The position numbers and the translations under genes are program-made. A model generated the notes under the pieces. It made no database searches. It was not told where the DNA came from and saw nothing but the letters and a program-made list of their open reading frames with translations. 64,000 nucleotides of DNA, from the NCBI RefSeq assembly GCF_003060865.1, contig NZ_CP028918.1, positions 3,026,001-3,090,000 on the forward strand, given 5' to 3'. Position 1 is the first letter of the stretch, and every line of letters starts with the position of its first letter. Of this stretch, positions 1 through 64,000 are shown piece by piece. Source of the DNA: Gemmobacter aquarius. GTDB taxonomy: Bacteria > Pseudomonadota > Alphaproteobacteria > Rhodobacterales > Rhodobacteraceae.

Positions 1-998
1 CAGCCCGCCAAAGGCCAGGGGAAGTGCGGTGCCAAGCATCAGGCCAAGCGCCACGCCAAACCCGGCAAGGGTTGCGATCTGCAACAAATAGATGCGGAAG
101 ATCAGCCGCCCCTCGGCCCCCAGTGTTTTCAGCGTGGCGATGGTGGCGGTCTTGCCGTCCAGATAGGCCCGCACCGCCGCCTGCACGCCAACCCCGCCGA
201 CCGCCAGCCCCGCGATGCCCACCAGCACCAGAAAGGCCCCCATCCGGTCGACGAACCGCTCGACCCCCGGTGCCGCGCGGCGGCTGTCGGACCAGCGCAT
301 CCCCTTGTCGGCAAAGGTCGCCTCGGCCTCGGTCTCCAGCGCCGCAAGATCGGTGCCCGCTGGCAGGCGCAAGCGGTATTCCGTCTCGAACAACGATCCG
401 GCTTCCAAGAGGCCCGACCCTTGCAATGCTTCGGTCGCCACGATGGTGCGCGGCCCCAGCGAAAAGCCGCCATTGGCCGAATCGGGTTCACGCAGCAGCA
501 CGGCCCCCAGCCGGAATTCCTGTGTGCCCAGCGTGAAGCGGTCGCCAAGGGCCAGCCCCAGCCGGTCGACCAGCACCTTGTCCATCGCCGCGCCCGGCAC
601 GCCATTCGCCACGGCCAGCGCCTCGGGCAGGGTTCCGGCCTCCAGCGTCACTGCACCCAACAGCGGATAGGCCCCGTCGACCGCCTTGATCTGCGTCAGC
701 GCGGAATCGTCCCCCACCACGGCCATCGACCGGAAATCGACGATCTGCGACACCGCGACAGCCCGCGCCTCCATCCATGCCCGCTCTTCCGGCGTGGCGA
801 AGCGATAGGTGAATTCCATCTGCGCGTCGCCGCCCAACAGCACCGCGCCCTGTTCCTCTAGCCCCGCCTCGATGGCCGACCGCACCAGCCCCACGGCAGC
901 AATCGCAGCCACCCCAGCGCAAGACAAGCGAGGAAGACGCGAAACCCGCGCAAGCCGCCGCGCAATTCGCGCCGCGCGATCCGCCACGCAAGGCTCAT
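1..998 (-). CDS. FtsX-like ABC transporter permease (YbbP type), 5' part, frameshifted as read
   Basis: This is the membrane subunit of the ABC exporter whose ATPase lies just upstream. The ATG is at 998 and overlaps the ATPase stop (TGA at 997-995). The start reads MSLAWRIARRELRGG, a typical opening for this permease family, followed by a first membrane segment. At the CCCC run 912-915 (GGGG on the coding strand) the frame hits a stop within about 20 codons. Adding one G restores ALGVAAIAAVGLVRS and an uninterrupted frame from about 911 to the window edge, with a long periplasmic MacB/FtsX-type domain and then hydrophobic segments near 240-170 and 90-1. The rest of the gene lies outside the window. 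The break is most likely a sequence error, because seven other genes here show the same kind of fault. Its substrate is not known; the family includes lipid and lipoprotein exporters. Confidence 0.85.
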
Positions 999-1666
999 GC
1001 CGCGACCCGCCCGTCTGCCAGTTGCACCACACGGTCACACCGCGCCGCAAGCTCGGCGGCGTGGGTCACCAGAACCAGCGTCGCCCCGTGCCGGTTGCGA
1101 AGCCCGAACAGCAATTCCATGATCGCCGCACCGTTCACCCCGTCGAGGTTTCCGGTCGGCTCGTCCGCCAGCAAAAGCGCGGGCCGGGGCGCCGCCGCAC
1201 GCGCCAAGGCAACGCGCTGCTGCTCGCCGCCCGACATCTGGCTGGGGTAATGGTCCATCCGCGACGCCAGACCCACGGCGCGCAATTCCGCCTCGGCGCG
1301 GGCAAAGGCATCTTCCGCCCCCATCAATTCCAGCGGCACGGCCACATTCTCCAAAGCGGTCATGGTCGGGATCAGGTGAAAGGACTGGAACACCACCCCC
1401 ATCCGCCCGCGCCGGAACCGCGCAAGCGCATCTTCGTCCAGCGCGGTCATATCCTGACCAAGCGCCATCACGCGGCCCGCCGTGGCGCGTTCCAGCCCGC
1501 CCATCAGCATGAGAAGCGAGGATTTGCCCGAACCCGAAGGCCCGACCAGCCCTACCGTCTCGGCAGCATGAACTTCCAGTGATATGCCCTTCAATATCTC
1601 GACCGGACCCGCATTTCCCTGCAAGGTCAAACGCGCATCTTCCAGCGCCAGAACGGTATCCGTCAT
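995..1666 (-). CDS. ABC transporter ATP-binding protein (YbbA/LolD type)
   Basis: This is a cytoplasmic ATPase of 223 residues that powers the adjacent FtsX-like permease. Walker A (GPSGSGKSS) is at residues 42-50, the Q-loop is in VVFQS near 93, the signature MSGGEQQR is at 144-151 and Walker B (LLLADEP) at 164-170. The H-loop is in LVTHA near the C-terminus. The start MTDTVLALEDARLTL is the usual family beginning. Its ATG (1666-1664) overlaps the ATG of the divergent esterase (1665-1667), so the two genes share the bases CATG. The arrangement of ybbA/ybbP-like genes divergent from tesA also occurs in E. coli. The stop overlaps the permease start, which implies translational coupling. Confidence 0.93.
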   Translation of the reverse strand: MTDTVLALEDARLTLQGNAGPVEILKGISLEVHAAETVGLVGPSGSGKSSLLMLMGGLERATAGRVMALGQDMTALDEDALARFRRGRMGVVFQSFHLIPTMTALENVAVPLELMGAEDAFARAEAELRAVGLASRMDHYPSQMSGGEQQRVALARAAAPRPALLLADEPTGNLDGVNGAAIMELLFGLRNRHGATLVLVTHAAELAARCDRVVQLADGRVAA

Positions 1667-2360
1667 GCAATTCGCCTCTATTCTTTCGGTCACATATGGC
1701 GCGTCGCGCCACATCCGCAATGTCACGATTGCGTTTCTGGCGCTCATCGCGGGCTTTGTGGCGCAGGCGCGGGCCGAACCGCTGACTTTGGTGGCATTCG
1801 GCGACAGCCTGACCCAGGGCTACGGTCTGCCCGATGGCGATGGCCTCGTGCCGCAACTTCAGGCATGGCTCAACGCCAATGGCGCCGATGTCACGGTGCT
1901 GAACGCGGGCGTCTCGGGCGATACCACGGCAGGGGGCCTGTCGCGCATCGCATGGACCCTGACACCTGAAGTGGACGCGATCATCGTCACGCTTGGCGGC
2001 AATGACCTGTTGCGCGGCATCGATCCGGCCGAAACCCGCCGCAACCTCGACGGCATCCTGACCGAGACCAAAGCCCGCAGCCTGCCCACGCTTCTGGTGC
2101 CCATGGTCGCCCCCGGCAATTTTGGCGCCGCCTACAAGACCGCCTTCGACGCGCTCTACCCCGACCTTGCCGTCACCCATGGCGCAACCCTCGCCCAACC
2201 CTTCTTCGCGCCCCTCACCGGTGGCAGCCAAGACCCCGCCGCCATGCAGCAATGGCTGCAAGCCGACGGTATCCACCCCAACAAGGAAGGCGTGGCCAAG
2301 GTGGTGGAAGTCCTCGGCCCCGAAGTGCTCGCCCTGCTGCAAACCCTACCCGTGAACTGA
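1665..2360 (+). CDS. tesA: GDSL/SGNH arylesterase (TesA family)
   Basis: This is a secreted or periplasmic esterase/lysophospholipase-type hydrolase of 231 residues. Block I is FGDSLTQG, with the nucleophile Ser at about residue 49. The oxyanion block GGNDLLRG and the C-terminal catalytic pair in DGIHPN are both present. The N-terminus has a hydrophobic stretch (AFLALIAGFVAQARA) ending in a plausible signal peptidase site before EPLTLVAF. The start chosen, MQFASIL, shares CATG with the divergent ABC ATPase. No clear Shine-Dalgarno is visible in front of it, so a slightly downstream non-ATG start is possible. The gene is followed by a short conserved motif and a strong stem-loop. Confidence 0.9.
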   Translation: MQFASILSVTYGASRHIRNVTIAFLALIAGFVAQARAEPLTLVAFGDSLTQGYGLPDGDGLVPQLQAWLNANGADVTVLNAGVSGDTTAGGLSRIAWTLTPEVDAIIVTLGGNDLLRGIDPAETRRNLDGILTETKARSLPTLLVPMVAPGNFGAAYKTAFDALYPDLAVTHGATLAQPFFAPLTGGSQDPAAMQQWLQADGIHPNKEGVAKVVEVLGPEVLALLQTLPVN

Positions 2361-2365
2361 CCCCT

Positions 2366-2388
2366 TTCACGCTGGCGCAAATATCCTC
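2366..2388 (+). repeat. Stop-proximal repeat motif, copy 1
   Basis: The motif reads TTCACGCTGGCGCAAATATC followed by CTC and starts 5 nt after the tesA stop. Related copies lie at 10150-10170 (minus), 22590-22610 (minus), 41291-41311 and 56599-56620. Its function is unknown. This copy is followed directly by the hairpin at 2397-2421. Confidence 0.6.
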
Positions 2389-2396
2389 GGGTGGGT

Positions 2397-2421
2397 CCGG
2401 GAGGGCGGAAAGCCCTCCCGG
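2397..2421 (+). terminator. Stem-loop downstream of tesA
   Basis: A perfect 10-bp stem (CCGGGAGGGC / GCCCTCCCGG) closes a GGAAA loop. There is no T tract, so it could be an intrinsic terminator of weak type or an RNA-stabilising hairpin. The element after sua5 at 56647-56677 has the same layout. Confidence 0.55.
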
Positions 2422-2497
2422 CGCTTTCAGGCTGCGCTCTGCTTGCATCTTCCGCGCTCCCGTCGGATCAATCACCGTCAATCCAAGGCCGCGCCCC

Positions 2498-3919
2498 ATG
2501 TCCCTGATCTCCGACCTCACCGCCCTCGTCGGCCCCGCCCATGTGCTGACCGGCGCCGATGCGACCCGCCTCGGCCATGACTGGACCGGCAATTACCGCG
2601 GCCAACCCATTGCCGCCGTCCGCCCCGCAAACACGGCCGAGGTCGCCGCCGTGGTCAAACTCGCAGCCGCCCGCAAGACCGCCGTCATCCCCGTGTCCGG
2701 CAACACAGGCCTTGTCGGCGGCAGCTTTACGGACGGCGGCCTTCTTTTGTCGCTCGAACGCCTGAACCGCATCCGCGACATCCGCCCCGAAGCCCGAATC
2801 GCCGTGGTCGAGGCGGGGGTAATCCTGTCGCGTCTGCATGACGCGGCCGAAGCGCAGGGCCTTTACTTCCCGCTCTGGTTCGGCGCGCGTGGCTCGGCGA
2901 TGATCAGCGGGGTGCTCTCGACCAACGCGGGCGGCTCGAACGTGCTGCGCTACGGCTCGACCCGCGCGCTTTGCCTCGGGCTCGAAGTCGTGCTGCCCGA
3001 TGGGCGCGTGCTCGACCTGATGTCGGAACTGCACAAGGACAATTCCGGCTACGACCTGCGCGATCTGTTTATCGGCGCCGAAGGCACGCTTGGCATCATC
3101 ACGGCTGCCGTGATGAAACTGGTGCCTGCGCCGCGCGCCCATGCGACCGCCGCCGTGGCGCTGGACACGCTGTCCGACGCGCTCACCCTGCTCAACCGCC
3201 TGCAATCCGCCAGTGGCGGGCTGGTCGAGGCCTTCGAATTCATGCCCGCAACCTACAGCCGCCGTCTGGCCGAAGTGCGCCCCGACCTTGGCCTTCCCTT
3301 CGCCACCATCCCGCCCGTCACCATCCTTGTCGAACTCGGCGCCACCGCCCCGATGCTGACCGACCCCGACGACAGCGGCGCAATCCCCCTGACCGCCCTT
3401 TTGCAAACCGCCCTTGCCGCGGCGCTGGAAGAAGGGCTGATCCATGACGCCGTGATCGCCCAGACCGAAACCCAGCGCCGCGCGCTTTGGGCACGGCGCG
3501 AGGCTGCGGCCGAGATCACCTTTGCCAAGCGCCCCTTCATCGATACCGACATCGCCGTCCCTCTCGACTGCGCCGAAGCCTTCCTGACCGCGATCCACGA
3601 CCGCCTGCCTGCCATCGCACCCGATGCCGAAACCCTGACGGTCGCGCATCTGGGCGATGGCAACCTGCATTTCACCGTCTTTCCCGCCACCGCCGACAAG
3701 GCGCTGCACGACCGCGTGGTCAGCGCCATCGAAGACGTTGTGCAATCCTTGCGCGGATCGTTCAGCGCCGAACATGGCGTGGGCCTGTCGAAGCTGAACT
3801 CGATGCAGCGCCGCAAAGACCCCGTGGCGCTCGATGTGATGCGGGCGATCAAGCACGCGCTTGACCCTGACGGCATCATGAACCCCGGCAAGGTGCTGCC
3901 CGCCGGGGCCGCCAAGTGA
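2498..3919 (+). CDS. FAD-binding oxidoreductase, D-2-hydroxyacid dehydrogenase type (GlcD/D2HGDH-like)
   Basis: This 473-residue flavoprotein belongs to the vanillyl-alcohol-oxidase superfamily. It probably oxidises a D-2-hydroxyacid such as D-lactate or D-2-hydroxyglutarate and passes electrons to a carrier. The N-terminal FAD_binding_4 domain shows PVSGNTGLVGGS and GAEGTLGIIT. The C-terminal FAD-oxidase domain shows the metal and substrate motif HLGDGNLHF, SAEHGVG, and the ending LDPDGIMNPGKVLP. The start MSLISDLTALVG is the conserved one; the open frame continues upstream through a stem-loop and is unlikely to be coding there. Its stop overlaps the GTG of the next gene (GTGA), so the two are probably co-translated. 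The exact substrate cannot be told from sequence. Confidence 0.88.
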   Translation: MSLISDLTALVGPAHVLTGADATRLGHDWTGNYRGQPIAAVRPANTAEVAAVVKLAAARKTAVIPVSGNTGLVGGSFTDGGLLLSLERLNRIRDIRPEARIAVVEAGVILSRLHDAAEAQGLYFPLWFGARGSAMISGVLSTNAGGSNVLRYGSTRALCLGLEVVLPDGRVLDLMSELHKDNSGYDLRDLFIGAEGTLGIITAAVMKLVPAPRAHATAAVALDTLSDALTLLNRLQSASGGLVEAFEFMPATYSRRLAEVRPDLGLPFATIPPVTILVELGATAPMLTDPDDSGAIPLTALLQTALAAALEEGLIHDAVIAQTETQRRALWARREAAAEITFAKRPFIDTDIAVPLDCAEAFLTAIHDRLPAIAPDAETLTVAHLGDGNLHFTVFPATADKALHDRVVSAIEDVVQSLRGSFSAEHGVGLSKLNSMQRRKDPVALDVMRAIKHALDPDGIMNPGKVLPAGAAK

Positions 3920-5106
3920 CCGTGTCCCACGTCCTGCGCGACCCGACGCTGCGGCTGATCGCCTTTGCCCTGCTGCTGATGGGGGCGCTGAACGCCTCGG
4001 TCTATCCCTACCAATCGCTTGTCGGGATCGAACGGATCGGCCTGTCGGAACCGCATTTCGCGCTTGTCCTCGTCATGGCCTCGGTCGTCGCCGTCACCGC
4101 CTCGGTGCTTTTGGGCATCCTTGGCGACCAGCGGGCCGGACGCCGCCGCATCGCGCTGCTTACCGCCTGTTCGGGTGCGTCAGGCGTTGCGCTGATGATG
4201 GTATCGCCCGGCGTCACCGCGATGATCCTGTGCCACGGGCTGCTCTTGCCCGTCGCCTCGTCGCTTTACGGCCAGTTGTTCGCCCTTGCCCGCCTTGCCC
4301 GCACCGAGGATGGCGCGGTGCGCGATGCGATCACGGGCACGGTCCGGTCGGCCATGTCGCTGTCCTTCCTTGCCATGCTGGTGTTCTGGAAATTTGCATT
4401 TGGCGCGGGCGTCGATGTCATGGCGGTCTATGTCTCGGCGCTTGTCGCCGCGGTCTGCATGACCTGCCTGCTGGCGCTGTTCTGGCCGAAGGATGGCGCG
4501 ACCGCGTGGAGCGACCGCCCGTCAGGCCTGAACCTGCGAGCCGCCATGTCGGAAATGGCGCGGCCGAAAATCCTGATCCGCGTGCTGTGCCTTGGCGCGG
4601 TGGCGGCGTCGGGCAATCTTTACATGGTGCTGACCACGCTGATTTTCGATGCAAGCCCGGTGCGCGACCAAGGCGACGTGGCACTTTATGTCGGCATGGT
4701 CGCAGGCTGGGAAGTGCCCTTCATGCTGCTTTTGCCGCGAATCGCGGGGCGGATGAAACGCCAGACCCTGCTGGCCTGCGGCGCGGCGCTGTACTGCGTG
4801 CATCTGGCGCTGTTGCCGGTCTTGGCCGACCATTGGTCGGTCTGGGTGCTGACGCTGTTTGCGGGGCTTGGCGGAACGGCGATCATCACCCTGCCGATCA
4901 CCTATTACCAGGACCTGCTCGCAGACCGCCCCGGCACGGCGGGGGCGATGCTTGCGGTGCAAAAACTGGTGGCCGACACGATGGCCGCATCGGCCTTTGC
5001 GCTTGGCACAACCCTCGGAGGGTTCACCCTGACCGCGGCGCTTGGTGCCACCGTCGCGCTGTCGGGCGCGGCGGGGCTGCTTTGGGTCGACAGGCGGCGG
5101 GCTTGA
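3916..5106 (+). CDS. MFS transporter
   Basis: This is a 396-residue inner-membrane transporter with about 12 hydrophobic segments and the loop LLGILGDQRAGRRR, a form of the MFS motif A between helices 2 and 3. It starts with GTG at 3916, overlapping the upstream dehydrogenase stop, so the two genes form a small operon. The context suggests uptake or efflux of a compound related to the hydroxyacid substrate, but that is inference only. It is convergent with hemE, with 7 nt between the stops. Confidence 0.85.
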   Translation: MTVSHVLRDPTLRLIAFALLLMGALNASVYPYQSLVGIERIGLSEPHFALVLVMASVVAVTASVLLGILGDQRAGRRRIALLTACSGASGVALMMVSPGVTAMILCHGLLLPVASSLYGQLFALARLARTEDGAVRDAITGTVRSAMSLSFLAMLVFWKFAFGAGVDVMAVYVSALVAAVCMTCLLALFWPKDGATAWSDRPSGLNLRAAMSEMARPKILIRVLCLGAVAASGNLYMVLTTLIFDASPVRDQGDVALYVGMVAGWEVPFMLLLPRIAGRMKRQTLLACGAALYCVHLALLPVLADHWSVWVLTLFAGLGGTAIITLPITYYQDLLADRPGTAGAMLAVQKLVADTMAASAFALGTTLGGFTLTAALGATVALSGAAGLLWVDRRRA

Positions 5107-5113
5107 GCGCCAC

Positions 5114-6144
5114 TCAGGCCGAGCGCACGGTTTCGATCATCAGCGCCACGTTGTCGGGGTTCGCATCCGGCGTGATGCCGTGGCCGAGGTTGAAGATATG
5201 CGGCCCCTTGCGGAAGGCTTCGACCACCGCGCGGGTTTCGCGCACCAAGGCCTCGCCCCCGTTACCATATGTTCGGGCGCAAGGTTGCCCTGCACGCAGC
5301 CGTCTTTCTGCACGTTCTCGGCCCCCCAAGCGGGCGTCACCGAATTGTCGAGCGCCACGCAATCCGCACCGGTCTTATTGGCGAACCCGATATAACCATT
5401 CCCTGCCTCGCGCGGGAAGGCGATGATGGGCAGGCCGGGGTGGCGCATCCGCAAGGCTGCTATGATGCGGGCGGCGGGTTTCACCGCGAATTCCTCGAAA
5501 TCCGCGCCCTTCAGCGATCCGGCCCATGAATCGAACAGCTTGACCACTTCGGCCCCTGCCTTGACCTGTTCCGAAAGGTAATCGACCGTGGCTTCGGTGA
5601 TCACGTCGATCAGCGCCGAAAACGCCTCGCGGTCGGTATCCTTCAGCGCATGCGCCTTGCCCTGATCTTTCGAGCCTTGGCCCGCGATCATATAGGTCGC
5701 CACCGTCCAGGGTGCTCCGGCAAAGCCGATCAGCGTGGTTTCCTTGGGCAGTTCGCGCGACAGAATCTTGACGGTCTCGTAGACCGGCGACAGCGTCTCG
5801 TGGATAAGATCTCTGGATTTCAGCGCCCTGACCTGCGCGAGCGAGGTCGTCGTTTCCATCCGCGGGCCTTCGCCGTTCTCGAACCACAGCTTCGGGCCAA
5901 GCGCCTGCGGCAACAAAAGGATATCGGCAAACAGGATCGCCGCGTCGAACCCGTAGCGGCGGATCGGTTGCAGCGTCACCTCGGCGGCGAGTTCGGGATT
6001 GTAGCAAAGCGACAGGAAATCGCCTGCAATCGCCCGCGTGGCGCGGTATTCCGGCAGGTAGCGCCCCGCTTGCCGCATCATCCAGATCGGCGGCGTCGGC
6101 AGAACCTCGCCCTTGAGCGCCCGCAGGATCGTCTTTTCCGTCAT
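5114..6144 (-). CDS. hemE: Uroporphyrinogen decarboxylase, frameshifted near the C-terminus as read
   Basis: HemE decarboxylates uroporphyrinogen III to coproporphyrinogen III in haem synthesis. The signature [12 protein letters not shown] lies near residues 23-34 and [13 protein letters not shown] follows at about 65. GAPWT and the FDSWAG motif are present. Reading from 6144 the protein is normal to [13 protein letters not shown], then leaves frame at the CCCCC run 5256-5260. One extra C (G on the coding strand) gives [16 protein letters not shown] and the expected end [16 protein letters not shown], stopping at 5114. The restored length is 343 residues, normal for the family. HemE is needed for haem, so a genuine null mutation is unlikely. 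It is divergent from hemC. Confidence 0.92.
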
Positions 6145-6215
6145 CCGTCTGCCCCTTTTCTATCGCCCCCATGGGTCGGGGTTGTGCGGCTGCTTGTCAA
6201 GAGTTGTCAGGCAAA

Positions 6216-6231
6216 CCTTACACATGTAAGG
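6216..6231. promoter_or_regulatory. Palindrome in the hemE/hemC divergent promoter region
   Basis: CCTTACA-CA-TGTAAGG is a perfect 7-bp inverted repeat. It sits 10 nt before the hemC ATG and 72 nt before the hemE start, inside the only 96 nt that separate the two genes. Two TTGTCA hexamers (6194-6199 and 6204-6209) could be -35 elements for hemC. The regulator is unknown. Confidence 0.45.
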
Positions 6232-6240
6232 CTTGCATTC

Positions 6241-7185
6241 ATGACCTATCCGCTCCCCTCCCCCGACCAACCGCTGAAAATCGGCACCCGTGGTTCCCCG
6301 CTCGCGCTGTGGCAGGCGCATGAGACGCGGCGCAGCCTTATGGCGGCGCTGAACCTGCCGAACGAAGCCTTCGAGATCGTCATCATAAAGGTGACGGGCG
6401 ACCAGATCCTCGACAAGCCGCTGAAAGAGATCGGCGGCAAGGGGCTGTTCACCCGCGAGATCGAAGAGGCGCTGCTCGCAGGCGGCATCGACATCGCGGT
6501 CCATTCGATGAAGGACATGCCGACCCTCCAGCCCGAGGGGCTGGTGCTCGACTGCTACCTGCCGCGCGAAGATGTGCGCGACGGCTTCGTGTCACCGCAG
6601 CACGGCGGGCTGGCCGACCTGCCGCAAGGCGCGGTCGTCGGCTCGTCGTCCCTGCGGCGCAGGGCGCAATTGGCACTCAAACGGCCCGACCTGAAGCTGG
6701 TCGAATTCCGCGGCAATGTACAGACGCGGATGAAAAAACTGGATGACGGCGTGGCCGTGGCGACCTTTCTTGCCATGGCGGGATTGAACCGGCTGGGCAT
6801 GGCCCATGTGGCCCGCGCGGCAATCGCCCCCGAAGAAATGCTACCCGCCGTGGCCCAAGGTGCTATCGGCATCGAACGCCGTATCGCCGATGCGCGGGTG
6901 GAATGGATGCTTTCGCAGATTCACGACGGCCCCACGGGTCTGCGCCTTGCCGCCGAGCGCAACTTTCTGCTGCGGCTTGACGGGTCGTGCGAGACGCCAA
7001 TCGCCGGTCTGGCGCTGCTCGACGGCGAAACGCTCTGGCTGCGCGGCGAAATCCTGCGCCCTGACGGCAGCGAATCGATCACCGGCGAACGGCGCGGTCT
7101 GGCGAGCGACGGCGCGGCGATGGGCCGCGATCTGGCCGAAGAATTGCTCGGCCGCGCCCCCGAGGGCTTTTTCAGCTGGCACTAG
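6241..7185 (+). CDS. hemC: Hydroxymethylbilane synthase (porphobilinogen deaminase)
   Basis: HemC polymerises four porphobilinogen molecules to hydroxymethylbilane, two steps before HemE. The 314-residue protein begins PLKIGTRGSPLALWQA and has GGKGLFTREIEEALL and AVHSMKDMP. It has SSSLRRRAQL, the FRGNVQTRMKKLDDG loop, and the dipyrromethane-cofactor Cys in LDGSCETP. The start MTYPLPS is close to the conserved domain; longer upstream reading would run through the hemE promoter and hemE itself. The length is typical of the family. Confidence 0.97.
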   Translation: MTYPLPSPDQPLKIGTRGSPLALWQAHETRRSLMAALNLPNEAFEIVIIKVTGDQILDKPLKEIGGKGLFTREIEEALLAGGIDIAVHSMKDMPTLQPEGLVLDCYLPREDVRDGFVSPQHGGLADLPQGAVVGSSSLRRRAQLALKRPDLKLVEFRGNVQTRMKKLDDGVAVATFLAMAGLNRLGMAHVARAAIAPEEMLPAVAQGAIGIERRIADARVEWMLSQIHDGPTGLRLAAERNFLLRLDGSCETPIAGLALLDGETLWLRGEILRPDGSESITGERRGLASDGAAMGRDLAEELLGRAPEGFFSWH

Positions 7186-7194
7186 GGGAAGCGG

Positions 7195-7992
7195 TCAGAC
7201 CAACCCGAGCTCGGCATCGCTGGCGATACGGTCGTATTTGTCGGTGGGCGGCATCGGCCGGTCGCGCCAATGCGGGGTGAAACTGAAGGATGATTTCGCC
7301 CGCCCCTCGGGCAGCGCCCCGTTACCCGCGCCCACGGCGTAATCGTAGTAAAGCTTCACGATCTCGTCATAGCTGACCTGCTGCGCCGCCGGATGGGCCA
7401 GACAGGCCGCGCGCCATTTCGCCACGCGGGCAAATTCGGGCGCCTCGGGCAGGGTGAAGCCTTCGTAATGGTCCAGAAACCAGAACCGCATCATCAAGGG
7501 CGTATAGACCGCCTCGGCCCAGCCGAAGCGGTCGAACAGGAAGGTGCCGTCGGGGTTGTAGAAGCGCAGCATGTCGTCAAGCCACGCGTAATGATCGAGC
7601 AGCGCCTTGCGCCGTTCTCCGGTCTTGGCGCGGTCACGGTTCATCACCATGGAATAACCCGCATTGCCGAATGCCCCTTCGCGGCTGGCAAAGAGCCGCT
7701 CGACCGCCCGTTCGTACGGATCGGCCCGCGCCACCTGCACCTGCGGATAGCGTTCGTCGAAATAGGCCATCAGGATCAGGCTTTCCTTCAGGATGCGGCC
7801 TTGCTCGTCTTCAAGCACCGGAAGCGCCGTGGTGCCCCGTGTCTTTTCCAACAGCCACGCCTCGCGCGGGCGGGTGATATCGACCACCTCGAACCGCACC
7901 GCATCGCGCATGCCCTTCAGGTCTAGCACGATCTCGACCCGCTGCGAAAAGGGGCAGACCGGAATATGGTAGATGACGGGCTGCTGGGACAT
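7195..7992 (-). CDS. Glutathione S-transferase family protein
   Basis: This 265-residue protein has an N-terminal thioredoxin-fold GST domain (IYHIPVCPFSQRVEIVLDLKG, with C13-P-F-S) and TTALPVLEDEQG, the cis-Pro loop that binds glutathione, near residues 54-65. KESLILMAYFDERYP follows, and an alpha-helical C-terminal domain completes it. The CPFS motif suggests a Cys-type (omega/beta-like) enzyme acting in thiol transfer rather than classic conjugation. It is convergent with hemC. The substrate is unknown. Confidence 0.85.
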   Translation of the reverse strand: MSQQPVIYHIPVCPFSQRVEIVLDLKGMRDAVRFEVVDITRPREAWLLEKTRGTTALPVLEDEQGRILKESLILMAYFDERYPQVQVARADPYERAVERLFASREGAFGNAGYSMVMNRDRAKTGERRKALLDHYAWLDDMLRFYNPDGTFLFDRFGWAEAVYTPLMMRFWFLDHYEGFTLPEAPEFARVAKWRAACLAHPAAQQVSYDEIVKLYYDYAVGAGNGALPEGRAKSSFSFTPHWRDRPMPPTDKYDRIASDAELGLV

Positions 7993-8070
7993 GGCTGGCC
8001 TTTCGATGCTGCGTGAAAAAGCCTAGATCGCACGGGCCTGCCAAGGCAACTGCCGAAGCCTGACGAATTT

Positions 8071-8116
8071 TGGAATTATTCCATTGAAAACTGCCGGAAT
8101 TGGAATATCAGTTCCA
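8071..8116 (+). promoter_or_regulatory. Two GGAA/TTCC operator-like palindromes before the SDR-iolG pair
   Basis: TGGAATTATTCCA (8071-8083) is a perfect palindrome. TGGAATATCAGTTCCA (8101-8116) is an inverted repeat with the form GGAA-N6-TTCC. GGAA-N6-TTCC is the motif reported for the RpiR-family repressor IolR of Sinorhizobium that controls inositol genes. The gene two positions downstream is inositol dehydrogenase. The sites lie 34-79 nt before the SDR start. No iolR gene is in the window. Confidence 0.55.
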
Positions 8117-8149
8117 TCCGCAAAACACCCCATTCGGGGCGGAGGAAAC

Positions 8150-8932
8150 ATGCCCGACCACAAGGATACGGTAGCCGTCATCACCGGCGGCGCACAGGGT
8201 CTTGGTCTTGCCATCGCGCAGGCGCTTTTGGCCGATGGTTGCGGCAAGATCATCCTCGCGGGCCGCAACGTGACCAAGGGGGAAGAAGCCGCCGCCGCCT
8301 TGCGCGAAACCGGTGCGGACGTGCGCTTTTTGCCCGCCGACATGGCATCGGTTTCGGATGCGACCGAACTTGTCGACCGCGCCCTGTCGCGCTTTGGCCG
8401 CGTAACCGCGCTGGTCAATTCCGCCGCCTCGACCGCGCGCGGCTCGATCCTCGACACGACACCCGCGGGCTGGGATGCGGCGATGGACACCAACGCGCGC
8501 GGCCCCTTCTTCGCGCTGCAACGCTTTGCCCAAGCGGCGGTGGCGGCGGGGCATTCGGCAACGGCGGTCAACATCTGCACCATGTCGTCGCATTGCGGGC
8601 AAAGCTTCCTTGCCGGCTATTCCGCCTCCAAGGCGGCGCTTGCCAACATCACCAAGAACAGCGCCAACGCGCTGCGGCAGCACCGCATCCGCGTCAACGG
8701 CATCAATGTGGGCTGGATGGACACGCCGGGCGAAGACACGATCCAGCGCGAGTTCCACAACGCCGACCCCGATTGGCTGGCAAAGGCCGAGGCGAAGCAG
8801 CCGATGGGCATGCTGGTGAAACCCGCGCATGTGGCGGGGCTTGCGTCCTACCTGCTGTCGGATGCATCCGGCGTGATGACCGGCGCGATGGTGGATTTCG
8901 ACCAGAATGTGAACGGCGCTTACGGCGAGTAA
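8150..8932 (+). CDS. Short-chain dehydrogenase/reductase
   Basis: This 260-residue NAD(P)-dependent oxidoreductase has the Rossmann motif TGGAQGLGLA (TGxxxGxG) at about residues 12-21 and NSAA, a variant of the NNAG motif. Ser in CTMSSHCG and the catalytic YSASK (Y-x-x-x-K) follow. The start MPDHKDT at 8150 is preceded by a good ribosome site, GGAGGA, at 8141-8146. It is the first gene of a likely two-gene operon with iolG (53 nt gap), so a role in inositol or related polyol catabolism is plausible but not proven. Confidence 0.87.
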   Translation: MPDHKDTVAVITGGAQGLGLAIAQALLADGCGKIILAGRNVTKGEEAAAALRETGADVRFLPADMASVSDATELVDRALSRFGRVTALVNSAASTARGSILDTTPAGWDAAMDTNARGPFFALQRFAQAAVAAGHSATAVNICTMSSHCGQSFLAGYSASKAALANITKNSANALRQHRIRVNGINVGWMDTPGEDTIQREFHNADPDWLAKAEAKQPMGMLVKPAHVAGLASYLLSDASGVMTGAMVDFDQNVNGAYGE

Positions 8933-8985
8933 GCCCATAGGGACAAACCGTCCCCGGGCAGGGGGCAAGAGTGGAGACGACAGAC

Positions 8986-9987
8986 ATGACGATCAGATTC
9001 GGACTTCTCGGCGCAGGCCGCATCGGCAAGGTCCACGCCAAGGCGATCACCGGCGACGCAAACGCGCGCCTTGTGGCCGTGGCCGATGCCTTCCCCGCTG
9101 CCGCGACAGCCATCGCCGACCAGTACGGCTGCGAGATCCGCAGCATCGACGCGATCCTCGGCTCGAAAGACATCGACGCCGTGGTGATCTGCACCCCCAC
9201 CGACACCCACGCCGACCTGATCGAAGCCTTCGCCCGCGCCGGCAAGGCGATCTTCTGCGAAAAGCCGATCGACCTGTCGCTTGACCGCGTGAAAGCCTGC
9301 CTGAAGGTGGTGCGCGATACGAAAGCCGTGCTGATGGTCGGCTTCAACCGCCGCTTCGACCCGCATTTCATGGCCGTCAAAGCCGAAATCGCCAAGGGCA
9401 CCATCGGTGCGGTCGAAATGGTCACCATCACCTCGCGCGATCCGGGCGCGCCGCCGGTCGAATACATCGCCCGCTCGGGCGGCATCTTCCGCGACATGAC
9501 GATCCATGATTTCGACATGGCCCGCTTCCTGCTGGGCGAGGAAGTGGCCGAGGTTTCGGCGCAGGCCTCGGTCCTCGTCGACCCCGCAATCGGCAAGGCG
9601 GGCGATTACGATTCGGTGCAGGTGATGCTGCGGACCGCGACGGGCAAGATGGCCGTCATCTCGAACTCGCGCCGCGCTACCTATGGCTATGACCAGCGCA
9701 TCGAAGTGCATGGCTCGCTTGGTGCCGTATCGGCCGAGAATCAGCGCCCGGTGTCGATCGAAGTGGCCAGCGCCACAGGCTACACCCGCCCGCCGCTGCA
9801 TGATTTCTTCATGACGCGCTACACCGAAGCCTATGCCGCGGAAATCGCCAGTTTCATCAATGCCATCGCGGGCAAGGCAGCGGCCACTCCGTCGGGCGAA
9901 GACGGGATGCTTGGCCTTGCACTGGCCGAAGCGGCGCTGAAATCGGTTGCCGAAGGACGCACGGTCAAGGTTTCGGAAATTCTCTGA
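8986..9987 (+). CDS. iolG: Inositol 2-dehydrogenase (Gfo/Idh/MocA family)
   Basis: The enzyme oxidises myo-inositol to 2-keto-myo-inositol with NAD+. The 333-residue protein opens with the nucleotide-binding motif FGLLGAGRIGKVHAKAI and has the family motif CEKPIDL (the EKP lysine) near residue 95. The C-terminal domain contains GGIFRDMTIHDFDMARFL, whose D-x-x-x-H-D pattern is the catalytic signature. ATG 8986 has GGAG at 8973-8976; an in-frame GTG at 8971 is less likely. It is followed by a strong terminator. Confidence 0.88.
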   Translation: MTIRFGLLGAGRIGKVHAKAITGDANARLVAVADAFPAAATAIADQYGCEIRSIDAILGSKDIDAVVICTPTDTHADLIEAFARAGKAIFCEKPIDLSLDRVKACLKVVRDTKAVLMVGFNRRFDPHFMAVKAEIAKGTIGAVEMVTITSRDPGAPPVEYIARSGGIFRDMTIHDFDMARFLLGEEVAEVSAQASVLVDPAIGKAGDYDSVQVMLRTATGKMAVISNSRRATYGYDQRIEVHGSLGAVSAENQRPVSIEVASATGYTRPPLHDFFMTRYTEAYAAEIASFINAIAGKAAATPSGEDGMLGLALAEAALKSVAEGRTVKVSEIL

Positions 9988-10008
9988 CCCGGTCCGGATA
10001 AGCTTTCG

Positions 10009-10042
10009 AAACGCCGTGCGAAACCCGCACGGCGTTTCTTTA
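10009..10042 (+). terminator. Rho-independent terminator after iolG
   Basis: A perfect 12-bp stem (AAACGCCGTGCG / CGCACGGCGTTT) with loop AAACC is followed by CTTTAT. It ends the SDR-iolG transcript. Confidence 0.85.
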
Positions 10043-10051
10043 TCCAGCCCC

Positions 10052-10070
10052 GAATTTTCTGCGAAAATTC
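10052..10070. repeat. Short AT palindrome, relative of the 31-bp repeat
   Basis: GAATTTTC-TGC-GAAAATTC has 8-bp arms around a 3-nt centre, the same layout as the core of the 31-bp repeat 22 nt further on. It lies between iolG and clpS, which are convergent. Confidence 0.5.
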
Positions 10071-10091
10071 CCGCATCACCCCGGACCGTCG

Positions 10092-10122
10092 CGCCTGATT
10101 TTTCGCAGAAAAATCGTTGGCG
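10092..10122 (+). repeat. 31-bp palindromic repeat, copy 1
   Basis: The core GATTTTTC-GCA-GAAAAATC is flanked by CGCCT and GTTGGCG. The same 31 nt occur, without mismatch, at 17764-17794 and, inverted, at 17711-17741. This copy lies between the convergent iolG and clpS genes. Confidence 0.75.
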
Positions 10123-10149
10123 CCGCGCAGGCGTCAGCCAAAAAGGAAT

Positions 10150-10170
10150 GAGTATTTAGACAAAGGTGAA
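10150..10170 (-). repeat. Stop-proximal repeat motif, copy 2
   Basis: On the minus strand it reads TTCACCTTTGTCTAAATACT followed by C. It begins 14 nt after the clpS stop on the clpS coding strand. Confidence 0.55.
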
Positions 10171-10184
10171 GCCGCAGGGGCGGT

Positions 10185-10535
10185 TCACTCTTTCTCCATC
10201 GTGCATTGCAGCGGATGCTGGTGGCGGCGGGCGAAATCCATCACCTGCGCGACCTTGGTTTCCGCAACCTCGAACGAGAACACGCCGACCACGGCGAGCC
10301 CCTTTTTATGCACGGTCAGCATGATGTCAAAGGCCTGTGCGTGGGTCATGCCGAAGAAGCGTTCGAGCACATGCACCACGAATTCCATCGGGGTGTAATC
10401 GTCGTTCAGCAGCATCACCTTGTACATCGGCGGACGCTGGGTTTTCGACTTGGTCTTGGTCAGCACAGACGCGTCATTGCCGGGGTTGCCCGGACCCTCG
10501 GGGGTGCCTGCCATTCGCATAGGGGTCGGGGTCAC
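10185..10535 (-). CDS. clpS: ATP-dependent Clp protease adaptor
   Basis: ClpS delivers N-degron substrates to ClpAP. The 116-residue protein has the family core [20 protein letters not shown] and [20 protein letters not shown]. It ends in [22 protein letters not shown]. The first 30 or so residues are a flexible polar tail ([12 protein letters not shown]), and an internal ATG at 10520 could be the real start. There is an inverted repeat ATTGTC-N6-GACAAT at 10574-10591 upstream of the start. clpA is not in the window. Confidence 0.93.
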
Positions 10536-10714
10536 GGGAAAATTGCTCCGTCAACGTCGAGGATTCGGGCATGATTGTCCGATACGACAATATAATCCAA
10601 TTCCGCCCCGCGCAAAGGGGGTCGCGCAAATCCCGCCGATACCTGTGCCTTGAACGGCTTGCACGGGCCTCTGTGTCGCGGCATCAAGGGCGGGTAACGA
10701 ACGGAACGCGTTTC

Positions 10715-11422
10715 ATGATCACGACCATCGGCTTCGATGCCGACGACACGCTTTGGCAGAACGAGTCCTTCTTCCGCCTGACGCAAGACCGCTTCACCGC
10801 GCTTCTGGCCGATTATGCCGGGGCCGACCATCTGCACGACCGGCTTCTGGCCGCCGAGCGGCGCAATCTTGGCCATTACGGTTTTGGCGTCAAAGGCTTC
10901 ACCCTGTCGATGATCGAGACCGCGATCGAGATCACCGAAAGCCGCGTCCCCGCCGCCGTCATCGCCGAGATCATGGCAGCCGGGCGCGAGATGCTGGCCC
11001 ATCCGGTCGAACTTTTGCCCCATGCCGAGGCCGCGGTCACCACGCTTGCCCGAGACCACCGCGTGATCCTCGTCACCAAGGGCGATCTTCTGGATCAGGA
11101 ACGCAAACTGGCGCAATCGGGACTTGGCGACCTGTTTCATGCGGTCGAGATCGTATCCGACAAGACCCCTGCGGTCTATGCCAGCATCTTTGCCCGCCAT
11201 GGCGACGGGGCCGAGCGGGCGCTTATGGTCGGCAACTCGTTGAAATCCGACGTGATCCCCGCAATCGCGGCGGGAGGGTGGGGCGCGCATGTTCCCCACG
11301 GGCTTATCTGGGCGCTCGAACATGCCGACCCGCCTTTGGGCAATCCACGGTTCCTGACGCTGGGCGATCTGGGGGAATTGGCCGATGCGGTAGAAGCGAT
11401 TAAGTCCAACCACAACATCTAG
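10715..11422 (+). CDS. HAD-family hydrolase (YjjG-like)
   Basis: This is a 235-residue haloacid-dehalogenase-type phosphatase. Motif I is GFDADDTLWQNE (nucleophile and acid Asp near residues 8 and 10), motif II is LVTKG, motif III contains the Lys in SDKTPAVY, and motif IV is MVGNSLKSDV. The cap inserts after motif I, as in C1-cap nucleotidase or phosphoglycolate-type enzymes. The start MITTIGFDA places motif I at the N-terminus as usual; the open frame upstream to 10571 is not conserved-looking. A TATAAT hexamer at 10591-10596 could be part of its promoter. Confidence 0.85.
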   Translation: MITTIGFDADDTLWQNESFFRLTQDRFTALLADYAGADHLHDRLLAAERRNLGHYGFGVKGFTLSMIETAIEITESRVPAAVIAEIMAAGREMLAHPVELLPHAEAAVTTLARDHRVILVTKGDLLDQERKLAQSGLGDLFHAVEIVSDKTPAVYASIFARHGDGAERALMVGNSLKSDVIPAIAAGGWGAHVPHGLIWALEHADPPLGNPRFLTLGDLGELADAVEAIKSNHNI

Positions 11423-11482
11423 CGCACCGGCAGGCACCCCCAAGCCGCCGATCCCCCGTACACTTGTCTGCGGTTTCCTGCC

Positions 11483-11507
11483 AAACCCTTTGAATCAAGG
11501 GGGTTTT
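11483..11507 (+). terminator. Possible terminator after the HAD gene
   Basis: CCCTT-TGAATC-AAGGG forms a 5-bp stem (11486-11501), extended by imperfect pairing and followed by TTTTC. It is weak but correctly placed, 60 nt after the stop. Confidence 0.4.
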
Positions 11508-11596
11508 CGCACGCCTCCCCCTGTGCTAACATTTTGGCGAGGCAGAAAAACGGCCCTATAAAAATCGGGGCAACCGCAGGACAAGGGACAGGCGAC

Positions 11597-13234
11597 GTGA
11601 CATCGCTTTCAGGGCAATTTGCCCGCAGATTTTCTTATTGGCTGGTCGTGACGCTTGCCTTGGTGCTGGCACCTACCGGTATTTTCGCAGCACCTCACGC
11701 CTCGATCGTGATCGATGCCCGCTCGGGCGAGGTGCTGCACGAAGAAAACGCCGATGCGCGCCTGCATCCCGCCTCGCTGACCAAGATGATGACGCTCTAC
11801 ATCACGTTCCAAGAACTGGAACGCGGCTCGATCAGCCTCGACAGCATGGTCACGGTCACGAAACACGCCGCCTCGCAGCCCCCGTCGCGGCTTGGCCTGA
11901 AGCCGGGGCAAAAGATCGCCGTGCGTTACCTGATCCGCGCCGCCGCGATCAAATCGGCCAACGATGCCGCCGCCGCCTTGGGCGATTTCATCGGCGGAAA
12001 TCAGGATGATTTCGCCCGCCGCATGACCCGCACCGCCAAGGCGCTGGGGATGACGAACACTACCTTCAAGAACGCCAACGGTCTGACCGCACCGGGGCAC
12101 CTGTCGTCGGCCCGCGACATGAATAACCTTGGCCGCCACCTGTTTTACGACTTTCCCCAATATTACAACATCTTCTCGCGCCGTTCGTCCGATGCGGGCA
12201 TTGCCACGGTCAACAATACCAACCGCCGTTTCCTTGATGCCTACAAGGGCGCAGACGGCATCAAGACCGGCTATACCGTCGCCGCCGGCTTCAACCTGAC
12301 CGCCTCCGCCGAACGTGATGGCAAGCGCCTGATCGCCACGATCTTCGGCGCGACATCGACCCCGAACCGCAATGCGGAAATGACCAAGCTGCTGAACAAG
12401 GCCTTTGAAAAGGCCCGCAAAAACGCCCCCTTCAACCCGCCTGATGCCCCCGGCGCGACCGATGCGCTGGTGGCGCAGGCCGATACCGCCCTTCCCGAAG
12501 TCGAAGGCGGCGCGGGCAAGACACTGCGCGTTACGACCGGAATGGCGACCTCGCCCCGCCCGCAGGCCCGCCCCGCCGCACCCGCGCCCGAAACCCTGAC
12601 CGCCGCCGCCGAGGCCGTCGACGAAATGCAGGACGGCATCCTTGGCGCGCTGGCCGAGGCGACCGGAACCGACCTGCTTGCCGAACAGGCCAGCGAAGTC
12701 GCCGATGCCACCGTCCCTGCGGCCGCACTCGCCGTGGAAGGGGTCGAACTCGCCTCGGCCGAAACGGGCGAGGCGCTGCCATCCGAAGACGCGCTGACCG
12801 AAGCCGTCGCCAACCTTCCCGCCGACGCCCTGCCTGCAGTCGACACGGCGGCAGTGACGCCCGAAGAATTGCCCTTCCAGATCGCCTCGGCTGCCGCCGC
12901 CGTGGCCCCGCCCAAACGCCGCACACCAATTTACGACGATGCCGCAACCGGCCCCGCCCCCGCCGAACAGCAAGAGGTCGTCTCGTTCTCGACTTCGGGC
13001 GACCGGCACTGGGCAATCACCGTCGGGCGCTACAATTCCAGCTACGAGGCGGAAAAGGCGCTGCTCAAGATGCAGTTGGTCGAAAGCGCCACGCTGAATG
13101 CATCGCTGCCCAAGGTCATGCAGAAATCCGGCGGGTTCGAGGCGACCTTTGTCGGCCTGACGCAAGATCAGGCCGATCTGGCCTGCCGCCGCCTGCAAGC
13201 GCGGTCTGTCACCTGCTTCACCATCGGCGAATAG
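11597..13234 (+). CDS. D-alanyl-D-alanine carboxypeptidase with C-terminal SPOR domain
   Basis: This is a periplasmic low-molecular-mass penicillin-binding protein that trims peptidoglycan pentapeptides. GTG 11597 gives a 545-residue product with a signal peptide (WLVVTLALVLAPTGIFA). The serine peptidase S11 motifs are SLTK (Ser60, Lys63), SAN at about 120-122 and KTG at about 223-225. After about residue 300 comes a long Ala/Pro/Glu-rich linker, then a SPOR domain (about 468-545, starting DRHWAITVGRYNS) that binds denuded glycan at the division site. This points to action at the septum. AGGGACAGG precedes the GTG; an in-frame upstream start at 11534 is less likely because it would bury the signal peptide. 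Confidence 0.9.
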   Translation: MTSLSGQFARRFSYWLVVTLALVLAPTGIFAAPHASIVIDARSGEVLHEENADARLHPASLTKMMTLYITFQELERGSISLDSMVTVTKHAASQPPSRLGLKPGQKIAVRYLIRAAAIKSANDAAAALGDFIGGNQDDFARRMTRTAKALGMTNTTFKNANGLTAPGHLSSARDMNNLGRHLFYDFPQYYNIFSRRSSDAGIATVNNTNRRFLDAYKGADGIKTGYTVAAGFNLTASAERDGKRLIATIFGATSTPNRNAEMTKLLNKAFEKARKNAPFNPPDAPGATDALVAQADTALPEVEGGAGKTLRVTTGMATSPRPQARPAAPAPETLTAAAEAVDEMQDGILGALAEATGTDLLAEQASEVADATVPAAALAVEGVELASAETGEALPSEDALTEAVANLPADALPAVDTAAVTPEELPFQIASAAAAVAPPKRRTPIYDDAATGPAPAEQQEVVSFSTSGDRHWAITVGRYNSSYEAEKALLKMQLVESATLNASLPKVMQKSGGFEATFVGLTQDQADLACRRLQARSVTCFTIGE

Positions 13235-13260
13235 ACCCGCCGCCTGCCACTGCCCGACCG

Positions 13261-13371
13261 CCGATTTCCGACGCAGAAATCGGGACGGAGTTTGACGCAA
13301 ACTCCGTAGACCTTCGGGCGGGCACCGATTTCTGCGTCAGAAATCGGCGCGGAAAATGCGTCATTTTCCGC
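13261..13371. repeat. Array of four hairpins with a shared 7-nt core
   Basis: Four near-perfect palindromes follow each other: 13261-13283 (arms CCGATTTC, centre CGACGCA), 13285-13307 (arms ACGGAGTT, centre TGACGCA), 13325-13347 (arms CCGATTTC, centre TGCGTCA) and 13349-13371 (arms GCGGAAAA, centre TGCGTCA). Arms are 8 bp. Three arm sequences differ while the centre stays TGACGCA or its complement. The array fills the gap between the convergent genes dac and ccoS, and the last hairpin contains the ccoS stop codon. It probably acts as a bidirectional terminator or RNA-stabilising block. Confidence 0.8.
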
Positions 13372-13531
13372 TCTGGCGCTTGGGCTTGTCGTCGAAGTCC
13401 TTGGTCAGGATCCGGCTGGCATCGCCTTCGGGGTCATCGAATTGCTTGTTCTTCATCGCCCAGAAGAACGCGGCCAGCCCGACCCCGCCAAGAAACAGCG
13501 AGATGGGGATCAGGAATGCCAGAATGTCCAT
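13361..13531 (-). CDS. ccoS: cbb3 oxidase assembly protein CcoS
   Basis: This small membrane protein of 56 residues is needed to insert haem and copper cofactors into the cbb3 oxidase. It starts MDILAFLIPISLFLGGVGLA, one transmembrane helix, followed by AAFFWAMKNKQFDDPEGDA, the conserved QFDDxExxA-type motif of CcoS, and a charged tail KDFDDKPKRQSGK. It begins 3 nt after the ccoI stop. The stop codon lies inside the fourth hairpin of the downstream array. Confidence 0.93.
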   Translation of the reverse strand: MDILAFLIPISLFLGGVGLAAFFWAMKNKQFDDPEGDASRILTKDFDDKPKRQSGK

Positions 13532-13534
13532 CGC

Positions 13535-15724
13535 CTACCTCAGCCGCAGCGCGTTCAGCGATACGGTAATCGACGACAGCGACATGGCAAGTGCTGCGGC
13601 CAGCGGTGTCGCCAACCCGACCAGCGCCAAGGGCACCGCGATCACGTTGTAAGCGGCCGAAATGGCAAAATTCTCGACGATGCGCCGCGCCGCCTGCCGA
13701 CCGATCCGCACGGCATCGCCGATGGGGGCAAGGTCTTGACCCAGCAGCACGATATCGGACGCCACCCTTGCGGCATCCAATGCGCTTGCCGGTGATACCG
13801 ACACATGCGCCGCAGCCAGCGCCGCCGTGTCGTTCAGCCCGTCACCCACCATCAGCACCCGATGCCCCGCCGCCGTAAGCGCCGCGACCTTGGCAGCCTT
13901 TCCGGCGGGCAAGACCCCGTGGTGCCAGTCTTCGATGCCAAGCCGCGTCGCCAGTTCGGCAACCGGAGCCTCGGCATCGCCCGACACCAGCAGCACCCGT
14001 AGCCCCTGCCCCCGCAGCGAGGCGACGGCCGCCTCGGCCCCCGGACGCAAGCTGTCGGCAAAGCTGAAGGCATGGGTGACACCCGCACCATCCACCAGAT
14101 AGGTCGATGTCGCACCAACTGGCACGGCACCGCACCACTCCGCCCGCCCGAGCCGCACCCGGCGCCCCTGAAACAGGCCCTCGACCCCGTATCCCGGCAC
14201 TTCGCGCAGCCCCGTCACCGCAGCAGGAGCGGCCACGCCCGCCAAAGCCACGGCCAGCGGATGCGACGACGCCCCCGCCAATGCAGCCGCGAGCGCCAGA
14301 ACATCGGGCGCGTGATCGGCCAGATTGGTCGGCTTGGGCGCGCCCATGGTCAGCGTGCCGGTCTTGTCGAAGACCACGGTATCCACCTCGGCCAGCCGTT
14401 CCAGCGCCGTGCCATGCTTGATCAGCAGGCCCTTGCGGAACAGCTTGCCGCTTGCCGCCGTCACCACCGCAGGCACCGCCAGCCCCAGCGCACAGGGGCA
14501 GGTGATGATCAGCACCGCGGCCGAGATGTTGATGGCAAAGCGCAGATCGCCGCCGGTCTGCCACATCCAGAAGCCGAATGCGCCGAACGACATCATATGC
14601 ACCAGCGGCGAATATAGCCGTGCCGCGCGTTCGGCGAGCGACGTGTAGCGCGTCTTGGCGCTTTCCGCGACCGCGACCAGATCGGCCATGCGGTGCAACG
14701 ACGATGACCGCCCCGCCGCCGTGACGCGCAGGGTCAGCGGCCCCGTCAGGTTCACCTCGCCCGCCGAAACAGCCATGCCTACACCGGCAAAGACCGGCAG
14801 GCTTTCACCGGTAAGCAGCGACCGGTCGATCTCTGACTGCCCTTCGGTCACCACCCCGTCGACAGGCATCCGCCCGCCCGGACGCACGCGCACCATATCG
14901 CCCGCCGCGACCTCGGCAATCGGCACCACCGCCTCGGCACCGCCCCGCAGCACCGTGGCCCGTGGTACCTCCAAAGCGGCCAGTTCTTCCGCCGCCGACC
15001 GCGCCACCGCCCGCGTGCGATGGTCGAGATAGCGCCCCGCAAGCAGGAAGAAGCATAGCATCACCGCCGCATCGAAATAGGCGTGATGACCGCCCTTCCA
15101 CGTCTCGAATAGGCTGATCGTCGAGGCAAGGATCAGCGCCAACGAGATCGGGACATCCATCCCCAACCGCCCCACCCGCAAACTGGCCCATGCCGATTTG
15201 AAGAACGGCTGCCCCGCGAAAATCACCGTAGGCAAGGCAATCGCCGCCGAAATCCAGTGAAACAGGTCGCGCGTCGCATCCTCGGCCCCCGACCAGACGG
15301 CGACCGACAGCAGCATCACGTTCATCATCGAAAAACCGGCCACACCCAGCCGCATCAAAAGCTCGCGCCCCTGACGATCCGTCTCGGTCGTGCTCAGCAG
15401 GCCGGGGTCAAGTTCATGCGCCTCGTAGCCCACGCCGCGCAGCGCATCGACCAACTGCTGGGCCGTCACCCCCGCCGCTGCATCGACCGACACCCGCCGC
15501 AGCGTCAGGTTAACCCGCGCCGAAGTCACCCCCGGCACCACCGCCAAGGCATGTTCGACCGTGCTGATGCAGGCCGCGCAATGCGCCGTGGGCAAGGACA
15601 GCATCAGCCGCGCCGAATGCGGCATCGACAGCGCCGCGATCCGTTCGGCACTTGGCGCCGCCACGCAGGCGGGACAGGCCGAAAGGCTACCATGGCCGGT
15701 ATCGGGGCCCAGAGCCATGCTCAT
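13535..15724 (-). CDS. ccoI: Copper-translocating P1B-type ATPase for cbb3 oxidase
   Basis: CcoI exports copper across the inner membrane for loading into the CcoN haem-copper centre. The 729-residue protein has an N-terminal heavy-metal domain with C49-A-A-C52, a further Cys pair (CPAC, about 17-20), and several transmembrane helices. The CPC ion-channel motif (ITCPCALG), the phosphorylation motif DKTGTLT, the SSHPLA helix typical of P1B pumps, and the hinge GDGLNDTAAL follow. ATG 15724 lies 1 nt from the ccoH stop. It is part of ccoGHIS. Confidence 0.96.
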   Translation of the reverse strand: MSMALGPDTGHGSLSACPACVAAPSAERIAALSMPHSARLMLSLPTAHCAACISTVEHALAVVPGVTSARVNLTLRRVSVDAAAGVTAQQLVDALRGVGYEAHELDPGLLSTTETDRQGRELLMRLGVAGFSMMNVMLLSVAVWSGAEDATRDLFHWISAAIALPTVIFAGQPFFKSAWASLRVGRLGMDVPISLALILASTISLFETWKGGHHAYFDAAVMLCFFLLAGRYLDHRTRAVARSAAEELAALEVPRATVLRGGAEAVVPIAEVAAGDMVRVRPGGRMPVDGVVTEGQSEIDRSLLTGESLPVFAGVGMAVSAGEVNLTGPLTLRVTAAGRSSSLHRMADLVAVAESAKTRYTSLAERAARLYSPLVHMMSFGAFGFWMWQTGGDLRFAINISAAVLIITCPCALGLAVPAVVTAASGKLFRKGLLIKHGTALERLAEVDTVVFDKTGTLTMGAPKPTNLADHAPDVLALAAALAGASSHPLAVALAGVAAPAAVTGLREVPGYGVEGLFQGRRVRLGRAEWCGAVPVGATSTYLVDGAGVTHAFSFADSLRPGAEAAVASLRGQGLRVLLVSGDAEAPVAELATRLGIEDWHHGVLPAGKAAKVAALTAAGHRVLMVGDGLNDTAALAAAHVSVSPASALDAARVASDIVLLGQDLAPIGDAVRIGRQAARRIVENFAISAAYNVIAVPLALVGLATPLAAALAMSLSSITVSLNALRLR

Positions 15725-15725
15725 G

Positions 15726-16175
15726 TCACTTCCCCACGAACAGGTCGAGCCGCTGGCGGAACACCGTGCCATCGGGCGCTTTAGCCTTGATCATCATCAT
15801 CCATTTTCCGGGGTTAAGCTGCACATCGCTGACCCAGACGCCGTTCTGTCGTACGAAGACGGGGTTCGTGTCCTCGCTCGCCTCGGTCGTCCGCCCCAGA
15901 AGCACGTCGAGCGTGGTGACCGGCGCCGCCTCTGCCCCCTTGCGGATGTCGATGCCCAACCGCCCGTTCGCATAGCCGTGGGTCAGCTTCCAGCCCAGCG
16001 CCTCTTGCGCCTTTCTATCGGCGTCGAAACTCTGGCTCGCGACATAACCATTGTCGACTTCCAGCCCCGGAAAGGTGCTGACCGCCTTGACCGCCATCAC
16101 CACATTCACGCCGATGATGATGGAAAACGCCCCGACCGTGATCCCCAGCACATGCTTGCCCGTCAACTCGCCCAT
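15726..16175 (-). CDS. ccoH: cbb3 oxidase maturation protein CcoH/FixH
   Basis: This 149-residue membrane protein has one N-terminal helix (VLGITVGAFSIIIGVNVVMAV) and a periplasmic FixH domain including NGYVASQSFDADRKAQEALGW. CcoH stabilises the nascent oxidase and interacts with CcoN and CcoP. It follows ccoG by 2 nt and precedes ccoI directly, the standard gene order. Confidence 0.93.
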   Translation of the reverse strand: MGELTGKHVLGITVGAFSIIIGVNVVMAVKAVSTFPGLEVDNGYVASQSFDADRKAQEALGWKLTHGYANGRLGIDIRKGAEAAPVTTLDVLLGRTTEASEDTNPVFVRQNGVWVSDVQLNPGKWMMMIKAKAPDGTVFRQRLDLFVGK

Positions 16176-16177
16176 GG

Positions 16178-17596
16178 TCAGTCGTCCTTTCCGTTGAACA
16201 CCGTGTCATGCGACACGCGCTCGGTTCCGTCCTCGTTCGCGATCCACAGGCGGATCTCGCTGCGCTCCTCGGTCGCGCCCTCGCTGCCGGGGGGCGCTTC
16301 GACATAGACGCGCTGCTGGTAGGTTTCGTTCGCGGGTACCAGCACTTTGGCTCCTTCCTCGCCTTCCAGCGCCACCGTGAACCGGCTGCCACCCGTCAGG
16401 GTGATCCAGTACCACTTGTCGGTCCCCGATTTGTTACGCAGCCGGATGTCATAGGTGTTGCGGATCGTGCCATCCGACAGCGTCACGTAAAGCGGGTTCC
16501 GGACCGGCGTCACGCTGACATCGATAGGCGAGCGCAAGAACAGCGCGACCACGAGGCCGACCCCGACCGCAGCCCAAAGCACGGTATACATCATCGTACG
16601 CGGGCGAAACACATGGGCCCAAACGCTTTTGGGCGGCTTGCCGGCACGTTCCCGCGTCTCGTCCGTAAGGGCGAAATAGCCGACGAGGCCACGCGGCTTG
16701 CCGATCTTGTCCATCGTGTCGTCGCAGGCGTCGATGCACAGCCCGCAGGTGATACAGGCCATCTGCTGGCCGTCCCTGATGTCGATCCCCATCGGGCAGA
16801 CGTTGACACAGGCCATGCAGTCGATGCAGTCCCCGTTGCCTTCCACCGTCTGCTTGCCACGCGGTTCGCCGCGCCAGTCGCGGTAGGCGATGGTGATCGT
16901 ATCCTCGTCCATCATCGCCGCCTGAATACGCGGCCAGGGGCAGGCATAGATGCAGATCTGCTCGCGGGCGAAGCCGCCAAAGGCAAAGGTCGTCGCGGTC
17001 AGGATCAGCATCGTGGTATAGGCGATCGGATGGGCATTGCCGGTGACCAGATCGACGGCAAGCTGCGGCGCATCGGTGAAATAGAACACCCAAGCCCCGC
17101 CGGTGCCGAGGCCGATCAGAAACCAAAGCGACCATTTCGCCGCACGCTTCCTGAGCTTTTCGCCATCCCATTTCTGCCGGTGCAGGCGGATGCGGGCGTT
17201 GCGGTCGCCTTCGACCCAGCGTTCGACCAGGATGAAAAGATCGGTCCAGACGGTTTGCGGGCAGGCATAGCCGCACCACACGCGGCCCGCCGCACTGGTG
17301 AACAAGAACAGACCAAGGCCCGCCATGATAAGCAGGCCCGCAACAAAATAGAATTCATGCGGCCAGATCTCGATCATGAAGAAAAAGAAGCGCCGGTTCG
17401 CCATGTCGATCAACACGGCCTGATCGGGCAGGTTCGGCCCACGGTCCCAGCGCAGCCACGGGGTGATGTAATAGATCCCCAGCGTCACGGCCATGATCCA
17501 CCACTTCAGGGTGCGGAAACTGCCTTTGACGCGGCGCGGAAAGATCGGCTCGCGGGCAATATACAGGCTGGCGGGTTCGGGTGCGGGCGATGACAA
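16178..17596 (-). CDS. ccoG: cbb3 oxidase accessory polyferredoxin CcoG (RdxA/RdxB/FixG)
   Basis: This 472-residue membrane iron-sulfur protein reduces Cu(II) to Cu(I) for the CcoI pathway. It has about five transmembrane segments, a GYACPQTVWTDLF motif, and CIYACPWPRIQ. Two ferredoxin clusters follow: CIDCMACVNVCPMGID and CITCGLCIDACDD. The C-terminal part is an Ig-like FixG domain. An FNR-type box lies at 17655-17668, 59 nt before the start, so the maturation operon can be induced separately from ccoNOQP. Confidence 0.96.
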   Translation of the reverse strand: MSSPAPEPASLYIAREPIFPRRVKGSFRTLKWWIMAVTLGIYYITPWLRWDRGPNLPDQAVLIDMANRRFFFFMIEIWPHEFYFVAGLLIMAGLGLFLFTSAAGRVWCGYACPQTVWTDLFILVERWVEGDRNARIRLHRQKWDGEKLRKRAAKWSLWFLIGLGTGGAWVFYFTDAPQLAVDLVTGNAHPIAYTTMLILTATTFAFGGFAREQICIYACPWPRIQAAMMDEDTITIAYRDWRGEPRGKQTVEGNGDCIDCMACVNVCPMGIDIRDGQQMACITCGLCIDACDDTMDKIGKPRGLVGYFALTDETRERAGKPPKSVWAHVFRPRTMMYTVLWAAVGVGLVVALFLRSPIDVSVTPVRNPLYVTLSDGTIRNTYDIRLRNKSGTDKWYWITLTGGSRFTVALEGEEGAKVLVPANETYQQRVYVEAPPGSEGATEERSEIRLWIANEDGTERVSHDTVFNGKDD

Positions 17597-17654
17597 GGCG
17601 GACTCCGGGGTTCATGACCTGTGGCGGGTATCGCCGTTTAAGCCCGCGCATTCC

Positions 17655-17668
17655 TTGACATGCATCAA
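17655..17668. promoter_or_regulatory. FNR-type box upstream of ccoG
   Basis: TTGACATGCATCAA matches the FNR consensus TTGAT-N4-ATCAA with one mismatch. It is 59 nt before the ccoG ATG. Confidence 0.75.
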
Positions 17669-17710
17669 ATCGGCATCTGCGATGCAGCTTTGGGCTGCGA
17701 CATTCGCGCA

Positions 17711-17741
17711 CGCCAACGATTTTTCTGCGAAAAATCAGGCG
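17711..17741 (-). repeat. 31-bp palindromic repeat, copy 2 (inverted)
   Basis: This is an exact reverse complement of the copy at 17764-17794, 22 nt away. The pair can fold into one long 31-bp stem or two separate hairpins with core GATTTTTC-GCA-GAAAAATC. Confidence 0.8.
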
Positions 17742-17763
17742 CATCAAAGGGGGCAAGGTAAGC

Positions 17764-17794
17764 CGCCTGATTTTTCGCAGAAAAATCGTTGGCG
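17764..17794 (+). repeat. 31-bp palindromic repeat, copy 3
   Basis: Identical to the copy at 10092-10122, which lies 7.6 kb away. It is located between the ccoP terminator and the ccoG promoter. Confidence 0.8.
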
Positions 17795-17801
17795 GCAGGA
17801 T

Positions 17802-17831
17802 GCAAAAGGGCGGGGCCACGGATGGCCCCGC
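17802..17831 (-). terminator. Likely terminator of ccoNOQP
   Basis: A 9-bp stem (GCGGGGCCA / TGGCCCCGC, 17810-17831) is followed on the minus strand by CCTTTTG. It is 99 nt after the ccoP stop. Confidence 0.65.
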
Positions 17832-17848
17832 AGTCAGGGGAAGGACAG

Positions 17849-17891
17849 CATCGGCGCACCCATGGGAAACGCGCGAACAGGTGCGCCGATG
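17849..17891. repeat. 12-bp inverted repeat in the ccoP 3' region
   Basis: CATCGGCGCACC (17849-17860) pairs perfectly with GGTGCGCCGATG (17880-17891) across a 19-nt loop. It lies 39 nt after the ccoP stop and may protect the 3' end of the oxidase mRNA. Confidence 0.6.
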
Positions 17892-17930
17892 CCGGACCCG
17901 GCGGAAGGGAAGGTCGCCGCCGGGGTTGGT

Positions 17931-18812
17931 TTACTCGCCGCCGCCGCGCGAATGGACATAGGCGGCAACTGCGCGGATCTCGTCCTCGCTCAGACGCGCA
18001 GCCCAGGGGGGCATCACGCCGAAGCGGGCATAGGTGACGGTGTGGTTGATCGTTGCGCGATCACCGCCATAGAGCCAGATCGCATCGGTCAGGTTCGGCG
18101 CACCGACAGTGCGGTCGCCCTTGCCCTGCTCGCCGTGGCAGGCCGCGCAATTGTCGGCAAAGACCGTCGCACCCTCGGCAGCCTTGGCAGCGTCATGATC
18201 CTGCCCCGAGATGGCCAGCACATGTTCGACCACCGCGTCGATCTGCGCCGGTTCCAGCAACCCGTCCACGCCGAATTTCGGCATTTCCGAATAGCGGGCA
18301 TCGGGGTCCATCGTGTTCCTGATACCATGGGTGATCGTGGTATGGATCGCCTCCATATCGCCGCCCCAGAGCCAGTCGTTGTCCAAGAGGTTGGGATAGC
18401 CCTTGCCCTGAACCCCTGCCGCGCCCGAGCCGTGGCACTGCGCGCAGTTGTTGCGGAACACCGAGGCCCCCGCCGGTTCTGCATAGGCCATCAAGGCCTT
18501 GTCCGCAGGAATCGCCGTCAGGTCAGCCGCGACGAGGCTTGCCTTTATGTCGGCGTTGGCGGCATCGAAGCGGTCGATCTCGGCCTGCACATCGGCGCGG
18601 GTCGAGGCCTGCAACAGGCCCGGTGTCGCACCCTTGATCAGTGGCCATGCCGGATAGGCGATGACATAGCCGATCGACCATATGATGGTCAGGTAGAACA
18701 CCCAGACCCACCAGCGTGGCAGCGGGTTGTTCAGCTCTTCGATGCCGTCCCAGCTATGTCCGGTGGTGCCGACCTCTTGGGTCGGCTTTTTGGTGATTTG
18801 CTTGGCGCACAT
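17931..18812 (-). CDS. ccoP: cbb3 cytochrome c oxidase subunit III (dihaem cytochrome c)
   Basis: CcoP carries electrons from soluble cytochrome c to CcoO. The 293-residue protein has a membrane anchor (about residues 33-60) and two haem c sites, C123-A-Q-C126-H127 and C222-A-A-C225-H226. Axial Met candidates are in YSEMPKFG and [10 protein letters not shown]. It starts with MCAKQITKK and follows ccoQ by 3 nt. Its length is typical. Confidence 0.97.
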
Positions 18813-18815
18813 CGC

Positions 18816-19010
18816 TCACGCCTCCACTTTGCCGCGACGGTCGTCGGCGGCAGGTTTCGTGTCATTGCGGAAGATCGTGGCGGCTGCGTCGTCATGCAGC
18901 CGCTTCGATCCGGGACGATAGGCGAAAAAGATCACGCCCACGAAAACCGCCGTCAGGGCGACCAGCGCCCAGCTGTCGGCGATGAAGCGCAGAAAACCAT
19001 AGGTATCCAT
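18816..19010 (-). CDS. ccoQ: cbb3 oxidase subunit IV CcoQ
   Basis: This 64-residue single-helix subunit (ALVALTAVFVGVIFFAY) has a polar C-terminal tail. It stabilises the oxidase and, in Rhodobacter, takes part in signalling oxidase activity. It lies between ccoO and ccoP in the usual order. Confidence 0.94.
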   Translation of the reverse strand: MDTYGFLRFIADSWALVALTAVFVGVIFFAYRPGSKRLHDDAAATIFRNDTKPAADDRRGKVEA

Positions 19011-19022
19011 CGGCTTTCCCCT

Positions 19023-19748
19023 TTACCGGCTTGCGTCTGGCGTGAAGGTCGAGAAATCGACCATCGTGCCCAGCACTTGCAGATAGGCGATCAGCGCATC
19101 CATCTCGGTCACGCCCGCCTGCCCGTCATAGTTCGACACCGCGGCCTTGCCGTAGCGTTCCAGCAAACCGCTGGTATCGGCATTCGGATCGGCTTGCGCC
19201 GTAAAATCCGCCACCGCGTTCTGCATCTGCGCGTCGGTATAGGGCACGCCCACGATCTGCTCGGCCCGCATCCTGTCGCCGATATACTTGCCGTCGAGCT
19301 TCACGGTGGACAGAAAGCCATACTTCGGCATCACCGATTCCGGCACCACCGATTGCGGATCGGTCAGGTGGTCGACATGCCAGGCATCGGAATACTTGCC
19401 CCCCACACGGGCAAGGTCGGGCCCCGTGCGCTTTGACCCCCATTGGAACGGATGGTCATATTGCGATTCCGCGGCCAGCGAATAATGCCCGTACCGTTCC
19501 ACCTCGTCGCGCATGGGGCGGATCATCTGGCTGTGGCAGACATAGCAGCCCTCGCGCAGATAGATCTCCTGCCCCGCCAGTTCCAGCGGTGTGTAGGGGC
19601 GCATGCCTTCGACGTTCTCGATGGTGTTTTGCAGGTAGAACAGGGGCACGATCTGCACGATCCCACCGATTGCCACCACCAGAAGCGACAGCACCATCAA
19701 GAGTGTCGCATGCGTTTCGATAGCCTTGTGCTTGTCAAGAAAAGCCAT
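19023..19748 (-). CDS. ccoO: cbb3 oxidase subunit II (monohaem cytochrome c)
   Basis: This 241-residue membrane-anchored cytochrome passes electrons to the CcoN haem b. The N-terminal helix is at about residues 15-38 and the haem c site is C68-Y-V-C71-H72 in [13 protein letters not shown]. The distal Met is probably in [13 protein letters not shown] 19748 ([17 protein letters not shown]) is the conserved start; upstream in-frame codons belong to the ccoN spacer. Confidence 0.96.
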
Positions 19749-19761
19749 TGTCCCTGCCCCC

Positions 19762-21362
19762 TTATTCCGCAGGAACAACCGAGCCAGCGGCACCGGCCCG
19801 GACGGGCTGGGCGCGGACGGTCATCCACAGGTTGTAACACATGATCAAGGCACCGGTCAGGAACATCACGCCCCCCAGACCGCGCACCACATACATCGGG
19901 AACTTGGCGGCCACGGTGTCGGCAAAGGCGTTCACGAGGAAGCCGTTGGCATCCACTTCACGCCACATCATCCCTTCCATGATGCCCGTCACCCACATCG
20001 CCGAGGCGTAAAGCACGATCCCGATGGTCGCCAGCCAGAAGTGCCAGCTCACCAGCTTCAGGCTATACAGCCCCTCGCGGTTCCACAGCCGCGGGACCAG
20101 GAAGTAAAGCACCCCGAATGTGATCATCCCGTTCCAGCCCAGCGCGCCGGAATGCACGTGGCCGATCGTCCAGTCGGTATAGTGGCTGAGGGAGTTGACG
20201 GCCTTGATGCTCATCATCGGGCCTTCGAAGGTCGACATCCCGTAAAAGCCGATGGAAACCACCATCATGCGGATGATCGGATCGGTCCGCAGCTTGTCCC
20301 ATGCGCCCGAGAGCGTCATCAGACCGTTGATCATGCCACCCCAGCTTGGCATCCACAGCATGACCGAAAACACCATGCCAAGGGTCGAGGCCCAGTCCGG
20401 CAGCGCGGTGTAATGCAGGTGGTGCGGGCCCGCCCAGATATACAAAAAGATCAGTGCCCAGAAGTGGATGATCGACAGCTTGTAAGAATAGACCGGCCGT
20501 TCCGCCTGCTTGGGCACGAAGTAATACATCATGCCCAGAAAGCCTGCGGTCAGGAAAAAGCCCACCGCATTATGGCCATACCACCATTGCACCATCGCCG
20601 ATTGCACGCCCGAAAAGAGCGTGATCTCGGCCGAACCGAAGACCGAAACGGGAATGGCAAGGTTGTTGCCGATGTGCAGCATGGCGACGGTCAGGATCAT
20701 CGCCAGGAAGAACCAGTTGGCCACATAGATATGCGGCTCGCGGCGCCTCATCACGGTTCCGGCGAATGCGACAAGATAGGCGACCCAGACGATGGTCAGC
20801 CAGATGTCGACGTACCAGACCGGTTCGGCATATTCCTGTGCCTGCGTGGCACCAAGCACATAGCCGGTCGCGGCCAGCACGATGAAAAGCTGATAGCCCC
20901 AGAACACGAACCAGCCAAGCGAACCACCAAACAGCCGCGCCGCACTGGTGCGCTGGACGACATAGAAGGATGACATGATCAGCGCGTTACCGCCAAAGGC
21001 GAAGATCACGGCGCTGGTATGCAGCGGGCGCAAACGGCCGAAATTCAGATATGGCTGCGCCCATTCGAAATTGAGCGACGGAAACGCAAGCTGGAAGGCG
21101 ATGACCACGCCCACCAGAAAGCCCACCACCCCCAGAATGCCGTGGCGATTGCCCCGGCCTTGATCACGCTGTCAAAGTATTCTCCCGGATCAGCCGGTTC
21201 GGTTTCACCCATGGTGCGCAGCGTCCACAGAAAGACGATGGCGGCTGCCAGCATCACTTCCACGGCGTTGACCATATAGGCGAGGTCGCGCGCATAGTTG
21301 GCGGCGATGGCGGCACAGACCGCAATCACACCCAGCACGACCAGTTTCACGTAATCCCACAT
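19762..21362 (-). CDS. ccoN: cbb3 oxidase subunit I, frameshifted near the N-terminus as read
   Basis: This catalytic haem-copper subunit reduces O2 at high affinity. From ATG 21362 ([15 protein letters not shown]) the frame is normal to [12 protein letters not shown], then slips at the CCCCC run 21129-21133. One extra C (G on the coding strand) gives [15 protein letters not shown] and the remainder, with the haem ligands in [13 protein letters not shown] and VHSGALGW and the Cu-site region [10 protein letters not shown]. The restored protein is 533 residues, the normal size. A working cbb3 operon with a broken subunit I is unlikely, so a base-calling error is the best explanation. Confidence 0.95.
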
Positions 21363-21371
21363 GTTTCGTCC

Positions 21372-21454
21372 CTTCGTCCCTTGGCCTTCGTCTCTTGGCC
21401 TTCGTCTCTTGGCCTTCGTCTCTTGGCCTTCGCAGTCGGCCTTCGTCTCTTGGC
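21372..21454. repeat. 14-bp tandem repeat in the ccoN 5' leader
   Basis: The unit CTTCGTCTCTTGGC (GCCAAGAGACGAAG on the ccoN strand) occurs at 21372-21385 (one change), 21386-21399, 21400-21413, 21414-21427, a degenerate 13-nt unit at 21428-21440, and 21441-21454. It lies 10-92 nt upstream of the ccoN start. The unit nearest the gene carries AAGGGACGAA, which overlaps the ccoN ribosome-binding site. Confidence 0.85.
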
Positions 21455-21549
21455 TGCCGCACATTTTCCCAGGCTTCCGCAGGGGCAAAGGCGCGGCTTG
21501 CGGCGCCTTGCGACTGACTTGCTTTTGCAGCCGCAGCGAAAATGCTGCC

Positions 21550-21563
21550 TTGATCCATATCAA
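21550..21563. promoter_or_regulatory. FNR box in the ccoN-usp intergenic region (ccoN side)
   Basis: TTGATCCATATCAA is a perfect match to TTGAT-N4-ATCAA. It lies 188 nt before ccoN and 88 nt before usp, and is the likely anaerobic activator site for ccoNOQP. Confidence 0.82.
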
Positions 21564-21581
21564 CCGCTTGCGCACCCCGCC

Positions 21582-21595
21582 TTGACAGAGGTCAA
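21582..21595. promoter_or_regulatory. Second FNR-type box (usp side)
   Basis: TTGACAGAGGTCAA is a perfect inverted repeat with the FNR layout; each half has C/G instead of T/A at the inner position. It is 56 nt before the usp start, so it probably serves usp. Confidence 0.65.
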
Positions 21596-21650
21596 TGTCA
21601 CGCAGGCTGAACCTGTTAAGGTTTGTGCATCACACCGGAAGGAGGCACTC

Positions 21651-22499
21651 ATGGCCTACAAATCGTTGTTCACAGTTGTGACCCATCCCGCGCAGGCCGA
21701 AGCGGCCATCGCGGGGGCTGCGAAGATTGCGGCGACGCATGACGCGCATCTCGATATTCTGGCGCTCGGCGTCGACCGGACCCAGATCGGCTATTCCTAT
21801 GTCGGCTCGGGCGCGGTGGTGCTGCAAGCCGCGATGGACCGGGCCGAGCAGGACGCCCGCGATGTCGAAGCCGCCGTCAGAAAAGCGGTGGGCGAACAAC
21901 TGCCCACGCTGCGCTGTTCAATCGAAGCAGCCGTGACGCAGCTGGGTGCGCTGACCGATATCGTCGCGCAGCGGGCAAGGTTCGCCGATCTCGTGGTGCT
22001 GCCCAAACCCTATGGCAACGGGCAAGGCACCGAGGCCGAAGCCGTGGTCGAAGCCGCCCTTTTCGAAGGCCACGCGCCGGTTCTGGTGCTGCCCGCCACG
22101 GGCGCGGGCAACGCCGCCAGCCCCCGCCGCATCGTGGTGGCTTGGAACCAGAGCGGCGAAGCGATGGCTGCGATCCGAAAGGCGCTGCCGACGCTGAAAC
22201 AGGCCGATACCGTGAACATCGCGGTGATCGACCCACCGCAGCACGGCCCCGAACGGTCAGACCCCGGCGGTCTTTTGTGCCAGATGCTGGTGCGCCACGG
22301 CGTCCGCGCCGAAGTGTCGGTGCTAGCGCGGTCGCTTCCCCGCATCTCGGACCTTTTGGCCCGCCATGTGCTCGATCAAGGCGCCGACATGCTGGTGATG
22401 GGGGCCTACGGCCATTCGCGCTTTCGCGAGGCCATTCTGGGGGGCGCCACGCGCAACATGCTGGAACAGGCCGAGGTGCCGGTGCTGATGGCGCATTGA
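21651..22499 (+). CDS. Universal stress protein, tandem UspA domains
   Basis: This 282-residue cytoplasmic protein has two Usp folds. The first runs about 1-140. The second, from RRIVVAWNQSGEAMAAIRKAL, ends with GAYGHSRFREAILGGATRNMLEQAEVPVLMAH, the G-x2-G-x9-G-S/T type nucleotide-binding signature. It corresponds in position to orf277 next to fnrL and ccoNOQP in Rhodobacter. ATG 21651 has GGAAGGAGG upstream. Two FNR-type sites precede it, suggesting low-oxygen induction. Confidence 0.92.
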   Translation: MAYKSLFTVVTHPAQAEAAIAGAAKIAATHDAHLDILALGVDRTQIGYSYVGSGAVVLQAAMDRAEQDARDVEAAVRKAVGEQLPTLRCSIEAAVTQLGALTDIVAQRARFADLVVLPKPYGNGQGTEAEAVVEAALFEGHAPVLVLPATGAGNAASPRRIVVAWNQSGEAMAAIRKALPTLKQADTVNIAVIDPPQHGPERSDPGGLLCQMLVRHGVRAEVSVLARSLPRISDLLARHVLDQGADMLVMGAYGHSRFREAILGGATRNMLEQAEVPVLMAH

Positions 22500-22522
22500 C
22501 GCAACAACACACCCCTCCCCTA

Positions 22523-22544
22523 CCCCTCCCCTGCAGGGGAGGGG
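22523..22544. terminator. GC-rich hairpin between convergent usp and fnrL
   Basis: CCCCTCCCC-TGCA-GGGGAGGGG is a perfect 9-bp stem 24 nt after the usp stop. There is no T tract, so its role as a terminator is plausible rather than shown. Confidence 0.55.
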
Positions 22545-22589
22545 GCGTTGGGCTGTCAGGCGCGGCACCCCTGCCCGGTGTTGCCAGAT

Positions 22590-22610
22590 GAGTATTTGGG
22601 CAAGGGTGAA
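22590..22610 (-). repeat. Stop-proximal repeat motif, copy 3
   Basis: On the minus strand it reads TTCACCCTTGCCCAAATACT followed by C. Unlike the other copies it is distant (174 nt) from the stop of the gene on its own strand, fnrL. Confidence 0.5.
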
Positions 22611-22639
22611 ACGGCGGATTCAGCCGATCCTTCGGGGGG

Positions 22640-22657
22640 CCCGTTAACCTTAACGGG
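22640..22657. terminator. Hairpin on the fnrL side of the usp-fnrL gap
   Basis: CCCGTTAA-CC-TTAACGGG forms an 8-bp stem with a 2-nt centre. The 285-nt gap holds this hairpin, the one at 22523, and the repeat motif; I see no gene in it. Confidence 0.45.
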
Positions 22658-22784
22658 GTGTTTGCGGATCAGGGCGGCGCGAAAAGGTTAATGCGCGTTC
22701 ATTGTTTTGGCGCATGTGTACGGGCTGGTCGTGCATCGCCCGTGCATCAGGTCGCGAGTCGGACGCTCCCGAAACGAGAGTTTA

Positions 22785-23531
22785 TCAGGCCAGATAGCCG
22801 CCGTCGCTGTCGTCGCCGGCCTCTTCCATAAGACGGTCGAGGTTGGGGATGATGACGTGGCGCTTGCCCTGCAATTCGATCACCCCGTCACGCTTCAATG
22901 CGCTGATCTGACGGCTGACCGTTTCCAGCGTAAGGCCAAGATAATCGGCCATTTCTTCGCGCGTCAGCGGCAGGTCGAACACGAGCGAGCCTTTGGGGGT
23001 CTTCAGCTTCAGGCTCGCATCGCGCCGCGCGATGATCGCCAGAAGCGAGGCGATCTTTTCCCGCGCGGTCTTGCGACCCAGCAAAAGCATCCATTCCCGC
23101 GCGGCATCCAGTTCGTCCAGTGTCATTTCCAGCAGGCGCTGCGCGATGTGCGGGGTGGTTCCCATCATCTCTTCGAAGGGCTTCTTGCGAAAGCAGCACA
23201 TCACAAGATCGGTGGTCGCGGTCACGTCATAGGCGGCCTTGTCGCGCCCCGGTCTGCCAACGAAATCAGAGGGTAACAGCAATCCGACCATCTGCCGGCG
23301 ACCGTCTTCCATCGTCTGCGTCAGGGTGGCGATTCCGGTCACGACCGAGGCTACGAAATCCATCCGGTCGCCCGACCAGACCACCGTCTGGCCAGCCTGA
23401 TAGCTGCGGTAAAACTTGATCGCTTCCAGATGTTGCAGTTCATCCGACTCGCAGCGCGCGCAAACCGCACGATGGCGGATCGGGCAATCACCGCACTGCT
23501 GATGAACAACGCTCAGATCATGATGTGCCAC
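22785..23531 (-). CDS. fnrL: FNR/CRP-family anaerobic regulator FnrL
   Basis: This oxygen-sensing transcription factor of 248 residues, the size of Rhodobacter FnrL, is active as a dimer with a [4Fe-4S] cluster. N-terminal cysteines C13, C16, C24 and C27 and internal C112/C113 supply the cluster ligands. A cyclic-nucleotide-like barrel follows, and the helix-turn-helix is in TREEMADYLGLTLETVSRQISALKRD, with the E-x2-S-R recognition residues. GTG 23531 is the only start that places CGDCPIRH correctly. An FNR box (23568-23581) lies 37 nt upstream, so it may regulate itself as well as hemN. Confidence 0.95.
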   Translation of the reverse strand: MAHHDLSVVHQQCGDCPIRHRAVCARCESDELQHLEAIKFYRSYQAGQTVVWSGDRMDFVASVVTGIATLTQTMEDGRRQMVGLLLPSDFVGRPGRDKAAYDVTATTDLVMCCFRKKPFEEMMGTTPHIAQRLLEMTLDELDAAREWMLLLGRKTAREKIASLLAIIARRDASLKLKTPKGSLVFDLPLTREEMADYLGLTLETVSRQISALKRDGVIELQGKRHVIIPNLDRLMEEAGDDSDGGYLA

Positions 23532-23567
23532 AGGATGGCCTTTCGTTGCGCCGCGAATTTCGCGGAT

Positions 23568-23581
23568 TTGATCTGCATCAA
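23568..23581. promoter_or_regulatory. FNR box between fnrL and hemN
   Basis: TTGATCTGCATCAA matches TTGAT-N4-ATCAA perfectly. It is 34 nt before the hemN start and 37 nt before fnrL. Confidence 0.82.
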
Positions 23582-23615
23582 GGTTGCTTTTCCCCGATGA
23601 GACAAAGGTAAACAC

Positions 23616-24971
23616 ATGACACAGGAATCGCAACTCACCCGTCTCGGGCTTTTCGACGCACGGGTTCCCCGCTATACGAGCTACCCGACTGCGCCGCATT
23701 TCGCGGGTGGGGTCACCTCTGCAACATTCTCGGATTGGGTGGAAGCGATTCCTGCGGGTTCGCAGATCTCGCTTTACCTCCACGTCCCGTTCTGCCGCCG
23801 GTTGTGCTGGTTTTGCGCCTGCCGGACGCAAGGCACCACGTCGGACGCGCCGGTCATCGCCTATGTCGCAACGCTGAAGGCCGAGCTTGCAATATTGGCC
23901 CGCCACCTGCCACGTAACGTCAGTCTTGCACGCCTGCATTGGGGTGGTGGCACGCCCACGCTGCTGTCTGCTTCCCAGATCAGCGATCTTGCCGCATCGG
24001 TGTTTAACGTTTTGCCCATGGCAGCGAACGGTGAGTTTTCGGTCGAGATCGACCCGAACGAAGTGGACGAGGCCCGCCTTGACGCCTTGGCGGCGGCGGG
24101 TATGAACCGCGCCTCGATCGGGGTGCAGGATTTTGATCCAGAGATTCAAAAGACCATCGGGCGCGAACAACCCTATGACCTGACGCGTCGCGTGGCCGGA
24201 ATGATCCGAGAGCGCGGGGTGAAAAGCCTGAACGCCGATATTCTGTACGGCCTGCCGCACCAGACACGACCGCGCATCGCCGATTCGGTGCAGAAATTAT
24301 TGACGCTGTCCCCCGACCGCGTGGCGCTTTACGGCTATGCCCATGTGCCGTGGATGAGCCGCCGCCAGCAGATGATCCCTTCGGATTCAATGCCCACACC
24401 TGAGGAACGTTTGCGTCTGTTCGAAACCGCGCGCGAACTGTTCGTATGGGATGGCTACCGTGAAATCGGGATCGACCATTTTGCGCGCCCCGAAGATAGC
24501 ATGGCCGTGGCACAGCATACCGGACATTTGCGGCGCAATTTCCAAGGCTACACTGCCGATACCGCACCGATCCTGATCGGGCTTGGCGCATCGTCGATCT
24601 CGCGCTTTCCGCAGGGTTACGCGCAAAACGTGTCAGGCACGTCTGATTATACCAAATCCGTGCGGGCGGGCCACTTTGCAACGCATCGGGGTCATGCCTT
24701 CAGCGCAGAAGACCGGCTGCGCGCCCGCATCATCGAAGCGTTGATGTGCGATTTCCATGTCAACCGCGCCGAGCTGCTGCGCGATTTTGGCGCTTCGCCA
24801 GATCATATCGAACGTTTGTTCACAAATGCAGCCCGCGCCTTTGACGGCATGGTCAAGCTCGACGCAAACGGTCTGACGATCCTGCCGCAGGGCAAGCCGC
24901 TGACCCGCATGATCGCGCGGGCCTTCGATGCCTATGACCAGACCAAGGCGCAGCATTCCGCCGCGATCTAG
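23616..24971 (+). CDS. hemN: Oxygen-independent coproporphyrinogen III oxidase (HemN/HemZ)
   Basis: This radical SAM enzyme converts coproporphyrinogen III to protoporphyrinogen IX without oxygen. The 451-residue protein has YTSYPTAPHF near residue 20, the cluster motif C60-x3-C64-x2-C67-x-C69, the SAM motif HWGGGTPTLL, and EIDPNEVD. GVQDFDPEIQKTIGREQ follows, then a HemN C-terminal domain. The FNR box just upstream fits induction at low oxygen, when the O2-dependent oxidase fails. Its TAG stop shares CTAG with the stop of the convergent glycosyltransferase. Confidence 0.96.
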   Translation: MTQESQLTRLGLFDARVPRYTSYPTAPHFAGGVTSATFSDWVEAIPAGSQISLYLHVPFCRRLCWFCACRTQGTTSDAPVIAYVATLKAELAILARHLPRNVSLARLHWGGGTPTLLSASQISDLAASVFNVLPMAANGEFSVEIDPNEVDEARLDALAAAGMNRASIGVQDFDPEIQKTIGREQPYDLTRRVAGMIRERGVKSLNADILYGLPHQTRPRIADSVQKLLTLSPDRVALYGYAHVPWMSRRQQMIPSDSMPTPEERLRLFETARELFVWDGYREIGIDHFARPEDSMAVAQHTGHLRRNFQGYTADTAPILIGLGASSISRFPQGYAQNVSGTSDYTKSVRAGHFATHRGHAFSAEDRLRARIIEALMCDFHVNRAELLRDFGASPDHIERLFTNAARAFDGMVKLDANGLTILPQGKPLTRMIARAFDAYDQTKAQHSAAI

Positions 24972-26193
24972 GCTTTGGGTCCGAAACTTTCGACGTAATC
25001 GACCATCTGCGGCAGGCAGACGCTGCGAAGGTCATAGCGTTCCAGCACAGTCTTGCGCGCCGCCTTGCGAAGGGGCGCATATTTCGCCGGATCGGCCAAG
25101 GTGTCGGTCAGGGTTCGCGACCATGCGGCCACATCGAAGAAATCGACCAGAAGCCCGTTCTTGTCATGCGCGATCACCTCGCGGACGGGGGCGGTATCTG
25201 AACCAACGACCAGCGCCTCGGCGGCCATGCTTTCCATCATCGACCAGCTCAGGACAAAGGGATAGGTCAGATAGGCGTGCACGCGGCTGACCTGCATGAT
25301 GGAAACGAAGGTCGGATAGGGCACCTTGCCCATGAAATGCACGCGGTTCAGGTCGAGCCTGTCTTTCACCTCGGACAGGAAGCGTTCCTTCCAGCTTGTG
25401 CCATCGGCAGGCGGCGATCCGTAGCTGACCTCGTTGCCGCCCACGATGATCACCTGTGCCTGCGGTCGCGCTGCCAGCACATCGGGCAAGGCCCGCATGA
25501 AGGTGTGATAGCCGCGATAGGGTTCGAGGTTGCGGTTGACGAAGGTCAAAACCTCGTCCCCCGCCCGCAGCACACGGCCATTGGGCAAGGTGACCTCGGC
25601 CTTGGGGTCGGGTGCCATCACCGCACTGTTCACCCCGTCAAAGATCACGCGGATCATGCCTTGCAGCACGGGCGGATAGGTCGAGGCCTGCCAGAGCGTC
25701 GGGGACAATCCGGCATCGGCGTGCAGCAGGGCTTGGCCCAGATGTGCGGTGCGGCCTTGGGCGATCATCACCTGATCGAAGCTGCTGGTGCTGAATTCAG
25801 GGTCAAACCCGGTGTCCGCACCGACGCCGCGATAGTAGTATTCGGCATAGACGATCAGCTTTGCCTCGGGCCAGACCTCTTTCAGAAACAGCGTCTCGCC
25901 CCAACCGGAATGACCAAAGATGACATCGGGGATATAGCCCTTTTCGTCGCGCAGCCGCTTGCAGGCCCGCGCCACCACCACGCCCCGGTCGCTTTGCTGG
26001 GTGTAGTTGCGGCCAAGGCGGCAGGCATTGGGCTCGACCTTTTGCGCCTCGTATTTGTAGCGCAGCGTCGGAGTTGCCGATTCCCGTTTGTTCGTCAGGT
26101 CGGTCAGCGCGGTTACGTCATGCCCGCGCCGGATCAGTTCGGGCGCGAGATGCAGGAACTGGGCGGGGTAATTCTGGTGGACCAGCAGTATCT

Positions 26194-26197
<4 letters not shown>
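24968..26197 (-). CDS. Glycosyltransferase family 4-like protein
   Basis: This 409-residue GT-B glycosyltransferase opens with MKILLVHQNYPAQFLHLAPELIRRGHDVTAL. The donor-binding half has FVNRNLEPYRGYHTFMRALP, VHFMGKVPYPTFVSIMQVSRVHAYLTYPFVLSWSMMES (E-x7-E type region) and GSDTAPVREVI. It probably transfers a sugar to a surface polysaccharide, but neither donor nor acceptor can be inferred. Its ATG overlaps the yejF stop (ATGA), so it is translated with the peptide importer, an unusual association. Confidence 0.87.
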
Positions 26198-27785
<1,588 letters not shown>

Positions 27786-27789
<4 letters not shown>

Positions 27790-28895
27790 CGAAAGGTCTT
27801 TCTGGGGTCAAAGGCATCGCGCACGCCTTCGAAAACAAAGACGAGCAGCGACAGCATGATGGCAAAGGTGAAGAACGCCGTGAACGCCAACCAAGGCGCT
27901 TGCAGGTTCTGCTTGGCCTGCTGGGTCAACTCGCCAAGGCTGGGTGCCGATTGCGGCAAGCCGAAGCCGAGGAAATCGAGCGTGGCCAAAGCCCCGATGG
28001 TGCCGGTGATGATGAAGGGCAGCATGGTCAGCGTGGCGACCATCGCGTTTGGCAGCACGTGGCGCAGCATGATCACGCGGTCGGGCACACCCAAGGCCCG
28101 CGCCGCACGCACGTATTCAAAGTTGCGCGCCCGCAGGAATTCGGCCCTGACCACGCCGACAAGCGAAGTCCAGCCGAACAGCACCATCAACCCGATCAGC
28201 AGCCAGAAACTCATCTGGAAAATCGCACCGACGATGATGATGACGTAAAGCGTCGGCGTCGCCCCCCAAAGCTCGATGATCCGCTGGAAAACCAGATCGA
28301 CGAGTCCGCCGAAATAGCCCTGCACCGCCCCTGCCGCGATGCCCACGACGCTGGTGATAAGCGTCACGATCAAGGCGAAGCTGACCGACAGGCGGAAGCC
28401 ATAGATCACCCGCGCGAGCACGTCGCGCGCGGTGTCGTCGGTGCCAAGCCAATGGTTGCGGTCAGGGGCCGAAGGGGCCGGCCCGTCCAGATCGTTGATC
28501 GTGTTGAATTTATACGGGATCAGCGGCCAGAGGATCCAACCCTTTTCGATAGGTTCACCCAGAGCCGTGCCCTTTTCCGTCGCCTCGGCCAAAATGCCTT
28601 CGGGGTCGTCCCAGCAGGCTTCCGATCCGCCCGCAGCGATAAGGCAGCGCACTTCCACGTCGGAATACTTGGCTTCCGTCTTGAAATCGCCGCCGAATTT
28701 CGTTTCAGGGTAGAACTTCAGGAAAGGCGTGTGCAATTCACCGCGATAGCTGACGATCAGCGGGCGGTCGTTGGCGATCACTTCCGCAAACAACGAAATC
28801 CCGTAAAGCAGCAGGAACAGCCACAGCGACCAATAGGCCCGCCGGTTGGCGCAGAAATTCCGCCAGCGCCGCTGGTTAAGTGGGGACAATGCCAT
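27786..28895 (-). CDS. yejE: Peptide ABC importer permease YejE
   Basis: This 369-residue inner-membrane permease of the DppC/OppC type has an N-terminal helix, a large periplasmic insertion (about 40-150, including FKTEAKYSDVEVRCL) characteristic of YejE, and then five helices. The EAA loop is VRAARALGVPDRVIMLRHVLPNA. Its start lies 3 nt from the yejB stop. Confidence 0.93.
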
Positions 28896-28898
28896 GCG

Positions 28899-30047
28899 TT
28901 ACCCCCTTTTCCCGAAATCGATGCGCGGATCGACCCAGACATACATCAGGTCGGAAATGATCCCCATCACCAGACCGATCAGGCCAAAGAAGAACAGCGT
29001 GCCGAAGATCACCGGATAATCCCGCTCGACCGCGGCCTTGAAGCCCAGCTGCCCCAGACCGTCGAGCGAAAAGATCGTTTCGATAATCAGGCTGCCGCCG
29101 AAGAAAACGCTGACGAAGAGCGCCGGAAACCCGGCGATGACGATGAGCATGGCGTTGCGGAAGACATGGCCGTAAAGCACGCGGCCTTCGGTCAGGCCCT
29201 TGGCGCGGGCGGTCATCACATATTGCTTCTTGATCTCTTCCAGAAAGCTGTTCTTGGTCAGCAGGGTCAGCGTGGCAAAGCTGGAAATCGTGCTCGCCAC
29301 CACCGGCAGGGTGATGTGCCACAGGTAATCGACGGCCTTGCCCCACCATGACAATTCTTCCCAATTGTCACTGGTCAGCCCGCGCAGCGGGAACAGCCGG
29401 AAGTAAGAGCCGCCTGAAAACAGCACCAGAAGCAGGATGGCAAACAGGAAACCGGGGATGGCGTAGCCCACGATGATCGCGCCGCTGGTCCATGTGTCAA
29501 AGGTCGAACCGTCGCGCACCGCCTTGCGGATGCCCATCGGGATCGAGATGAGATAGGCGATCAGGGTCGACCACAGCCCCAGCGTGATCGACACGGGCAT
29601 CTTTTCCAGTACGAGGTCCATCACGTCGATCGACCGGAAGTAGCTTTGGCCGAAGTCGAAGCGCAGGTAATTGCCCATCATGGTAAAGAACCGCTCGGCG
29701 GGCGGGATAACCTCTTTGCGGCATTCGGGCGCCTTGATGCTGGGCTTGCCGGTGAAGCCCTCGTCGCAGACGATGCGAGCGAAACCGAACTGCACCTCGA
29801 GTTGCGCCAGAAATTCGGGCGGCAGGCCGCGTGCGCCGATATAGCCCTCATCTTCTGCCGCCTGTATTCCGGCATCTGCCCCCGAACCGGAAACAGCCTC
29901 AAGCGCGTCGCCGCCGCCTTCCAGCCGTGCGGCGACCTGTTCTATCGGTCCACCGGGGACGAATTGCGTCAGGGCAAAGTTTATCAGCATGATCCCGAAC
30001 AGCGTCGGGACGATCAGCAACAACCGCCGCAGGATATAGGCACCCAT
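28899..30047 (-). CDS. yejB: Peptide ABC importer permease YejB
   Basis: This 382-residue DppB/OppB-type permease opens with [26 protein letters not shown] and [11 protein letters not shown] periplasmic segment containing the YejB-type insertion ([21 protein letters not shown]) follows. The EAA loop is [24 protein letters not shown]. It pairs with YejE. The gene is 22 nt downstream of yejA. Confidence 0.93.
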
Positions 30048-30069
30048 CGGGACGCGCCTTACTTTGCAA

Positions 30070-31968
30070 TCACTTGAGGACGCCCGCCGCCTTCAACGCT
30101 GCGCCCTTCTCGGCATTGTACCACCAGAAATCAAGCTCGCCCGACGCATAGGGCGGCAATTGCTCCGGATGTTCGTACATGTCGTAATAGGCGACCGTGT
30201 GCTTGGCCTTGAACCACTGCGGCACCCAGAAGCGTTCGGCCCGCAGCACCCGGTCAAGCGCGCGGGTGGCGACCTTGAGCTTGTCGTTGCTGTCGGCGGC
30301 CATCACCACGTCGATCAGACGGTCAACGGCGGGCGATTTCAGCCCCATCAGGTTGAAGGCCGACACGTCGCTGGTTTGCGACCCGTAGTATTGTTTCAGG
30401 TCAGACCCCGGAATGTAATCTGACCGCGCATTGCCGGTGATGATGTCGAAATCATAGCTCGGCGGCCGGGTGCGCGATTCCATCTGCGCGTCGTCGATGC
30501 TGGTCATATAGGCATCGATCCCCAGTGCCTTGAGGTTTTCGATATAGGGCGTGAACACGCGGTCGAAACTCGGGCTGGCGTTCAGGAATTCGACCTTGAG
30601 TACCTCGCCCTTGTCGTTGCGGCGCATCCCGTCATCGCCCACGGTCCAGCCCGCCTGATCCAGCAGGTCGGATGCCGCGCGCAGGTTCTTGCGGTCCAGC
30701 TGCCGCGCGCCCGATGTGGGCGCCATCACTGCATCATCGGTCAAAATAGCCGCAGGCAAGGTGCCGTCATCGACCAGGGGCTGCAAAATCGCCACTTCTT
30801 GGGGCGAGGGCGTACCCGTCGCGGCGAGATCGCTGTTCTCCCAGACCGAATTGATCCGCGCGTAAAGCCCGTAGAACAGCGTCTCGTTCGACCATTCGAA
30901 ATTGAACATCATCCCGATAGCCTCGCGCACGCGCGGATCCTTGAACTTGTCCTTGCGAAGGTTGAACAGGAACGCCTGCCCGTTCGCCTTGGCCCCCGAT
31001 GGCAGTTCGGTCTTGATGATCTGGCCGCTTGCCACGGCGGGGAAATCATAGCCCGTCGCCCAAGTGATCGAAGACGCCTCGTTGCGGAAGGTGTAGTTTC
31101 CCGCCTTGAACCCCTCGAACGCCGCTTGATAATCGCCGTAATATTCGACGCGGATACGGTCGAAATTGTTGCGACCCTTGTTGATCGGCAAGTCCTTGCC
31201 CCAGTAATCGGGGTTCAACTTCCATACGATCGACTTCGACATATCCAGCTTGTCGAGCATGTAGGGGCCGGTTCCCAAAAACGGCGTCATGCTGCTTTCT
31301 TCGAGGTCGAGCGCTTCGCGTTCGTATTGCGCCTTGGAGAGCACGGGCAGACCGCCCACGCTGGAGGGCAGATCGCGCGTCGGCACGCCGGGCTTGAAGG
31401 TGAACTTCACACGATGCGGATCGAGCGCCTCGGCTTTCTCGACCTGCTGGCCAAAGATCGTGCGGAAATCCGTCAGACCCTTTTCGAGGAACACATCGAA
31501 GGAAAAAACCACGTCATCCGCCGTCATCGGCGTGCCATCGGCAAATTTCACCTCGGGGCGAAGATTGAAGATCACCCAAGACCGGTCTTCGGGATATTCC
31601 ATAGTGGTGCACAGCAGGCAATAGCTTGTGCCGATCTCGTCCGAGGTTCCCGTCAGGATCGATTCGTAGGGCGCCGAGGCCAGCGCCGCCGACCGTCCCT
31701 TGACCGAATAGGGGTTCATCGAATCGAATCCGCCCGAGGTCCAGATGGAAATCTCGCCGCCCTTTGGCGCGTCGGGGTTCACGTAATCCAGATGGGTGAA
31801 ATCTGTGACGTATTTCGGCGGATCGCCAAAGGTCGTGATCGCATGCGACGTGATCACCGTTTCGGCCCGGGCCGCCACGGCAAACCCCGCCAGCGCCAGA
31901 ACGAGAAACCCCGCCCCGACCAGACGCACCGCCCTGCCGTCGCCTGTCTTAGCCCCAACCGCCGCCAT
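30070..31968 (-). CDS. yejA: Peptide ABC importer substrate-binding protein YejA
   Basis: This periplasmic solute-binding protein of family 5 has 632 residues and an N-terminal signal peptide ([20 protein letters not shown]). The family-5 features [41 protein letters not shown] and [13 protein letters not shown] are present. ATG 31968 has GGAGCAGGG upstream; a longer frame to 32178 would read through the terminator of the next gene and is rejected. In other bacteria YejABEF imports peptides, including microcin C. It is the first gene of the operon yejA-B-E-F-glycosyltransferase. Confidence 0.94.
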
Positions 31969-32143
31969 ACCCTGCTCCCACCTTGCCTGCGGTGGTATGC
32001 TAGCGGAACAATCCCAAGCCTCAAGTTGCGATTGCGTGAAAGCCCGCGCAGCCGGACCCAGGATTTTTCTCCGGGAAGAGCTTCTACGCCCGCGACCGGA
32101 ATTCTTTCGTCGAAAGATCCCCTTGGAAACGGGGGCAAAGAAC
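31969..32143. other. yejA upstream region
   Basis: This stretch holds the yejA promoter side and no gene. I see a CTTTCG-T-CGAAAG palindrome near 32104-32116 but no clear -35/-10 pair. Confidence 0.4.
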
Positions 32144-32176
32144 GAAAAAGGGCCGCTCCCCGCAGGAAACGGCCCC
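32144..32176 (-). terminator. Terminator of the cytochrome cy gene
   Basis: On the minus strand a GGGCCG/CGGCCC stem with a 14-nt loop (32150-32175) is followed by CTTTTTCG. It is 19 nt after the cytochrome stop. Confidence 0.75.
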
Positions 32177-32194
32177 AAAATCCGGCGTGTCGCG

Positions 32195-32719
32195 TTATTT
32201 CAGCGTTGCCAGATAAGCGATGACGTTGGCACGGTCTTCAGCCTTCGGCAGACCGGCGAACGACATTTTGGTGCCGGGCGCATAATCTTTCGGGCTGTGC
32301 AGGAAATTGGACATGTTTTCCGGCGTCCAAGTGTCGCCTGCCATGCCGAGCAGGACTTCGGAATAACTGAAACCCGCCACCGAAGCCTTGGCGCGGTCAA
32401 CGACCCCGTTCAGGTGCGGGCCGGTCGCATCGCCGCCATCGACCTTGTGGCAGGCCTTGCATTTGGCGAAAACCTTCTCGCCGGCGGCCGGATCGGCAGC
32501 GGCATAGACTGTCGCGAAATCCGGGCCTTCTTCGGCCGGAGCATCGGCGCTGGCCTCTTCAACACCGGTATCGATGCTGTAGGCCTGCGCCACTTCTTCG
32601 CCGTGGCCTTCGCCACCGGTGTGATAGAGCGATTCCGCCGCCCATGCGCCCAGCATGTAAACCAGCAGCGAGCCGCAAACCGCGCCGGTCACTTTGGTCA
32701 GAGTCATCGTGTCGAACAT
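32195..32719 (-). CDS. Membrane-anchored cytochrome c (cytochrome cy type)
   Basis: This 174-residue class I cytochrome c is held in the membrane by an uncleaved N-terminal helix (about residues 9-28). A negatively charged flexible linker (GHGEEVAQ to APAEEGPD) follows, then the haem site C87-K-A-C90-H91 and an axial Met in GTKMSFAGL. Cytochrome cy carries electrons from the bc1 complex to cbb3 oxidase in Rhodobacter, which fits the cco genes in this window. ATG 32719 is chosen because [10 protein letters not shown] is the usual start. Confidence 0.9.
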
Positions 32720-32804
32720 GTCGCGCCTTCCCTTGGCCGTCGTTTGGCGCGGTATGTATCCGCTTCCACCACCCTCTTTCAAGGTGTACTAGCGCGACCA
32801 ATCG

Positions 32805-32823
32805 CCCCTGTGCAGGGGTTTTC
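32805..32823 (+). promoter_or_regulatory. Hairpin plus T run in the pheA leader
   Basis: CCCCTG-TG-CAGGGG followed by TTTTC ends 18 nt before the pheA ATG. It looks like a small intrinsic terminator and could be an attenuator; it may equally hide or expose the ribosome site. No leader peptide is evident. Confidence 0.4.
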
Positions 32824-32840
32824 GTGCAAGGGATAAAGAA

Positions 32841-33674
32841 ATGCCCGGTCGTATCGCGTTTCAGGGGGAACTTGGCGCCTATTCGCATCAGGCCTGTCAG
32901 CAATCGCGCCCGGATATGGAAGCAGTCCCTGCGACCACCTTCGAAGAGGTTGTGGAAAAAGTCGCGCGTGGCGAGGCCGATCTGGGGATGCTGGCGGTCG
33001 AGAATTCCACCTATGGACGCGTTGCCGATGTGCATTCGCTCTTGCCGAAGTCAGGCCTTCATATCGTGGACGAGGCGTTCGTCCGCGTGCATGTCAACCT
33101 GTTGGGCGTGCCCGGCGCAACGCTTGCCGACATCACCGAAGCCCATGGCCATGTGGTCATCCTGCCGCAATGCGCGAATTTCCTGCGGGCACACAACATC
33201 CGCGGCAAGGTTTCGTCGGACAATGCCCGCGCCGCACGCGAAGTCGCCGAGCGCGGCGACAAGACCAAGGCTGCGCTCGCCTCCGAACTCGCGGCAAGCA
33301 TCTACGGGCTGGACGTCATCGCCCCGCAGATCGAGGATCAGGCGAATAACACGACGCGGTTTCTGGTGATGTCCCGCACGCCCGACGACACGCGGCGCGG
33401 CGCAGGCAAGATGATGACGACCTTTACCTTTCGCGTCCGCAACATTCCGGCGGCCCTGTACAAGGCGCTTGGCGGATTTGCCACGAACGGCGTGAACATG
33501 ACCAAGCTGGAAAGCTATATGGTCGGCGGCAGTTTTACCGCGACGGAATTCTATGCCGATATCGAAGGCCATCCCGCCGATGCCAACGTGGCTTTGGCGC
33601 TGGAAGAGCTGCGCTATTTCACCTCGCAGGTGAATATCCTCGGGGTCTATCCGACCGACCGTCAGCGCGGGTAG
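32841..33674 (+). CDS. pheA: Prephenate dehydratase
   Basis: PheA converts prephenate to phenylpyruvate in phenylalanine synthesis. The 277-residue monofunctional enzyme has the catalytic domain (IAFQGELGAYSHQA at the start, LAVENSTYGRV, and QIEDQANNTTRFLVM with the TRF motif) and a C-terminal ACT domain. The ACT domain binds Phe (KALGGFATNGVNMTKLESYMV, containing the ESR/ESxM-like motif). No chorismate mutase domain is fused. GGGATAAAG precedes the ATG. Confidence 0.95.
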   Translation: MPGRIAFQGELGAYSHQACQQSRPDMEAVPATTFEEVVEKVARGEADLGMLAVENSTYGRVADVHSLLPKSGLHIVDEAFVRVHVNLLGVPGATLADITEAHGHVVILPQCANFLRAHNIRGKVSSDNARAAREVAERGDKTKAALASELAASIYGLDVIAPQIEDQANNTTRFLVMSRTPDDTRRGAGKMMTTFTFRVRNIPAALYKALGGFATNGVNMTKLESYMVGGSFTATEFYADIEGHPADANVALALEELRYFTSQVNILGVYPTDRQRG

Positions 33675-33679
33675 CCCGC

Positions 33680-34138
33680 TCAGGCCTGCCGCGCCTCGAT
33701 GTCGGCGGCGATCTGGGCCAGCCGCCCGTCGAAGCGTTTCTGCACCCGCGTCTTGGCGAGTTTCAACGACTGGATGAACAGCCGCGCCGTCAGGGTACGG
33801 GGCTTTGCTTCGAGTTGCATCAAAAGCCGCGTGCGCTTGGCCGCCATCGACACAAGTTCGGCGTTCAGACGGCCTTCGACGGAGGGGCCGTCGAAATCGA
33901 GGGTCAACTGGCCGGCCGGGTCCAATGCTACGACCTTGATCTGCAACTCGCGCTCGCGCCCGCGCCATGCGAAACGCACGTGCCAGGTCATTCCCGGCCC
34001 CGGCTTCTTCAGCTTGTCCGTGCGCGTGACATCGGCACCACGGCGCAGCGCCGCCCGTTCCCAACCGTCGAAATCGGTCAGGAAGGCAAATGTTGCATCG
34101 AGTGATGCGCCGATATCGGTTCTGCCGCTCAGTTTCAT
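33680..34138 (-). CDS. SRPBCC-fold protein (START-like)
   Basis: This 152-residue protein begins MKLSGRTDIGASLDATFAFLTDFDGWERAAL, the typical helix-grip opening of polyketide-cyclase/START-like proteins that bind hydrophobic ligands. It has RTRLLMQLEAKPRTLTARLFIQSLKL near the end. No catalytic residues can be assigned. It is convergent with pheA (5 nt between stops) and lies upstream of nothing obviously related. Confidence 0.75.
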   Translation of the reverse strand: MKLSGRTDIGASLDATFAFLTDFDGWERAALRRGADVTRTDKLKKPGPGMTWHVRFAWRGRERELQIKVVALDPAGQLTLDFDGPSVEGRLNAELVSMAAKRTRLLMQLEAKPRTLTARLFIQSLKLAKTRVQKRFDGRLAQIAADIEARQA

Positions 34139-34201
34139 TCACTCGCCCTTGACTGCCGCACCGCTTACTACGGGTTTTTCACCCTTTCGGTTAATGTCGT
34201 A

Positions 34202-35152
34202 TCAATCGAGCCGGTCGGCAAGCCAGTTGGCGATAAGGAAATGCGCGATCGCGCCCTTTCGTGCCGGTTTCAGACGCGGATGCAGGCCCGCCATCGCCGA
34301 AACCATCTCTTCGCGGCTGACCCAAAGCGCATCTTCCAGTTCTGCCGGATCGAGCGTGATGGTCTCGTCAAGCGCCTCGCCAGCGCAGCCCAGCATCAGA
34401 CTTGCCGGAAAGGGCCAGGGCTGGCTTGCAAGATAGCGGACCGCACCGACGCGGATGCCTGCCTCTTCGAAGACCTCGCGCCGGACCGCGGCCTCGATCG
34501 TCTCGCCGGGTTCGACGAAGCCCGCAAGAAGCGAATACATCCCCTCGGGCCAGTTGGCATTGCGACCGACCAGCAGCGAATTGCCCCGTGTGACAAGCAT
34601 GATCACGACAGGGTCGGTGCGCGGAAAGTGATGCGCCGCGCAGGCCGGACAGTCGCGCTGCCACCCGCCTTGGGTCATCAGCGTCGCAGCACCGCAGGCC
34701 GCGCAAAAGCCATGGCTGCGGTGCCAGTGCAGCACCGCCTTGGCGCTTGCGGCCAGTTCCGCGGCCCTTGGCGTCAGCCGCACCATGACGCCGCGCAATT
34801 CGGCAAAGGCGAAGCTGTCGTCCAGCGCCGGATGCCGCTGCTCGGACGGATCGAAGAACCCGGCCTCGACGGCGGGCGCACCAGCTTCGGGCGACCAGTG
34901 CGAAATGTCTTGGGCGAACCGCGCGATCCCTTCGTCCAGTCCCAGAAACACGGCGGGGCCTGCCCCTGCCAGAACCGGACTGCCGGGCCCGACCCAACCC
35001 AGATCGTCACCGTTTATCAGGGGCTTGCCGCGCCATACCGGCAGCACCCGTCCTTGGGCCAAAGCCGCAGCCAGCGCCGCTGCGTCACCGCGCAAAGTCG
35101 CCGCACGGTCTAGCCCCGAACCGCCAAAGGTCACTGTTTCGGCATGCCGCAT
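34202..35152 (-). CDS. nudC: NAD(+) diphosphatase / NAD-capped RNA hydrolase
   Basis: NudC cleaves NAD(H) to NMN(H) and AMP and removes NAD caps from RNA. The 316-residue protein has an N-terminal NUDIX-like domain and a zinc ribbon (CAACG and CPAC). The Nudix box is GFVEPGETIEAAVRREVFEEAG (G-x5-E-x7-R-E-x2-E-E-x-G). The NudC fingerprint SQPWPFPAS follows it. ATG 35152 (MRHAETVTFGG) is chosen over an upstream in-frame start at 35206. Confidence 0.95.
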   Translation of the reverse strand: MRHAETVTFGGSGLDRAATLRGDAAALAAALAQGRVLPVWRGKPLINGDDLGWVGPGSPVLAGAGPAVFLGLDEGIARFAQDISHWSPEAGAPAVEAGFFDPSEQRHPALDDSFAFAELRGVMVRLTPRAAELAASAKAVLHWHRSHGFCAACGAATLMTQGGWQRDCPACAAHHFPRTDPVVIMLVTRGNSLLVGRNANWPEGMYSLLAGFVEPGETIEAAVRREVFEEAGIRVGAVRYLASQPWPFPASLMLGCAGEALDETITLDPAELEDALWVSREEMVSAMAGLHPRLKPARKGAIAHFLIANWLADRLD

Positions 35153-35325
35153 GTTCCGTCCCCGTGTCTGTCCGGGCTTTTGCGCGCCCGCCCGTCTCTG
35201 TGCCACGCAAGCCCCGCCAAGGCAAATCCACCAAACACAATCTGAGGTTGCGTTAACCAGTCAATCTGTATAAACATCAGCAGCGTGGCCTGCTGTATGA
35301 GGCCGCGGTTCCCTACGGTATCGAT

Positions 35326-37176
35326 TTGACCAGACAGCCGCCCTCGTACCCGACGCACCCAGAGGGTGCAGGAACGGTGCAGCTTCGCCTTCTGGCCACC
35401 AGCGATCTGCACGCGCATCTGATGCCCTGGGACTATATCACGGACAAGCCTGCAAGCCTCGGACTCGCCCAGCTTGCGCCGATGATCCGCAGGCTGCGCG
35501 CCGAGGTGCGGAACTGTGTCCTTCTGGACAATGGCGATTTTCTTCAGGGCAGCCCGCTTGGCGACTGGCAGGAACGCCACGGGACGGCGGCCCATCCGAT
35601 GGTCGTGGCGATGAATGCGCTGGGCTATGATGCGGGAACGCTTGGCAACCACGAATTCAGCCATGGTCTGGCGTTTCTCGAACGGGCGTTGACCGTTGCC
35701 CGCTTTCCCGTCGTTTCGGCAAACCTTGGCCGTGGGGGTGGCGGCCCGCTCGTCCCCGCCTTTGTGCTGCTCGACCGGACCGTGACCGATACCACAGGCC
35801 AAGACTGGCCGCTTCGCATCGCCATTACCGGCTTTGCACCACCGCAGACGGCGCTGTGGGAGGCGCTGCGCCTGAACGGCGCGGTGCAAGGCGAAGACAT
35901 CCTGACAGCAGCAGAGCGGACATTGGCCGATCTGGCCGCGGAGAGGCCCGACCTTACGATTGCCCTCGCCCATTCCGGCATTGGTAGCGCCGTGCCGCAT
36001 CGCAACATGGAGAATGCGGCAATCCCGCTTGCGAGTCTGCCGCAGGTCGACGTGATCGTGACAGGTCATACCCATCTGGTGTTTCCCGACACGCAGGCCG
36101 CTGGCCTGCCCGCCCCTGCCGATGCCACGACTGGCACGATCTACGGCAAGCCGGCAGTGATGGCAGGCTTTCACGGGTCCCATCTCGGGGTGATCGATCT
36201 GGAGCTGACGAACGGGCCGCAAGGCTGGCAGCTGTCCTCGCATCGGGTTCGGGCGGTGAAAAGCCCGGCGATCCCCGCCGCCGATCCCGAACTTGCGCGC
36301 CTTGCCACGCCCGCGCATCAGGCGACGGTCACGGCGATGCGCCGCCCTTTGGGGGAAACGACCCACCGTTTGCACAGCAATTTCGCACTGGTTTGCCCCT
36401 GCGCCACCCATCGGCTGATCGCCGAGGCGCAACTGGCCCATTGGAAGGACACCCTGCCACCCGGTTTCGCCGGTGTGCCCCTGCTGGCCGCGGTCGCTCC
36501 GTTCCGGACGGGTGGTCGCGGCGGACCGGGGAACTATTCGCATATTCCGCCCGGGCCGATCCTGCTGCGTCATATCGCGGGTATCTACACGCACCCGAAT
36601 ACACCCGTGCTTCTGGATCTGTCGGGTGCGGAAATCACCGACTGGCTTGAACGGGCCGCGATCCTGTTCCACCAGATCGCCCCGAAAGCAGCGGACGCAG
36701 CGCTGATCCGGCCCGACATACCGGGGTTCGACTTCGACCTGATCCACGGGCTTTCGTTTCGCATCGACCTGTCGCAACCGCCACGTTTCGATGCCAAAGG
36801 CAGCCTGATCGACGCCACGGCACGCCGCATCGGCCAGCTTTCTCTGGACGGACGCCCCATAGACCCCGAAGGCCGCTACCTGCTTGCAACCAACAGTTAC
36901 CGCGCCGGCAGCGGCATCTATCCCGGAACATCCCGCCCCCCCGTTGCGCGAAGCGACATGCCGATTTCCGACCTGATCGCATGGCATGTCGAAACGCGCG
37001 GCACGATCGGAATCGAGGCCGGTCAGCCTTGGGGATTTGCCCCGATGCCGGGCACGACCGTCATCTTCGAGACCGGCCCCGAAGCCGCAGCCCTGCGCGC
37101 AGATATTCCGCAGTTCAGCCCCGAAGTGTTGGGCCAGACGGAAGCGGGTTTCCTGCGCTTTCGCCTTTCGCTGTGA
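35326..37176 (+). CDS. 5'-nucleotidase / 2',3'-cyclic-nucleotide phosphodiesterase family protein
   Basis: This is a metallophosphatase of up to 616 residues. The N-terminal domain has LATSDLHAHL (D-x-H), LLDNGDFLQGSPLGDW, GTLGNHEFSHGL (GNHE), IALAHSGIG and IVTGHTHLVFPD (GHTH). The C-terminal nucleotide-binding domain ends with TNSYRAGSGIYPG. These are the CpdB/UshA signatures. No signal peptide is present from either candidate start (TTG 35326 or GTG 35377), unlike the periplasmic relatives, so it may act in the cytoplasm. A TTGCGT/TATAAA pair (35248-35274, 15-nt spacing) upstream is a possible promoter. Confidence 0.87.
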   Translation: MTRQPPSYPTHPEGAGTVQLRLLATSDLHAHLMPWDYITDKPASLGLAQLAPMIRRLRAEVRNCVLLDNGDFLQGSPLGDWQERHGTAAHPMVVAMNALGYDAGTLGNHEFSHGLAFLERALTVARFPVVSANLGRGGGGPLVPAFVLLDRTVTDTTGQDWPLRIAITGFAPPQTALWEALRLNGAVQGEDILTAAERTLADLAAERPDLTIALAHSGIGSAVPHRNMENAAIPLASLPQVDVIVTGHTHLVFPDTQAAGLPAPADATTGTIYGKPAVMAGFHGSHLGVIDLELTNGPQGWQLSSHRVRAVKSPAIPAADPELARLATPAHQATVTAMRRPLGETTHRLHSNFALVCPCATHRLIAEAQLAHWKDTLPPGFAGVPLLAAVAPFRTGGRGGPGNYSHIPPGPILLRHIAGIYTHPNTPVLLDLSGAEITDWLERAAILFHQIAPKAADAALIRPDIPGFDFDLIHGLSFRIDLSQPPRFDAKGSLIDATARRIGQLSLDGRPIDPEGRYLLATNSYRAGSGIYPGTSRPPVARSDMPISDLIAWHVETRGTIGIEAGQPWGFAPMPGTTVIFETGPEAAALRADIPQFSPEVLGQTEAGFLRFRLSL

Positions 37177-37215
37177 TCGGCTAGGAAGGCGCCGCACCGC
37201 GAAAGGACCGCCCCC

Positions 37216-37842
37216 ATGTTCGACGCCGTCTTCTTCGACCTCGACGGAACGCTGATCGACACCGAAAGCCTGGCCATGACATCGGGCCTTGCCGCCTTTG
37301 CCGCCTGCGGCCATCCGGTGGACGAGGCTTTCATGCATGGCCTTGTGGGCAAAGCTGAACCGATGGCCGCAAAGATCATCCAAAGCACTCTGCCGCTGCT
37401 CGATCTTGTGCAGTTCCACGAGCATTGGCGTCTGGGCTTTGATAACGCCATGAGCGAGGGGCTGCCGTTGAAGGCGGGCGCGGTCGAATTGCTTGGCCGG
37501 ATCGCGCATCCAATGGCGCTTGTCACCTCGTCCGGGCGCAAAGGGGCACATCACAAGCTGGGAATCGCCGGCCTGACCGCGCATTTCCGCGAGATCATCA
37601 CCTTTGACGACGTGACTGCACCGAAGCCTGAACCGGAACCCTATCTGCTTGCGGCGGAACGTCTGGGCGTGCACCCGTCGCGTTGCCTTGTGTTCGAAGA
37701 CAGCGATATCGGCGCCGAAGCCGCGCATCGTGCCGGTTGCGTGGTCGTGCAGATTCCCGACGTGGCGCCGACCGACGGCCGCTTTGCAGCCCATGTCGCG
37801 GCCGACCTTATGACCGGTGCCCGCCTTGCCGGTCTGATCTGA
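37216..37842 (+). CDS. HAD-family phosphatase (beta-phosphoglucomutase-like)
   Basis: This 208-residue phosphatase has motif I FFDLDGTLIDTES (two Asp), motif II LVTSSGRKGA, motif III with Lys in APKPEPEPYLLA, and motif IV VFEDSDIGAEAA. A four-helix cap follows motif I, as in phosphoglycolate phosphatase and beta-phosphoglucomutase relatives. Substrate unknown. It is 39 nt after the nucleotidase gene and may share its transcript, which would fit nucleotide or sugar phosphate salvage. Confidence 0.86.
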   Translation: MFDAVFFDLDGTLIDTESLAMTSGLAAFAACGHPVDEAFMHGLVGKAEPMAAKIIQSTLPLLDLVQFHEHWRLGFDNAMSEGLPLKAGAVELLGRIAHPMALVTSSGRKGAHHKLGIAGLTAHFREIITFDDVTAPKPEPEPYLLAAERLGVHPSRCLVFEDSDIGAEAAHRAGCVVVQIPDVAPTDGRFAAHVAADLMTGARLAGLI

Positions 37843-37872
37843 ACGCAGCGTCAAAGCACTGTCCGGACCCGC

Positions 37873-37900
37873 TTGCGAATCCCGCTGTTGCCACCTATAT
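37873..37900 (+). promoter_or_regulatory. Promoter of the SRP RNA gene
   Basis: TTGCGA (37873-37878), a 16-nt spacer, and CTATAT (37895-37900) sit 4-5 nt before the RNA 5' end, the right distance for its transcription start. Confidence 0.7.
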
Positions 37901-37903
37901 GGG

Positions 37904-38003
37904 CCGTGAGAGGTTGGCGCGGGCGAGCGCCTCGCCAACCCGGTCAGGTCCGGAAGGAAGCAGCCGTAACGAGCCCCGCTTGGGTCGTTGTCAGCCTCTC
38001 ACC
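37904..38003 (+). ncRNA. ffs: Signal recognition particle RNA (4.5S type)
   Basis: The RNA is about 100 nt long. The highly conserved apical domain is GGTCAGGTCCGGAAGGAAGC followed by AGCC, with the GGAA tetraloop and the symmetric loop that binds Ffh. Terminal arms GTGAGAGG (37906-37913) and CCTCTCAC (37995-38002) close the helix, followed by TTTT. It guides membrane and secreted proteins together with Ffh. The 3' arm overlaps the end of the phosphatase gene on the other strand. Confidence 0.95.
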
Positions 38004-38469
38004 TTTTCCATACACTTCCGGTCGTTGCCCATTCGTATTGTGCAGGCGTTTCGACCGCGCAGGGGCGCACCGACCGCAACCGCACCAGCGCCGCCGCAGG
38101 CGCTTCGCCCGATGCGACCATCAGGCGTAGGACAGCCGCACCCGATCGTCCGCATCCGGCCATGCAATGCACATGCACATGGCCGCCCCGCGCCAGCACA
38201 TCGCGCGCCGCAGCCTCGGCGTCCGGCCAACCGGCCTCCGGCGCGCCGTAATCCCTGACCGGCACGTGCCGCCACACCACGCCCGCTGCGGCCAGCGCCT
38301 CGGGCAATCCAGCCGCGCCCACGCGCTCCATCTCGGCGCTCTCGGTCAGGCTGAGCACCAGATCGGGCGGCCCGGTCAGCAAGGTTACAAGGTCGCCCGC
38401 GAAATCTCCGCCCCGTCCGGCACAGGGACCGATAGATACCTCGCCCCCGCCGACCCTCAGAACCGCCAT
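37999..38469 (-). CDS. Protein-tyrosine/dual-specificity phosphatase-like protein
   Basis: This 156-residue protein has the P-loop HVHCMAGCGRSGAAVLRL, matching the H-C-x5-R-S/T signature of Cys-based phosphatases. A candidate general-acid loop, VPVRDYGAPE, lies about 35 residues earlier. It may act on phosphotyrosine or another phosphate ester. Its TGA stop (38001-37999) lies inside the terminal stem of the SRP RNA gene on the opposite strand. It is divergent from dnaX. Confidence 0.8.
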   Translation of the reverse strand: MAVLRVGGGEVSIGPCAGRGGDFAGDLVTLLTGPPDLVLSLTESAEMERVGAAGLPEALAAAGVVWRHVPVRDYGAPEAGWPDAEAAARDVLARGGHVHVHCMAGCGRSGAAVLRLMVASGEAPAAALVRLRSVRPCAVETPAQYEWATTGSVWKR

Positions 38470-38542
38470 CGCCCCTCCCTTGGGTTTACGCCGCCCGCGC
38501 CCGGCCCTAGTGTAACCGCTGATTCAGGTGAAAGCGGTTCCC

Positions 38543-40305
38543 ATGTCCGACGCTCCGGAAAAAGCCTATCAGGTCCTTGCCCGCAAGTACCGCCCGCAAA
38601 CCTTTGCCGACCTTATCGGCCAAGAGGCGATGGTTCGAACCCTGAAGAACGCCTTTGCGGCTGACCGCATCGCCCACGCCTTTGTGATGACCGGCGTGCG
38701 GGGGGTGGGCAAGACCACTACGGCCCGCATCATCGCCAAGGGGTTGAACTGCACAGGCCCCGACGGCACCGGTGGCCCCACGACCGAACCCTGCGGCGTC
38801 TGCGAACCCTGCCGCGCCATTGCCGAAGGCCGCCACGTCGACGTTATGGAAATGGATGCGGCCAGCCGCACCGGCGTGGGCGACATCCGTGAAATCATCG
38901 ATAGCGTGCATTATCGGGCGGCCAGCGCCCGCTACAAGATCTACATCATCGACGAAGTGCACATGCTGTCGACCAACGCCTTCAACGCGCTGCTCAAGAC
39001 GCTGGAAGAACCGCCCGCACATGTGAAATTCATCTTTGCCACCACCGAAATCCGCAAGGTTCCGGTCACCGTGCTGTCGCGCTGCCAACGCTTCGACCTG
39101 AAACGGATCGAGCCCGAAGTGATGATGGCCCACCTTGCGCGGGTCGCTACGGCCGAAGGTGCAAGCCTTGCGCCCGACGCGATGGCCCTGATCACGCGGG
39201 CGGCCGAGGGATCGGTGCGCGATGCCATGTCGCTGATGGATCAGGCCATCGCCCATGGCGCGGGGACCACCAGCGCAGCGCAGGTCCGTGCCATGCTTGG
39301 CCTTGCCGACCGTGGCCGCGTGCTCGACCTTTTCGACATGATCCTGACGGGCGATGCCGCAGGGGCACTGTCAGAGCTTGCCGCGCAATATGCCGACGGA
39401 GCCGACCCCATGGCCGTGCTGCGCGATCTGGCCGAGATCACGCATTGGATTTCGGTGATCAAGATCACGCCTTCTGCAGCCGAAGACCCGACGACGCCGC
39501 CGGATGAACGCACGCGCGGGCTGGACATGGCCGAAAGGCTGCCGATGCGGGTTCTGTCGCGCATGTGGCAGATGCTGCTGAAATCGCTGGAAGAAGTGCC
39601 CTTGGCCCCCAATGCGATGATGGCCGCCGAAATGGCGGTGATCCGGATGACGCATGTAGCCGACCTGCCCGACCCGGAAGCGCTGATCCGCAAGCTGCAA
39701 AGCCAACCGCAACCGCCGATGGGCGGCGGCGCTCCGGCAGGGGGGGCGGCAGCGGCGGAATGGTTCACGGTGCATCCATGCGGATGGCACCCGCCGCCCC
39801 GATGCGCGGCCCGACGATGCAGGGCGGCACACAGGGCAATCAGGCGCTCGCCTTGGCCGAAGACCAGTTGCAGGTCTATGCAACCTTCGACGCGGTGGTC
39901 GAACTGATCCGCACCAAACGCGACATGAAACTGCTGTTCGAGGTCGAAACCAACCTGCGCCTCGCCCGCTACGCGCCGGGCCGCATCGAATTCCAACCCA
40001 CTGGCGATGCCGCACCCGATCTTGCAGCCCGCCTTGGCCAGCGTTTGCAAGGCTGGACCGGCGCGCGCTGGGGTGTGTCGGTCGTGAATGACGGCGGTGG
40101 CCAGACCATCGCCGAATCCCGCGATGCCGACCGGCTGCAAGCCGAAGCCGAGGCACAGGCCAACCCTCTCGTCCAAGCCGTGCTGACCGCCTTTCCCGGC
40201 GCAAGGATTGCCGAGATACGTACCCCCGAAACCCTGGCCGCAGCCGCCCTGACCGAGGCCCTGCCCGAGGTCGAGGATGAGTGGGACCCGTTCGAAGACA
40301 GCTGA
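38543..40305 (+). CDS. dnaX: DNA polymerase III subunit tau/gamma, frame break at a G7 run
   Basis: DnaX is the clamp-loader ATPase. The AAA+ domain starts YQVLARKYRPQTFADLIGQ and has Walker A GVRGVGKTTTA, a zinc site with four Cys (CTGPDG to CGVCEPC), Walker B YIIDEVHML and the SRC motif VLSRCQRFDL. After domain III and a Gly/Pro-rich linker the frame changes at the G run 39740-39746. Unshifted reading stops at 39907 (455 codons). One extra G gives GGMVHGASMRMAP and a C-terminal tau domain that ends EDEWDPFEDS at 40305 (587 residues). The cause may be a miscalled run or real slippage; see findings. It is followed by ybaB and recR. Confidence 0.93.
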
Positions 40306-40317
40306 AAAGGACAAGAT

Positions 40318-40671
40318 ATGCTCAAAGGTATTCCCGGACTCGGCGCCCTTGGCGATATGGCCGGAATGATGAAAAAAGCGCAGGAAATGCAGACCAAGAT
40401 GGCCGAGATGCAAGAGCAACTCGCCAATACGGTCGTTCTGGGCGAATCGGGCGCGGGGCTGGTCAAGGCCCGCGTGACGGCCAAGGGCGAGGTGACCGGG
40501 CTCGACATCGACCCGTCGATCCTCGTCGCATCGGAGAAAGAGGTCGTCGAAGATCTGATCGTCGCCGCGATCCGCGATGCTCAAAGCCGTGGCGCGCAGC
40601 GCATGGCCGATGAAATGCGAAAGATGACCGACGCGCTTGGCCTACCCGCCGACATGAAACTGCCGTTTTGA
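40318..40671 (+). CDS. YbaB/EbfC nucleoid-associated protein
   Basis: This 117-residue DNA-binding protein has the typical [22 protein letters not shown] helix, [17 protein letters not shown] and a [11 protein letters not shown] helix. The dnaX-ybaB-recR order is conserved across bacteria. It starts 12 nt after dnaX and its stop overlaps the recR ATG (TGATG). Confidence 0.95.
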
Positions 40672-41273
40672 TGCAGGACGACGCCCCGCGCGAAATCGAG
40701 GCGCTGATCGACCTCATGGCGCGGCTGCCGGGGCTTGGCCCCCGCTCGGCGCGACGTGCGGTCTTGACGCTTCTGAAGAAGCGCGGCCAGTTGATGGCCC
40801 CGCTCGCGCAGGCGATGGCAAACGTGGCGCTGAACGCGCGTGACTGCGTGATCTGCGGCAATATCGGCACCGCCGACCGCTGCGCGATCTGTGCCGACGA
40901 CCGCCGCGCCATACCCGAAATCTGTGTGGTCGAGGATGTCGCCGATCTTTGGGCGATGGAACGCGCGGGCGTTTTCAAAGGCCGCTACCACGTGCTTGGT
41001 GGCACACTTTCGGCGCTCGACGGCATCGGCCCCGAAGATCTGCGTATCCCGCATCTCGCCGCCCGTGTCCGTGACGAAGGCGTAGCCGAGATCATCCTTG
41101 CGCTGAACGCCACAGTCGACGGTCAGACCACAGCCCATTACATCGCCGACAGCCTGTCAGGCGCAGGCGTGGCCATCACCTCGCTCGCCCAGGGCGTGCC
41201 CATCGGCGGCGAACTGGACTATCTCGACGATGGCACCATCGGCGCAGCCCTGCGTGCCCGCAAACGGTTCTGA
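40671..41273 (+). CDS. recR: Recombination protein RecR
   Basis: RecR works with RecO and RecF to load RecA at gaps. The 200-residue protein has a helix-hairpin-helix ([17 protein letters not shown]), a C4 zinc finger (CVICG to CAICADD), a Toprim domain starting [17 protein letters not shown], and the C-terminal Walker-B-like region [15 protein letters not shown]. The ATG overlaps the ybaB stop. Confidence 0.96.
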
Positions 41274-41290
41274 CAAGAAGCGCCCGCCCC

Positions 41291-41311
41291 TTCATCTTGG
41301 CAAAAATACTC
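41291..41311 (+). repeat. Stop-proximal repeat motif, copy 4
   Basis: TTCATCTTGGCAAAAATACT followed by C, beginning 17 nt after the recR stop on the recR strand. A GC-rich inverted repeat near 41355-41376 (CCCTCCCCC / GGGGGAGGG) follows. Confidence 0.55.
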
Positions 41312-41421
41312 AAACACATCGCGTCCCCCCTTGCACCGCACCAGAACCATCGCCTCCCTCCCCCCAATGGGGGAGGGCTGGGGTGGGGGGGGACGTCAAG
41401 CAACGGCAAGCGGCAACAAGC

Positions 41422-41454
41422 AGAAAGCCCCGATCCAGCGGACGGGGGCTTTCT
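41422..41454 (-). terminator. Terminator of trcR
   Basis: AGAAAGCCCC pairs with GGGGCTTTCT across a short loop; on the minus strand the stem ends in TTTCTG, 22 nt after the trcR stop. The stem can work in both directions. Confidence 0.7.
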
Positions 41455-41475
41455 TGAACAATCCGGACGATACGA

Positions 41476-42228
41476 TCAGCGGCGCGGGCTGTCGTCTTCG
41501 TCATCCTCGTCGTCATCATCGTTTGCGGGAAGGTTGAAGAAGCTTTCCGCATCCGAGAAATCGGCCGGCTTTTCTTCCCGCTCGGTCCGCGCGAACTGCT
41601 CGAGGCCCGAAGGCATCTTCGGCTCGGTGTCCATGCCAAGCGATTGCTCGGTCGACACCAGCTTGCGCCGCTCGTCATCCGTCATCACGGTGCCTTCCGA
41701 GGCCTTCTTGCGGGCGGCAGCCTGCACGGCGGAATCAAGCTCGGACTGACGGCACAAGCCCAGCGCAACCGGATCGATCGGCGAGATGCCGTTGATGTTC
41801 CAGTGGGTCCGCTCGCGGATCGACTGGATCGTGGGCTTCGTGGTGCCCACAAGCTTGCCGATGGCCCCGTCCGACAGTTCGGGGTGGAACTTGACCAGCC
41901 ACAGAATCGCGGCCGGACGGTCCTGTCGCTTGGAAAGCGGAGTGTAACGCGGTCCGCGACGCTTTTCCTCGCCCACGGCGGCGGCGTTGAACTTGATCTT
42001 CAGCATGTAAAGCGGGTCTTTCTGACCCTTCTCGATCTCGACTGCATCAAGCTGGTTGTTCGCGACCGGATCGAAGCCCTTGACGCCCGTGGCAACATCC
42101 CCGTCGGCGATGCCCTGCACTTCCAACTCGTGCATCCCGCAGAAACCGGCGATCTGGCGGAAGGACAGCGTGGTGTTGTCGACAAGCCAGACAGCGGTGG
42201 CCTTGGCCATAAGCGGCTTCGTCGTCAT
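41476..42228 (-). CDS. trcR: Cell cycle transcriptional regulator TrcR (DUF1013)
   Basis: This 250-residue protein is found almost only in alphaproteobacteria. It starts MTTKPLMAKATAVWLVDNTTLSFRQIAGFCGMHELEV, followed by DPLYMLKIKF and a second helix-turn-helix-like region GAIGKLVGTTKPTIQSIRERTHWN. The C-terminal end is an acidic tail (DDDDEDDEDD). TrcR binds RNA polymerase and promoters in related bacteria. AAGGAG lies 8 nt before ATG 42228; the long frame upstream of this is not coding. Confidence 0.9.
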   Translation of the reverse strand: MTTKPLMAKATAVWLVDNTTLSFRQIAGFCGMHELEVQGIADGDVATGVKGFDPVANNQLDAVEIEKGQKDPLYMLKIKFNAAAVGEEKRRGPRYTPLSKRQDRPAAILWLVKFHPELSDGAIGKLVGTTKPTIQSIRERTHWNINGISPIDPVALGLCRQSELDSAVQAAARKKASEGTVMTDDERRKLVSTEQSLGMDTEPKMPSGLEQFARTEREEKPADFSDAESFFNLPANDDDDEDDEDDSPRR

Positions 42229-42366
42229 CGGATGCTCCTTTACAAAATCTCTCGTGGCCATGAAACCGTAGGCCGGTAAATCGGCTGCGACCGGGGCCGC
42301 CTTTCCACGATTTCGGGGAAGTTCAACCGCGCGTATAGTGAGTTTTCGGGTAAGAGGAAAGTGGAA

Positions 42367-43011
42367 ATGATGTTGCATCGCTTGGCCCTGATCGCGGCCC
42401 TTTCGACGATGGCAAACCCCGTGCGGGCCGAGGGAGAACGCGCCGGTGATTTCGATTACTACGTGATGGCGCTGTCGTGGTCGGCGACATGGTGCAGCCT
42501 GACCGGAGATGCGCGGGGCGATCCGCAATGCGACGCGGGGCGCGGTTTCGATTTCACCCTGCACGGGCTTTGGCCGAATTACGAAGACGGCTTTCCCTCG
42601 TTCTGCCGCACAGGACAGCCAGACCCGACACGGGGCGAGACGGCGGCCATGTCCGATATCATGGGCGGCGCGGGCCTTGCATTCTATGAATGGAAGAAAC
42701 ACGGCCGCTGCTCGGGCCTGTCGCCGCGCGACTATTTTGCCGCCTCGCGCCGCGCCTATGACAGCGTGACCATCCCGCCCGTCCTGCGCGGATTGCCCAA
42801 ACGCGTCACACTCCCCGCGAGCGTGGTCGAAGACGCCTTCGTCGAGGCCAACCCGCAACTGTCCCGCGACGCAATTACCGTCACCTGCGATGACGGCATG
42901 ATAGAAGAGGTCCGCATCTGCCTGACGCGCGACCTCGAACCCCGCGATTGTGGCGTGGATGTCCGCCGCGATTGTTCGCTGAAAGACGCCGTTCTGGTAC
43001 CCGTCAGGTAG
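42367..43011 (+). CDS. RNase T2 family endoribonuclease
   Basis: This 214-residue secreted or periplasmic RNase has a signal peptide (LALIAALSTMANPVRA). It carries both catalytic segments, CAS I FTLHGLWPNYEDG and CAS II FYEWKKHGRCSG, with the two active His residues. Eight or more Cys residues suit disulfides of an exported protein. It cleaves single-stranded RNA, probably for scavenging. The stop codon TAG lies within the terminal repeat of the 93-bp element. Confidence 0.92.
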   Translation: MMLHRLALIAALSTMANPVRAEGERAGDFDYYVMALSWSATWCSLTGDARGDPQCDAGRGFDFTLHGLWPNYEDGFPSFCRTGQPDPTRGETAAMSDIMGGAGLAFYEWKKHGRCSGLSPRDYFAASRRAYDSVTIPPVLRGLPKRVTLPASVVEDAFVEANPQLSRDAITVTCDDGMIEEVRICLTRDLEPRDCGVDVRRDCSLKDAVLVPVR

Positions 43012-43100
43012 GGTGGGTGGTTCCGCGACTGCGCGGGTTCACCCACCCTGGGCACAGGTGGGTCAACCCGTCTGCACGCAGCCGGAACGACCCACCCTAC
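43008..43100. repeat. 93-bp palindromic element with inverted ends
   Basis: GTAGGGTGGGT (43008-43018) and ACCCACCCTAC (43090-43100) are perfect 11-bp terminal inverted repeats, extended inwards by TTCCG/CGGAA. An inner pair (GGGTTCACCCACC and GGTGGGTCAACCC) nearly matches too. The left TAG is the stop of the RNase T2 gene and the right TAG (minus strand) is the stop of the quinone oxidoreductase gene. A shorter relative is at 51630-51654. Confidence 0.8.
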
Positions 43101-44089
43101 GCTTCGACCTTCAGGACGATCTTTCCCACATGGCCCGAGCTTTCCATCCGCTCATGCGCCTTTGCTGCATCTTCCAGCACGAACTCGCTGTCCATCACCG
43201 GTTTGAACTTGCCGCCCGCGATCATCGGCCAGACATTCGCCTCGACCTCGGCGGCGATGCGCGCCTTGGCAAGGTCGCTTTGCGGGCGCAAGGTCGATCC
43301 GGTAATCAGCAGACGCCGCATCATCACCTCGGCAAAGTTCAGCTCCACCTTCGCACCGGTCAGGAAGGCGATCTGCACCAGCCGCCCCTCGGTCGCCAAA
43401 GCCTTCACGTTGCGCGGCAGGTATGATCCGCCGACCATGTCGAGGATAAGCTGCGCGCCCCCCTCGTCATGCATCATCGCCACGAAATCGCCGGTGCGAT
43501 AGTTCAGCGCCTTGTCGGCCCCCAGCGCCTCGCAGGCGGCACATTTCTCGTCAGAGCCCGCAGTCGTAAACACCCGCGCACCCAGCGCCTTGGCGATCTG
43601 TATCGCGGTCGTGCCGATCCCGCTTGACCCGCCATGCACCAGGAACCGCTCGCCCGCCTTGAGCCCGCCGCGCATCACCACGTTGGACCAGACGGTAAAG
43701 CAGGTTTCCGGCAGGCAGGCCGCCTCGCGCAGGCCCATTCCCGCCGGCACCGGCAGCGCGTGGCTTTCGGGAGTGGTCACGTATTCCGCATAGCCGCCCC
43801 CCGGCAGCAAGGCGCAGACCTTGTCGCCGATGGTCCAGCGCGTCACCCCCGGCCCGACCTCGACCACCGTGCCCGACGCTTCAAGCCCCGGCAAGGGCGA
43901 GGCATTGGCGGGCGGCGCATAGGACCCTGCCCTTTGCAAGGCGTCGGGCCGGTTCACGCCCGCATAGGCTACACGTATCACGATCTGCCCGTGTTTCGGC
44001 ACCGGCACAGGCTTTGTCACGGGCACCAGCACCTCTGGCCCGCCGGGTTCGCGGATCTCCACGGCGCGCATCGTGTGGGACATTTCCAT
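43097..44089 (-). CDS. NAD(P)H-quinone oxidoreductase (zinc-free MDR, PIG3 type)
   Basis: This 330-residue medium-chain oxidoreductase has the GroES-like N-terminal domain (YAGVNRPDALQRAGSY, LPGLEASGTVVEVG). It has the quinone-oxidoreductase signature region FLVHGGSSGIGTTAIQIAKALGARVF with the NADPH motif. Zinc-binding cysteines are absent, as expected. It probably reduces quinones or other electrophiles. It lies 13 nt after COQ9 and likely shares its transcript. Confidence 0.9.
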   Translation of the reverse strand: MEMSHTMRAVEIREPGGPEVLVPVTKPVPVPKHGQIVIRVAYAGVNRPDALQRAGSYAPPANASPLPGLEASGTVVEVGPGVTRWTIGDKVCALLPGGGYAEYVTTPESHALPVPAGMGLREAACLPETCFTVWSNVVMRGGLKAGERFLVHGGSSGIGTTAIQIAKALGARVFTTAGSDEKCAACEALGADKALNYRTGDFVAMMHDEGGAQLILDMVGGSYLPRNVKALATEGRLVQIAFLTGAKVELNFAEVMMRRLLITGSTLRPQSDLAKARIAAEVEANVWPMIAGGKFKPVMDSEFVLEDAAKAHERMESSGHVGKIVLKVEA

Positions 44090-44102
44090 TTCTTGGGGCC
44101 TT

Positions 44103-44800
44103 TCAGCGAAACCGGTCCATCATTCGCCCCGGCAAATCGTCAGGCACCGTGGGCACGCGCCATTTCTCCATCAGCTTCGCCGGGCCTGCAAGCAGCGCCT
44201 TTCCCAAAGCGTTGTCCTTGATCGCCGCCTTGGCCTTTTCGATCTGCATCACATCCCCGATCCGCCGGTCGAGGAAATCCCACGTTGCCTGATTGCCAGT
44301 CGAATCGTCGCCCAGCCAGTAAAGCACCGTCGAGCCATAGACCGCCGAAAGCGTTGCCCGCTTGGAATACCAGCTAAAATCGCGCGCGGTGTCACCCAGC
44401 GCGACCCAGATCGCATCTGCCGTGCCCCAGATCAGCTTGGCTCCTTCAGCCGCATGCTGTGGCAGGGCGAAAAGGGTGGTGCCGCGGCGCACCAACTCGC
44501 GCTCGCCGACGGCCTCGAGCCGCAAACGCACCGCATGGGCGACCTTGTCACGAAAGCGCATCGCCGAAAGGTCACTTGCCCCCAGCGCGTCGCGCATCAT
44601 CCGGTCGCCGCGCAGATGGTAGGCCACGGCCAGATCGATCCCACCGCGCGGGAACAAAGCCCGCGCGAGGGCAGGCGCACAACCCGAATCGGCAATCGCC
44701 GCCCGCAGCGTCGCCTCGGACCAGCCGTCAAAGGGACATGCACCAAGGCGGCATCCAGAACCGCTTCTTTCCAGTCGATCGCAGCCGTATAGGTCGTCAT
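44103..44800 (-). CDS. COQ9 family ubiquinone biosynthesis protein, frameshifted as read
   Basis: COQ9 binds lipid intermediates and helps the COQ7-type hydroxylation in ubiquinone synthesis. From ATG 44800 the protein reads MTTYTAAIDWKEAVLDAALVHVP, then breaks at the GGG run 44733-44735. One extra G (C on the coding strand) joins it to FDGWSEATLRAAIADSG and the remaining domain, including WYSKRATLSAVYGSTVLYWLGD and the conserved end. The restored length is 232 residues. It is divergent from rpsU, an arrangement also seen in related genomes. A base-calling error is likely. Confidence 0.88.
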
Positions 44801-44841
44801 CGCCAGTCTCCTTCGCTTTGGTGGACAAACCCCGTCGCAGT

Positions 44842-44849
44842 TGTTATAG
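44842..44849 (+). promoter_or_regulatory. Possible -10 region of rpsU
   Basis: TGTTAT (44842-44847) follows TTGGTG (44818-44823) by 18 nt in the 105-nt gap between COQ9 and rpsU. Confidence 0.4.
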
Positions 44850-44905
44850 GGCGCTCGCCTGCACTCTCACGTGCAACTTTAACCTAGGAAGGTGGTGACA
44901 ACCAC

Positions 44906-45112
44906 ATGCAGGTCAGCGTCCGCGACAATAACGTCGAACAGGCACTCCGTGCCCTCAAGAAAAAGCTCCAGCGCGAAGGCGTGTTCCGCGAAATGAAGCT
45001 CAAGCAGCATTTCGAGAAACCCTCCGTCAAGAAAGCGCGCGAAGAAGCCGAAGCCGTTCGCCGCGCGAGGAAACTCGCACGGAAGAAGCTCCAGCGCGAG
45101 GGCGGCCTCTGA
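44906..45112 (+). CDS. rpsU: 30S ribosomal protein S21
   Basis: This basic 68-residue protein reads [20 protein letters not shown], then [20 protein letters not shown] and a Lys/Arg-rich helical tail. S21 helps in initiation by contacting the anti-Shine-Dalgarno region. AAGGTGG precedes the start. A strong terminator follows. Confidence 0.97.
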
Positions 45113-45162
45113 GCCGTTAGCGACACTGGGGAAGGCTCCGTCAGGGGCGTTCCGATACGATC

Positions 45163-45196
45163 AACCCCCGTCCGTCAGGCCGGGGGTTTTTCATTT
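45163..45196 (+). terminator. Rho-independent terminator of rpsU
   Basis: AACCCCCG / CGGGGGTT (8-bp stem, 10-nt loop) is followed by TTTCATTTT. Confidence 0.88.
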
Positions 45197-45209
45197 TCGC
45201 AATGCGAAC

Positions 45210-45593
45210 CTAGCCGCAGAACACCCTGACCACGCGCGAAGCCGGGTCGGCCACCGCATCGACCGCCGATCCGCTGTGCACGAAATTCAGCCTCGAGGGC
45301 ACGTTGGTCGCCACGGGTTCATCGCTGCCGTAATGGCGCGATGAGCCCGGGATGTTCAGCGAAACCGCCGCCATCGAAGGGCCGCCAACCAGCGATTGAT
45401 ATTGCGACGCCCCGCAAGCATCGGTGCTTTTTGCGACATTGACCGCCTGGTAGGTCGGCGCCGTCTGGTAGGGCGCGGCGACCACGGCCCCGCTTCCCAT
45501 CGCGGCGGCCGTCACTTCGTAGGGGGACGGGCCCGAGCAGGCAGTAAGGCTTACCAAGGCCAAAAACGCGGGAACGATCACAAAGGGCTTCAC
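45210..45593 (-). CDS. Lipoprotein with I78-type peptidase inhibitor domain
   Basis: This predicted 127-residue outer or inner membrane lipoprotein has a signal peptide and lipobox LTAC at about residues 16-19. The C-terminal 70 residues (ACGASQYQSLVGGP through FVHSGSAVDAVADPASRVVRVFCG) match the I78/Elastase-inhibitor-like pattern: a Cys pair enclosing a small sheet with a terminal RVxxFCG. GTG 45593 has AAAGGTGA close upstream; ATG 45608 is an alternative. It may protect the envelope from proteases; the target is unknown. Confidence 0.75.
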   Translation of the reverse strand: MKPFVIVPAFLALVSLTACSGPSPYEVTAAAMGSGAVVAAPYQTAPTYQAVNVAKSTDACGASQYQSLVGGPSMAAVSLNIPGSSRHYGSDEPVATNVPSRLNFVHSGSAVDAVADPASRVVRVFCG

Positions 45594-45660
45594 GGGATCA
45601 CCTTTCACTGCACGAAGACGCGCACAGGCTAAAGCTGCATGTAAAGCCTGTCAAACGGGG

Positions 45661-46122
45661 TCAGACCGCCAGCGCCGTCGTCTTGACCACGGTCCGCAGG
45701 GAGAAGCTGGAATGCATCTGCCGCACGCCCGGCAGCCTGCTCAGGTATTGGCGGTGGATGCGGGCGAAATCCTCGGTATCCTCGGTCATGATCTTGAGCA
45801 GATAGTCCGCCTGCCCCGCCATGAGGTGACATTCCAGAATGTCCGGGATCTTGGCCACCTCGCGCTCGAAGGCGTCGAGCAACTCGTCGGCCTGTCCCTG
45901 AAGCGTGATTTCGACGAACACGGTCGTCGGCCGCCCGAGCCGGCGCGCATCGAGGAGTGCCACATATCCGGCAATGAAGCCTTCTTCCTCCAGCCGTTGC
46001 GTCCGCCGGTGGCAGGCCGAAGGCGACAGGTTGACCCGTTCCGACAGTTCGGCGTTGGTGATCCGGCCCTCCCTTTGCAAGACGGTCAGGATGCGGCGGT
46101 CGGTTGCGTCAAGTTCCGGCAT
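45661..46122 (-). CDS. Lrp/AsnC family regulator, probably AldR
   Basis: This 153-residue transcription factor has an N-terminal HTH (LDATDRRILTVLQREGRITNAELSERVNLSPSACHRRTQRLEEEG) and a C-terminal RAM ligand-binding domain with GQADYLLKIM. It is divergent from ald with 145 nt between, the usual pairing for a regulator of alanine dehydrogenase. An inverted repeat at 46191-46210 is a candidate operator. Confidence 0.9.
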   Translation of the reverse strand: MPELDATDRRILTVLQREGRITNAELSERVNLSPSACHRRTQRLEEEGFIAGYVALLDARRLGRPTTVFVEITLQGQADELLDAFEREVAKIPDILECHLMAGQADYLLKIMTEDTEDFARIHRQYLSRLPGVRQMHSSFSLRTVVKTTALAV

Positions 46123-46190
46123 GGCGGTGGATTCTTTCCCGTAAACTGCGATTTTCGCGCGATCCTACCGCCTGCACAGCGGGCCGTCAT

Positions 46191-46210
46191 GCAGAATTCA
46201 AAGTTTCTGC
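46191..46210. promoter_or_regulatory. Candidate AldR operator
   Basis: GCAGAA-N8-TTCTGC is a perfect 6-bp inverted repeat with a spacing common for Lrp-type sites. It lies 58 nt before ald and 69 nt before the regulator. Confidence 0.45.
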
Positions 46211-46267
46211 GTTCGGGTTGGACAAAGCTGTCTGCAAGGACGAAGCGTCCGTCAGGGAGTGAAAGAC

Positions 46268-47386
46268 ATGAAGATCGGTTGCCCGAAAGAAATCAAACCA
46301 CAGGAATTCCGCGTCGGGATGACACCCGACGCGGTTCACGAAGCGGTCGCGCACGGCCATAGCGTCATGATCGAAGCCGGAGCGGGCCTGGGCTCGGGGT
46401 TCAGCGATGCGGCCTATGCCGCTGCCGGTGCCAGCATCGCCGCCACGGCCCAGGAAGTGTTTGCCAAGTCCGAGATGATCGTGAAGGTCAAAGAGCCCCA
46501 GCCTGCCGAACGCGCACGGCTGCGCGACGGCCAGCTATTGTTCACCTATCTTCACCTCGCGCCCGATCCGGACCAGACGCATGACCTGCTGAAATCGGGC
46601 GTCACGGCCATCGCTTACGAAACCGTGACCGATGCCCGTGGCGGTCTGCCACTGCTGGCTCCCATGTCCGAGGTCGCCGGACGGCTTGCGCCGCAAGTCG
46701 GCGCCTGGACTTTGCAGAAAGCCAATGGCGGGCGCGGCGTGCTGCTTGGCGGCGTTCCCGGCGTGTCCCCCGCAAAGGTCGTCGTGATCGGTGGCGGTGT
46801 CGTCGGAACCCATGCGGCCAGGGTTGCGGCGGGGATGGGTGCGGACGTAACCGTGCTCGACAGGTCGCTGGTGCGGTTGCGCTATCTTGATGACGTGTTC
46901 GGCGGCCAATTCAAGAACGGCTACGCCAGCGCCGCGACCACAGCCGCTTTGGTGGCCGAGGCCGACATGGTCATCGGCGCGGTCCTGATCCCCGGCGCTG
47001 CCGCGCCAAAACTGGTCAGCCGCGCCCAGCTTTCGACGATGAAACCCGGAGCGGCCATCGTCGATGTCGCCATCGATCAGGGTGGCTGTTTCGAGACGAG
47101 CCACGCCACGACCCATCAAGACCCGATCTACGAGGTCGACGGCATCCTGCACTACTGTGTGGCCAACATGCCCGGTGCGGTTGCCCGCACCTCGACCCAG
47201 GCGCTTGGCAACGCCACGCTGCCCTTCCTGCTGGCCTTGGCCGACAAGGGCTGGCGTCAGGCCTGCGCCGACGATCCGCACCTGCTCAACGGGCTGAACA
47301 CCCACGCGGGAAAACTGACCTATGCCGCCGTGGGCAGCGCACTTGGCCTGCCCACCATCCCGGCCGCCGAGGCGCTGAAACTCTGA
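46268..47386 (+). CDS. ald: Alanine dehydrogenase
   Basis: Ald interconverts L-alanine and pyruvate plus ammonia with NAD. The 372-residue protein begins [20 protein letters not shown] after MKD, with [12 protein letters not shown] (Lys) and FTYLHLAPD (His). The Rossmann motif [27 protein letters not shown] and the C-terminal [17 protein letters not shown] follow. ATG 46268 has GGGAG upstream. It ends at a strong hairpin. Confidence 0.96.
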
Positions 47387-47394
47387 CGCGAAAG

Positions 47395-47420
47395 GCCCGT
47401 CCGGTGCGAACCGGACGGGC
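47395..47420. terminator. Hairpin between convergent ald and mscL
   Basis: GCCCGTCCGGT-GCGA-ACCGGACGGGC, a perfect 11-bp stem with a tetraloop, fills the 58-nt gap and probably ends transcription from both sides. Confidence 0.75.
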
Positions 47421-47444
47421 GACTGTTGCTTGGGTCTTCGCCGC

Positions 47445-47870
47445 TTACTTCTTCAGTGCGTCGCGAATCTGCAGAAGAACCTCAATCTCGGTCGGTCCGG
47501 CCGGGGTTGCCGCAGCAGTTGCAGCTTCTTTTTTGGCGGTCGCTTCTTTCAGACGGTTCACGGCTTTGACCAGCATGAAAACCACCCAGGCGATGATCAC
47601 GAAATTGATCACGGCGGTTATGAAGGCGCCGTAAGCAAAAACCGGAACGCCCGCTTCCCGTGCCGCGGCAAGCGAGACCGGAGCGGTGCCCGACAGATCG
47701 ATGAAGAGGTTCGACAAATCGACCCCGCCCGTAACGAGGCCGATGATCGGGTTGATCAGATCGCCGACCAGCGAATTGACGATGGCGGTAAAGGCCGCGC
47801 CGATGATGATACCTACCGCCAGATCGACAACATTTCCTTTGGCGATAAAGGCCTTGAACTCGTTCAGCAT
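47445..47870 (-). CDS. mscL: Large-conductance mechanosensitive channel
   Basis: This 141-residue pentameric membrane channel opens under hypo-osmotic stress. It has [36 protein letters not shown] (the N-helix and gate TM1), a periplasmic loop, TM2 ([24 protein letters not shown]) and a cytoplasmic helix. The ATG at 47870 is the usual start. Confidence 0.97.
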
Positions 47871-47994
47871 AGTGACTGTCCCCTGTTTACTTGATCGGCC
47901 CCGTCTCTCCGGTGCCGTTTGCCGCACCTTGGCGCGGTGGCGGGACTATGCCACAGGAATTTCCGGCGATACATGCAAATCTACCTTCTTTCGG

Positions 47995-48569
47995 CTATAG
48001 ATAGCGCACCATCGTATGGGTGACGCTATAGCCGAACACCAGGCCAAGCGGCCCGACAGGGGTGCTGTGGTCCAGCACGAAGCCGCGCCTTTCGTAAAGC
48101 GACCGGGCGCGGGGGTTGGTGTCCACCACATCCAGCCTGACCGTGTTGAAGCCCCGCGCTGCAGCTTCCGTGCAGATCGCCTCGATCAGGGCCGAACCGA
48201 CGCCACGCCCCCGCGCCTGTGGCTGGACGCAAAGACCGTCGATCAGGAACAGCCCGGTTTCGCCTTCCCCGCCCGCAAGCTGCATCACGCCGCTGCGCCA
48301 AGCCCCGCCAAGCCGCCCGTAGACCTGCCGCATGTCGTCGGGCGTCCCCCCGCGAAACTGCCCGCATCGGATTTGAACCCGATCAACCCGGTCAGGCCCC
48401 CGTCCCCCATGGCGCAGATGCATTGGTCGGGCCTTATGACCCGCTCGACATAGGCGAGTGCCAGCCGGTCAGGCCCCAGGACGCGCCCGAGCTTGCCGCC
48501 GAAAGCCTGCCAGTACAACGCCGCCGCAGCGGTGCGGTAGGCTTCTGGCAGACCGCGTACCATCCGCAT
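47995..48569 (-). CDS. GNAT-family acetyltransferase, frameshifted as read
   Basis: From ATG 48569 the frame reads MRMVRGLPEAYRTAAAALYW and continues to SDAGSFAGG. It breaks at the CCCCCC run 48346-48351. One extra C (G on the coding strand) continues as TPDDMRQVYGRLGG and includes the acetyl-CoA motif VQPQARGRGVGSALIEAI (Q/R-x2-G-x-G/A) and NPRARSLYERRGFV. The restored protein has 191 residues. The ATG overlaps the DUF429 stop (TGATG), so it belongs to the mob operon. The substrate is unknown. Confidence 0.85.
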
Positions 48570-49444
48570 CAGACCTGCTCCAGCGCGGCGAGCAAGGCGG
48601 CCTCGTGCCCTGCGCCCAGTATCCAGCCTTCCTCGGCAGCGGCGGCGTCGGGCAGCGCGAAAAGTGCGTCCAGTTGGCCCGCCTGCGCCAGACGCCACAA
48701 GGCCCGCGACAAAAGCCGCACCTGTGCCGCGTCCTTGATGCCGTCTTGCAGGGCGACGACCCGCGCAAGAAGCGAGGGGTAGATTTCAGCCAGAACCACG
48801 CTAGCAGATGCAACTTTTTGCGGTTCGTCGAAGGGCCAGACAGCCACCGCTGCCCCCTGCGCCAGACGATGCACCAAGGGCAGACCCATCAGAACCTGAC
48901 TGCCGACCGACCCCGTGGTGTAAAGTTTCCAGACCGGCTGTGCGCGCGGCACGCGGCATTCGACCGCCCGCCGCTCGGGCAGGCCGAGTGCCGCGTAATC
49001 GACCGCTTTGGTCGCCGGCAAAGCGGTAAGCGCAAGCGAGGCCGGACGCCCCCAGAACGGCCCCGCCCCGCCGAAGCGCCGGTTCACCGCATCGGCCACC
49101 TGAAAGCGGTCGTTGCGATTGTCCGGCCCATCGGTGATCTGCGCTGCCATCCACGCCCAAACCGCGCGGGCGCTCGCCTGCCCTGTCAGGCGCGCGGCAA
49201 AGCCTGCCGGATAGCCCAGAGCGAAATCGAAGCCCGCCAGAACCCGTCGCCCCGCCGCCTGTTCGCCGGCCAGAAACCGGCGCAACGCGGCTTCGGCCGC
49301 TGCCCGCGTGCGATAATACCCGACGGTTTCCCCGCCCGCGCCCGCAGCGCCGATCCAGATCGCATCGCGAGACGGTCTGGCGGGCGAAGGCGCAGATGCC
49401 GCCGACCAGTCAACGACCACGACCGTGTCGAAAGGCCCGCTCAC
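48569..49444 (-). CDS. DUF429-like protein encoded with mobAB
   Basis: This 291-residue protein begins MSGPFDTVVVVDWSAAS and has DAIWIGAA and VLAGFDFALGYPAGFA, a pattern of spaced Asp residues that resembles an RNase H-like fold (DUF429). Its middle has WGRPASLALTALPATKAVDYAALGLPERRAVE. I do not know its function. Its start overlaps the mobB stop and its stop overlaps the acetyltransferase start, which suggests a link with molybdenum cofactor use, but that rests only on position. Confidence 0.65.
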   Translation of the reverse strand: MSGPFDTVVVVDWSAASAPSPARPSRDAIWIGAAGAGGETVGYYRTRAAAEAALRRFLAGEQAAGRRVLAGFDFALGYPAGFAARLTGQASARAVWAWMAAQITDGPDNRNDRFQVADAVNRRFGGAGPFWGRPASLALTALPATKAVDYAALGLPERRAVECRVPRAQPVWKLYTTGSVGSQVLMGLPLVHRLAQGAAVAVWPFDEPQKVASASVVLAEIYPSLLARVVALQDGIKDAAQVRLLSRALWRLAQAGQLDALFALPDAAAAEEGWILGAGHEAALLAALEQV

Positions 49445-49950
49445 CCGCCAGGCCGCGCTTGGGCAAGCCCGACTTCGCCAAGGATAAAATCCGCGACCGC
49501 TGCGGTATCGTTCAGGTCGAGCACGGGCACCGGCAGGGACAAGGGCTCGTCTGTCGCAACCGCCCGCACCAAGGCGTCTTGCGGCTGGATCAGGTCATGC
49601 CCGGTCACGCGGCGCCAGACCTCGACCTTGGCATGGGGATCGCGTTTGTAGCCTTCGACCAGCACCAGATCGACCGGTTTCATGCGCGCCAGAACCTCGG
49701 CCAGTTCGGGTTCCGGCCCGCGATGTTCGTGCAGGATCGCAAAGCGATGGGCCGAGGCGAGCACAACTTCGGATGCCCCCGCCGCACGATGCCGCCACGT
49801 GTCCTTGCCCGGTTGATCAAGGTCTACATCGTGATGCACATGCTTGACGGTCGACACCGTGAAACCGCGCCCTGTGATTTCGGCCACAAGCCGCTCCATC
49901 AGGCTGGTCTTGCCCGAATTCTTCCAGCCGATGACGCCATAAACCTTCAT
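49441..49950 (-). CDS. mobB: Molybdopterin-guanine dinucleotide biosynthesis protein MobB
   Basis: This 169-residue GTP-binding protein assists MobA in making the guanine dinucleotide form of Mo cofactor. The P-loop is GWKNSGKTSLMERLV at residues 7-21, followed by STVKHVHHDVDLDQPGKDTWRHRAAGA, typical of MobB, and VDLVLVEGYKRDPHAKVEVWR. It overlaps mobA by 4 nt. Confidence 0.94.
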   Translation of the reverse strand: MKVYGVIGWKNSGKTSLMERLVAEITGRGFTVSTVKHVHHDVDLDQPGKDTWRHRAAGASEVVLASAHRFAILHEHRGPEPELAEVLARMKPVDLVLVEGYKRDPHAKVEVWRRVTGHDLIQPQDALVRAVATDEPLSLPVPVLDLNDTAAVADFILGEVGLAQARPGG

Positions 49951-50531
49951 GCCAGCAGCGCCTCGGCCCGCGCCAGATCATCGGGGGTGTTCAGGTTGCC
50001 AAAGGCTCCGTCATCGGGGAAATCGGCGCGCACCGCGGCATGCATGTCGGCGAAGGCCCGAACCCTCGGCTTTTCGCCGCTTGCCAGAAACGCCCGCAGC
50101 GCATCGCGCAGACCTACGGGCCACAGGCCGAACGTCGGGTGGTCGTCCCCGCCCGACCGCGCAAGCGCCACCCCGCCAGCCGACCGCTCGGCCGCAAGCG
50201 CAAGTTGCGGCACCAGATCGCCGGGAAAGAACGGGCAATCCACCGCCACGGTCACGATGGCCGTGGCCCCGCCCGCAACGGCCCAGTCCATTCCCACCAG
50301 CACGCCCGACAACGGCCCCTCGGACCGCGCATCGGCCAGCACGGGCAGGCCGAGCGCCGCGAAGCGCGAGGCATCGCCATTGGCATTGATCGCCAGACGC
50401 TCCACCTGCGGCTCGAGCCGCCCGACCGCCCGCGCCAGCAGCGTCTGCCCTGCCAGACGCAGCAGGGCCTTGTCGGCCCCGCCCATGCGCCGCCCCTGCC
50501 CGCCCGCAAGGATCACCCCGAACAGCCGCAC
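49947..50531 (-). CDS. mobA: Molybdenum cofactor guanylyltransferase
   Basis: MobA joins GMP from GTP to molybdopterin. The protein has LFGVILAGGQGRRMGGADKALL (the nucleotidyltransferase LAGGxSxRMGxxK pattern), LAINANGD, PVLADARSEGPLSGVLVGMDW, and VAVDCPFFPGDLV with the metal-binding Asp. GTG 50531 places the motif at the N-terminus as usual (194 residues). An ATG at 50600 in the same frame would share CATG with azlC and add 23 residues; I regard it as less likely. Confidence 0.92.
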   Translation of the reverse strand: MRLFGVILAGGQGRRMGGADKALLRLAGQTLLARAVGRLEPQVERLAINANGDASRFAALGLPVLADARSEGPLSGVLVGMDWAVAGGATAIVTVAVDCPFFPGDLVPQLALAAERSAGGVALARSGGDDHPTFGLWPVGLRDALRAFLASGEKPRVRAFADMHAAVRADFPDDGAFGNLNTPDDLARAEALLA

Positions 50532-50598
50532 CGGCAGCCCCCCTTTTCCTTCTTCCCCGAAAGGCGTAAGCCCTGACGCTCCCAAGGTAAAGCCGCGC

Positions 50599-51300
50599 AT
50601 GTCACCAACCCGCTCCGCCTATTTCCGTGGCGTCTACGCCGCCCTTCCCTTCGTGGTCATCGTCATCCCCTTCGGCATGCTTTTTGGCGTGGTCGCGACC
50701 GAGGCGGGGCTGCAAGTTTGGGAGACGATGGTCTTCACCCTTGCGGTCTTTGCCGGCGCGTCACAATTCGCGGCGATCCAGACGATGCAGGAAAATGCCC
50801 CCGCTGCAATCGTGCTGGTGACCGCGCTGGCAGTGAACCTGCGGATGGTGATGTATTCAGTCGCCCTCGCCCCGCATTACGGCGAGGCCCCGCGCTGGAC
50901 GCGCGCAATCATGAGCTATTTCCTCGTGGACCAGACCTTTGCCACCGCAACGGTCGAGTTCGAGAAACGGCCCGACCTGACACTGTCCGAAAAGATCGCC
51001 TTCTTCTTCGGATCGGTCACACCCGTCGCTCCGGTCTGGTTCGCGGCTTCGCTGTGCGGGGCGCTGATCGGGCGGGCGGTGCCCGCGGAATGGGCGCTCG
51101 ACTTCGCTTTGCCGATCACCTTTCTTGCCATGGTGGCGCCCATGCTGCGGAGCCTGCCGCATATCGTGGCGGCGGGTCTTTCGATCCTGTTGTCGCTGGG
51201 GCTGGCATGGATGCCTTACGGAACCGGCCTTCTGGTCGCCGCAGGCCTGTCGATGACGGCGGGCGCAGCACTCGACGCCTGGCTGGAGCGGCGGACATGA
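50599..51300 (+). CDS. azlC: AzlC-family branched-chain amino acid exporter subunit
   Basis: This 233-residue membrane protein (AzlC/YgaZ type) begins with YFRGVYAALPFVVIVIPFGMLFGVVATEAGL. VFAGASQFAAIQ and NLRMVMYSVALAPHY, both conserved in this family, follow. With AzlD it forms an exporter for branched-chain or other amino acids. It ends in ATGA with azlD. The open frame extends far upstream over the mob genes but that part is antisense. Confidence 0.92.
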   Translation: MSPTRSAYFRGVYAALPFVVIVIPFGMLFGVVATEAGLQVWETMVFTLAVFAGASQFAAIQTMQENAPAAIVLVTALAVNLRMVMYSVALAPHYGEAPRWTRAIMSYFLVDQTFATATVEFEKRPDLTLSEKIAFFFGSVTPVAPVWFAASLCGALIGRAVPAEWALDFALPITFLAMVAPMLRSLPHIVAAGLSILLSLGLAWMPYGTGLLVAAGLSMTAGAALDAWLERRT

Positions 51301-51623
51301 TAGACCGAAGCACATTCTGGATCGTCGTGCCGCTTCTGGCGATCGGCACTTATCTGATTCGCTTTTCGTTTCTCGGCACGCTTGGCAACCGCCCGCTTCC
51401 GGCATGGCTGACGCGCGCTTTGAAATTCACCGCCGTGGCAATCCTGGCGGCACTTGTCGCACCCGGCGTCTTGTGGCCTGCAGCGACGGGCGGTCAGACC
51501 GACCCTGCCCGTCTGGTCGCCGCCGTGGTGACGCTTGCGACCGGCATCGCCACCCGCAGCACGATGGGCGCAATCGCCGCAGGCGCGGCCGCACTTTACG
51601 GGATGCTGTGGCTGATGTCCTGA
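51297..51623 (+). CDS. azlD: AzlD-family transporter subunit
   Basis: This 108-residue partner of AzlC has four hydrophobic segments, the conserved TYLIRFSFLGTLGNRPLPAWLTRALKF near residues 18-44, and LATGIATRSTMGAI. Start and stop overlap with azlC indicate coupled translation. Confidence 0.92.
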   Translation: MIDRSTFWIVVPLLAIGTYLIRFSFLGTLGNRPLPAWLTRALKFTAVAILAALVAPGVLWPAATGGQTDPARLVAAVVTLATGIATRSTMGAIAAGAAALYGMLWLMS

Positions 51624-51629
51624 CGGGGC

Positions 51630-51654
51630 GGTGGGTGCAAAGCACCCACCCTAC
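51630..51654. repeat. Short relative of the 93-bp palindromic element
   Basis: GGTGGGTGC-AAA-GCACCCACC is a perfect 9-bp stem followed by CTAC, so the right end equals the ACCCACCCTAC end of the 93-bp element. The left end (GGGCGGTGGGT) has lost the GTAG. It lies 6 nt after the azlD stop. Confidence 0.65.
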
Positions 51655-51701
51655 GTCATGCCCCGCCACGGCGCCAAGATCGCCCGACAGCAGCAGCACC
51701 C

Positions 51702-52154
51702 TCACCGCAATATACGGCGTTGAAAGGCGGGATCGGGCACGGCGCAATAGCTGCCACGCCCGAAGACCGTGTAACGGTTACGTGCCACGCGCCGGTAAAG
51801 CCAGTCCCGCAGAGGGCGCGGGAATATCCTCAGGGCCTGCGTCGGCCAGGCCATGCCCCCAAAGCGCCGTCCGGCTTCGATCACGGCGTCGAAATCGGCA
51901 TGCGCAAAACCATCGGCGATGAAAAGCCAGCTTTCGGGATTGCCCGGTTCCATCCCGTAATGCCGCAGCAGCGCGGCACCGAGCGGGGATTGCACCGGAC
52001 AGATCCGCACAGTCCCGGAACGGTCGAGCCGGTGGATCATCTGCGCGCCCCAACTGCAAAGGGCACATTCGGCGTCCATCACGGCCAGCGGCGCGATATC
52101 ATCAAACCGCGGCACAGAAGGATCGTCACGAAAGGAAAAAGCACCCGCACGCAT
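51702..52154 (-). CDS. DCC-family (DUF393) thiol-disulfide oxidoreductase-like protein
   Basis: This protein of about 150 residues has the family-defining DAECALCSWGAQMIHRLDRSG (D-x-x-C-x-x-C), then CPVQSPLGAALLRHYG and SWLFIADG. The C-terminal part contains FGRGSYCAVPDPAFQRRIL, close to the family's usual ending. The active-site Cys pair suggests redox activity, but no function is established for the family. The start is uncertain: ATG 52154 is used here, a TTG at 52190 is possible. Confidence 0.8.
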   Translation of the reverse strand: MRAGAFSFRDDPSVPRFDDIAPLAVMDAECALCSWGAQMIHRLDRSGTVRICPVQSPLGAALLRHYGMEPGNPESWLFIADGFAHADFDAVIEAGRRFGGMAWPTQALRIFPRPLRDWLYRRVARNRYTVFGRGSYCAVPDPAFQRRILR

Positions 52155-52220
52155 GGGTTGCAGGATGCACCCGTCGCAGCTGCAGGGCAAGCCATCCTGA
52201 CTGACCAGCGACCTTTCGCT

Positions 52221-52829
52221 TCAGTTCGGGCCTTCGCCCGCCTGCACCAGCAAGACGCCATGGTTGCTGTCGGCATCCTCGTCGCGGATTTCGCGTTCGG
52301 TCACGCCCGGCATTGTGGCAAACGCATCGTGCAGTTTGTTCGGGAACCACGTAGACGGCAATGCCTCGAACCCCGGCACACCACGCAGGATGCTCGATAT
52401 CGAATTGGCGCATTGCGCCTTTGGCACCGCGCCATAGGCCTTGGCCCGCGCCATGACCATTTCGGCCACTTCGGGGCTGACCACCAGTTTTTGTTCCTGC
52501 ACGCGGAAGGTTTCACGCGCGTGATAGTCGATGTAGAACAGCACCATCTTGTCGGTGATGCCGTAATGAACGTCATTGCGTTCGGGCAGGGCCGGATGGT
52601 GCCAGGTGCCCGCCGGATCGAACAGCACACGTTCCGATGCGTTGATCAAAAGCCCGCTGTGCGCGCCCGCGCCCGACGTGTTGTTGACCACGGTGTACAG
52701 CGTGATCGTTTTCGGACCCTCGGCCACGAAACGCGCGGCGGCCACAGCTTCGTCGGGCGCATAGACCGATTGGGCACCGCAGCCCGCAAGGCCCAGCGCC
52801 ACACAGAAGGCGGCGATCAAACGCATCAT
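52221..52829 (-). CDS. Predicted lipoprotein of unknown function
   Basis: This 202-residue protein has an N-terminal signal and lipobox (LIAAFCVALGLAGC), so it is probably membrane-anchored. The mature part contains GAGAHSGLLINASERVLFDPAG and then, about 95 residues later, KAQCANSISSILRGVPG. A His-Ser-Gly followed much later by a Cys in a helix start is the order seen in circularly permuted NlpC/P60-papain enzymes. I cannot confirm that fold. It is 22 nt after the cox subunit IV gene, possibly in one transcript. Confidence 0.7.
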   Translation of the reverse strand: MMRLIAAFCVALGLAGCGAQSVYAPDEAVAAARFVAEGPKTITLYTVVNNTSGAGAHSGLLINASERVLFDPAGTWHHPALPERNDVHYGITDKMVLFYIDYHARETFRVQEQKLVVSPEVAEMVMARAKAYGAVPKAQCANSISSILRGVPGFEALPSTWFPNKLHDAFATMPGVTEREIRDEDADSNHGVLLVQAGEGPN

Positions 52830-52851
52830 GGCAAAAGGCTTTCCCAAAAAG

Positions 52852-52995
52852 TCAGGCGTTCACGAGTGCCATGAAGATCAGGATGCAGATCACGACGACG
52901 GCACCACGCGATACGAACCACATGAAGTTGTCGAAGGTCTTTTCCTGCACGCGGATGTCCATGTTGCCGGGTGTGTAGTCTTTGTGGTCGGCCAT
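52852..52995 (-). CDS. aa3-type cytochrome c oxidase subunit IV
   Basis: This 47-residue single-helix protein reads MADHKDYTPGNMDIRVQEKTFDNFM, then a hydrophobic helix ending IFMALVNA. The sequence MDIxxQExTFxxF is typical of the small bacterial aa3 subunit IV. It implies that the organism has an aa3 oxidase in addition to cbb3; the main aa3 genes are elsewhere. Confidence 0.88.
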   Translation of the reverse strand: MADHKDYTPGNMDIRVQEKTFDNFMWFVSRGAVVVICILIFMALVNA

Positions 52996-53085
52996 GACGG
53001 TTCCCCTTGGTGTCGCTTTTGCAGGCCACATACCTGATTCACTCCCGCCTGTCACGGGGCGATCGCCCGCGCCTGTCGTCGCACC

Positions 53086-53541
53086 CTAGGCCGAGGCGTC
53101 GCCCGACTCGCCGCCTTCCCACTGGCTCATCATCGCAAAGCCGATCCGGCGCGGCGGTTCGGAGGGCCGCTCTTTCGGCACCGCCCGCAAGATGACGTTC
53201 AACTGCGTCACGTGCTGGATCATCTGGGTCTTCAACCCATCCTCGTCGCGGCCGTAAAAAGTCACCAGATCGGGGTCGTAGAACCCGACCCCCTCGATTT
53301 GCAACACGCCGCCCGCACCGCCGGTAAAGCCCATCGCCACTTCCTGCGAGGCGTCCAGACCCTGTTCGAAACGCTGGATATAAAGCAAAAGCCGCTCGTA
53401 AGCCCATTCCGCAGCGCTCTTCTCGGCCAGCGGACGCTTTGCCATGACCTCGGGCAGAGGTGTCGTTTCGACCGTGACGACCTGGCCTTCGTCACAATGC
53501 ACCGCTCCGGCGCGCGGCGCGTCGTTCTTCGTCCTCGTCAT
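53086..53541 (-). CDS. Conserved protein of unknown function (DUF6173-like)
   Basis: This 151-residue protein has EWAYERLLLYIQRFEQGLD, VAMGFTGGAGGVLQIEGVGFYDPDLVTFYGRDEDG and TQLNVILRAVPKE. I believe this is the family annotated DUF6173 in Rhodobacterales but could not check. The ATG (53541) overlaps the stop of the 107-residue protein upstream (TGATG) and has GGAGAG in front. No function is known; the well-ordered middle suggests a small globular cytoplasmic protein. Confidence 0.72.
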   Translation of the reverse strand: MTRTKNDAPRAGAVHCDEGQVVTVETTPLPEVMAKRPLAEKSAAEWAYERLLLYIQRFEQGLDASQEVAMGFTGGAGGVLQIEGVGFYDPDLVTFYGRDEDGLKTQMIQHVTQLNVILRAVPKERPSEPPRRIGFAMMSQWEGGESGDASA

Positions 53542-53864
53542 CACCATCTCTCCCCTAACCACGGCAACGCGCCGGTTTCCGACAGCCTGCGCCCGGCCGA
53601 CCCGCGCAGCGGCAGACCGTTCAGCTGCGCTACGGCCTCGACCGGTGCCGGCCCCTGCTGCGCCCCGCCGATCTCGCGCGTGAAAAGCGGCGTGACACAT
53701 CCGGTCGCCATATTGGGCGTGGCAAGATGTCCAAGCAAGCGGTCCGATGCAAGGTCGTGGTCCTCGATCATCTGCACCAGCCCAGGCGCACGCCTTTGCC
53801 GGTCATGCGACCGGGCCGAAGGCATGTCCTCGGCGGGAGACGCCCCGAACAGATGGCGGATCAC
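53541..53864 (-). CDS. Small protein of unknown function, coupled to acyl-CoA dehydrogenase
   Basis: This 107-residue protein starts with GTG 53864 inside the acyl-CoA dehydrogenase stop (GTGA) and ends with TGA overlapping the ATG of the next gene. The double overlap makes it likely to be real. It has GLVQMIEDHDLASDRLLGHLATPNM and AQLNGLPLRGSAGRRL. I do not recognise the family. There is no signal peptide or membrane helix. Confidence 0.6.
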   Translation of the reverse strand: MIRHLFGASPAEDMPSARSHDRQRRAPGLVQMIEDHDLASDRLLGHLATPNMATGCVTPLFTREIGGAQQGPAPVEAVAQLNGLPLRGSAGRRLSETGALPWLGERW

Positions 53865-55552
53865 GATACCGGGCCATCGGCATAAAGATCGCCGGCCCCC
53901 AACCGCACCTGCGCCAGAAGGCCGCGGTACTCCGGCAAAACGCGTCCGACAGCCACCCGCGCCAAAGCCGCGCGTGCGGGATCGGCCAGTGCCGCCCGCA
54001 GATGGAAATGCGCCCCCAGAACCAGCGCAAAGGCCCGCAGATAGGCCGCGGCCCCCGCCTGCCTGCCCACCGCCCGCATCGAAAGCAAGTCGCTCGTCGC
54101 GCCGCGCAAATCCTGGGCAGCAACCATGACCAGCGATGCAAAACCGGCCCCTGCCGCAAGCGCCGCCTCGGCCCCCGCACCCACCTCGTCGATCAACGCA
54201 AAAGCAGCCGCCGCATCATCTGCCAGCTTGCGCGATACGAGGTCCATCGCCTGAATACCGTTGGTACCTTCGTAAATCCGCGTCACGCGCACATCGCGCA
54301 ACAGTTGTGCGACGCCGGTCTCTTCGATGACGCCCATGCCGCCATGAACCTGTATCGCCATGTCGGCAACGGCGCTTCCGGTATCGGTGCCATAGGCCTT
54401 GGCAATCGGCACCAGAAACGCTGCGCGCCGACGCCATGCCGCGTCGCCCGTTGCTGTCGCCATATCGCCCGCCACGGCGCAGGCAAGCGCGATCGCCCTT
54501 GCTGCAAAGACTTCGGCCCGCATCACCGCAAGCATGCGGCGCACATCGGCATGGCCGTTGATCGGCCCATTCCCCAACGGCGTGATGCCCTGCACCCGAC
54601 CCGCCGCGAAAGCCTCGGCGCGCTGCAAGGCGGCTTCGGCAACGCCGATCCCCTGCACCGCCACGCCAAGCCGCGCGTTGTTCATCATGGTGAACATAGC
54701 CGACATGCCACGATGTGGCTCTCCCACCAGCCAACCGACGGCGCCGTCATAATCCATCACGCAGGTCGGGCTGCCATGCAGCCCCAGCTTGTGTTCGATG
54801 CCGATAACCGTCACCGCGTTCGGCTTGACGAAATCGCCCGCTGCATCGGGCAAATACTTCGGCACCAGAAACAGGCTGATCCCCGCCGTGCCCGCCGCGC
54901 CATCCGGCAAGCGCGCCAGCATGAGGTGACAGGTGTTCGCCATGAAATCCGCATCCCCCCATGTGATGTAGATCTTTTGCCCTTTCACGGCGTAGCGCCC
55001 GTCACCAAGCGGTTCGGCCCGCGCACGGAGCGCGCCCACATCCGACCCGGCCTGCGGTTCGGTCAGGTTCATCGTGCCGTTCCATTCCCCTGAAACCAGT
55101 CTGGGCAGGTAAATCGCCCTGATCTCGTCCGACCCATGCGCCGCGAGCGCCTCGATCTGGCCCTGCGTCAGCAATGGGTTCAGTTGCAGCGCAAGACAGG
55201 CGCCGGAAAACATCTCGTTCACCGCCGCCGTCACCGCGACGGGCAGCCCCATCCCGCCATATCCGGGTGGCGCCGAACAGCCGACCCAGCCACCTTGGGC
55301 AATCGCCCGATATCCATTGGCAAAGCCCGGCGGCGTCAGCGTCACACCTTCCACCAGTCGCGCGGGGAGGTGGTCGCCGACAGCGTTCAGCGGCGAGAGC
55401 ACTTTTTCGGCAAGTTGCCCCGCCTCGGCCAGCACCGCCGCCGTCACATCTGCCGCCGCATGGGCGAAACGGTCGGTCGCCGCCACGGCGGGAAACCCCA
55501 CCACATGATCCAGAACGAAGCAAAGTTCGTCCACGGGCGCGCGATAGGTCAT
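53861..55552 (-). CDS. Acyl-CoA dehydrogenase with C-terminal extension (DmdC-like)
   Basis: This 563-residue flavoprotein oxidises an acyl-CoA to enoyl-CoA. MTYRAPVDELCFVLDHVVGF is the opening used by the long acyl-CoA dehydrogenases that include DmdC (methylthiopropionyl-CoA dehydrogenase). The signatures MNLTEPQAGSDVGALR and KIYITWGDAD (FAD binding), GTNGIQAMDLVSRKL, and IYEGTNG with the catalytic Glu are present. ATG 55552 has GGAGATTG directly upstream, better than ATG 55567. Whether it acts in DMSP breakdown or ordinary fatty acid oxidation cannot be told. Confidence 0.9.
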   Translation of the reverse strand: MTYRAPVDELCFVLDHVVGFPAVAATDRFAHAAADVTAAVLAEAGQLAEKVLSPLNAVGDHLPARLVEGVTLTPPGFANGYRAIAQGGWVGCSAPPGYGGMGLPVAVTAAVNEMFSGACLALQLNPLLTQGQIEALAAHGSDEIRAIYLPRLVSGEWNGTMNLTEPQAGSDVGALRARAEPLGDGRYAVKGQKIYITWGDADFMANTCHLMLARLPDGAAGTAGISLFLVPKYLPDAAGDFVKPNAVTVIGIEHKLGLHGSPTCVMDYDGAVGWLVGEPHRGMSAMFTMMNNARLGVAVQGIGVAEAALQRAEAFAAGRVQGITPLGNGPINGHADVRRMLAVMRAEVFAARAIALACAVAGDMATATGDAAWRRRAAFLVPIAKAYGTDTGSAVADMAIQVHGGMGVIEETGVAQLLRDVRVTRIYEGTNGIQAMDLVSRKLADDAAAAFALIDEVGAGAEAALAAGAGFASLVMVAAQDLRGATSDLLSMRAVGRQAGAAAYLRAFALVLGAHFHLRAALADPARAALARVAVGRVLPEYRGLLAQVRLGAGDLYADGPVS

Positions 55553-55646
55553 GGCAATCTCCGGCATCGCTTGTGCCCAAGGGGGCGCAAGGTTATGGCG
55601 GTCAGGTTAACCCATGGTCCTGCCGCCACAACCCGAACGCTGCGTC

Positions 55647-56597
55647 ATGCACACCGAACACCTTTCGCCCGATGCCAACGGCCTTGACCGCGCCGCAGCG
55701 ATCCTGTCGGCGGGCGGGCTTGTCGCATTTCCGACCGAAACGGTCTACGGCCTGGGCGGCGATGCCCGCTCTGACCATGCCGTTGCCCGCATCTTCGACG
55801 CCAAGGGACGGCCGCGCTTCAACCCGCTGATCGTCCATGTCCCCGACATTGCCTCGGCCAGCCGATACGCCACCTTCGACGCAACGGCGCGGTTGCTTGC
55901 AGCCACATTCTGGCCCGGCCCGCTGACACTCGTCCTGCCGCTCCGTGACGATGCGGGTCTGTCGCCGCTGGTCACGGCAGGCCTTTCCACCGTGGCGATC
56001 CGCGTGCCAGCCCACCCGCTTGCCCGCGCCCTGCTCACCGCCTTCGGAGGCCCGCTTGCGGCACCGTCGGCCAACCCGTCGGGCAAGGTCTCCCCCACCC
56101 GCGCCGAACATGTCGCGGCAGGGCTGGCGGGCAGGATCGAAGCCATCCTCGACGGCGGGCCCTGCGCGGTCGGGGTAGAATCCACCATCCTCGGCCTTCA
56201 GGGCGCGCCCGCGCTCCTGCGCCCCGGCGGCATCGCGTCCGAAGCGCTGGAAGCCGCCCTCGGCCAACCGCTCGCCACCGGCGGCGACAGCGCCAAGCCC
56301 AGCGCCCCCGGCCAACTCGCCAGCCATTATGCACCGGAAGCCCCCATCCGCCTGAATGCCACCGCCGCCTCCGCAGGCGAAACATGGGTCGGCTTTGGCC
56401 CCTGCGCGGGCGCGGCGCTCACCCTCTCGCCCTCGGGCGACCTGATCGAAGCGGCTGCCAACCTCTTTGAAACACTACGCCGCGCCGACACGCTCGCAGG
56501 GCCGAACGGCAAGATCGCCTTCGCCCCTGTCCCCGATATCGGACTCGGTCGCGCAATAAACGACCGCCTGACCCGCGCCGCCGCCCCGCGCCCCTGA
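55647..56597 (+). CDS. L-threonylcarbamoyladenylate synthase (Sua5/YrdC)
   Basis: Sua5 makes threonylcarbamoyl-AMP for the universal t6A37 tRNA modification. The YrdC domain has LVAFPTETVYGLGGDA near residues 27-42, AKGRPRFNPLIVHV, FWPGPLTLVL, VAIRVPAHPLAR and APSANPSGKVSPT. The C-terminal Sua5 domain follows APGQLASHYAPEAPI. Length is 316 residues from ATG 55647; an upstream ATG at 55614 is also possible. TsaB and RimI lie downstream, so two steps of the t6A pathway cluster here. Confidence 0.92.
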   Translation: MHTEHLSPDANGLDRAAAILSAGGLVAFPTETVYGLGGDARSDHAVARIFDAKGRPRFNPLIVHVPDIASASRYATFDATARLLAATFWPGPLTLVLPLRDDAGLSPLVTAGLSTVAIRVPAHPLARALLTAFGGPLAAPSANPSGKVSPTRAEHVAAGLAGRIEAILDGGPCAVGVESTILGLQGAPALLRPGGIASEALEAALGQPLATGGDSAKPSAPGQLASHYAPEAPIRLNATAASAGETWVGFGPCAGAALTLSPSGDLIEAAANLFETLRRADTLAGPNGKIAFAPVPDIGLGRAINDRLTRAAAPRP

Positions 56598-56598
56598 T

Positions 56599-56620
56599 TT
56601 CACGCTGGGTCAAACATCCG
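56599..56620 (+). repeat. Stop-proximal repeat motif, copy 5
   Basis: TTCACGCTGGGTCAAACATC followed by CG begins 1 nt after the sua5 stop. It is followed by GGTCCGGGG repeats and the hairpin at 56647-56677, the same order as after tesA. Confidence 0.55.
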
Positions 56621-56646
56621 CGGGTAGAGGTCCGGGGGTGAGGGGT

Positions 56647-56677
56647 CCGGGGAGAGGGCAAACCGCCCTCTCCCCGG
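56647..56677 (+). terminator. Hairpin after sua5
   Basis: CCGGGGAGAGGGC-AAACC-GCCCTCTCCCCGG is a perfect 13-bp stem with a 5-nt loop. No T tract follows. Confidence 0.6.
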
Positions 56678-56770
56678 CCTTTCCGCCTGTTCGACCGATT
56701 TAGAACCGTTCCAACATTGACAGAAGCCCCGTGCGGGCGCATATCCGACTGGAATAGTCGGAGAAGCCCA

Positions 56771-57331
56771 ATGTTCATCCAGACCGAGTCGACGCCGAAC
56801 CCCGCCACGCTGAAATTCCTGCCGGGTCAAACCGTGCTTGACCTTGGCACCGCTGATTTCCCCAACGCGGACGCGGCGGCGAAATCGCCTCTCGCGCGGC
56901 GCATCTTTGCCACGGGCGGCGTGACCGGCGTGTTCTTCGGCGCCGATTTCGTGACCGTGACGAAAGCCGACGGTATCGAATGGGACCATGTGAAACCCGC
57001 CATCCTGGGTGCTATCATGGAGCACTACCAGTCGGGCGCCGCCACGATCGAGGGCGAAACCACCGGCGGCGGGCACAAGGAACATACCGGCGAAGATGGC
57101 GACATCGTCCGCCAGATCAAGGAGCTGCTCGACACCCGCGTGCGCCCTGCCGTGGCGCAGGACGGGGGCGACATCACCTTCCACGGCTTTGATCGTGGCG
57201 TGGTCTATCTGCACATGCAGGGCGCTTGCGCGGGCTGCCCCTCGTCGACGCTGACGCTGAAGATGGGCATCGAGAACCTGCTGCGCCATTACATCCCCGA
57301 AGTGCTGGAAGTGCGCCCGGTCGCCGCCTGA
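56771..57331 (+). CDS. Nfu-type iron-sulfur cluster scaffold/carrier protein
   Basis: This 186-residue protein has an N-terminal Nfu domain (MFIQTESTPNPATLKFLPG, GVFFGADFVTVTK) and a C-terminal NifU domain (IKELLDTRVRPAVAQDGGDITF, MQGACAGCPSS). The CxxC in the NifU domain binds the cluster at the dimer interface. It delivers Fe-S clusters to target enzymes, relevant to FnrL, HemN and CcoG. AGAAG precedes ATG 56771. Confidence 0.94.
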   Translation: MFIQTESTPNPATLKFLPGQTVLDLGTADFPNADAAAKSPLARRIFATGGVTGVFFGADFVTVTKADGIEWDHVKPAILGAIMEHYQSGAATIEGETTGGGHKEHTGEDGDIVRQIKELLDTRVRPAVAQDGGDITFHGFDRGVVYLHMQGACAGCPSSTLTLKMGIENLLRHYIPEVLEVRPVAA

Positions 57332-57348
57332 ATACCGGGGCCTTACCG

Positions 57349-57987
57349 ATGCGGACGCTTCTGGCTTTCGACACCTCGGCCGCGCATTGCGCGGCCGCGT
57401 TGCTCTGCGGCGACCGGATCGCCGCCGCCTGCTTCGAACCGATGGATAAGGGTCAGGCCGAGCGTCTGATCCCGATGCTCGAAGAACTGCTTGCAAGCGC
57501 CGGTCTGGCGTGGCCGGACCTTGACGCCCTTGCCGTGGGCACCGGACCCGGCAATTTCACCGGCGTCCGGATCGCGGTGGCCGCTGCACGGGGGCTGTCG
57601 ATGTCCTTGGGGATTCCGGCGATCGGTGTGACCACGTTGGAAGCGCGCGCCTACGGCCTGCCCCGCCCCCTGACGGTGGTCGAGGATGCGCGGCGGGGCG
57701 AGGTCTACGTACAGGACTTCTACCACACCTCTGACGAAGCGCGGGTGACGACCCTCGCCGCCTTGCCCGTGGAATGTGACTTTCTGCGTTTTGCAGGCAC
57801 CTCCGCCGATGCCGCCGCTGCTGCCACAGGCGGCATGGTGCTGGCCCAGCCCGTCGCGCTGGCCGAAGCGATTGCCCGCCTTGCCGCCACCCGCATCGGC
57901 ACGGGCCAGCCGCGCCCCGCGCCGTTCTACCTTCGCGGCGCGGATGCCGCCCCGCCCAGCGACCCGCCGCCGGTGATCCTGCCGTGA
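57349..57987 (+). CDS. tsaB: tRNA threonylcarbamoyladenosine biosynthesis protein TsaB
   Basis: This 212-residue ASKHA-fold partner of TsaD is needed for t6A modification. It begins MRTLLAFDTSAAHCAAALL and has PMLEELLASAGLAWPDLDALAVGTGPGNFTGVRIAVAAARGLS, the TsaB hallmark, and VEDARRGEVYVQDF. It ends in GTGA, overlapping rimI. The gap to the nfu gene is 17 nt. Confidence 0.94.
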   Translation: MRTLLAFDTSAAHCAAALLCGDRIAAACFEPMDKGQAERLIPMLEELLASAGLAWPDLDALAVGTGPGNFTGVRIAVAAARGLSMSLGIPAIGVTTLEARAYGLPRPLTVVEDARRGEVYVQDFYHTSDEARVTTLAALPVECDFLRFAGTSADAAAAATGGMVLAQPVALAEAIARLAATRIGTGQPRPAPFYLRGADAAPPSDPPPVILP

Positions 57988-58387
57988 CGCCCGATGACCT
58001 TGCCCGCCTGCACGCCCTGTCCTTCACCACGCCCCGCCCGTGGAGCAGCGCCGAATTCGCCGACCTGCTGACGCGCGGCTTTCTGCTGACCGAGGGCGAC
58101 GCCTTCTTGCTTGGCCGCGTGATCGTGGACGAGGCCGAGCTTCTGACAATCGCCGTCCCGCCCGACCAGCGCGGCAGGGGGCGGCAAAACGTCTCGTCGC
58201 GGCCTTTCTGGAACAATCGCGCGCCCGCGGGGCGACCGGCGCCTTTCTCGAGGTGGCGCAAGACAATGCCCCCGCACGGCGGGTCTATGCCCAGGCGGGC
58301 TTTGCCGAATCCGGCGGCAGGCGCGGCTATTACCGCAGCCCCGAAGGCCGCTATGTCGACGCCATCGTGATGACTTGCACGCTCTGA
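57984..58387 (+). CDS. rimI: Ribosomal protein alanine N-acetyltransferase RimI, frameshifted as read
   Basis: This GNAT enzyme acetylates the S18 N-terminus. From GTG 57984 the frame reads MTPDDLARLHALSFTTPRPWSSAEF and AELLTIAVPPDQRGRG, the acetyl-CoA motif start. It then breaks at the GGGGG run 58177-58181. One extra G continues as AAKRLVAAFLEQSRARG, LEVAQDNAPARRVYAQAGFAESGGRRGYY, and the normal end. The restored length is 134 residues. The tsaB-rimI overlap is conserved in many bacteria. A base-calling error is likely. Confidence 0.92.
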
Positions 58388-58453
58388 CGCCAAGCGAACG
58401 GCTATAGTTTGATCATAAGACCGGACGCGCCCCGCGCCGCTCGCAAAGAGGTG

Positions 58454-58483
58454 TTGACCCCTCCACCGGAATCCGTCCTAAAT
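58454..58483 (+). promoter_or_regulatory. Promoter of the nucleoside transporter operon
   Basis: TTGACC (58454-58459) and CTAAAT (58478-58483), spaced 18 nt (17 if the -10 is CCTAAA), lie 77 nt before the BMP gene. The -35 is one base from consensus. Confidence 0.6.
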
Positions 58484-58559
58484 TGCCCACGAACCGACCG
58501 GCACGACGAAGCGGGCGGGACAAGAATCGCACAACAACCGACACAACCGGGAGACACCC

Positions 58560-59555
58560 ATGACCCTGATGAAAACGCTTCTCGGCGCAGCGGCCACGCT
58601 GGCGCTGACCGCAGGCATTGCTGCCGCCGATCCGGCGATCATCTACGACCTTGGCGGCAAGTTCGACAAATCCTTCAACGAAGCCGCCTTCGGCGGTGCG
58701 GAAAAGTGGGCCAAGGAAACCGGCGGCACCTACAAAGAACTGGAAATGCAGTCCGAAGCCCAGCGCGAGCAGGCCCTGCGCCGTCTGGCAGAATCGGGTG
58801 CAAACCCCATCGTCATGACCGGCTTTGCCTTCGGTGACGTGCTTAACACCGTTGCGCCCGATTTCCCCGACACCAAATTCGCGATCATCGACATGGTGGT
58901 GGAACAGCCCAACGTCAAATCGGTCGTCTTCACCGAAGATCAGGGCAGCTACCTTGTCGGCATGATGGCGGGCCTCGCGTCCAAGACCGGCACCGTCGGC
59001 TTCATCGGCGGCATGGACATTCCGCTGATCCGCCGCTTCGGCTGCGGCTATGCCCAGGGCGTTGTCGCCGCGAACCCGGATGCCAAGGTCGTCCTGAACA
59101 TGACCGGCACCACCCCTGCCGCATGGAACGATCCGGTCAAGGGCGCAGAACTTGCCAAAGGCCAAAAGGCGCAAGGCGCGGACGTGATCTATGCAGCGGC
59201 CGGCGGCACCGGCGTGGGCGTCCTGCAGGCGGCGGCTGACGAAGGCATCCTCGGGATCGGCGTCGACAGCAACCAGAACGGCATGCACCCCGGCAAGATC
59301 CTGACCTCGATGATGAAGCGCGTCGACGTTGCCGTCTACAACGCCTTCATGGAAGGCGCCGACCTTGCGCCGGGCATCAACGTGCTCGACCTCAAGGCCG
59401 ATGGCGTGGGCTATGCGATGGATGAAAACAACGCCTCGCTGGTGACGCCGGAAATGAAGGCCGCGGTCGATGCGGCTGCCGAAAAGATCAAATCGGGCGA
59501 GCTGGTCGTTCACGATTACATGTCGGACAACACCTGCCCGGCGGCAACGTTCTGA
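58560..59555 (+). CDS. BMP family ABC transporter substrate-binding protein
   Basis: This 331-residue periplasmic binding protein of the Bmp/Med family typically binds nucleosides. It has a signal peptide (TLLGAAATLALTAGIAAA), then the family features YDLGGKFDKSFNEAAFGGAEKW, ESGANPIVMTGFAFGD and DQGSYLVGMMAGLASKTGTVGFIGGMDIPLIRRFGCGYAQG. GTGVGVLQAA is also present. GGGAG precedes the ATG. Its stop overlaps the ATPase start (TGATG). Confidence 0.94.
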   Translation: MTLMKTLLGAAATLALTAGIAAADPAIIYDLGGKFDKSFNEAAFGGAEKWAKETGGTYKELEMQSEAQREQALRRLAESGANPIVMTGFAFGDVLNTVAPDFPDTKFAIIDMVVEQPNVKSVVFTEDQGSYLVGMMAGLASKTGTVGFIGGMDIPLIRRFGCGYAQGVVAANPDAKVVLNMTGTTPAAWNDPVKGAELAKGQKAQGADVIYAAAGGTGVGVLQAAADEGILGIGVDSNQNGMHPGKILTSMMKRVDVAVYNAFMEGADLAPGINVLDLKADGVGYAMDENNASLVTPEMKAAVDAAAEKIKSGELVVHDYMSDNTCPAATF

Positions 59556-61137
59556 TGCCATCTGTGGCAAGCACTTCGGGGCGGCAGGCAACTGCCGCCC
59601 CCTTTGCGTCGCCCTATGCGATCGAGCTGCGGGGTATTTCCAAAGCCTTCGGCCCGGTTCAGGCGAACAAGGATATTTCAATCGCCGTGCCGCGCGGCAC
59701 CATCCACGGCATCATCGGCGAAAACGGCGCGGGCAAGTCCACGCTGATGTCGATCCTTTACGGTTTCTACCGCGCAGATTCGGGTGAAATCCTGATCAAC
59801 GGCACCCCCACCACCATCCCCGACAGCCAGAGCGCCATTCGCGCCGGTATCGGCATGGTGTTCCAGCACTTCAAGCTGGTGCAGAATTTCACCGTTCTCG
59901 AAAACGTCGTCCTCGGCGCGGAAGAGGGCGCGATGCTGGCCGGATCGCTGGCCAAGGCCCGCCGTGCGCTGGCAGAGCTGAGCCGCGAGTATGAACTCGA
60001 CGTCGATCCCGACGCGCTGATCGAAGACCTGTCGGTCGGTCACCAGCAGCGCGTCGAAATCCTCAAGGCGCTTTACCGTCAGGCCGATATCCTGATCCTC
60101 GACGAACCCACCGGCGTGCTGACACCGGACGAGGCCGACCACCTGTTCCGCATCCTGCGCGGGCTGCGCGACCAAGGCAAAACCGTCATCCTGATCACCC
60201 ACAAACTGCGCGAGATCATGGAGACGACCGACAACACCAGCGTCATGCGGCGCGGCACCATGGTCGGCACGGTCAAGACCGCCGAAAGCAGCCCCGAGCA
60301 ACTGGCCGAACTGATGGTCGGCCGCAAGGTACTGCTGGAAGTGGAAAAGGACGCGCCCAAGACCGGCAAGACCGTGCTTTCGGTGCAGAACCTGCATGTG
60401 CGCGACGAACACGGCGTCGAACGGCTGAAAGGCGTCAGTTTCGACATCCGCGCCGGCGAAATCCTCGGCATCGCGGGGTGGCGGGCAACGGGCAGTCGGA
60501 ACTGCTGGAAGCCCTTGGCGGCATTGCCAACGCTACCGGACGGGTCGAGATGAACGGCATGGCACTTCCGCTTTCCGGCGCCTCCGCCAATGGCCAATCG
60601 CGGCGTGATGCGGGCATCGCCCATGTGCCCGAAGACCGCCAGCACCTTGGCCTGATCATGGATTTCGAGGCGTGGGAGAACGTGGCCTTCGGCTATCACA
60701 ACGCGCCCGAATACCAGAAGAACGCCCTTTTCATGGACAATGACGCGCTGCGCGCCGACACGGCAAGGAAGATGGAGCGTTTCGACGTTCGCCCGCCGAT
60801 CCCCACGCTGCCTGCGAAATCCTTTTCCGGCGGGAACCAGCAAAAGATCGTCGTGGCGCGTGAAATCGAGCGTAACCCGGACCTGTTGCTGATCGGCCAG
60901 CCCACGCGGGGCGTCGATATCGGGGCTATCGAATTCATCCACAAGCAGATCGTGGCGCTGCGCGATGCGGGCAAGGCCATCTTGCTCGTGTCGGTCGAAC
61001 TGGACGAAATCATGTCGCTGTCGGACCGCATCGCCGTGATGTTCGACGGGAAGATCATGGGGTTCCGCGACCCCGAAACCACCAACGAGCGTGAACTTGG
61101 CCTGCTGATGGCGGGCGTGACCGGGGACAAAGCCTGA
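59555..61137 (+). CDS. Nucleoside/sugar-type ABC transporter ATPase (two domains), frameshifted as read
   Basis: This tandem ATPase is like YufO/RbsA. The first half has GENGAGKSTLMSILYG, DLSVGHQQRVEILKAL and LILDEPTGVLTPDE. The second starts near GVSFDIRAGEILGIAG, where the frame breaks at the GGGG run 60475-60478. One extra G gives VAGNGQSELLEALGGI and the rest with SFSGGNQQKIVVAREI and the degenerate second site. The restored protein is 527 residues. It drives nucleoside uptake with the two permeases. A base-calling error is likely. Confidence 0.92.
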
Positions 61138-62231
61138 TGGACCGTTTGCCGAAATGGGCCGATGTGGTGCTTGTGCCGCTGGTCAGCCTGCTCTTTGCCG
61201 CAGCAATCAGCGCCATCGTCATCAGCGCCATCGGGCAAAGCCCGCTCGAGGCGCTCGACGTGATGGTACAAGGCTCGCTCATGTCGGCCTATGGCTGGGG
61301 CTATACGCTTTACTACACCACCAGTTTCATCTTCACCGGCCTTGCCGTGACCATCGCCTTTCACGCGGGCATGTTCAACATCGGGGGCGAGGGGCAGGCG
61401 CAGCTTGGCGGGCTGGGCGTGGCGCTCGCTTGCCTGATGATCCCGTGGCCGCATTGGTCGGTGGCGCTGCTGGCGGCTTCGCTTTCGGCTGCCGCCTTTG
61501 GTGCGATCTGGGCGGCGGTTCCTGCCTATCTGGCGGCGAAACGCGGCAGCCATATCGTGATCACGACGATCATGTTCAACTACATCGCCGCCGCCCTGAT
61601 CGTTTACCTGCTGGTCGACGTGCTGCGCCCTGCGGGCCAGATGGACCCGGCTACCGCCCGCTTCGCCAAGGAAATGGCGCTGCCGACGCTGAACCAGATC
61701 CCGATCCTCGACTGGTTTTTCATCAAGAAGGTGCCTGCCAACATCACCCTGTTCATCGCGCTTGCCGCCGCAGTGGTGGTCTGGGCAATCTTGTGGCGCA
61801 CGCGGCTTGGCTACCAGATCCGCGCTTTCGGCAAATCGGAAGCCGCCGCGAAATATGCAGGCATCAGCCCGACCAAGATCATCATGGTCTCGATGATCCT
61901 GTCAGGCGCACTCGCGGGCCTAATGTCCGTCAACAACGTGATGGGCGAGGCGGGGCGGCTGTTGCAAAACTCGTCCGAAGGCGCGGGCTTCATCGGAATT
62001 GCCGTGGCGCTGATGGGCCGCAACCATCCGCTAGGTGTGGTGCTGGCGGCGGTGCTGTTCGGGTTTCTTTACCAGGGCGGGGCTGAACTGGGCCTCTGGA
62101 CCTCGATCCCGATCGAACTTCGCATTGTCGTGCAGGGCTTGGTCATCCTGTTCACCGGCGCTTTGGACGTGATGGTGCGGATGCTGTTGGTCTGGCTGTT
62201 CTCGTTCGGCAAGAAACGGCAGGTGGCGTAA
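61137..62231 (+). CDS. Nucleoside-type ABC transporter permease 1
   Basis: This 364-residue permease of the BPD_transp_2 family has about eight to ten helices. The family motif FNIGGEGQAQLGGLGVALA is near residues 81-99, and GKSEAAAKYAGISPTKIIMVSMILSGALAGL is the EAA-like cytoplasmic loop. Its ATG overlaps the ATPase stop (TGATG) and its stop overlaps the next permease (TAATG). Confidence 0.93.
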   Translation: MDRLPKWADVVLVPLVSLLFAAAISAIVISAIGQSPLEALDVMVQGSLMSAYGWGYTLYYTTSFIFTGLAVTIAFHAGMFNIGGEGQAQLGGLGVALACLMIPWPHWSVALLAASLSAAAFGAIWAAVPAYLAAKRGSHIVITTIMFNYIAAALIVYLLVDVLRPAGQMDPATARFAKEMALPTLNQIPILDWFFIKKVPANITLFIALAAAVVVWAILWRTRLGYQIRAFGKSEAAAKYAGISPTKIIMVSMILSGALAGLMSVNNVMGEAGRLLQNSSEGAGFIGIAVALMGRNHPLGVVLAAVLFGFLYQGGAELGLWTSIPIELRIVVQGLVILFTGALDVMVRMLLVWLFSFGKKRQVA

Positions 62232-63199
62232 TGGATTACGCAACGCTTCTACAAATACTCGACTCCACCCTGCGGCTTGGCACGCCACTCCTTTTCGCCT
62301 GCCTCGCGGGGCTGTTCTCGGAACGCGCGGGCATCTTCGACATCGGGCTTGAGGGCAAGATGCTGATGGCCGCCATGTCTTCGGGGGCGGTCGCTTTCCT
62401 GACGGGGTCGGTCTGGCTGGGGCTTTTGGCGGGGATCATGGGGTCGATGCTCTTCGCAGGGCTGCACGGCGTGGCATCGATCACCTTTCGCGGCAACCAG
62501 CTGATTTCCGGCGTGGCGCTGAACTTCCTCGCTTCCGGTATCACCGTGCTGATCGCCCAGCGCCTGTTCGGTCAGGGCGGGCGCACCCCGCCGCTTGCCG
62601 GTGATGCGCGTTTCAACGAAATCACCCTTCCCTTCGCCGAAAGTCTGCGCGGCGTGCCGATCCTTGGCCCGCTTTATGCCGATGTGATCTCGGGCCATGC
62701 GCTGCTGGTCTATGTCGCGCTTTTGTGCGTGCCGCTGTCGTGGTGGGTCCTGTATCGCACCCGTTTCGGCCTGCGCCTGCGCGCGGTGGGGGAAAACCCT
62801 GCAGCGGTCGACACCGCAGGCGTATCGGTCAAGGGGCTGCGCTTTGCCGCCGTGGGCATCACGGGGCTGCTGTGTGGTCTGGCGGGGGCCTATATGGCGA
62901 CCGCGCTGCAAGCGGGCTTCGGGCGCGAGATGACGGCGGGGCGCGGCTATATCGCACTCGCGGCGCTGATCTTCGCCAAATGGCGGCCCTGGCATGCGCT
63001 TGGGGCCTGTATGCTTTTCGGTTTCTTTCAGGCGCTGGCGCTGCGGCCCGATGTGGTGACAGCCGTTATGCAGGTGAAGATACCCGTCCCCTTCCTCGAT
63101 GCGCTGCCCTATATCCTGACCGTCCTCGTCCTTGCAGGTTTCGTTGGCAAGGCCATCCCGCCCCGCGCGGGCGGAGAGCCATATGTCAAAGAGCGCTGA
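62231..63199 (+). CDS. Nucleoside-type ABC transporter permease 2
   Basis: This 322-residue partner permease has GIFDIGLEGKMLMAAMSSG and RFGLRLRAVGENPAAVDTAGVSVKGLRFAAV. It ends with several helices. Its last 17 nt overlap the start of the phosphorylase gene, so the salvage enzyme is translationally tied to uptake. Confidence 0.93.
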   Translation: MDYATLLQILDSTLRLGTPLLFACLAGLFSERAGIFDIGLEGKMLMAAMSSGAVAFLTGSVWLGLLAGIMGSMLFAGLHGVASITFRGNQLISGVALNFLASGITVLIAQRLFGQGGRTPPLAGDARFNEITLPFAESLRGVPILGPLYADVISGHALLVYVALLCVPLSWWVLYRTRFGLRLRAVGENPAAVDTAGVSVKGLRFAAVGITGLLCGLAGAYMATALQAGFGREMTAGRGYIALAALIFAKWRPWHALGACMLFGFFQALALRPDVVTAVMQVKIPVPFLDALPYILTVLVLAGFVGKAIPPRAGGEPYVKER

Positions 63200-63986
63200 A
63201 CTTGCTGCGATCATCCGCGCCCGTGCGGGGAATGCGCCGGTCAAGCTGGGGCTGATCCTCGGCTCGGGCCTAGGTCATCTGGCCGGGGCGGTGGATGGCG
63301 TGGCGATCCCCTACGCCGACCTGCCCGGTTTTCCGCATGTCGGGGTGTCGGGGCATAACCCCAACCTCGTGATCGGTGATCTGGAAGGCGTGCGCGTCGC
63401 GGTCTTTGGCGCGCGCGAGCATTACTACGAAAGCGGCAACCCCTCGGCCATGCGCCTGCCGTTGGAAACGTTGAAGGCTCTGGGGGCCGATCACCTTATC
63501 GTCACCAACGCAGCGGGAAGCCTGCGCCCGGATATCCGCCCCGGCGATCTGATGCTTTTGTCGGACCATATCAACTTTTCCGGCCTGAACCCGTTGATCG
63601 GCGAGCCGACCGATGCCCGCTTCGTTCCCATGGGCGATGCCCACGACCCGGCGATCCGCGCCGCGCTGAAAGCCAGCGCCGAAGCCGAAGGCGTGGCCCT
63701 GCCCGAGGGCGTTTACGCCTGGTATTCTGGCCCATCCTTTGAAACCCCCGCCGAGATCCGCGCGATCCGCACGCTTGGCGGCGATGCCGTCGGCATGTCC
63801 ACCGTGCCTGAAGTGATCTTGTCGCGCTTCCTGCATCTACGCGTCGCGGCCATTTCCACCGTCACCAACATGGCGGCGGGCCTGTCGGACGAGAAGATCA
63901 GCCACGAACACACCAAGGCCATGGCCCCTTTGGGTGCGGCAAAACTGGAACGGGTGCTCAGGCATTACCTGCGCCATCTCCGATGA
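63183..63986 (+). CDS. Purine nucleoside phosphorylase
   Basis: This 267-residue trimeric-type enzyme (PNP/MTAP class) cleaves inosine, guanosine or xanthosine with phosphate. It has LGLILGSGLGHLA (phosphate-binding), HVGVSGHNPNLVIGDLEGVRVAVFGAREHYYESG, IVTNAAGSL and the base-binding SGPSFETPAEIRAIRTLGGDAVGMSTVPE, with the Glu and Asn of purine recognition. ATG 63183 has GGAGAG upstream and overlaps the permease end. With the BMP transporter it forms an uptake-and-salvage operon. Confidence 0.94.
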   Translation: MSKSAELAAIIRARAGNAPVKLGLILGSGLGHLAGAVDGVAIPYADLPGFPHVGVSGHNPNLVIGDLEGVRVAVFGAREHYYESGNPSAMRLPLETLKALGADHLIVTNAAGSLRPDIRPGDLMLLSDHINFSGLNPLIGEPTDARFVPMGDAHDPAIRAALKASAEAEGVALPEGVYAWYSGPSFETPAEIRAIRTLGGDAVGMSTVPEVILSRFLHLRVAAISTVTNMAAGLSDEKISHEHTKAMAPLGAAKLERVLRHYLRHLR

Positions 63987-64000
63987 GCCTGCCTAGGGTT
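63983..64000 (+). CDS. Possible start of the next gene in the nucleoside operon
   Basis: ATGAGCCTGCCTAGGGTT reads MSLPRV and overlaps the phosphorylase stop (ATGA), the same coupling used throughout this operon. Only six codons are visible; cytidine or adenosine deaminase or a phosphorylase would be typical here, but nothing identifies it. Confidence 0.35.

Follow-up and report, generated by a model that had tools for sequence, protein, structure and literature searches.

Eight genes in the window, by which we mean the whole 64,000-nucleotide stretch of DNA analysed here (bases 3026001–3090000 of the first contig of a 4.2-Mb, four-contig genome), each lack one base at a G or C run, where the reading frame shifts by −1. 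Judged by comparison with related sequences, the eight broken genes are almost certainly an ordinary data error and not biology, and we are highly confident that run-length undercalling in the assembly consensus is the best account of the eight frame breaks. Undercalled homopolymers are a known and well-described type of artefact, and we see no new biology here.

Eight frame breaks at runs of G or C

Our reference set consisted of 1049 proteins, taken from open reading frames predicted in eight genomes of the same genus, and tblastn served to align them with the window. Every one of the eight sites had a relative's protein matching two adjacent frames on the same strand, and in all eight broken proteins the two halves were similarly conserved; in a repeat of the search, every hit at these sites gave a net shift of −1 modulo 3. 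Synteny with the relatives was patchy, so genes were located singly in the same-genus genomes and their surroundings fetched. DNA alignments, in which a few rows are paralogs, showed the window to be one base shorter than the aligned relatives at seven sites; at dnaX the position of the missing base is not fixed, because the Gly-rich linker varies in length among relatives. This comparison with the same genes in relatives had been proposed in the preliminary description, whose eight named frame breaks were all present, each a net −1 against same-genus proteins. The coordinates and letters that it gave (runs of three to seven G or C) agreed with our direct reading at all eight sites, and its claim of deletions throughout, with no insertions, matches eight shifts of −1 in eight. 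For one window protein, the best named matches among those listed were to Pseudotabrizicola algicola, Fuscovulum, Tabrizicola and Rhodobacterales MAGs (75–77% amino-acid identity), which points to a Rhodobacteraceae-like bacterium.

Five of the breaks lie in genes on the minus strand. A MacB/FtsX-type ABC permease with Pfam matches to MacB_PCD and FtsX is broken near its N-terminus at CCCC 912–915 (net −1 in six of six hits); the gene extends beyond the window start, and all six aligned relatives were one base longer at the site. The gene for uroporphyrinogen decarboxylase, hemE (about 5117–6144), breaks at CCCCC 5256–5260 with a net −1 in nine of nine hits, and TIGR01464 and PF01208 match on its two pieces. 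ccoN, encoding cbb3 oxidase subunit I (about 19765–21362), breaks at CCCCC 21129–21133 (six of six hits at net −1), and a profile search matched TIGR00780 to its main piece and not to the N-terminal piece. In a COQ9 family gene (about 44106–44890; TIGR02396, PF08511) the break is again near the N-terminus, at GGG 44733–44735; the single hit that spans both halves has a net shift of −1, the missing part is a short N-terminus, and the extra base is present in seven of seven aligned relatives. A GNAT acetyltransferase (about 47998–48572) is interrupted at CCCCCC 48346–48351, with net −1 in seven of seven hits and PF00583 on the downstream piece only.

The other three genes are on the plus strand, and in each of them all six hits agreed. 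dnaX, for DNA polymerase III gamma/tau (about 38543–40302), breaks in its Gly-rich linker at GGGGGGG 39740–39746 (net −1 modulo 3), and NF006585 matched both of its pieces in the profile search. A rimI-like acetyltransferase of the GNAT type (about 57984–58381) breaks at GGGGG 58177–58181, also with net −1 modulo 3; both pieces match TIGR01575, under its cut-off. Finally, the gene for an ABC transporter ATPase (about 59555–61125) carries its net −1 at GGGG 60475–60478, with PF00005 on both pieces.

Further break candidates in the window at 10676, 42248, 45103 and 50601 had one to three poor references each and were dropped. A candidate at 49442 was dropped as a two-gene arrangement also found in the relatives G002, G003 and G011. 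The minus-strand genes concerned (48572–49444 and 49441–49950) overlap by four bases and match a single fused protein of about 450 amino acids in G007, G008 and G010; the pair has the appearance of a natural gene fission. Eleven in-frame stops were seen in alignments with identities of 60% or more, which together cover 57,359 bases of the window, and none of them had good matches on both sides. Separately, the hemE segment (about 5100–10000) is apparently inverted with respect to its neighbouring segment in relatives: in G003, hemE lies on the opposite strand relative to the 1–5091 block, and 8322–9988 matches G007 in the orientation opposite to that of 32–2329.

Run length and the missing base

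The preliminary description held that each gene loses exactly one G/C. That one base is missing stands; that it was the run's own G or C is probable, and at most sites we infer this identity, because the gap falls at a third codon position where the relatives themselves differ (the permease, ccoN, COQ9, the acetyltransferase, the ABC ATPase and possibly hemE). If the lost base is assigned to the run, losses among coding G/C runs in the window come to 0 of 1322 at length 3, 1 of 356 at length 4, 2 of 85 at length 5, 3 of 14 at length 6, 1 of 2 at length 7 and 1 of 1 at length 8, and the apparent dose-response with run length depends on that assignment. The observed run lengths at the eight sites sum to 39. 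In a simulation that placed eight deletions at random in coding sequence, 12,000 times over, this sum was never reached at any of three tolerances, not even when each deletion was credited with the longest run up to 6 bases away. With losses and gains equally probable, finding all eight to be losses has a probability of 0.004.

No A/T run in the window was broken, though a general fault in run length could have affected such runs too; this is uninformative and does not establish G/C specificity, because only about 1.6 such breaks would be expected at the same rates. Coding G/C runs of at least 6 number 24.6 per 100 kb in the window, 37.6 elsewhere in the genome and 41.4–82.3 in the relatives. 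We set this scarcity of long G/C runs aside as weak proof: with the lost bases restored, the window has about 30 per 100 kb and is still the lowest.

Breaks elsewhere in the genome

Similar breaks occur elsewhere in the genome. We ran a detector, a reference-free coding model trained on relatives, on the window, on 996 kb of other stretches and on relatives. Within the 57 coding kb of the window it recovered six of the eight sites and missed two near gene starts. Outside the window, 19 calls were examined; 17 of the 19 break zones contained a G/C run of at least 4, and 18 calls were −1 and one was +1, a sign that by itself is weak evidence there because ATGA-type gene overlaps also read as −1. 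Not among the 19 are rows that had been marked as natural and rows in which a start codon sits at the stop (YifB, 3429015 and others were retained for their long tails), nor the weak rows at 3006033, 2878639, 3178540, 3259934, 3405087, 3415964, 3416276 and L252:972. By reading, 14 of the 19 were judged likely, or about one per 60 kb over 849 coding kb; the calls at 2813253, 3214531 and 3215008 and those in L271 and L276 were not counted as likely, since they resemble ordinary junctions or are ambiguous. The rate of one break per 8 kb put forward in the preliminary description thus holds in the window and not assembly-wide. Indels at other G/C runs of the assembly, which it had suggested counting, probably do occur (about 14 likely breaks in 996 kb), at a lower density than in the window.

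Both halves match one NCBIfam family in three of the broken proteins outside the window, a FadJ-like protein, YifB and an O-acetylhomoserine sulfhydrylase; both halves of an IS3 transposase match Pfam rve, and FliF has a profile match on its first half only. These breaks, in the FadJ-like gene, YifB, the O-acetylhomoserine sulfhydrylase, fliF and two transposases, lie in stretches L249, L252, L279, L283, L268 and L284; those in the transposases may be natural. At L278:11212–12493, a protein with no match in Pfam or NCBIfam apparently has its frame broken twice in a row, by −1 each time, at G runs that lie some 80 bases from each other.

How this genome compares with its relatives depends on the filter. 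Under a strict filter, with no start codon at the stop, there were 5 calls in 57 coding kb of the window, 13 in 867 kb of the rest of the sample and 2 in 1108 kb of the eight relatives; strict calls of all kinds in the relatives numbered 14, and 11 of those had a start codon where the stop is. The contrast rests on this stricter filter: under a looser one, G003 gave 11 calls in 340 coding kb versus 3 in 180 kb and 9 in 322 kb for this genome outside the window, so that per kb the loose calls of G003 are not fewer, which we count against undercalling. Examined singly, the loose calls of G002, G003 and G007, 14 in all, are nevertheless unlike those in this genome: 13 have tails of at most 22 bases, nine shift by −1 and five by +1, and five of the break zones contain a G/C run. 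Also counted against undercalling is a homology scan of the flanking stretches, which found only two weak breaks in the roughly 84 kb covered.

The window is a bad patch within a mildly flawed assembly. In the window, 5 of 17 runs with an original length of at least 6 were short; in the rest of the sample about 10 of 324 were (Fisher p 0.0004). This value is post hoc, since the window was chosen for its breaks and the count outside it came from reading the break zones. Set against about 65 windows of equal size, the local excess is suggestive. A dip in read depth or a gap in polishing would account for it. A low read depth around the replication terminus was not adopted as the cause, since the GC skew of the sampled stretches places no clear terminus at the window. 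In the same skew data, C1 from about 2886001 to 2986000 (L245–L249) forms a block of positive GC skew flanked by negative-skew stretches, which suggests an inversion or a misjoin.

Discussion

We considered whether something other than a lost run base might lie behind the breaks. A context-dependent error, such as one near a modified base, might have dropped a neighbouring base instead. In the permease, ccoN and the ABC ATPase the gap takes the third position of a Gly codon that is followed by GTG, where the relatives' bases differ, and the available text of PMC8011154 lists modified bases among the causes of nanopore error. However, contexts vary at the remaining sites, and loss climbs steeply with run length (in a calculation that takes the lost base to be the run's own). 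According to the accessible part of PMC12007338, deletions in a published assembly from nanopore data tended to involve the same base as the run. We therefore regard this alternative as unlikely. Less likely still are real slippage frameshifts in the sequenced strain, whether from a mutator or from gene decay. The breaks are present in the sequence as given, and they cluster locally, but all eight shifts have the same direction, they are unaccompanied by stops, and both halves of the broken proteins are similarly conserved. Furthermore, hemE was found at a single place in the genome and ccoN as a single match, and both are broken, while mutS (a 955-aa frame) and mutL (a 620-aa frame) are open. 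Undercalling, as the preliminary description had proposed, gains support from the common −1 direction, the conserved halves, the broken single-place genes and the open mutS and mutL, together with the position of all eight breaks at G/C runs, the steep rise with run length and the like breaks elsewhere in the genome.

Programmed slippage in dnaX is known from E. coli and Thermus, and the dnaX break in the window sits where those genes slip. There is a very slim chance that the dnaX break alone is real, a linker slippage site giving two products, a short one like gamma and a long one like tau; it is just as improbable that the dnaX run was correctly read and that G/C runs in the linker serve as a slippage site genus-wide in varied form, the other seven breaks being errors. 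If true, dnaX slippage would yield short gamma-like and long tau-like clamp-loader subunits. The break comes where the ATPase part ends. As read, the 0 frame of dnaX encodes 459 aa, and shifting by −1 at the 7-G run opens a further 186 codons. The frame was parsed in five of 11 same-genus relatives, and G/C runs of at least 5 are present in the linker of all five, with a 9-C run in G004; G005, outside those five, carries an 8-G run at the dnaX linker. Yet the linker runs vary in base and place among relatives, and a GC-rich genome would be expected to have G/C runs in a linker rich in Gly and Pro. What this break shares with dnaX of E. coli and Thermus is a homopolymer close to where the ATPase part ends. 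The differences are that here the 0 frame leads to the short product, that the matching frames of the relatives continue through without a change of frame, and that the same lesion is found in seven unrelated genes, for which no such mechanism is known.

Under the undercalling account, the length of a G or C run would have been under-counted in the consensus at eight places in the window, leaving one base too few at each, as happens with long-read data that have not been corrected with accurate reads; the eight genes are presumably intact in the living organism. The same fault would run through the sampled genome at a lower rate, with the window locally worse, perhaps where read depth is shallow or polishing incomplete. 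Gene tables and pathway predictions drawn from this assembly will split or miss real genes, among them the only hemE and the only ccoN found, and also dnaX. Overall quality figures (completeness 100, contamination 0.32) give no warning of the frame breaks, because the damage is patchy.

The published behaviour of nanopore data is similar. Within the text available of PMC8486125, nanopore homopolymer accuracy falls above length 5, or above length 4 in high-GC bacteria, with C and G runs worse than A and T and with lengths tending to be underestimated. Homopolymer-length errors are described as the commonest residual errors in the portion at hand of PMC8812927, and homopolymer indels that escape polishing as shifting frames in that of PMC8011154. 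The nanopore assembly of PMC12007338 had, in the excerpt available, mostly false deletions linked to homopolymers, more of them at A/T; it differs in this from our window, where only G/C runs were seen to be affected, and the low rate outside the window is also unlike long-read homopolymer errors. In the remaining respects the eight breaks resemble the homopolymer errors of long-read assemblies: they are single-base deletions at homopolymers, they are commoner at longer runs, they split genes, and they can be detected by comparison with relatives.
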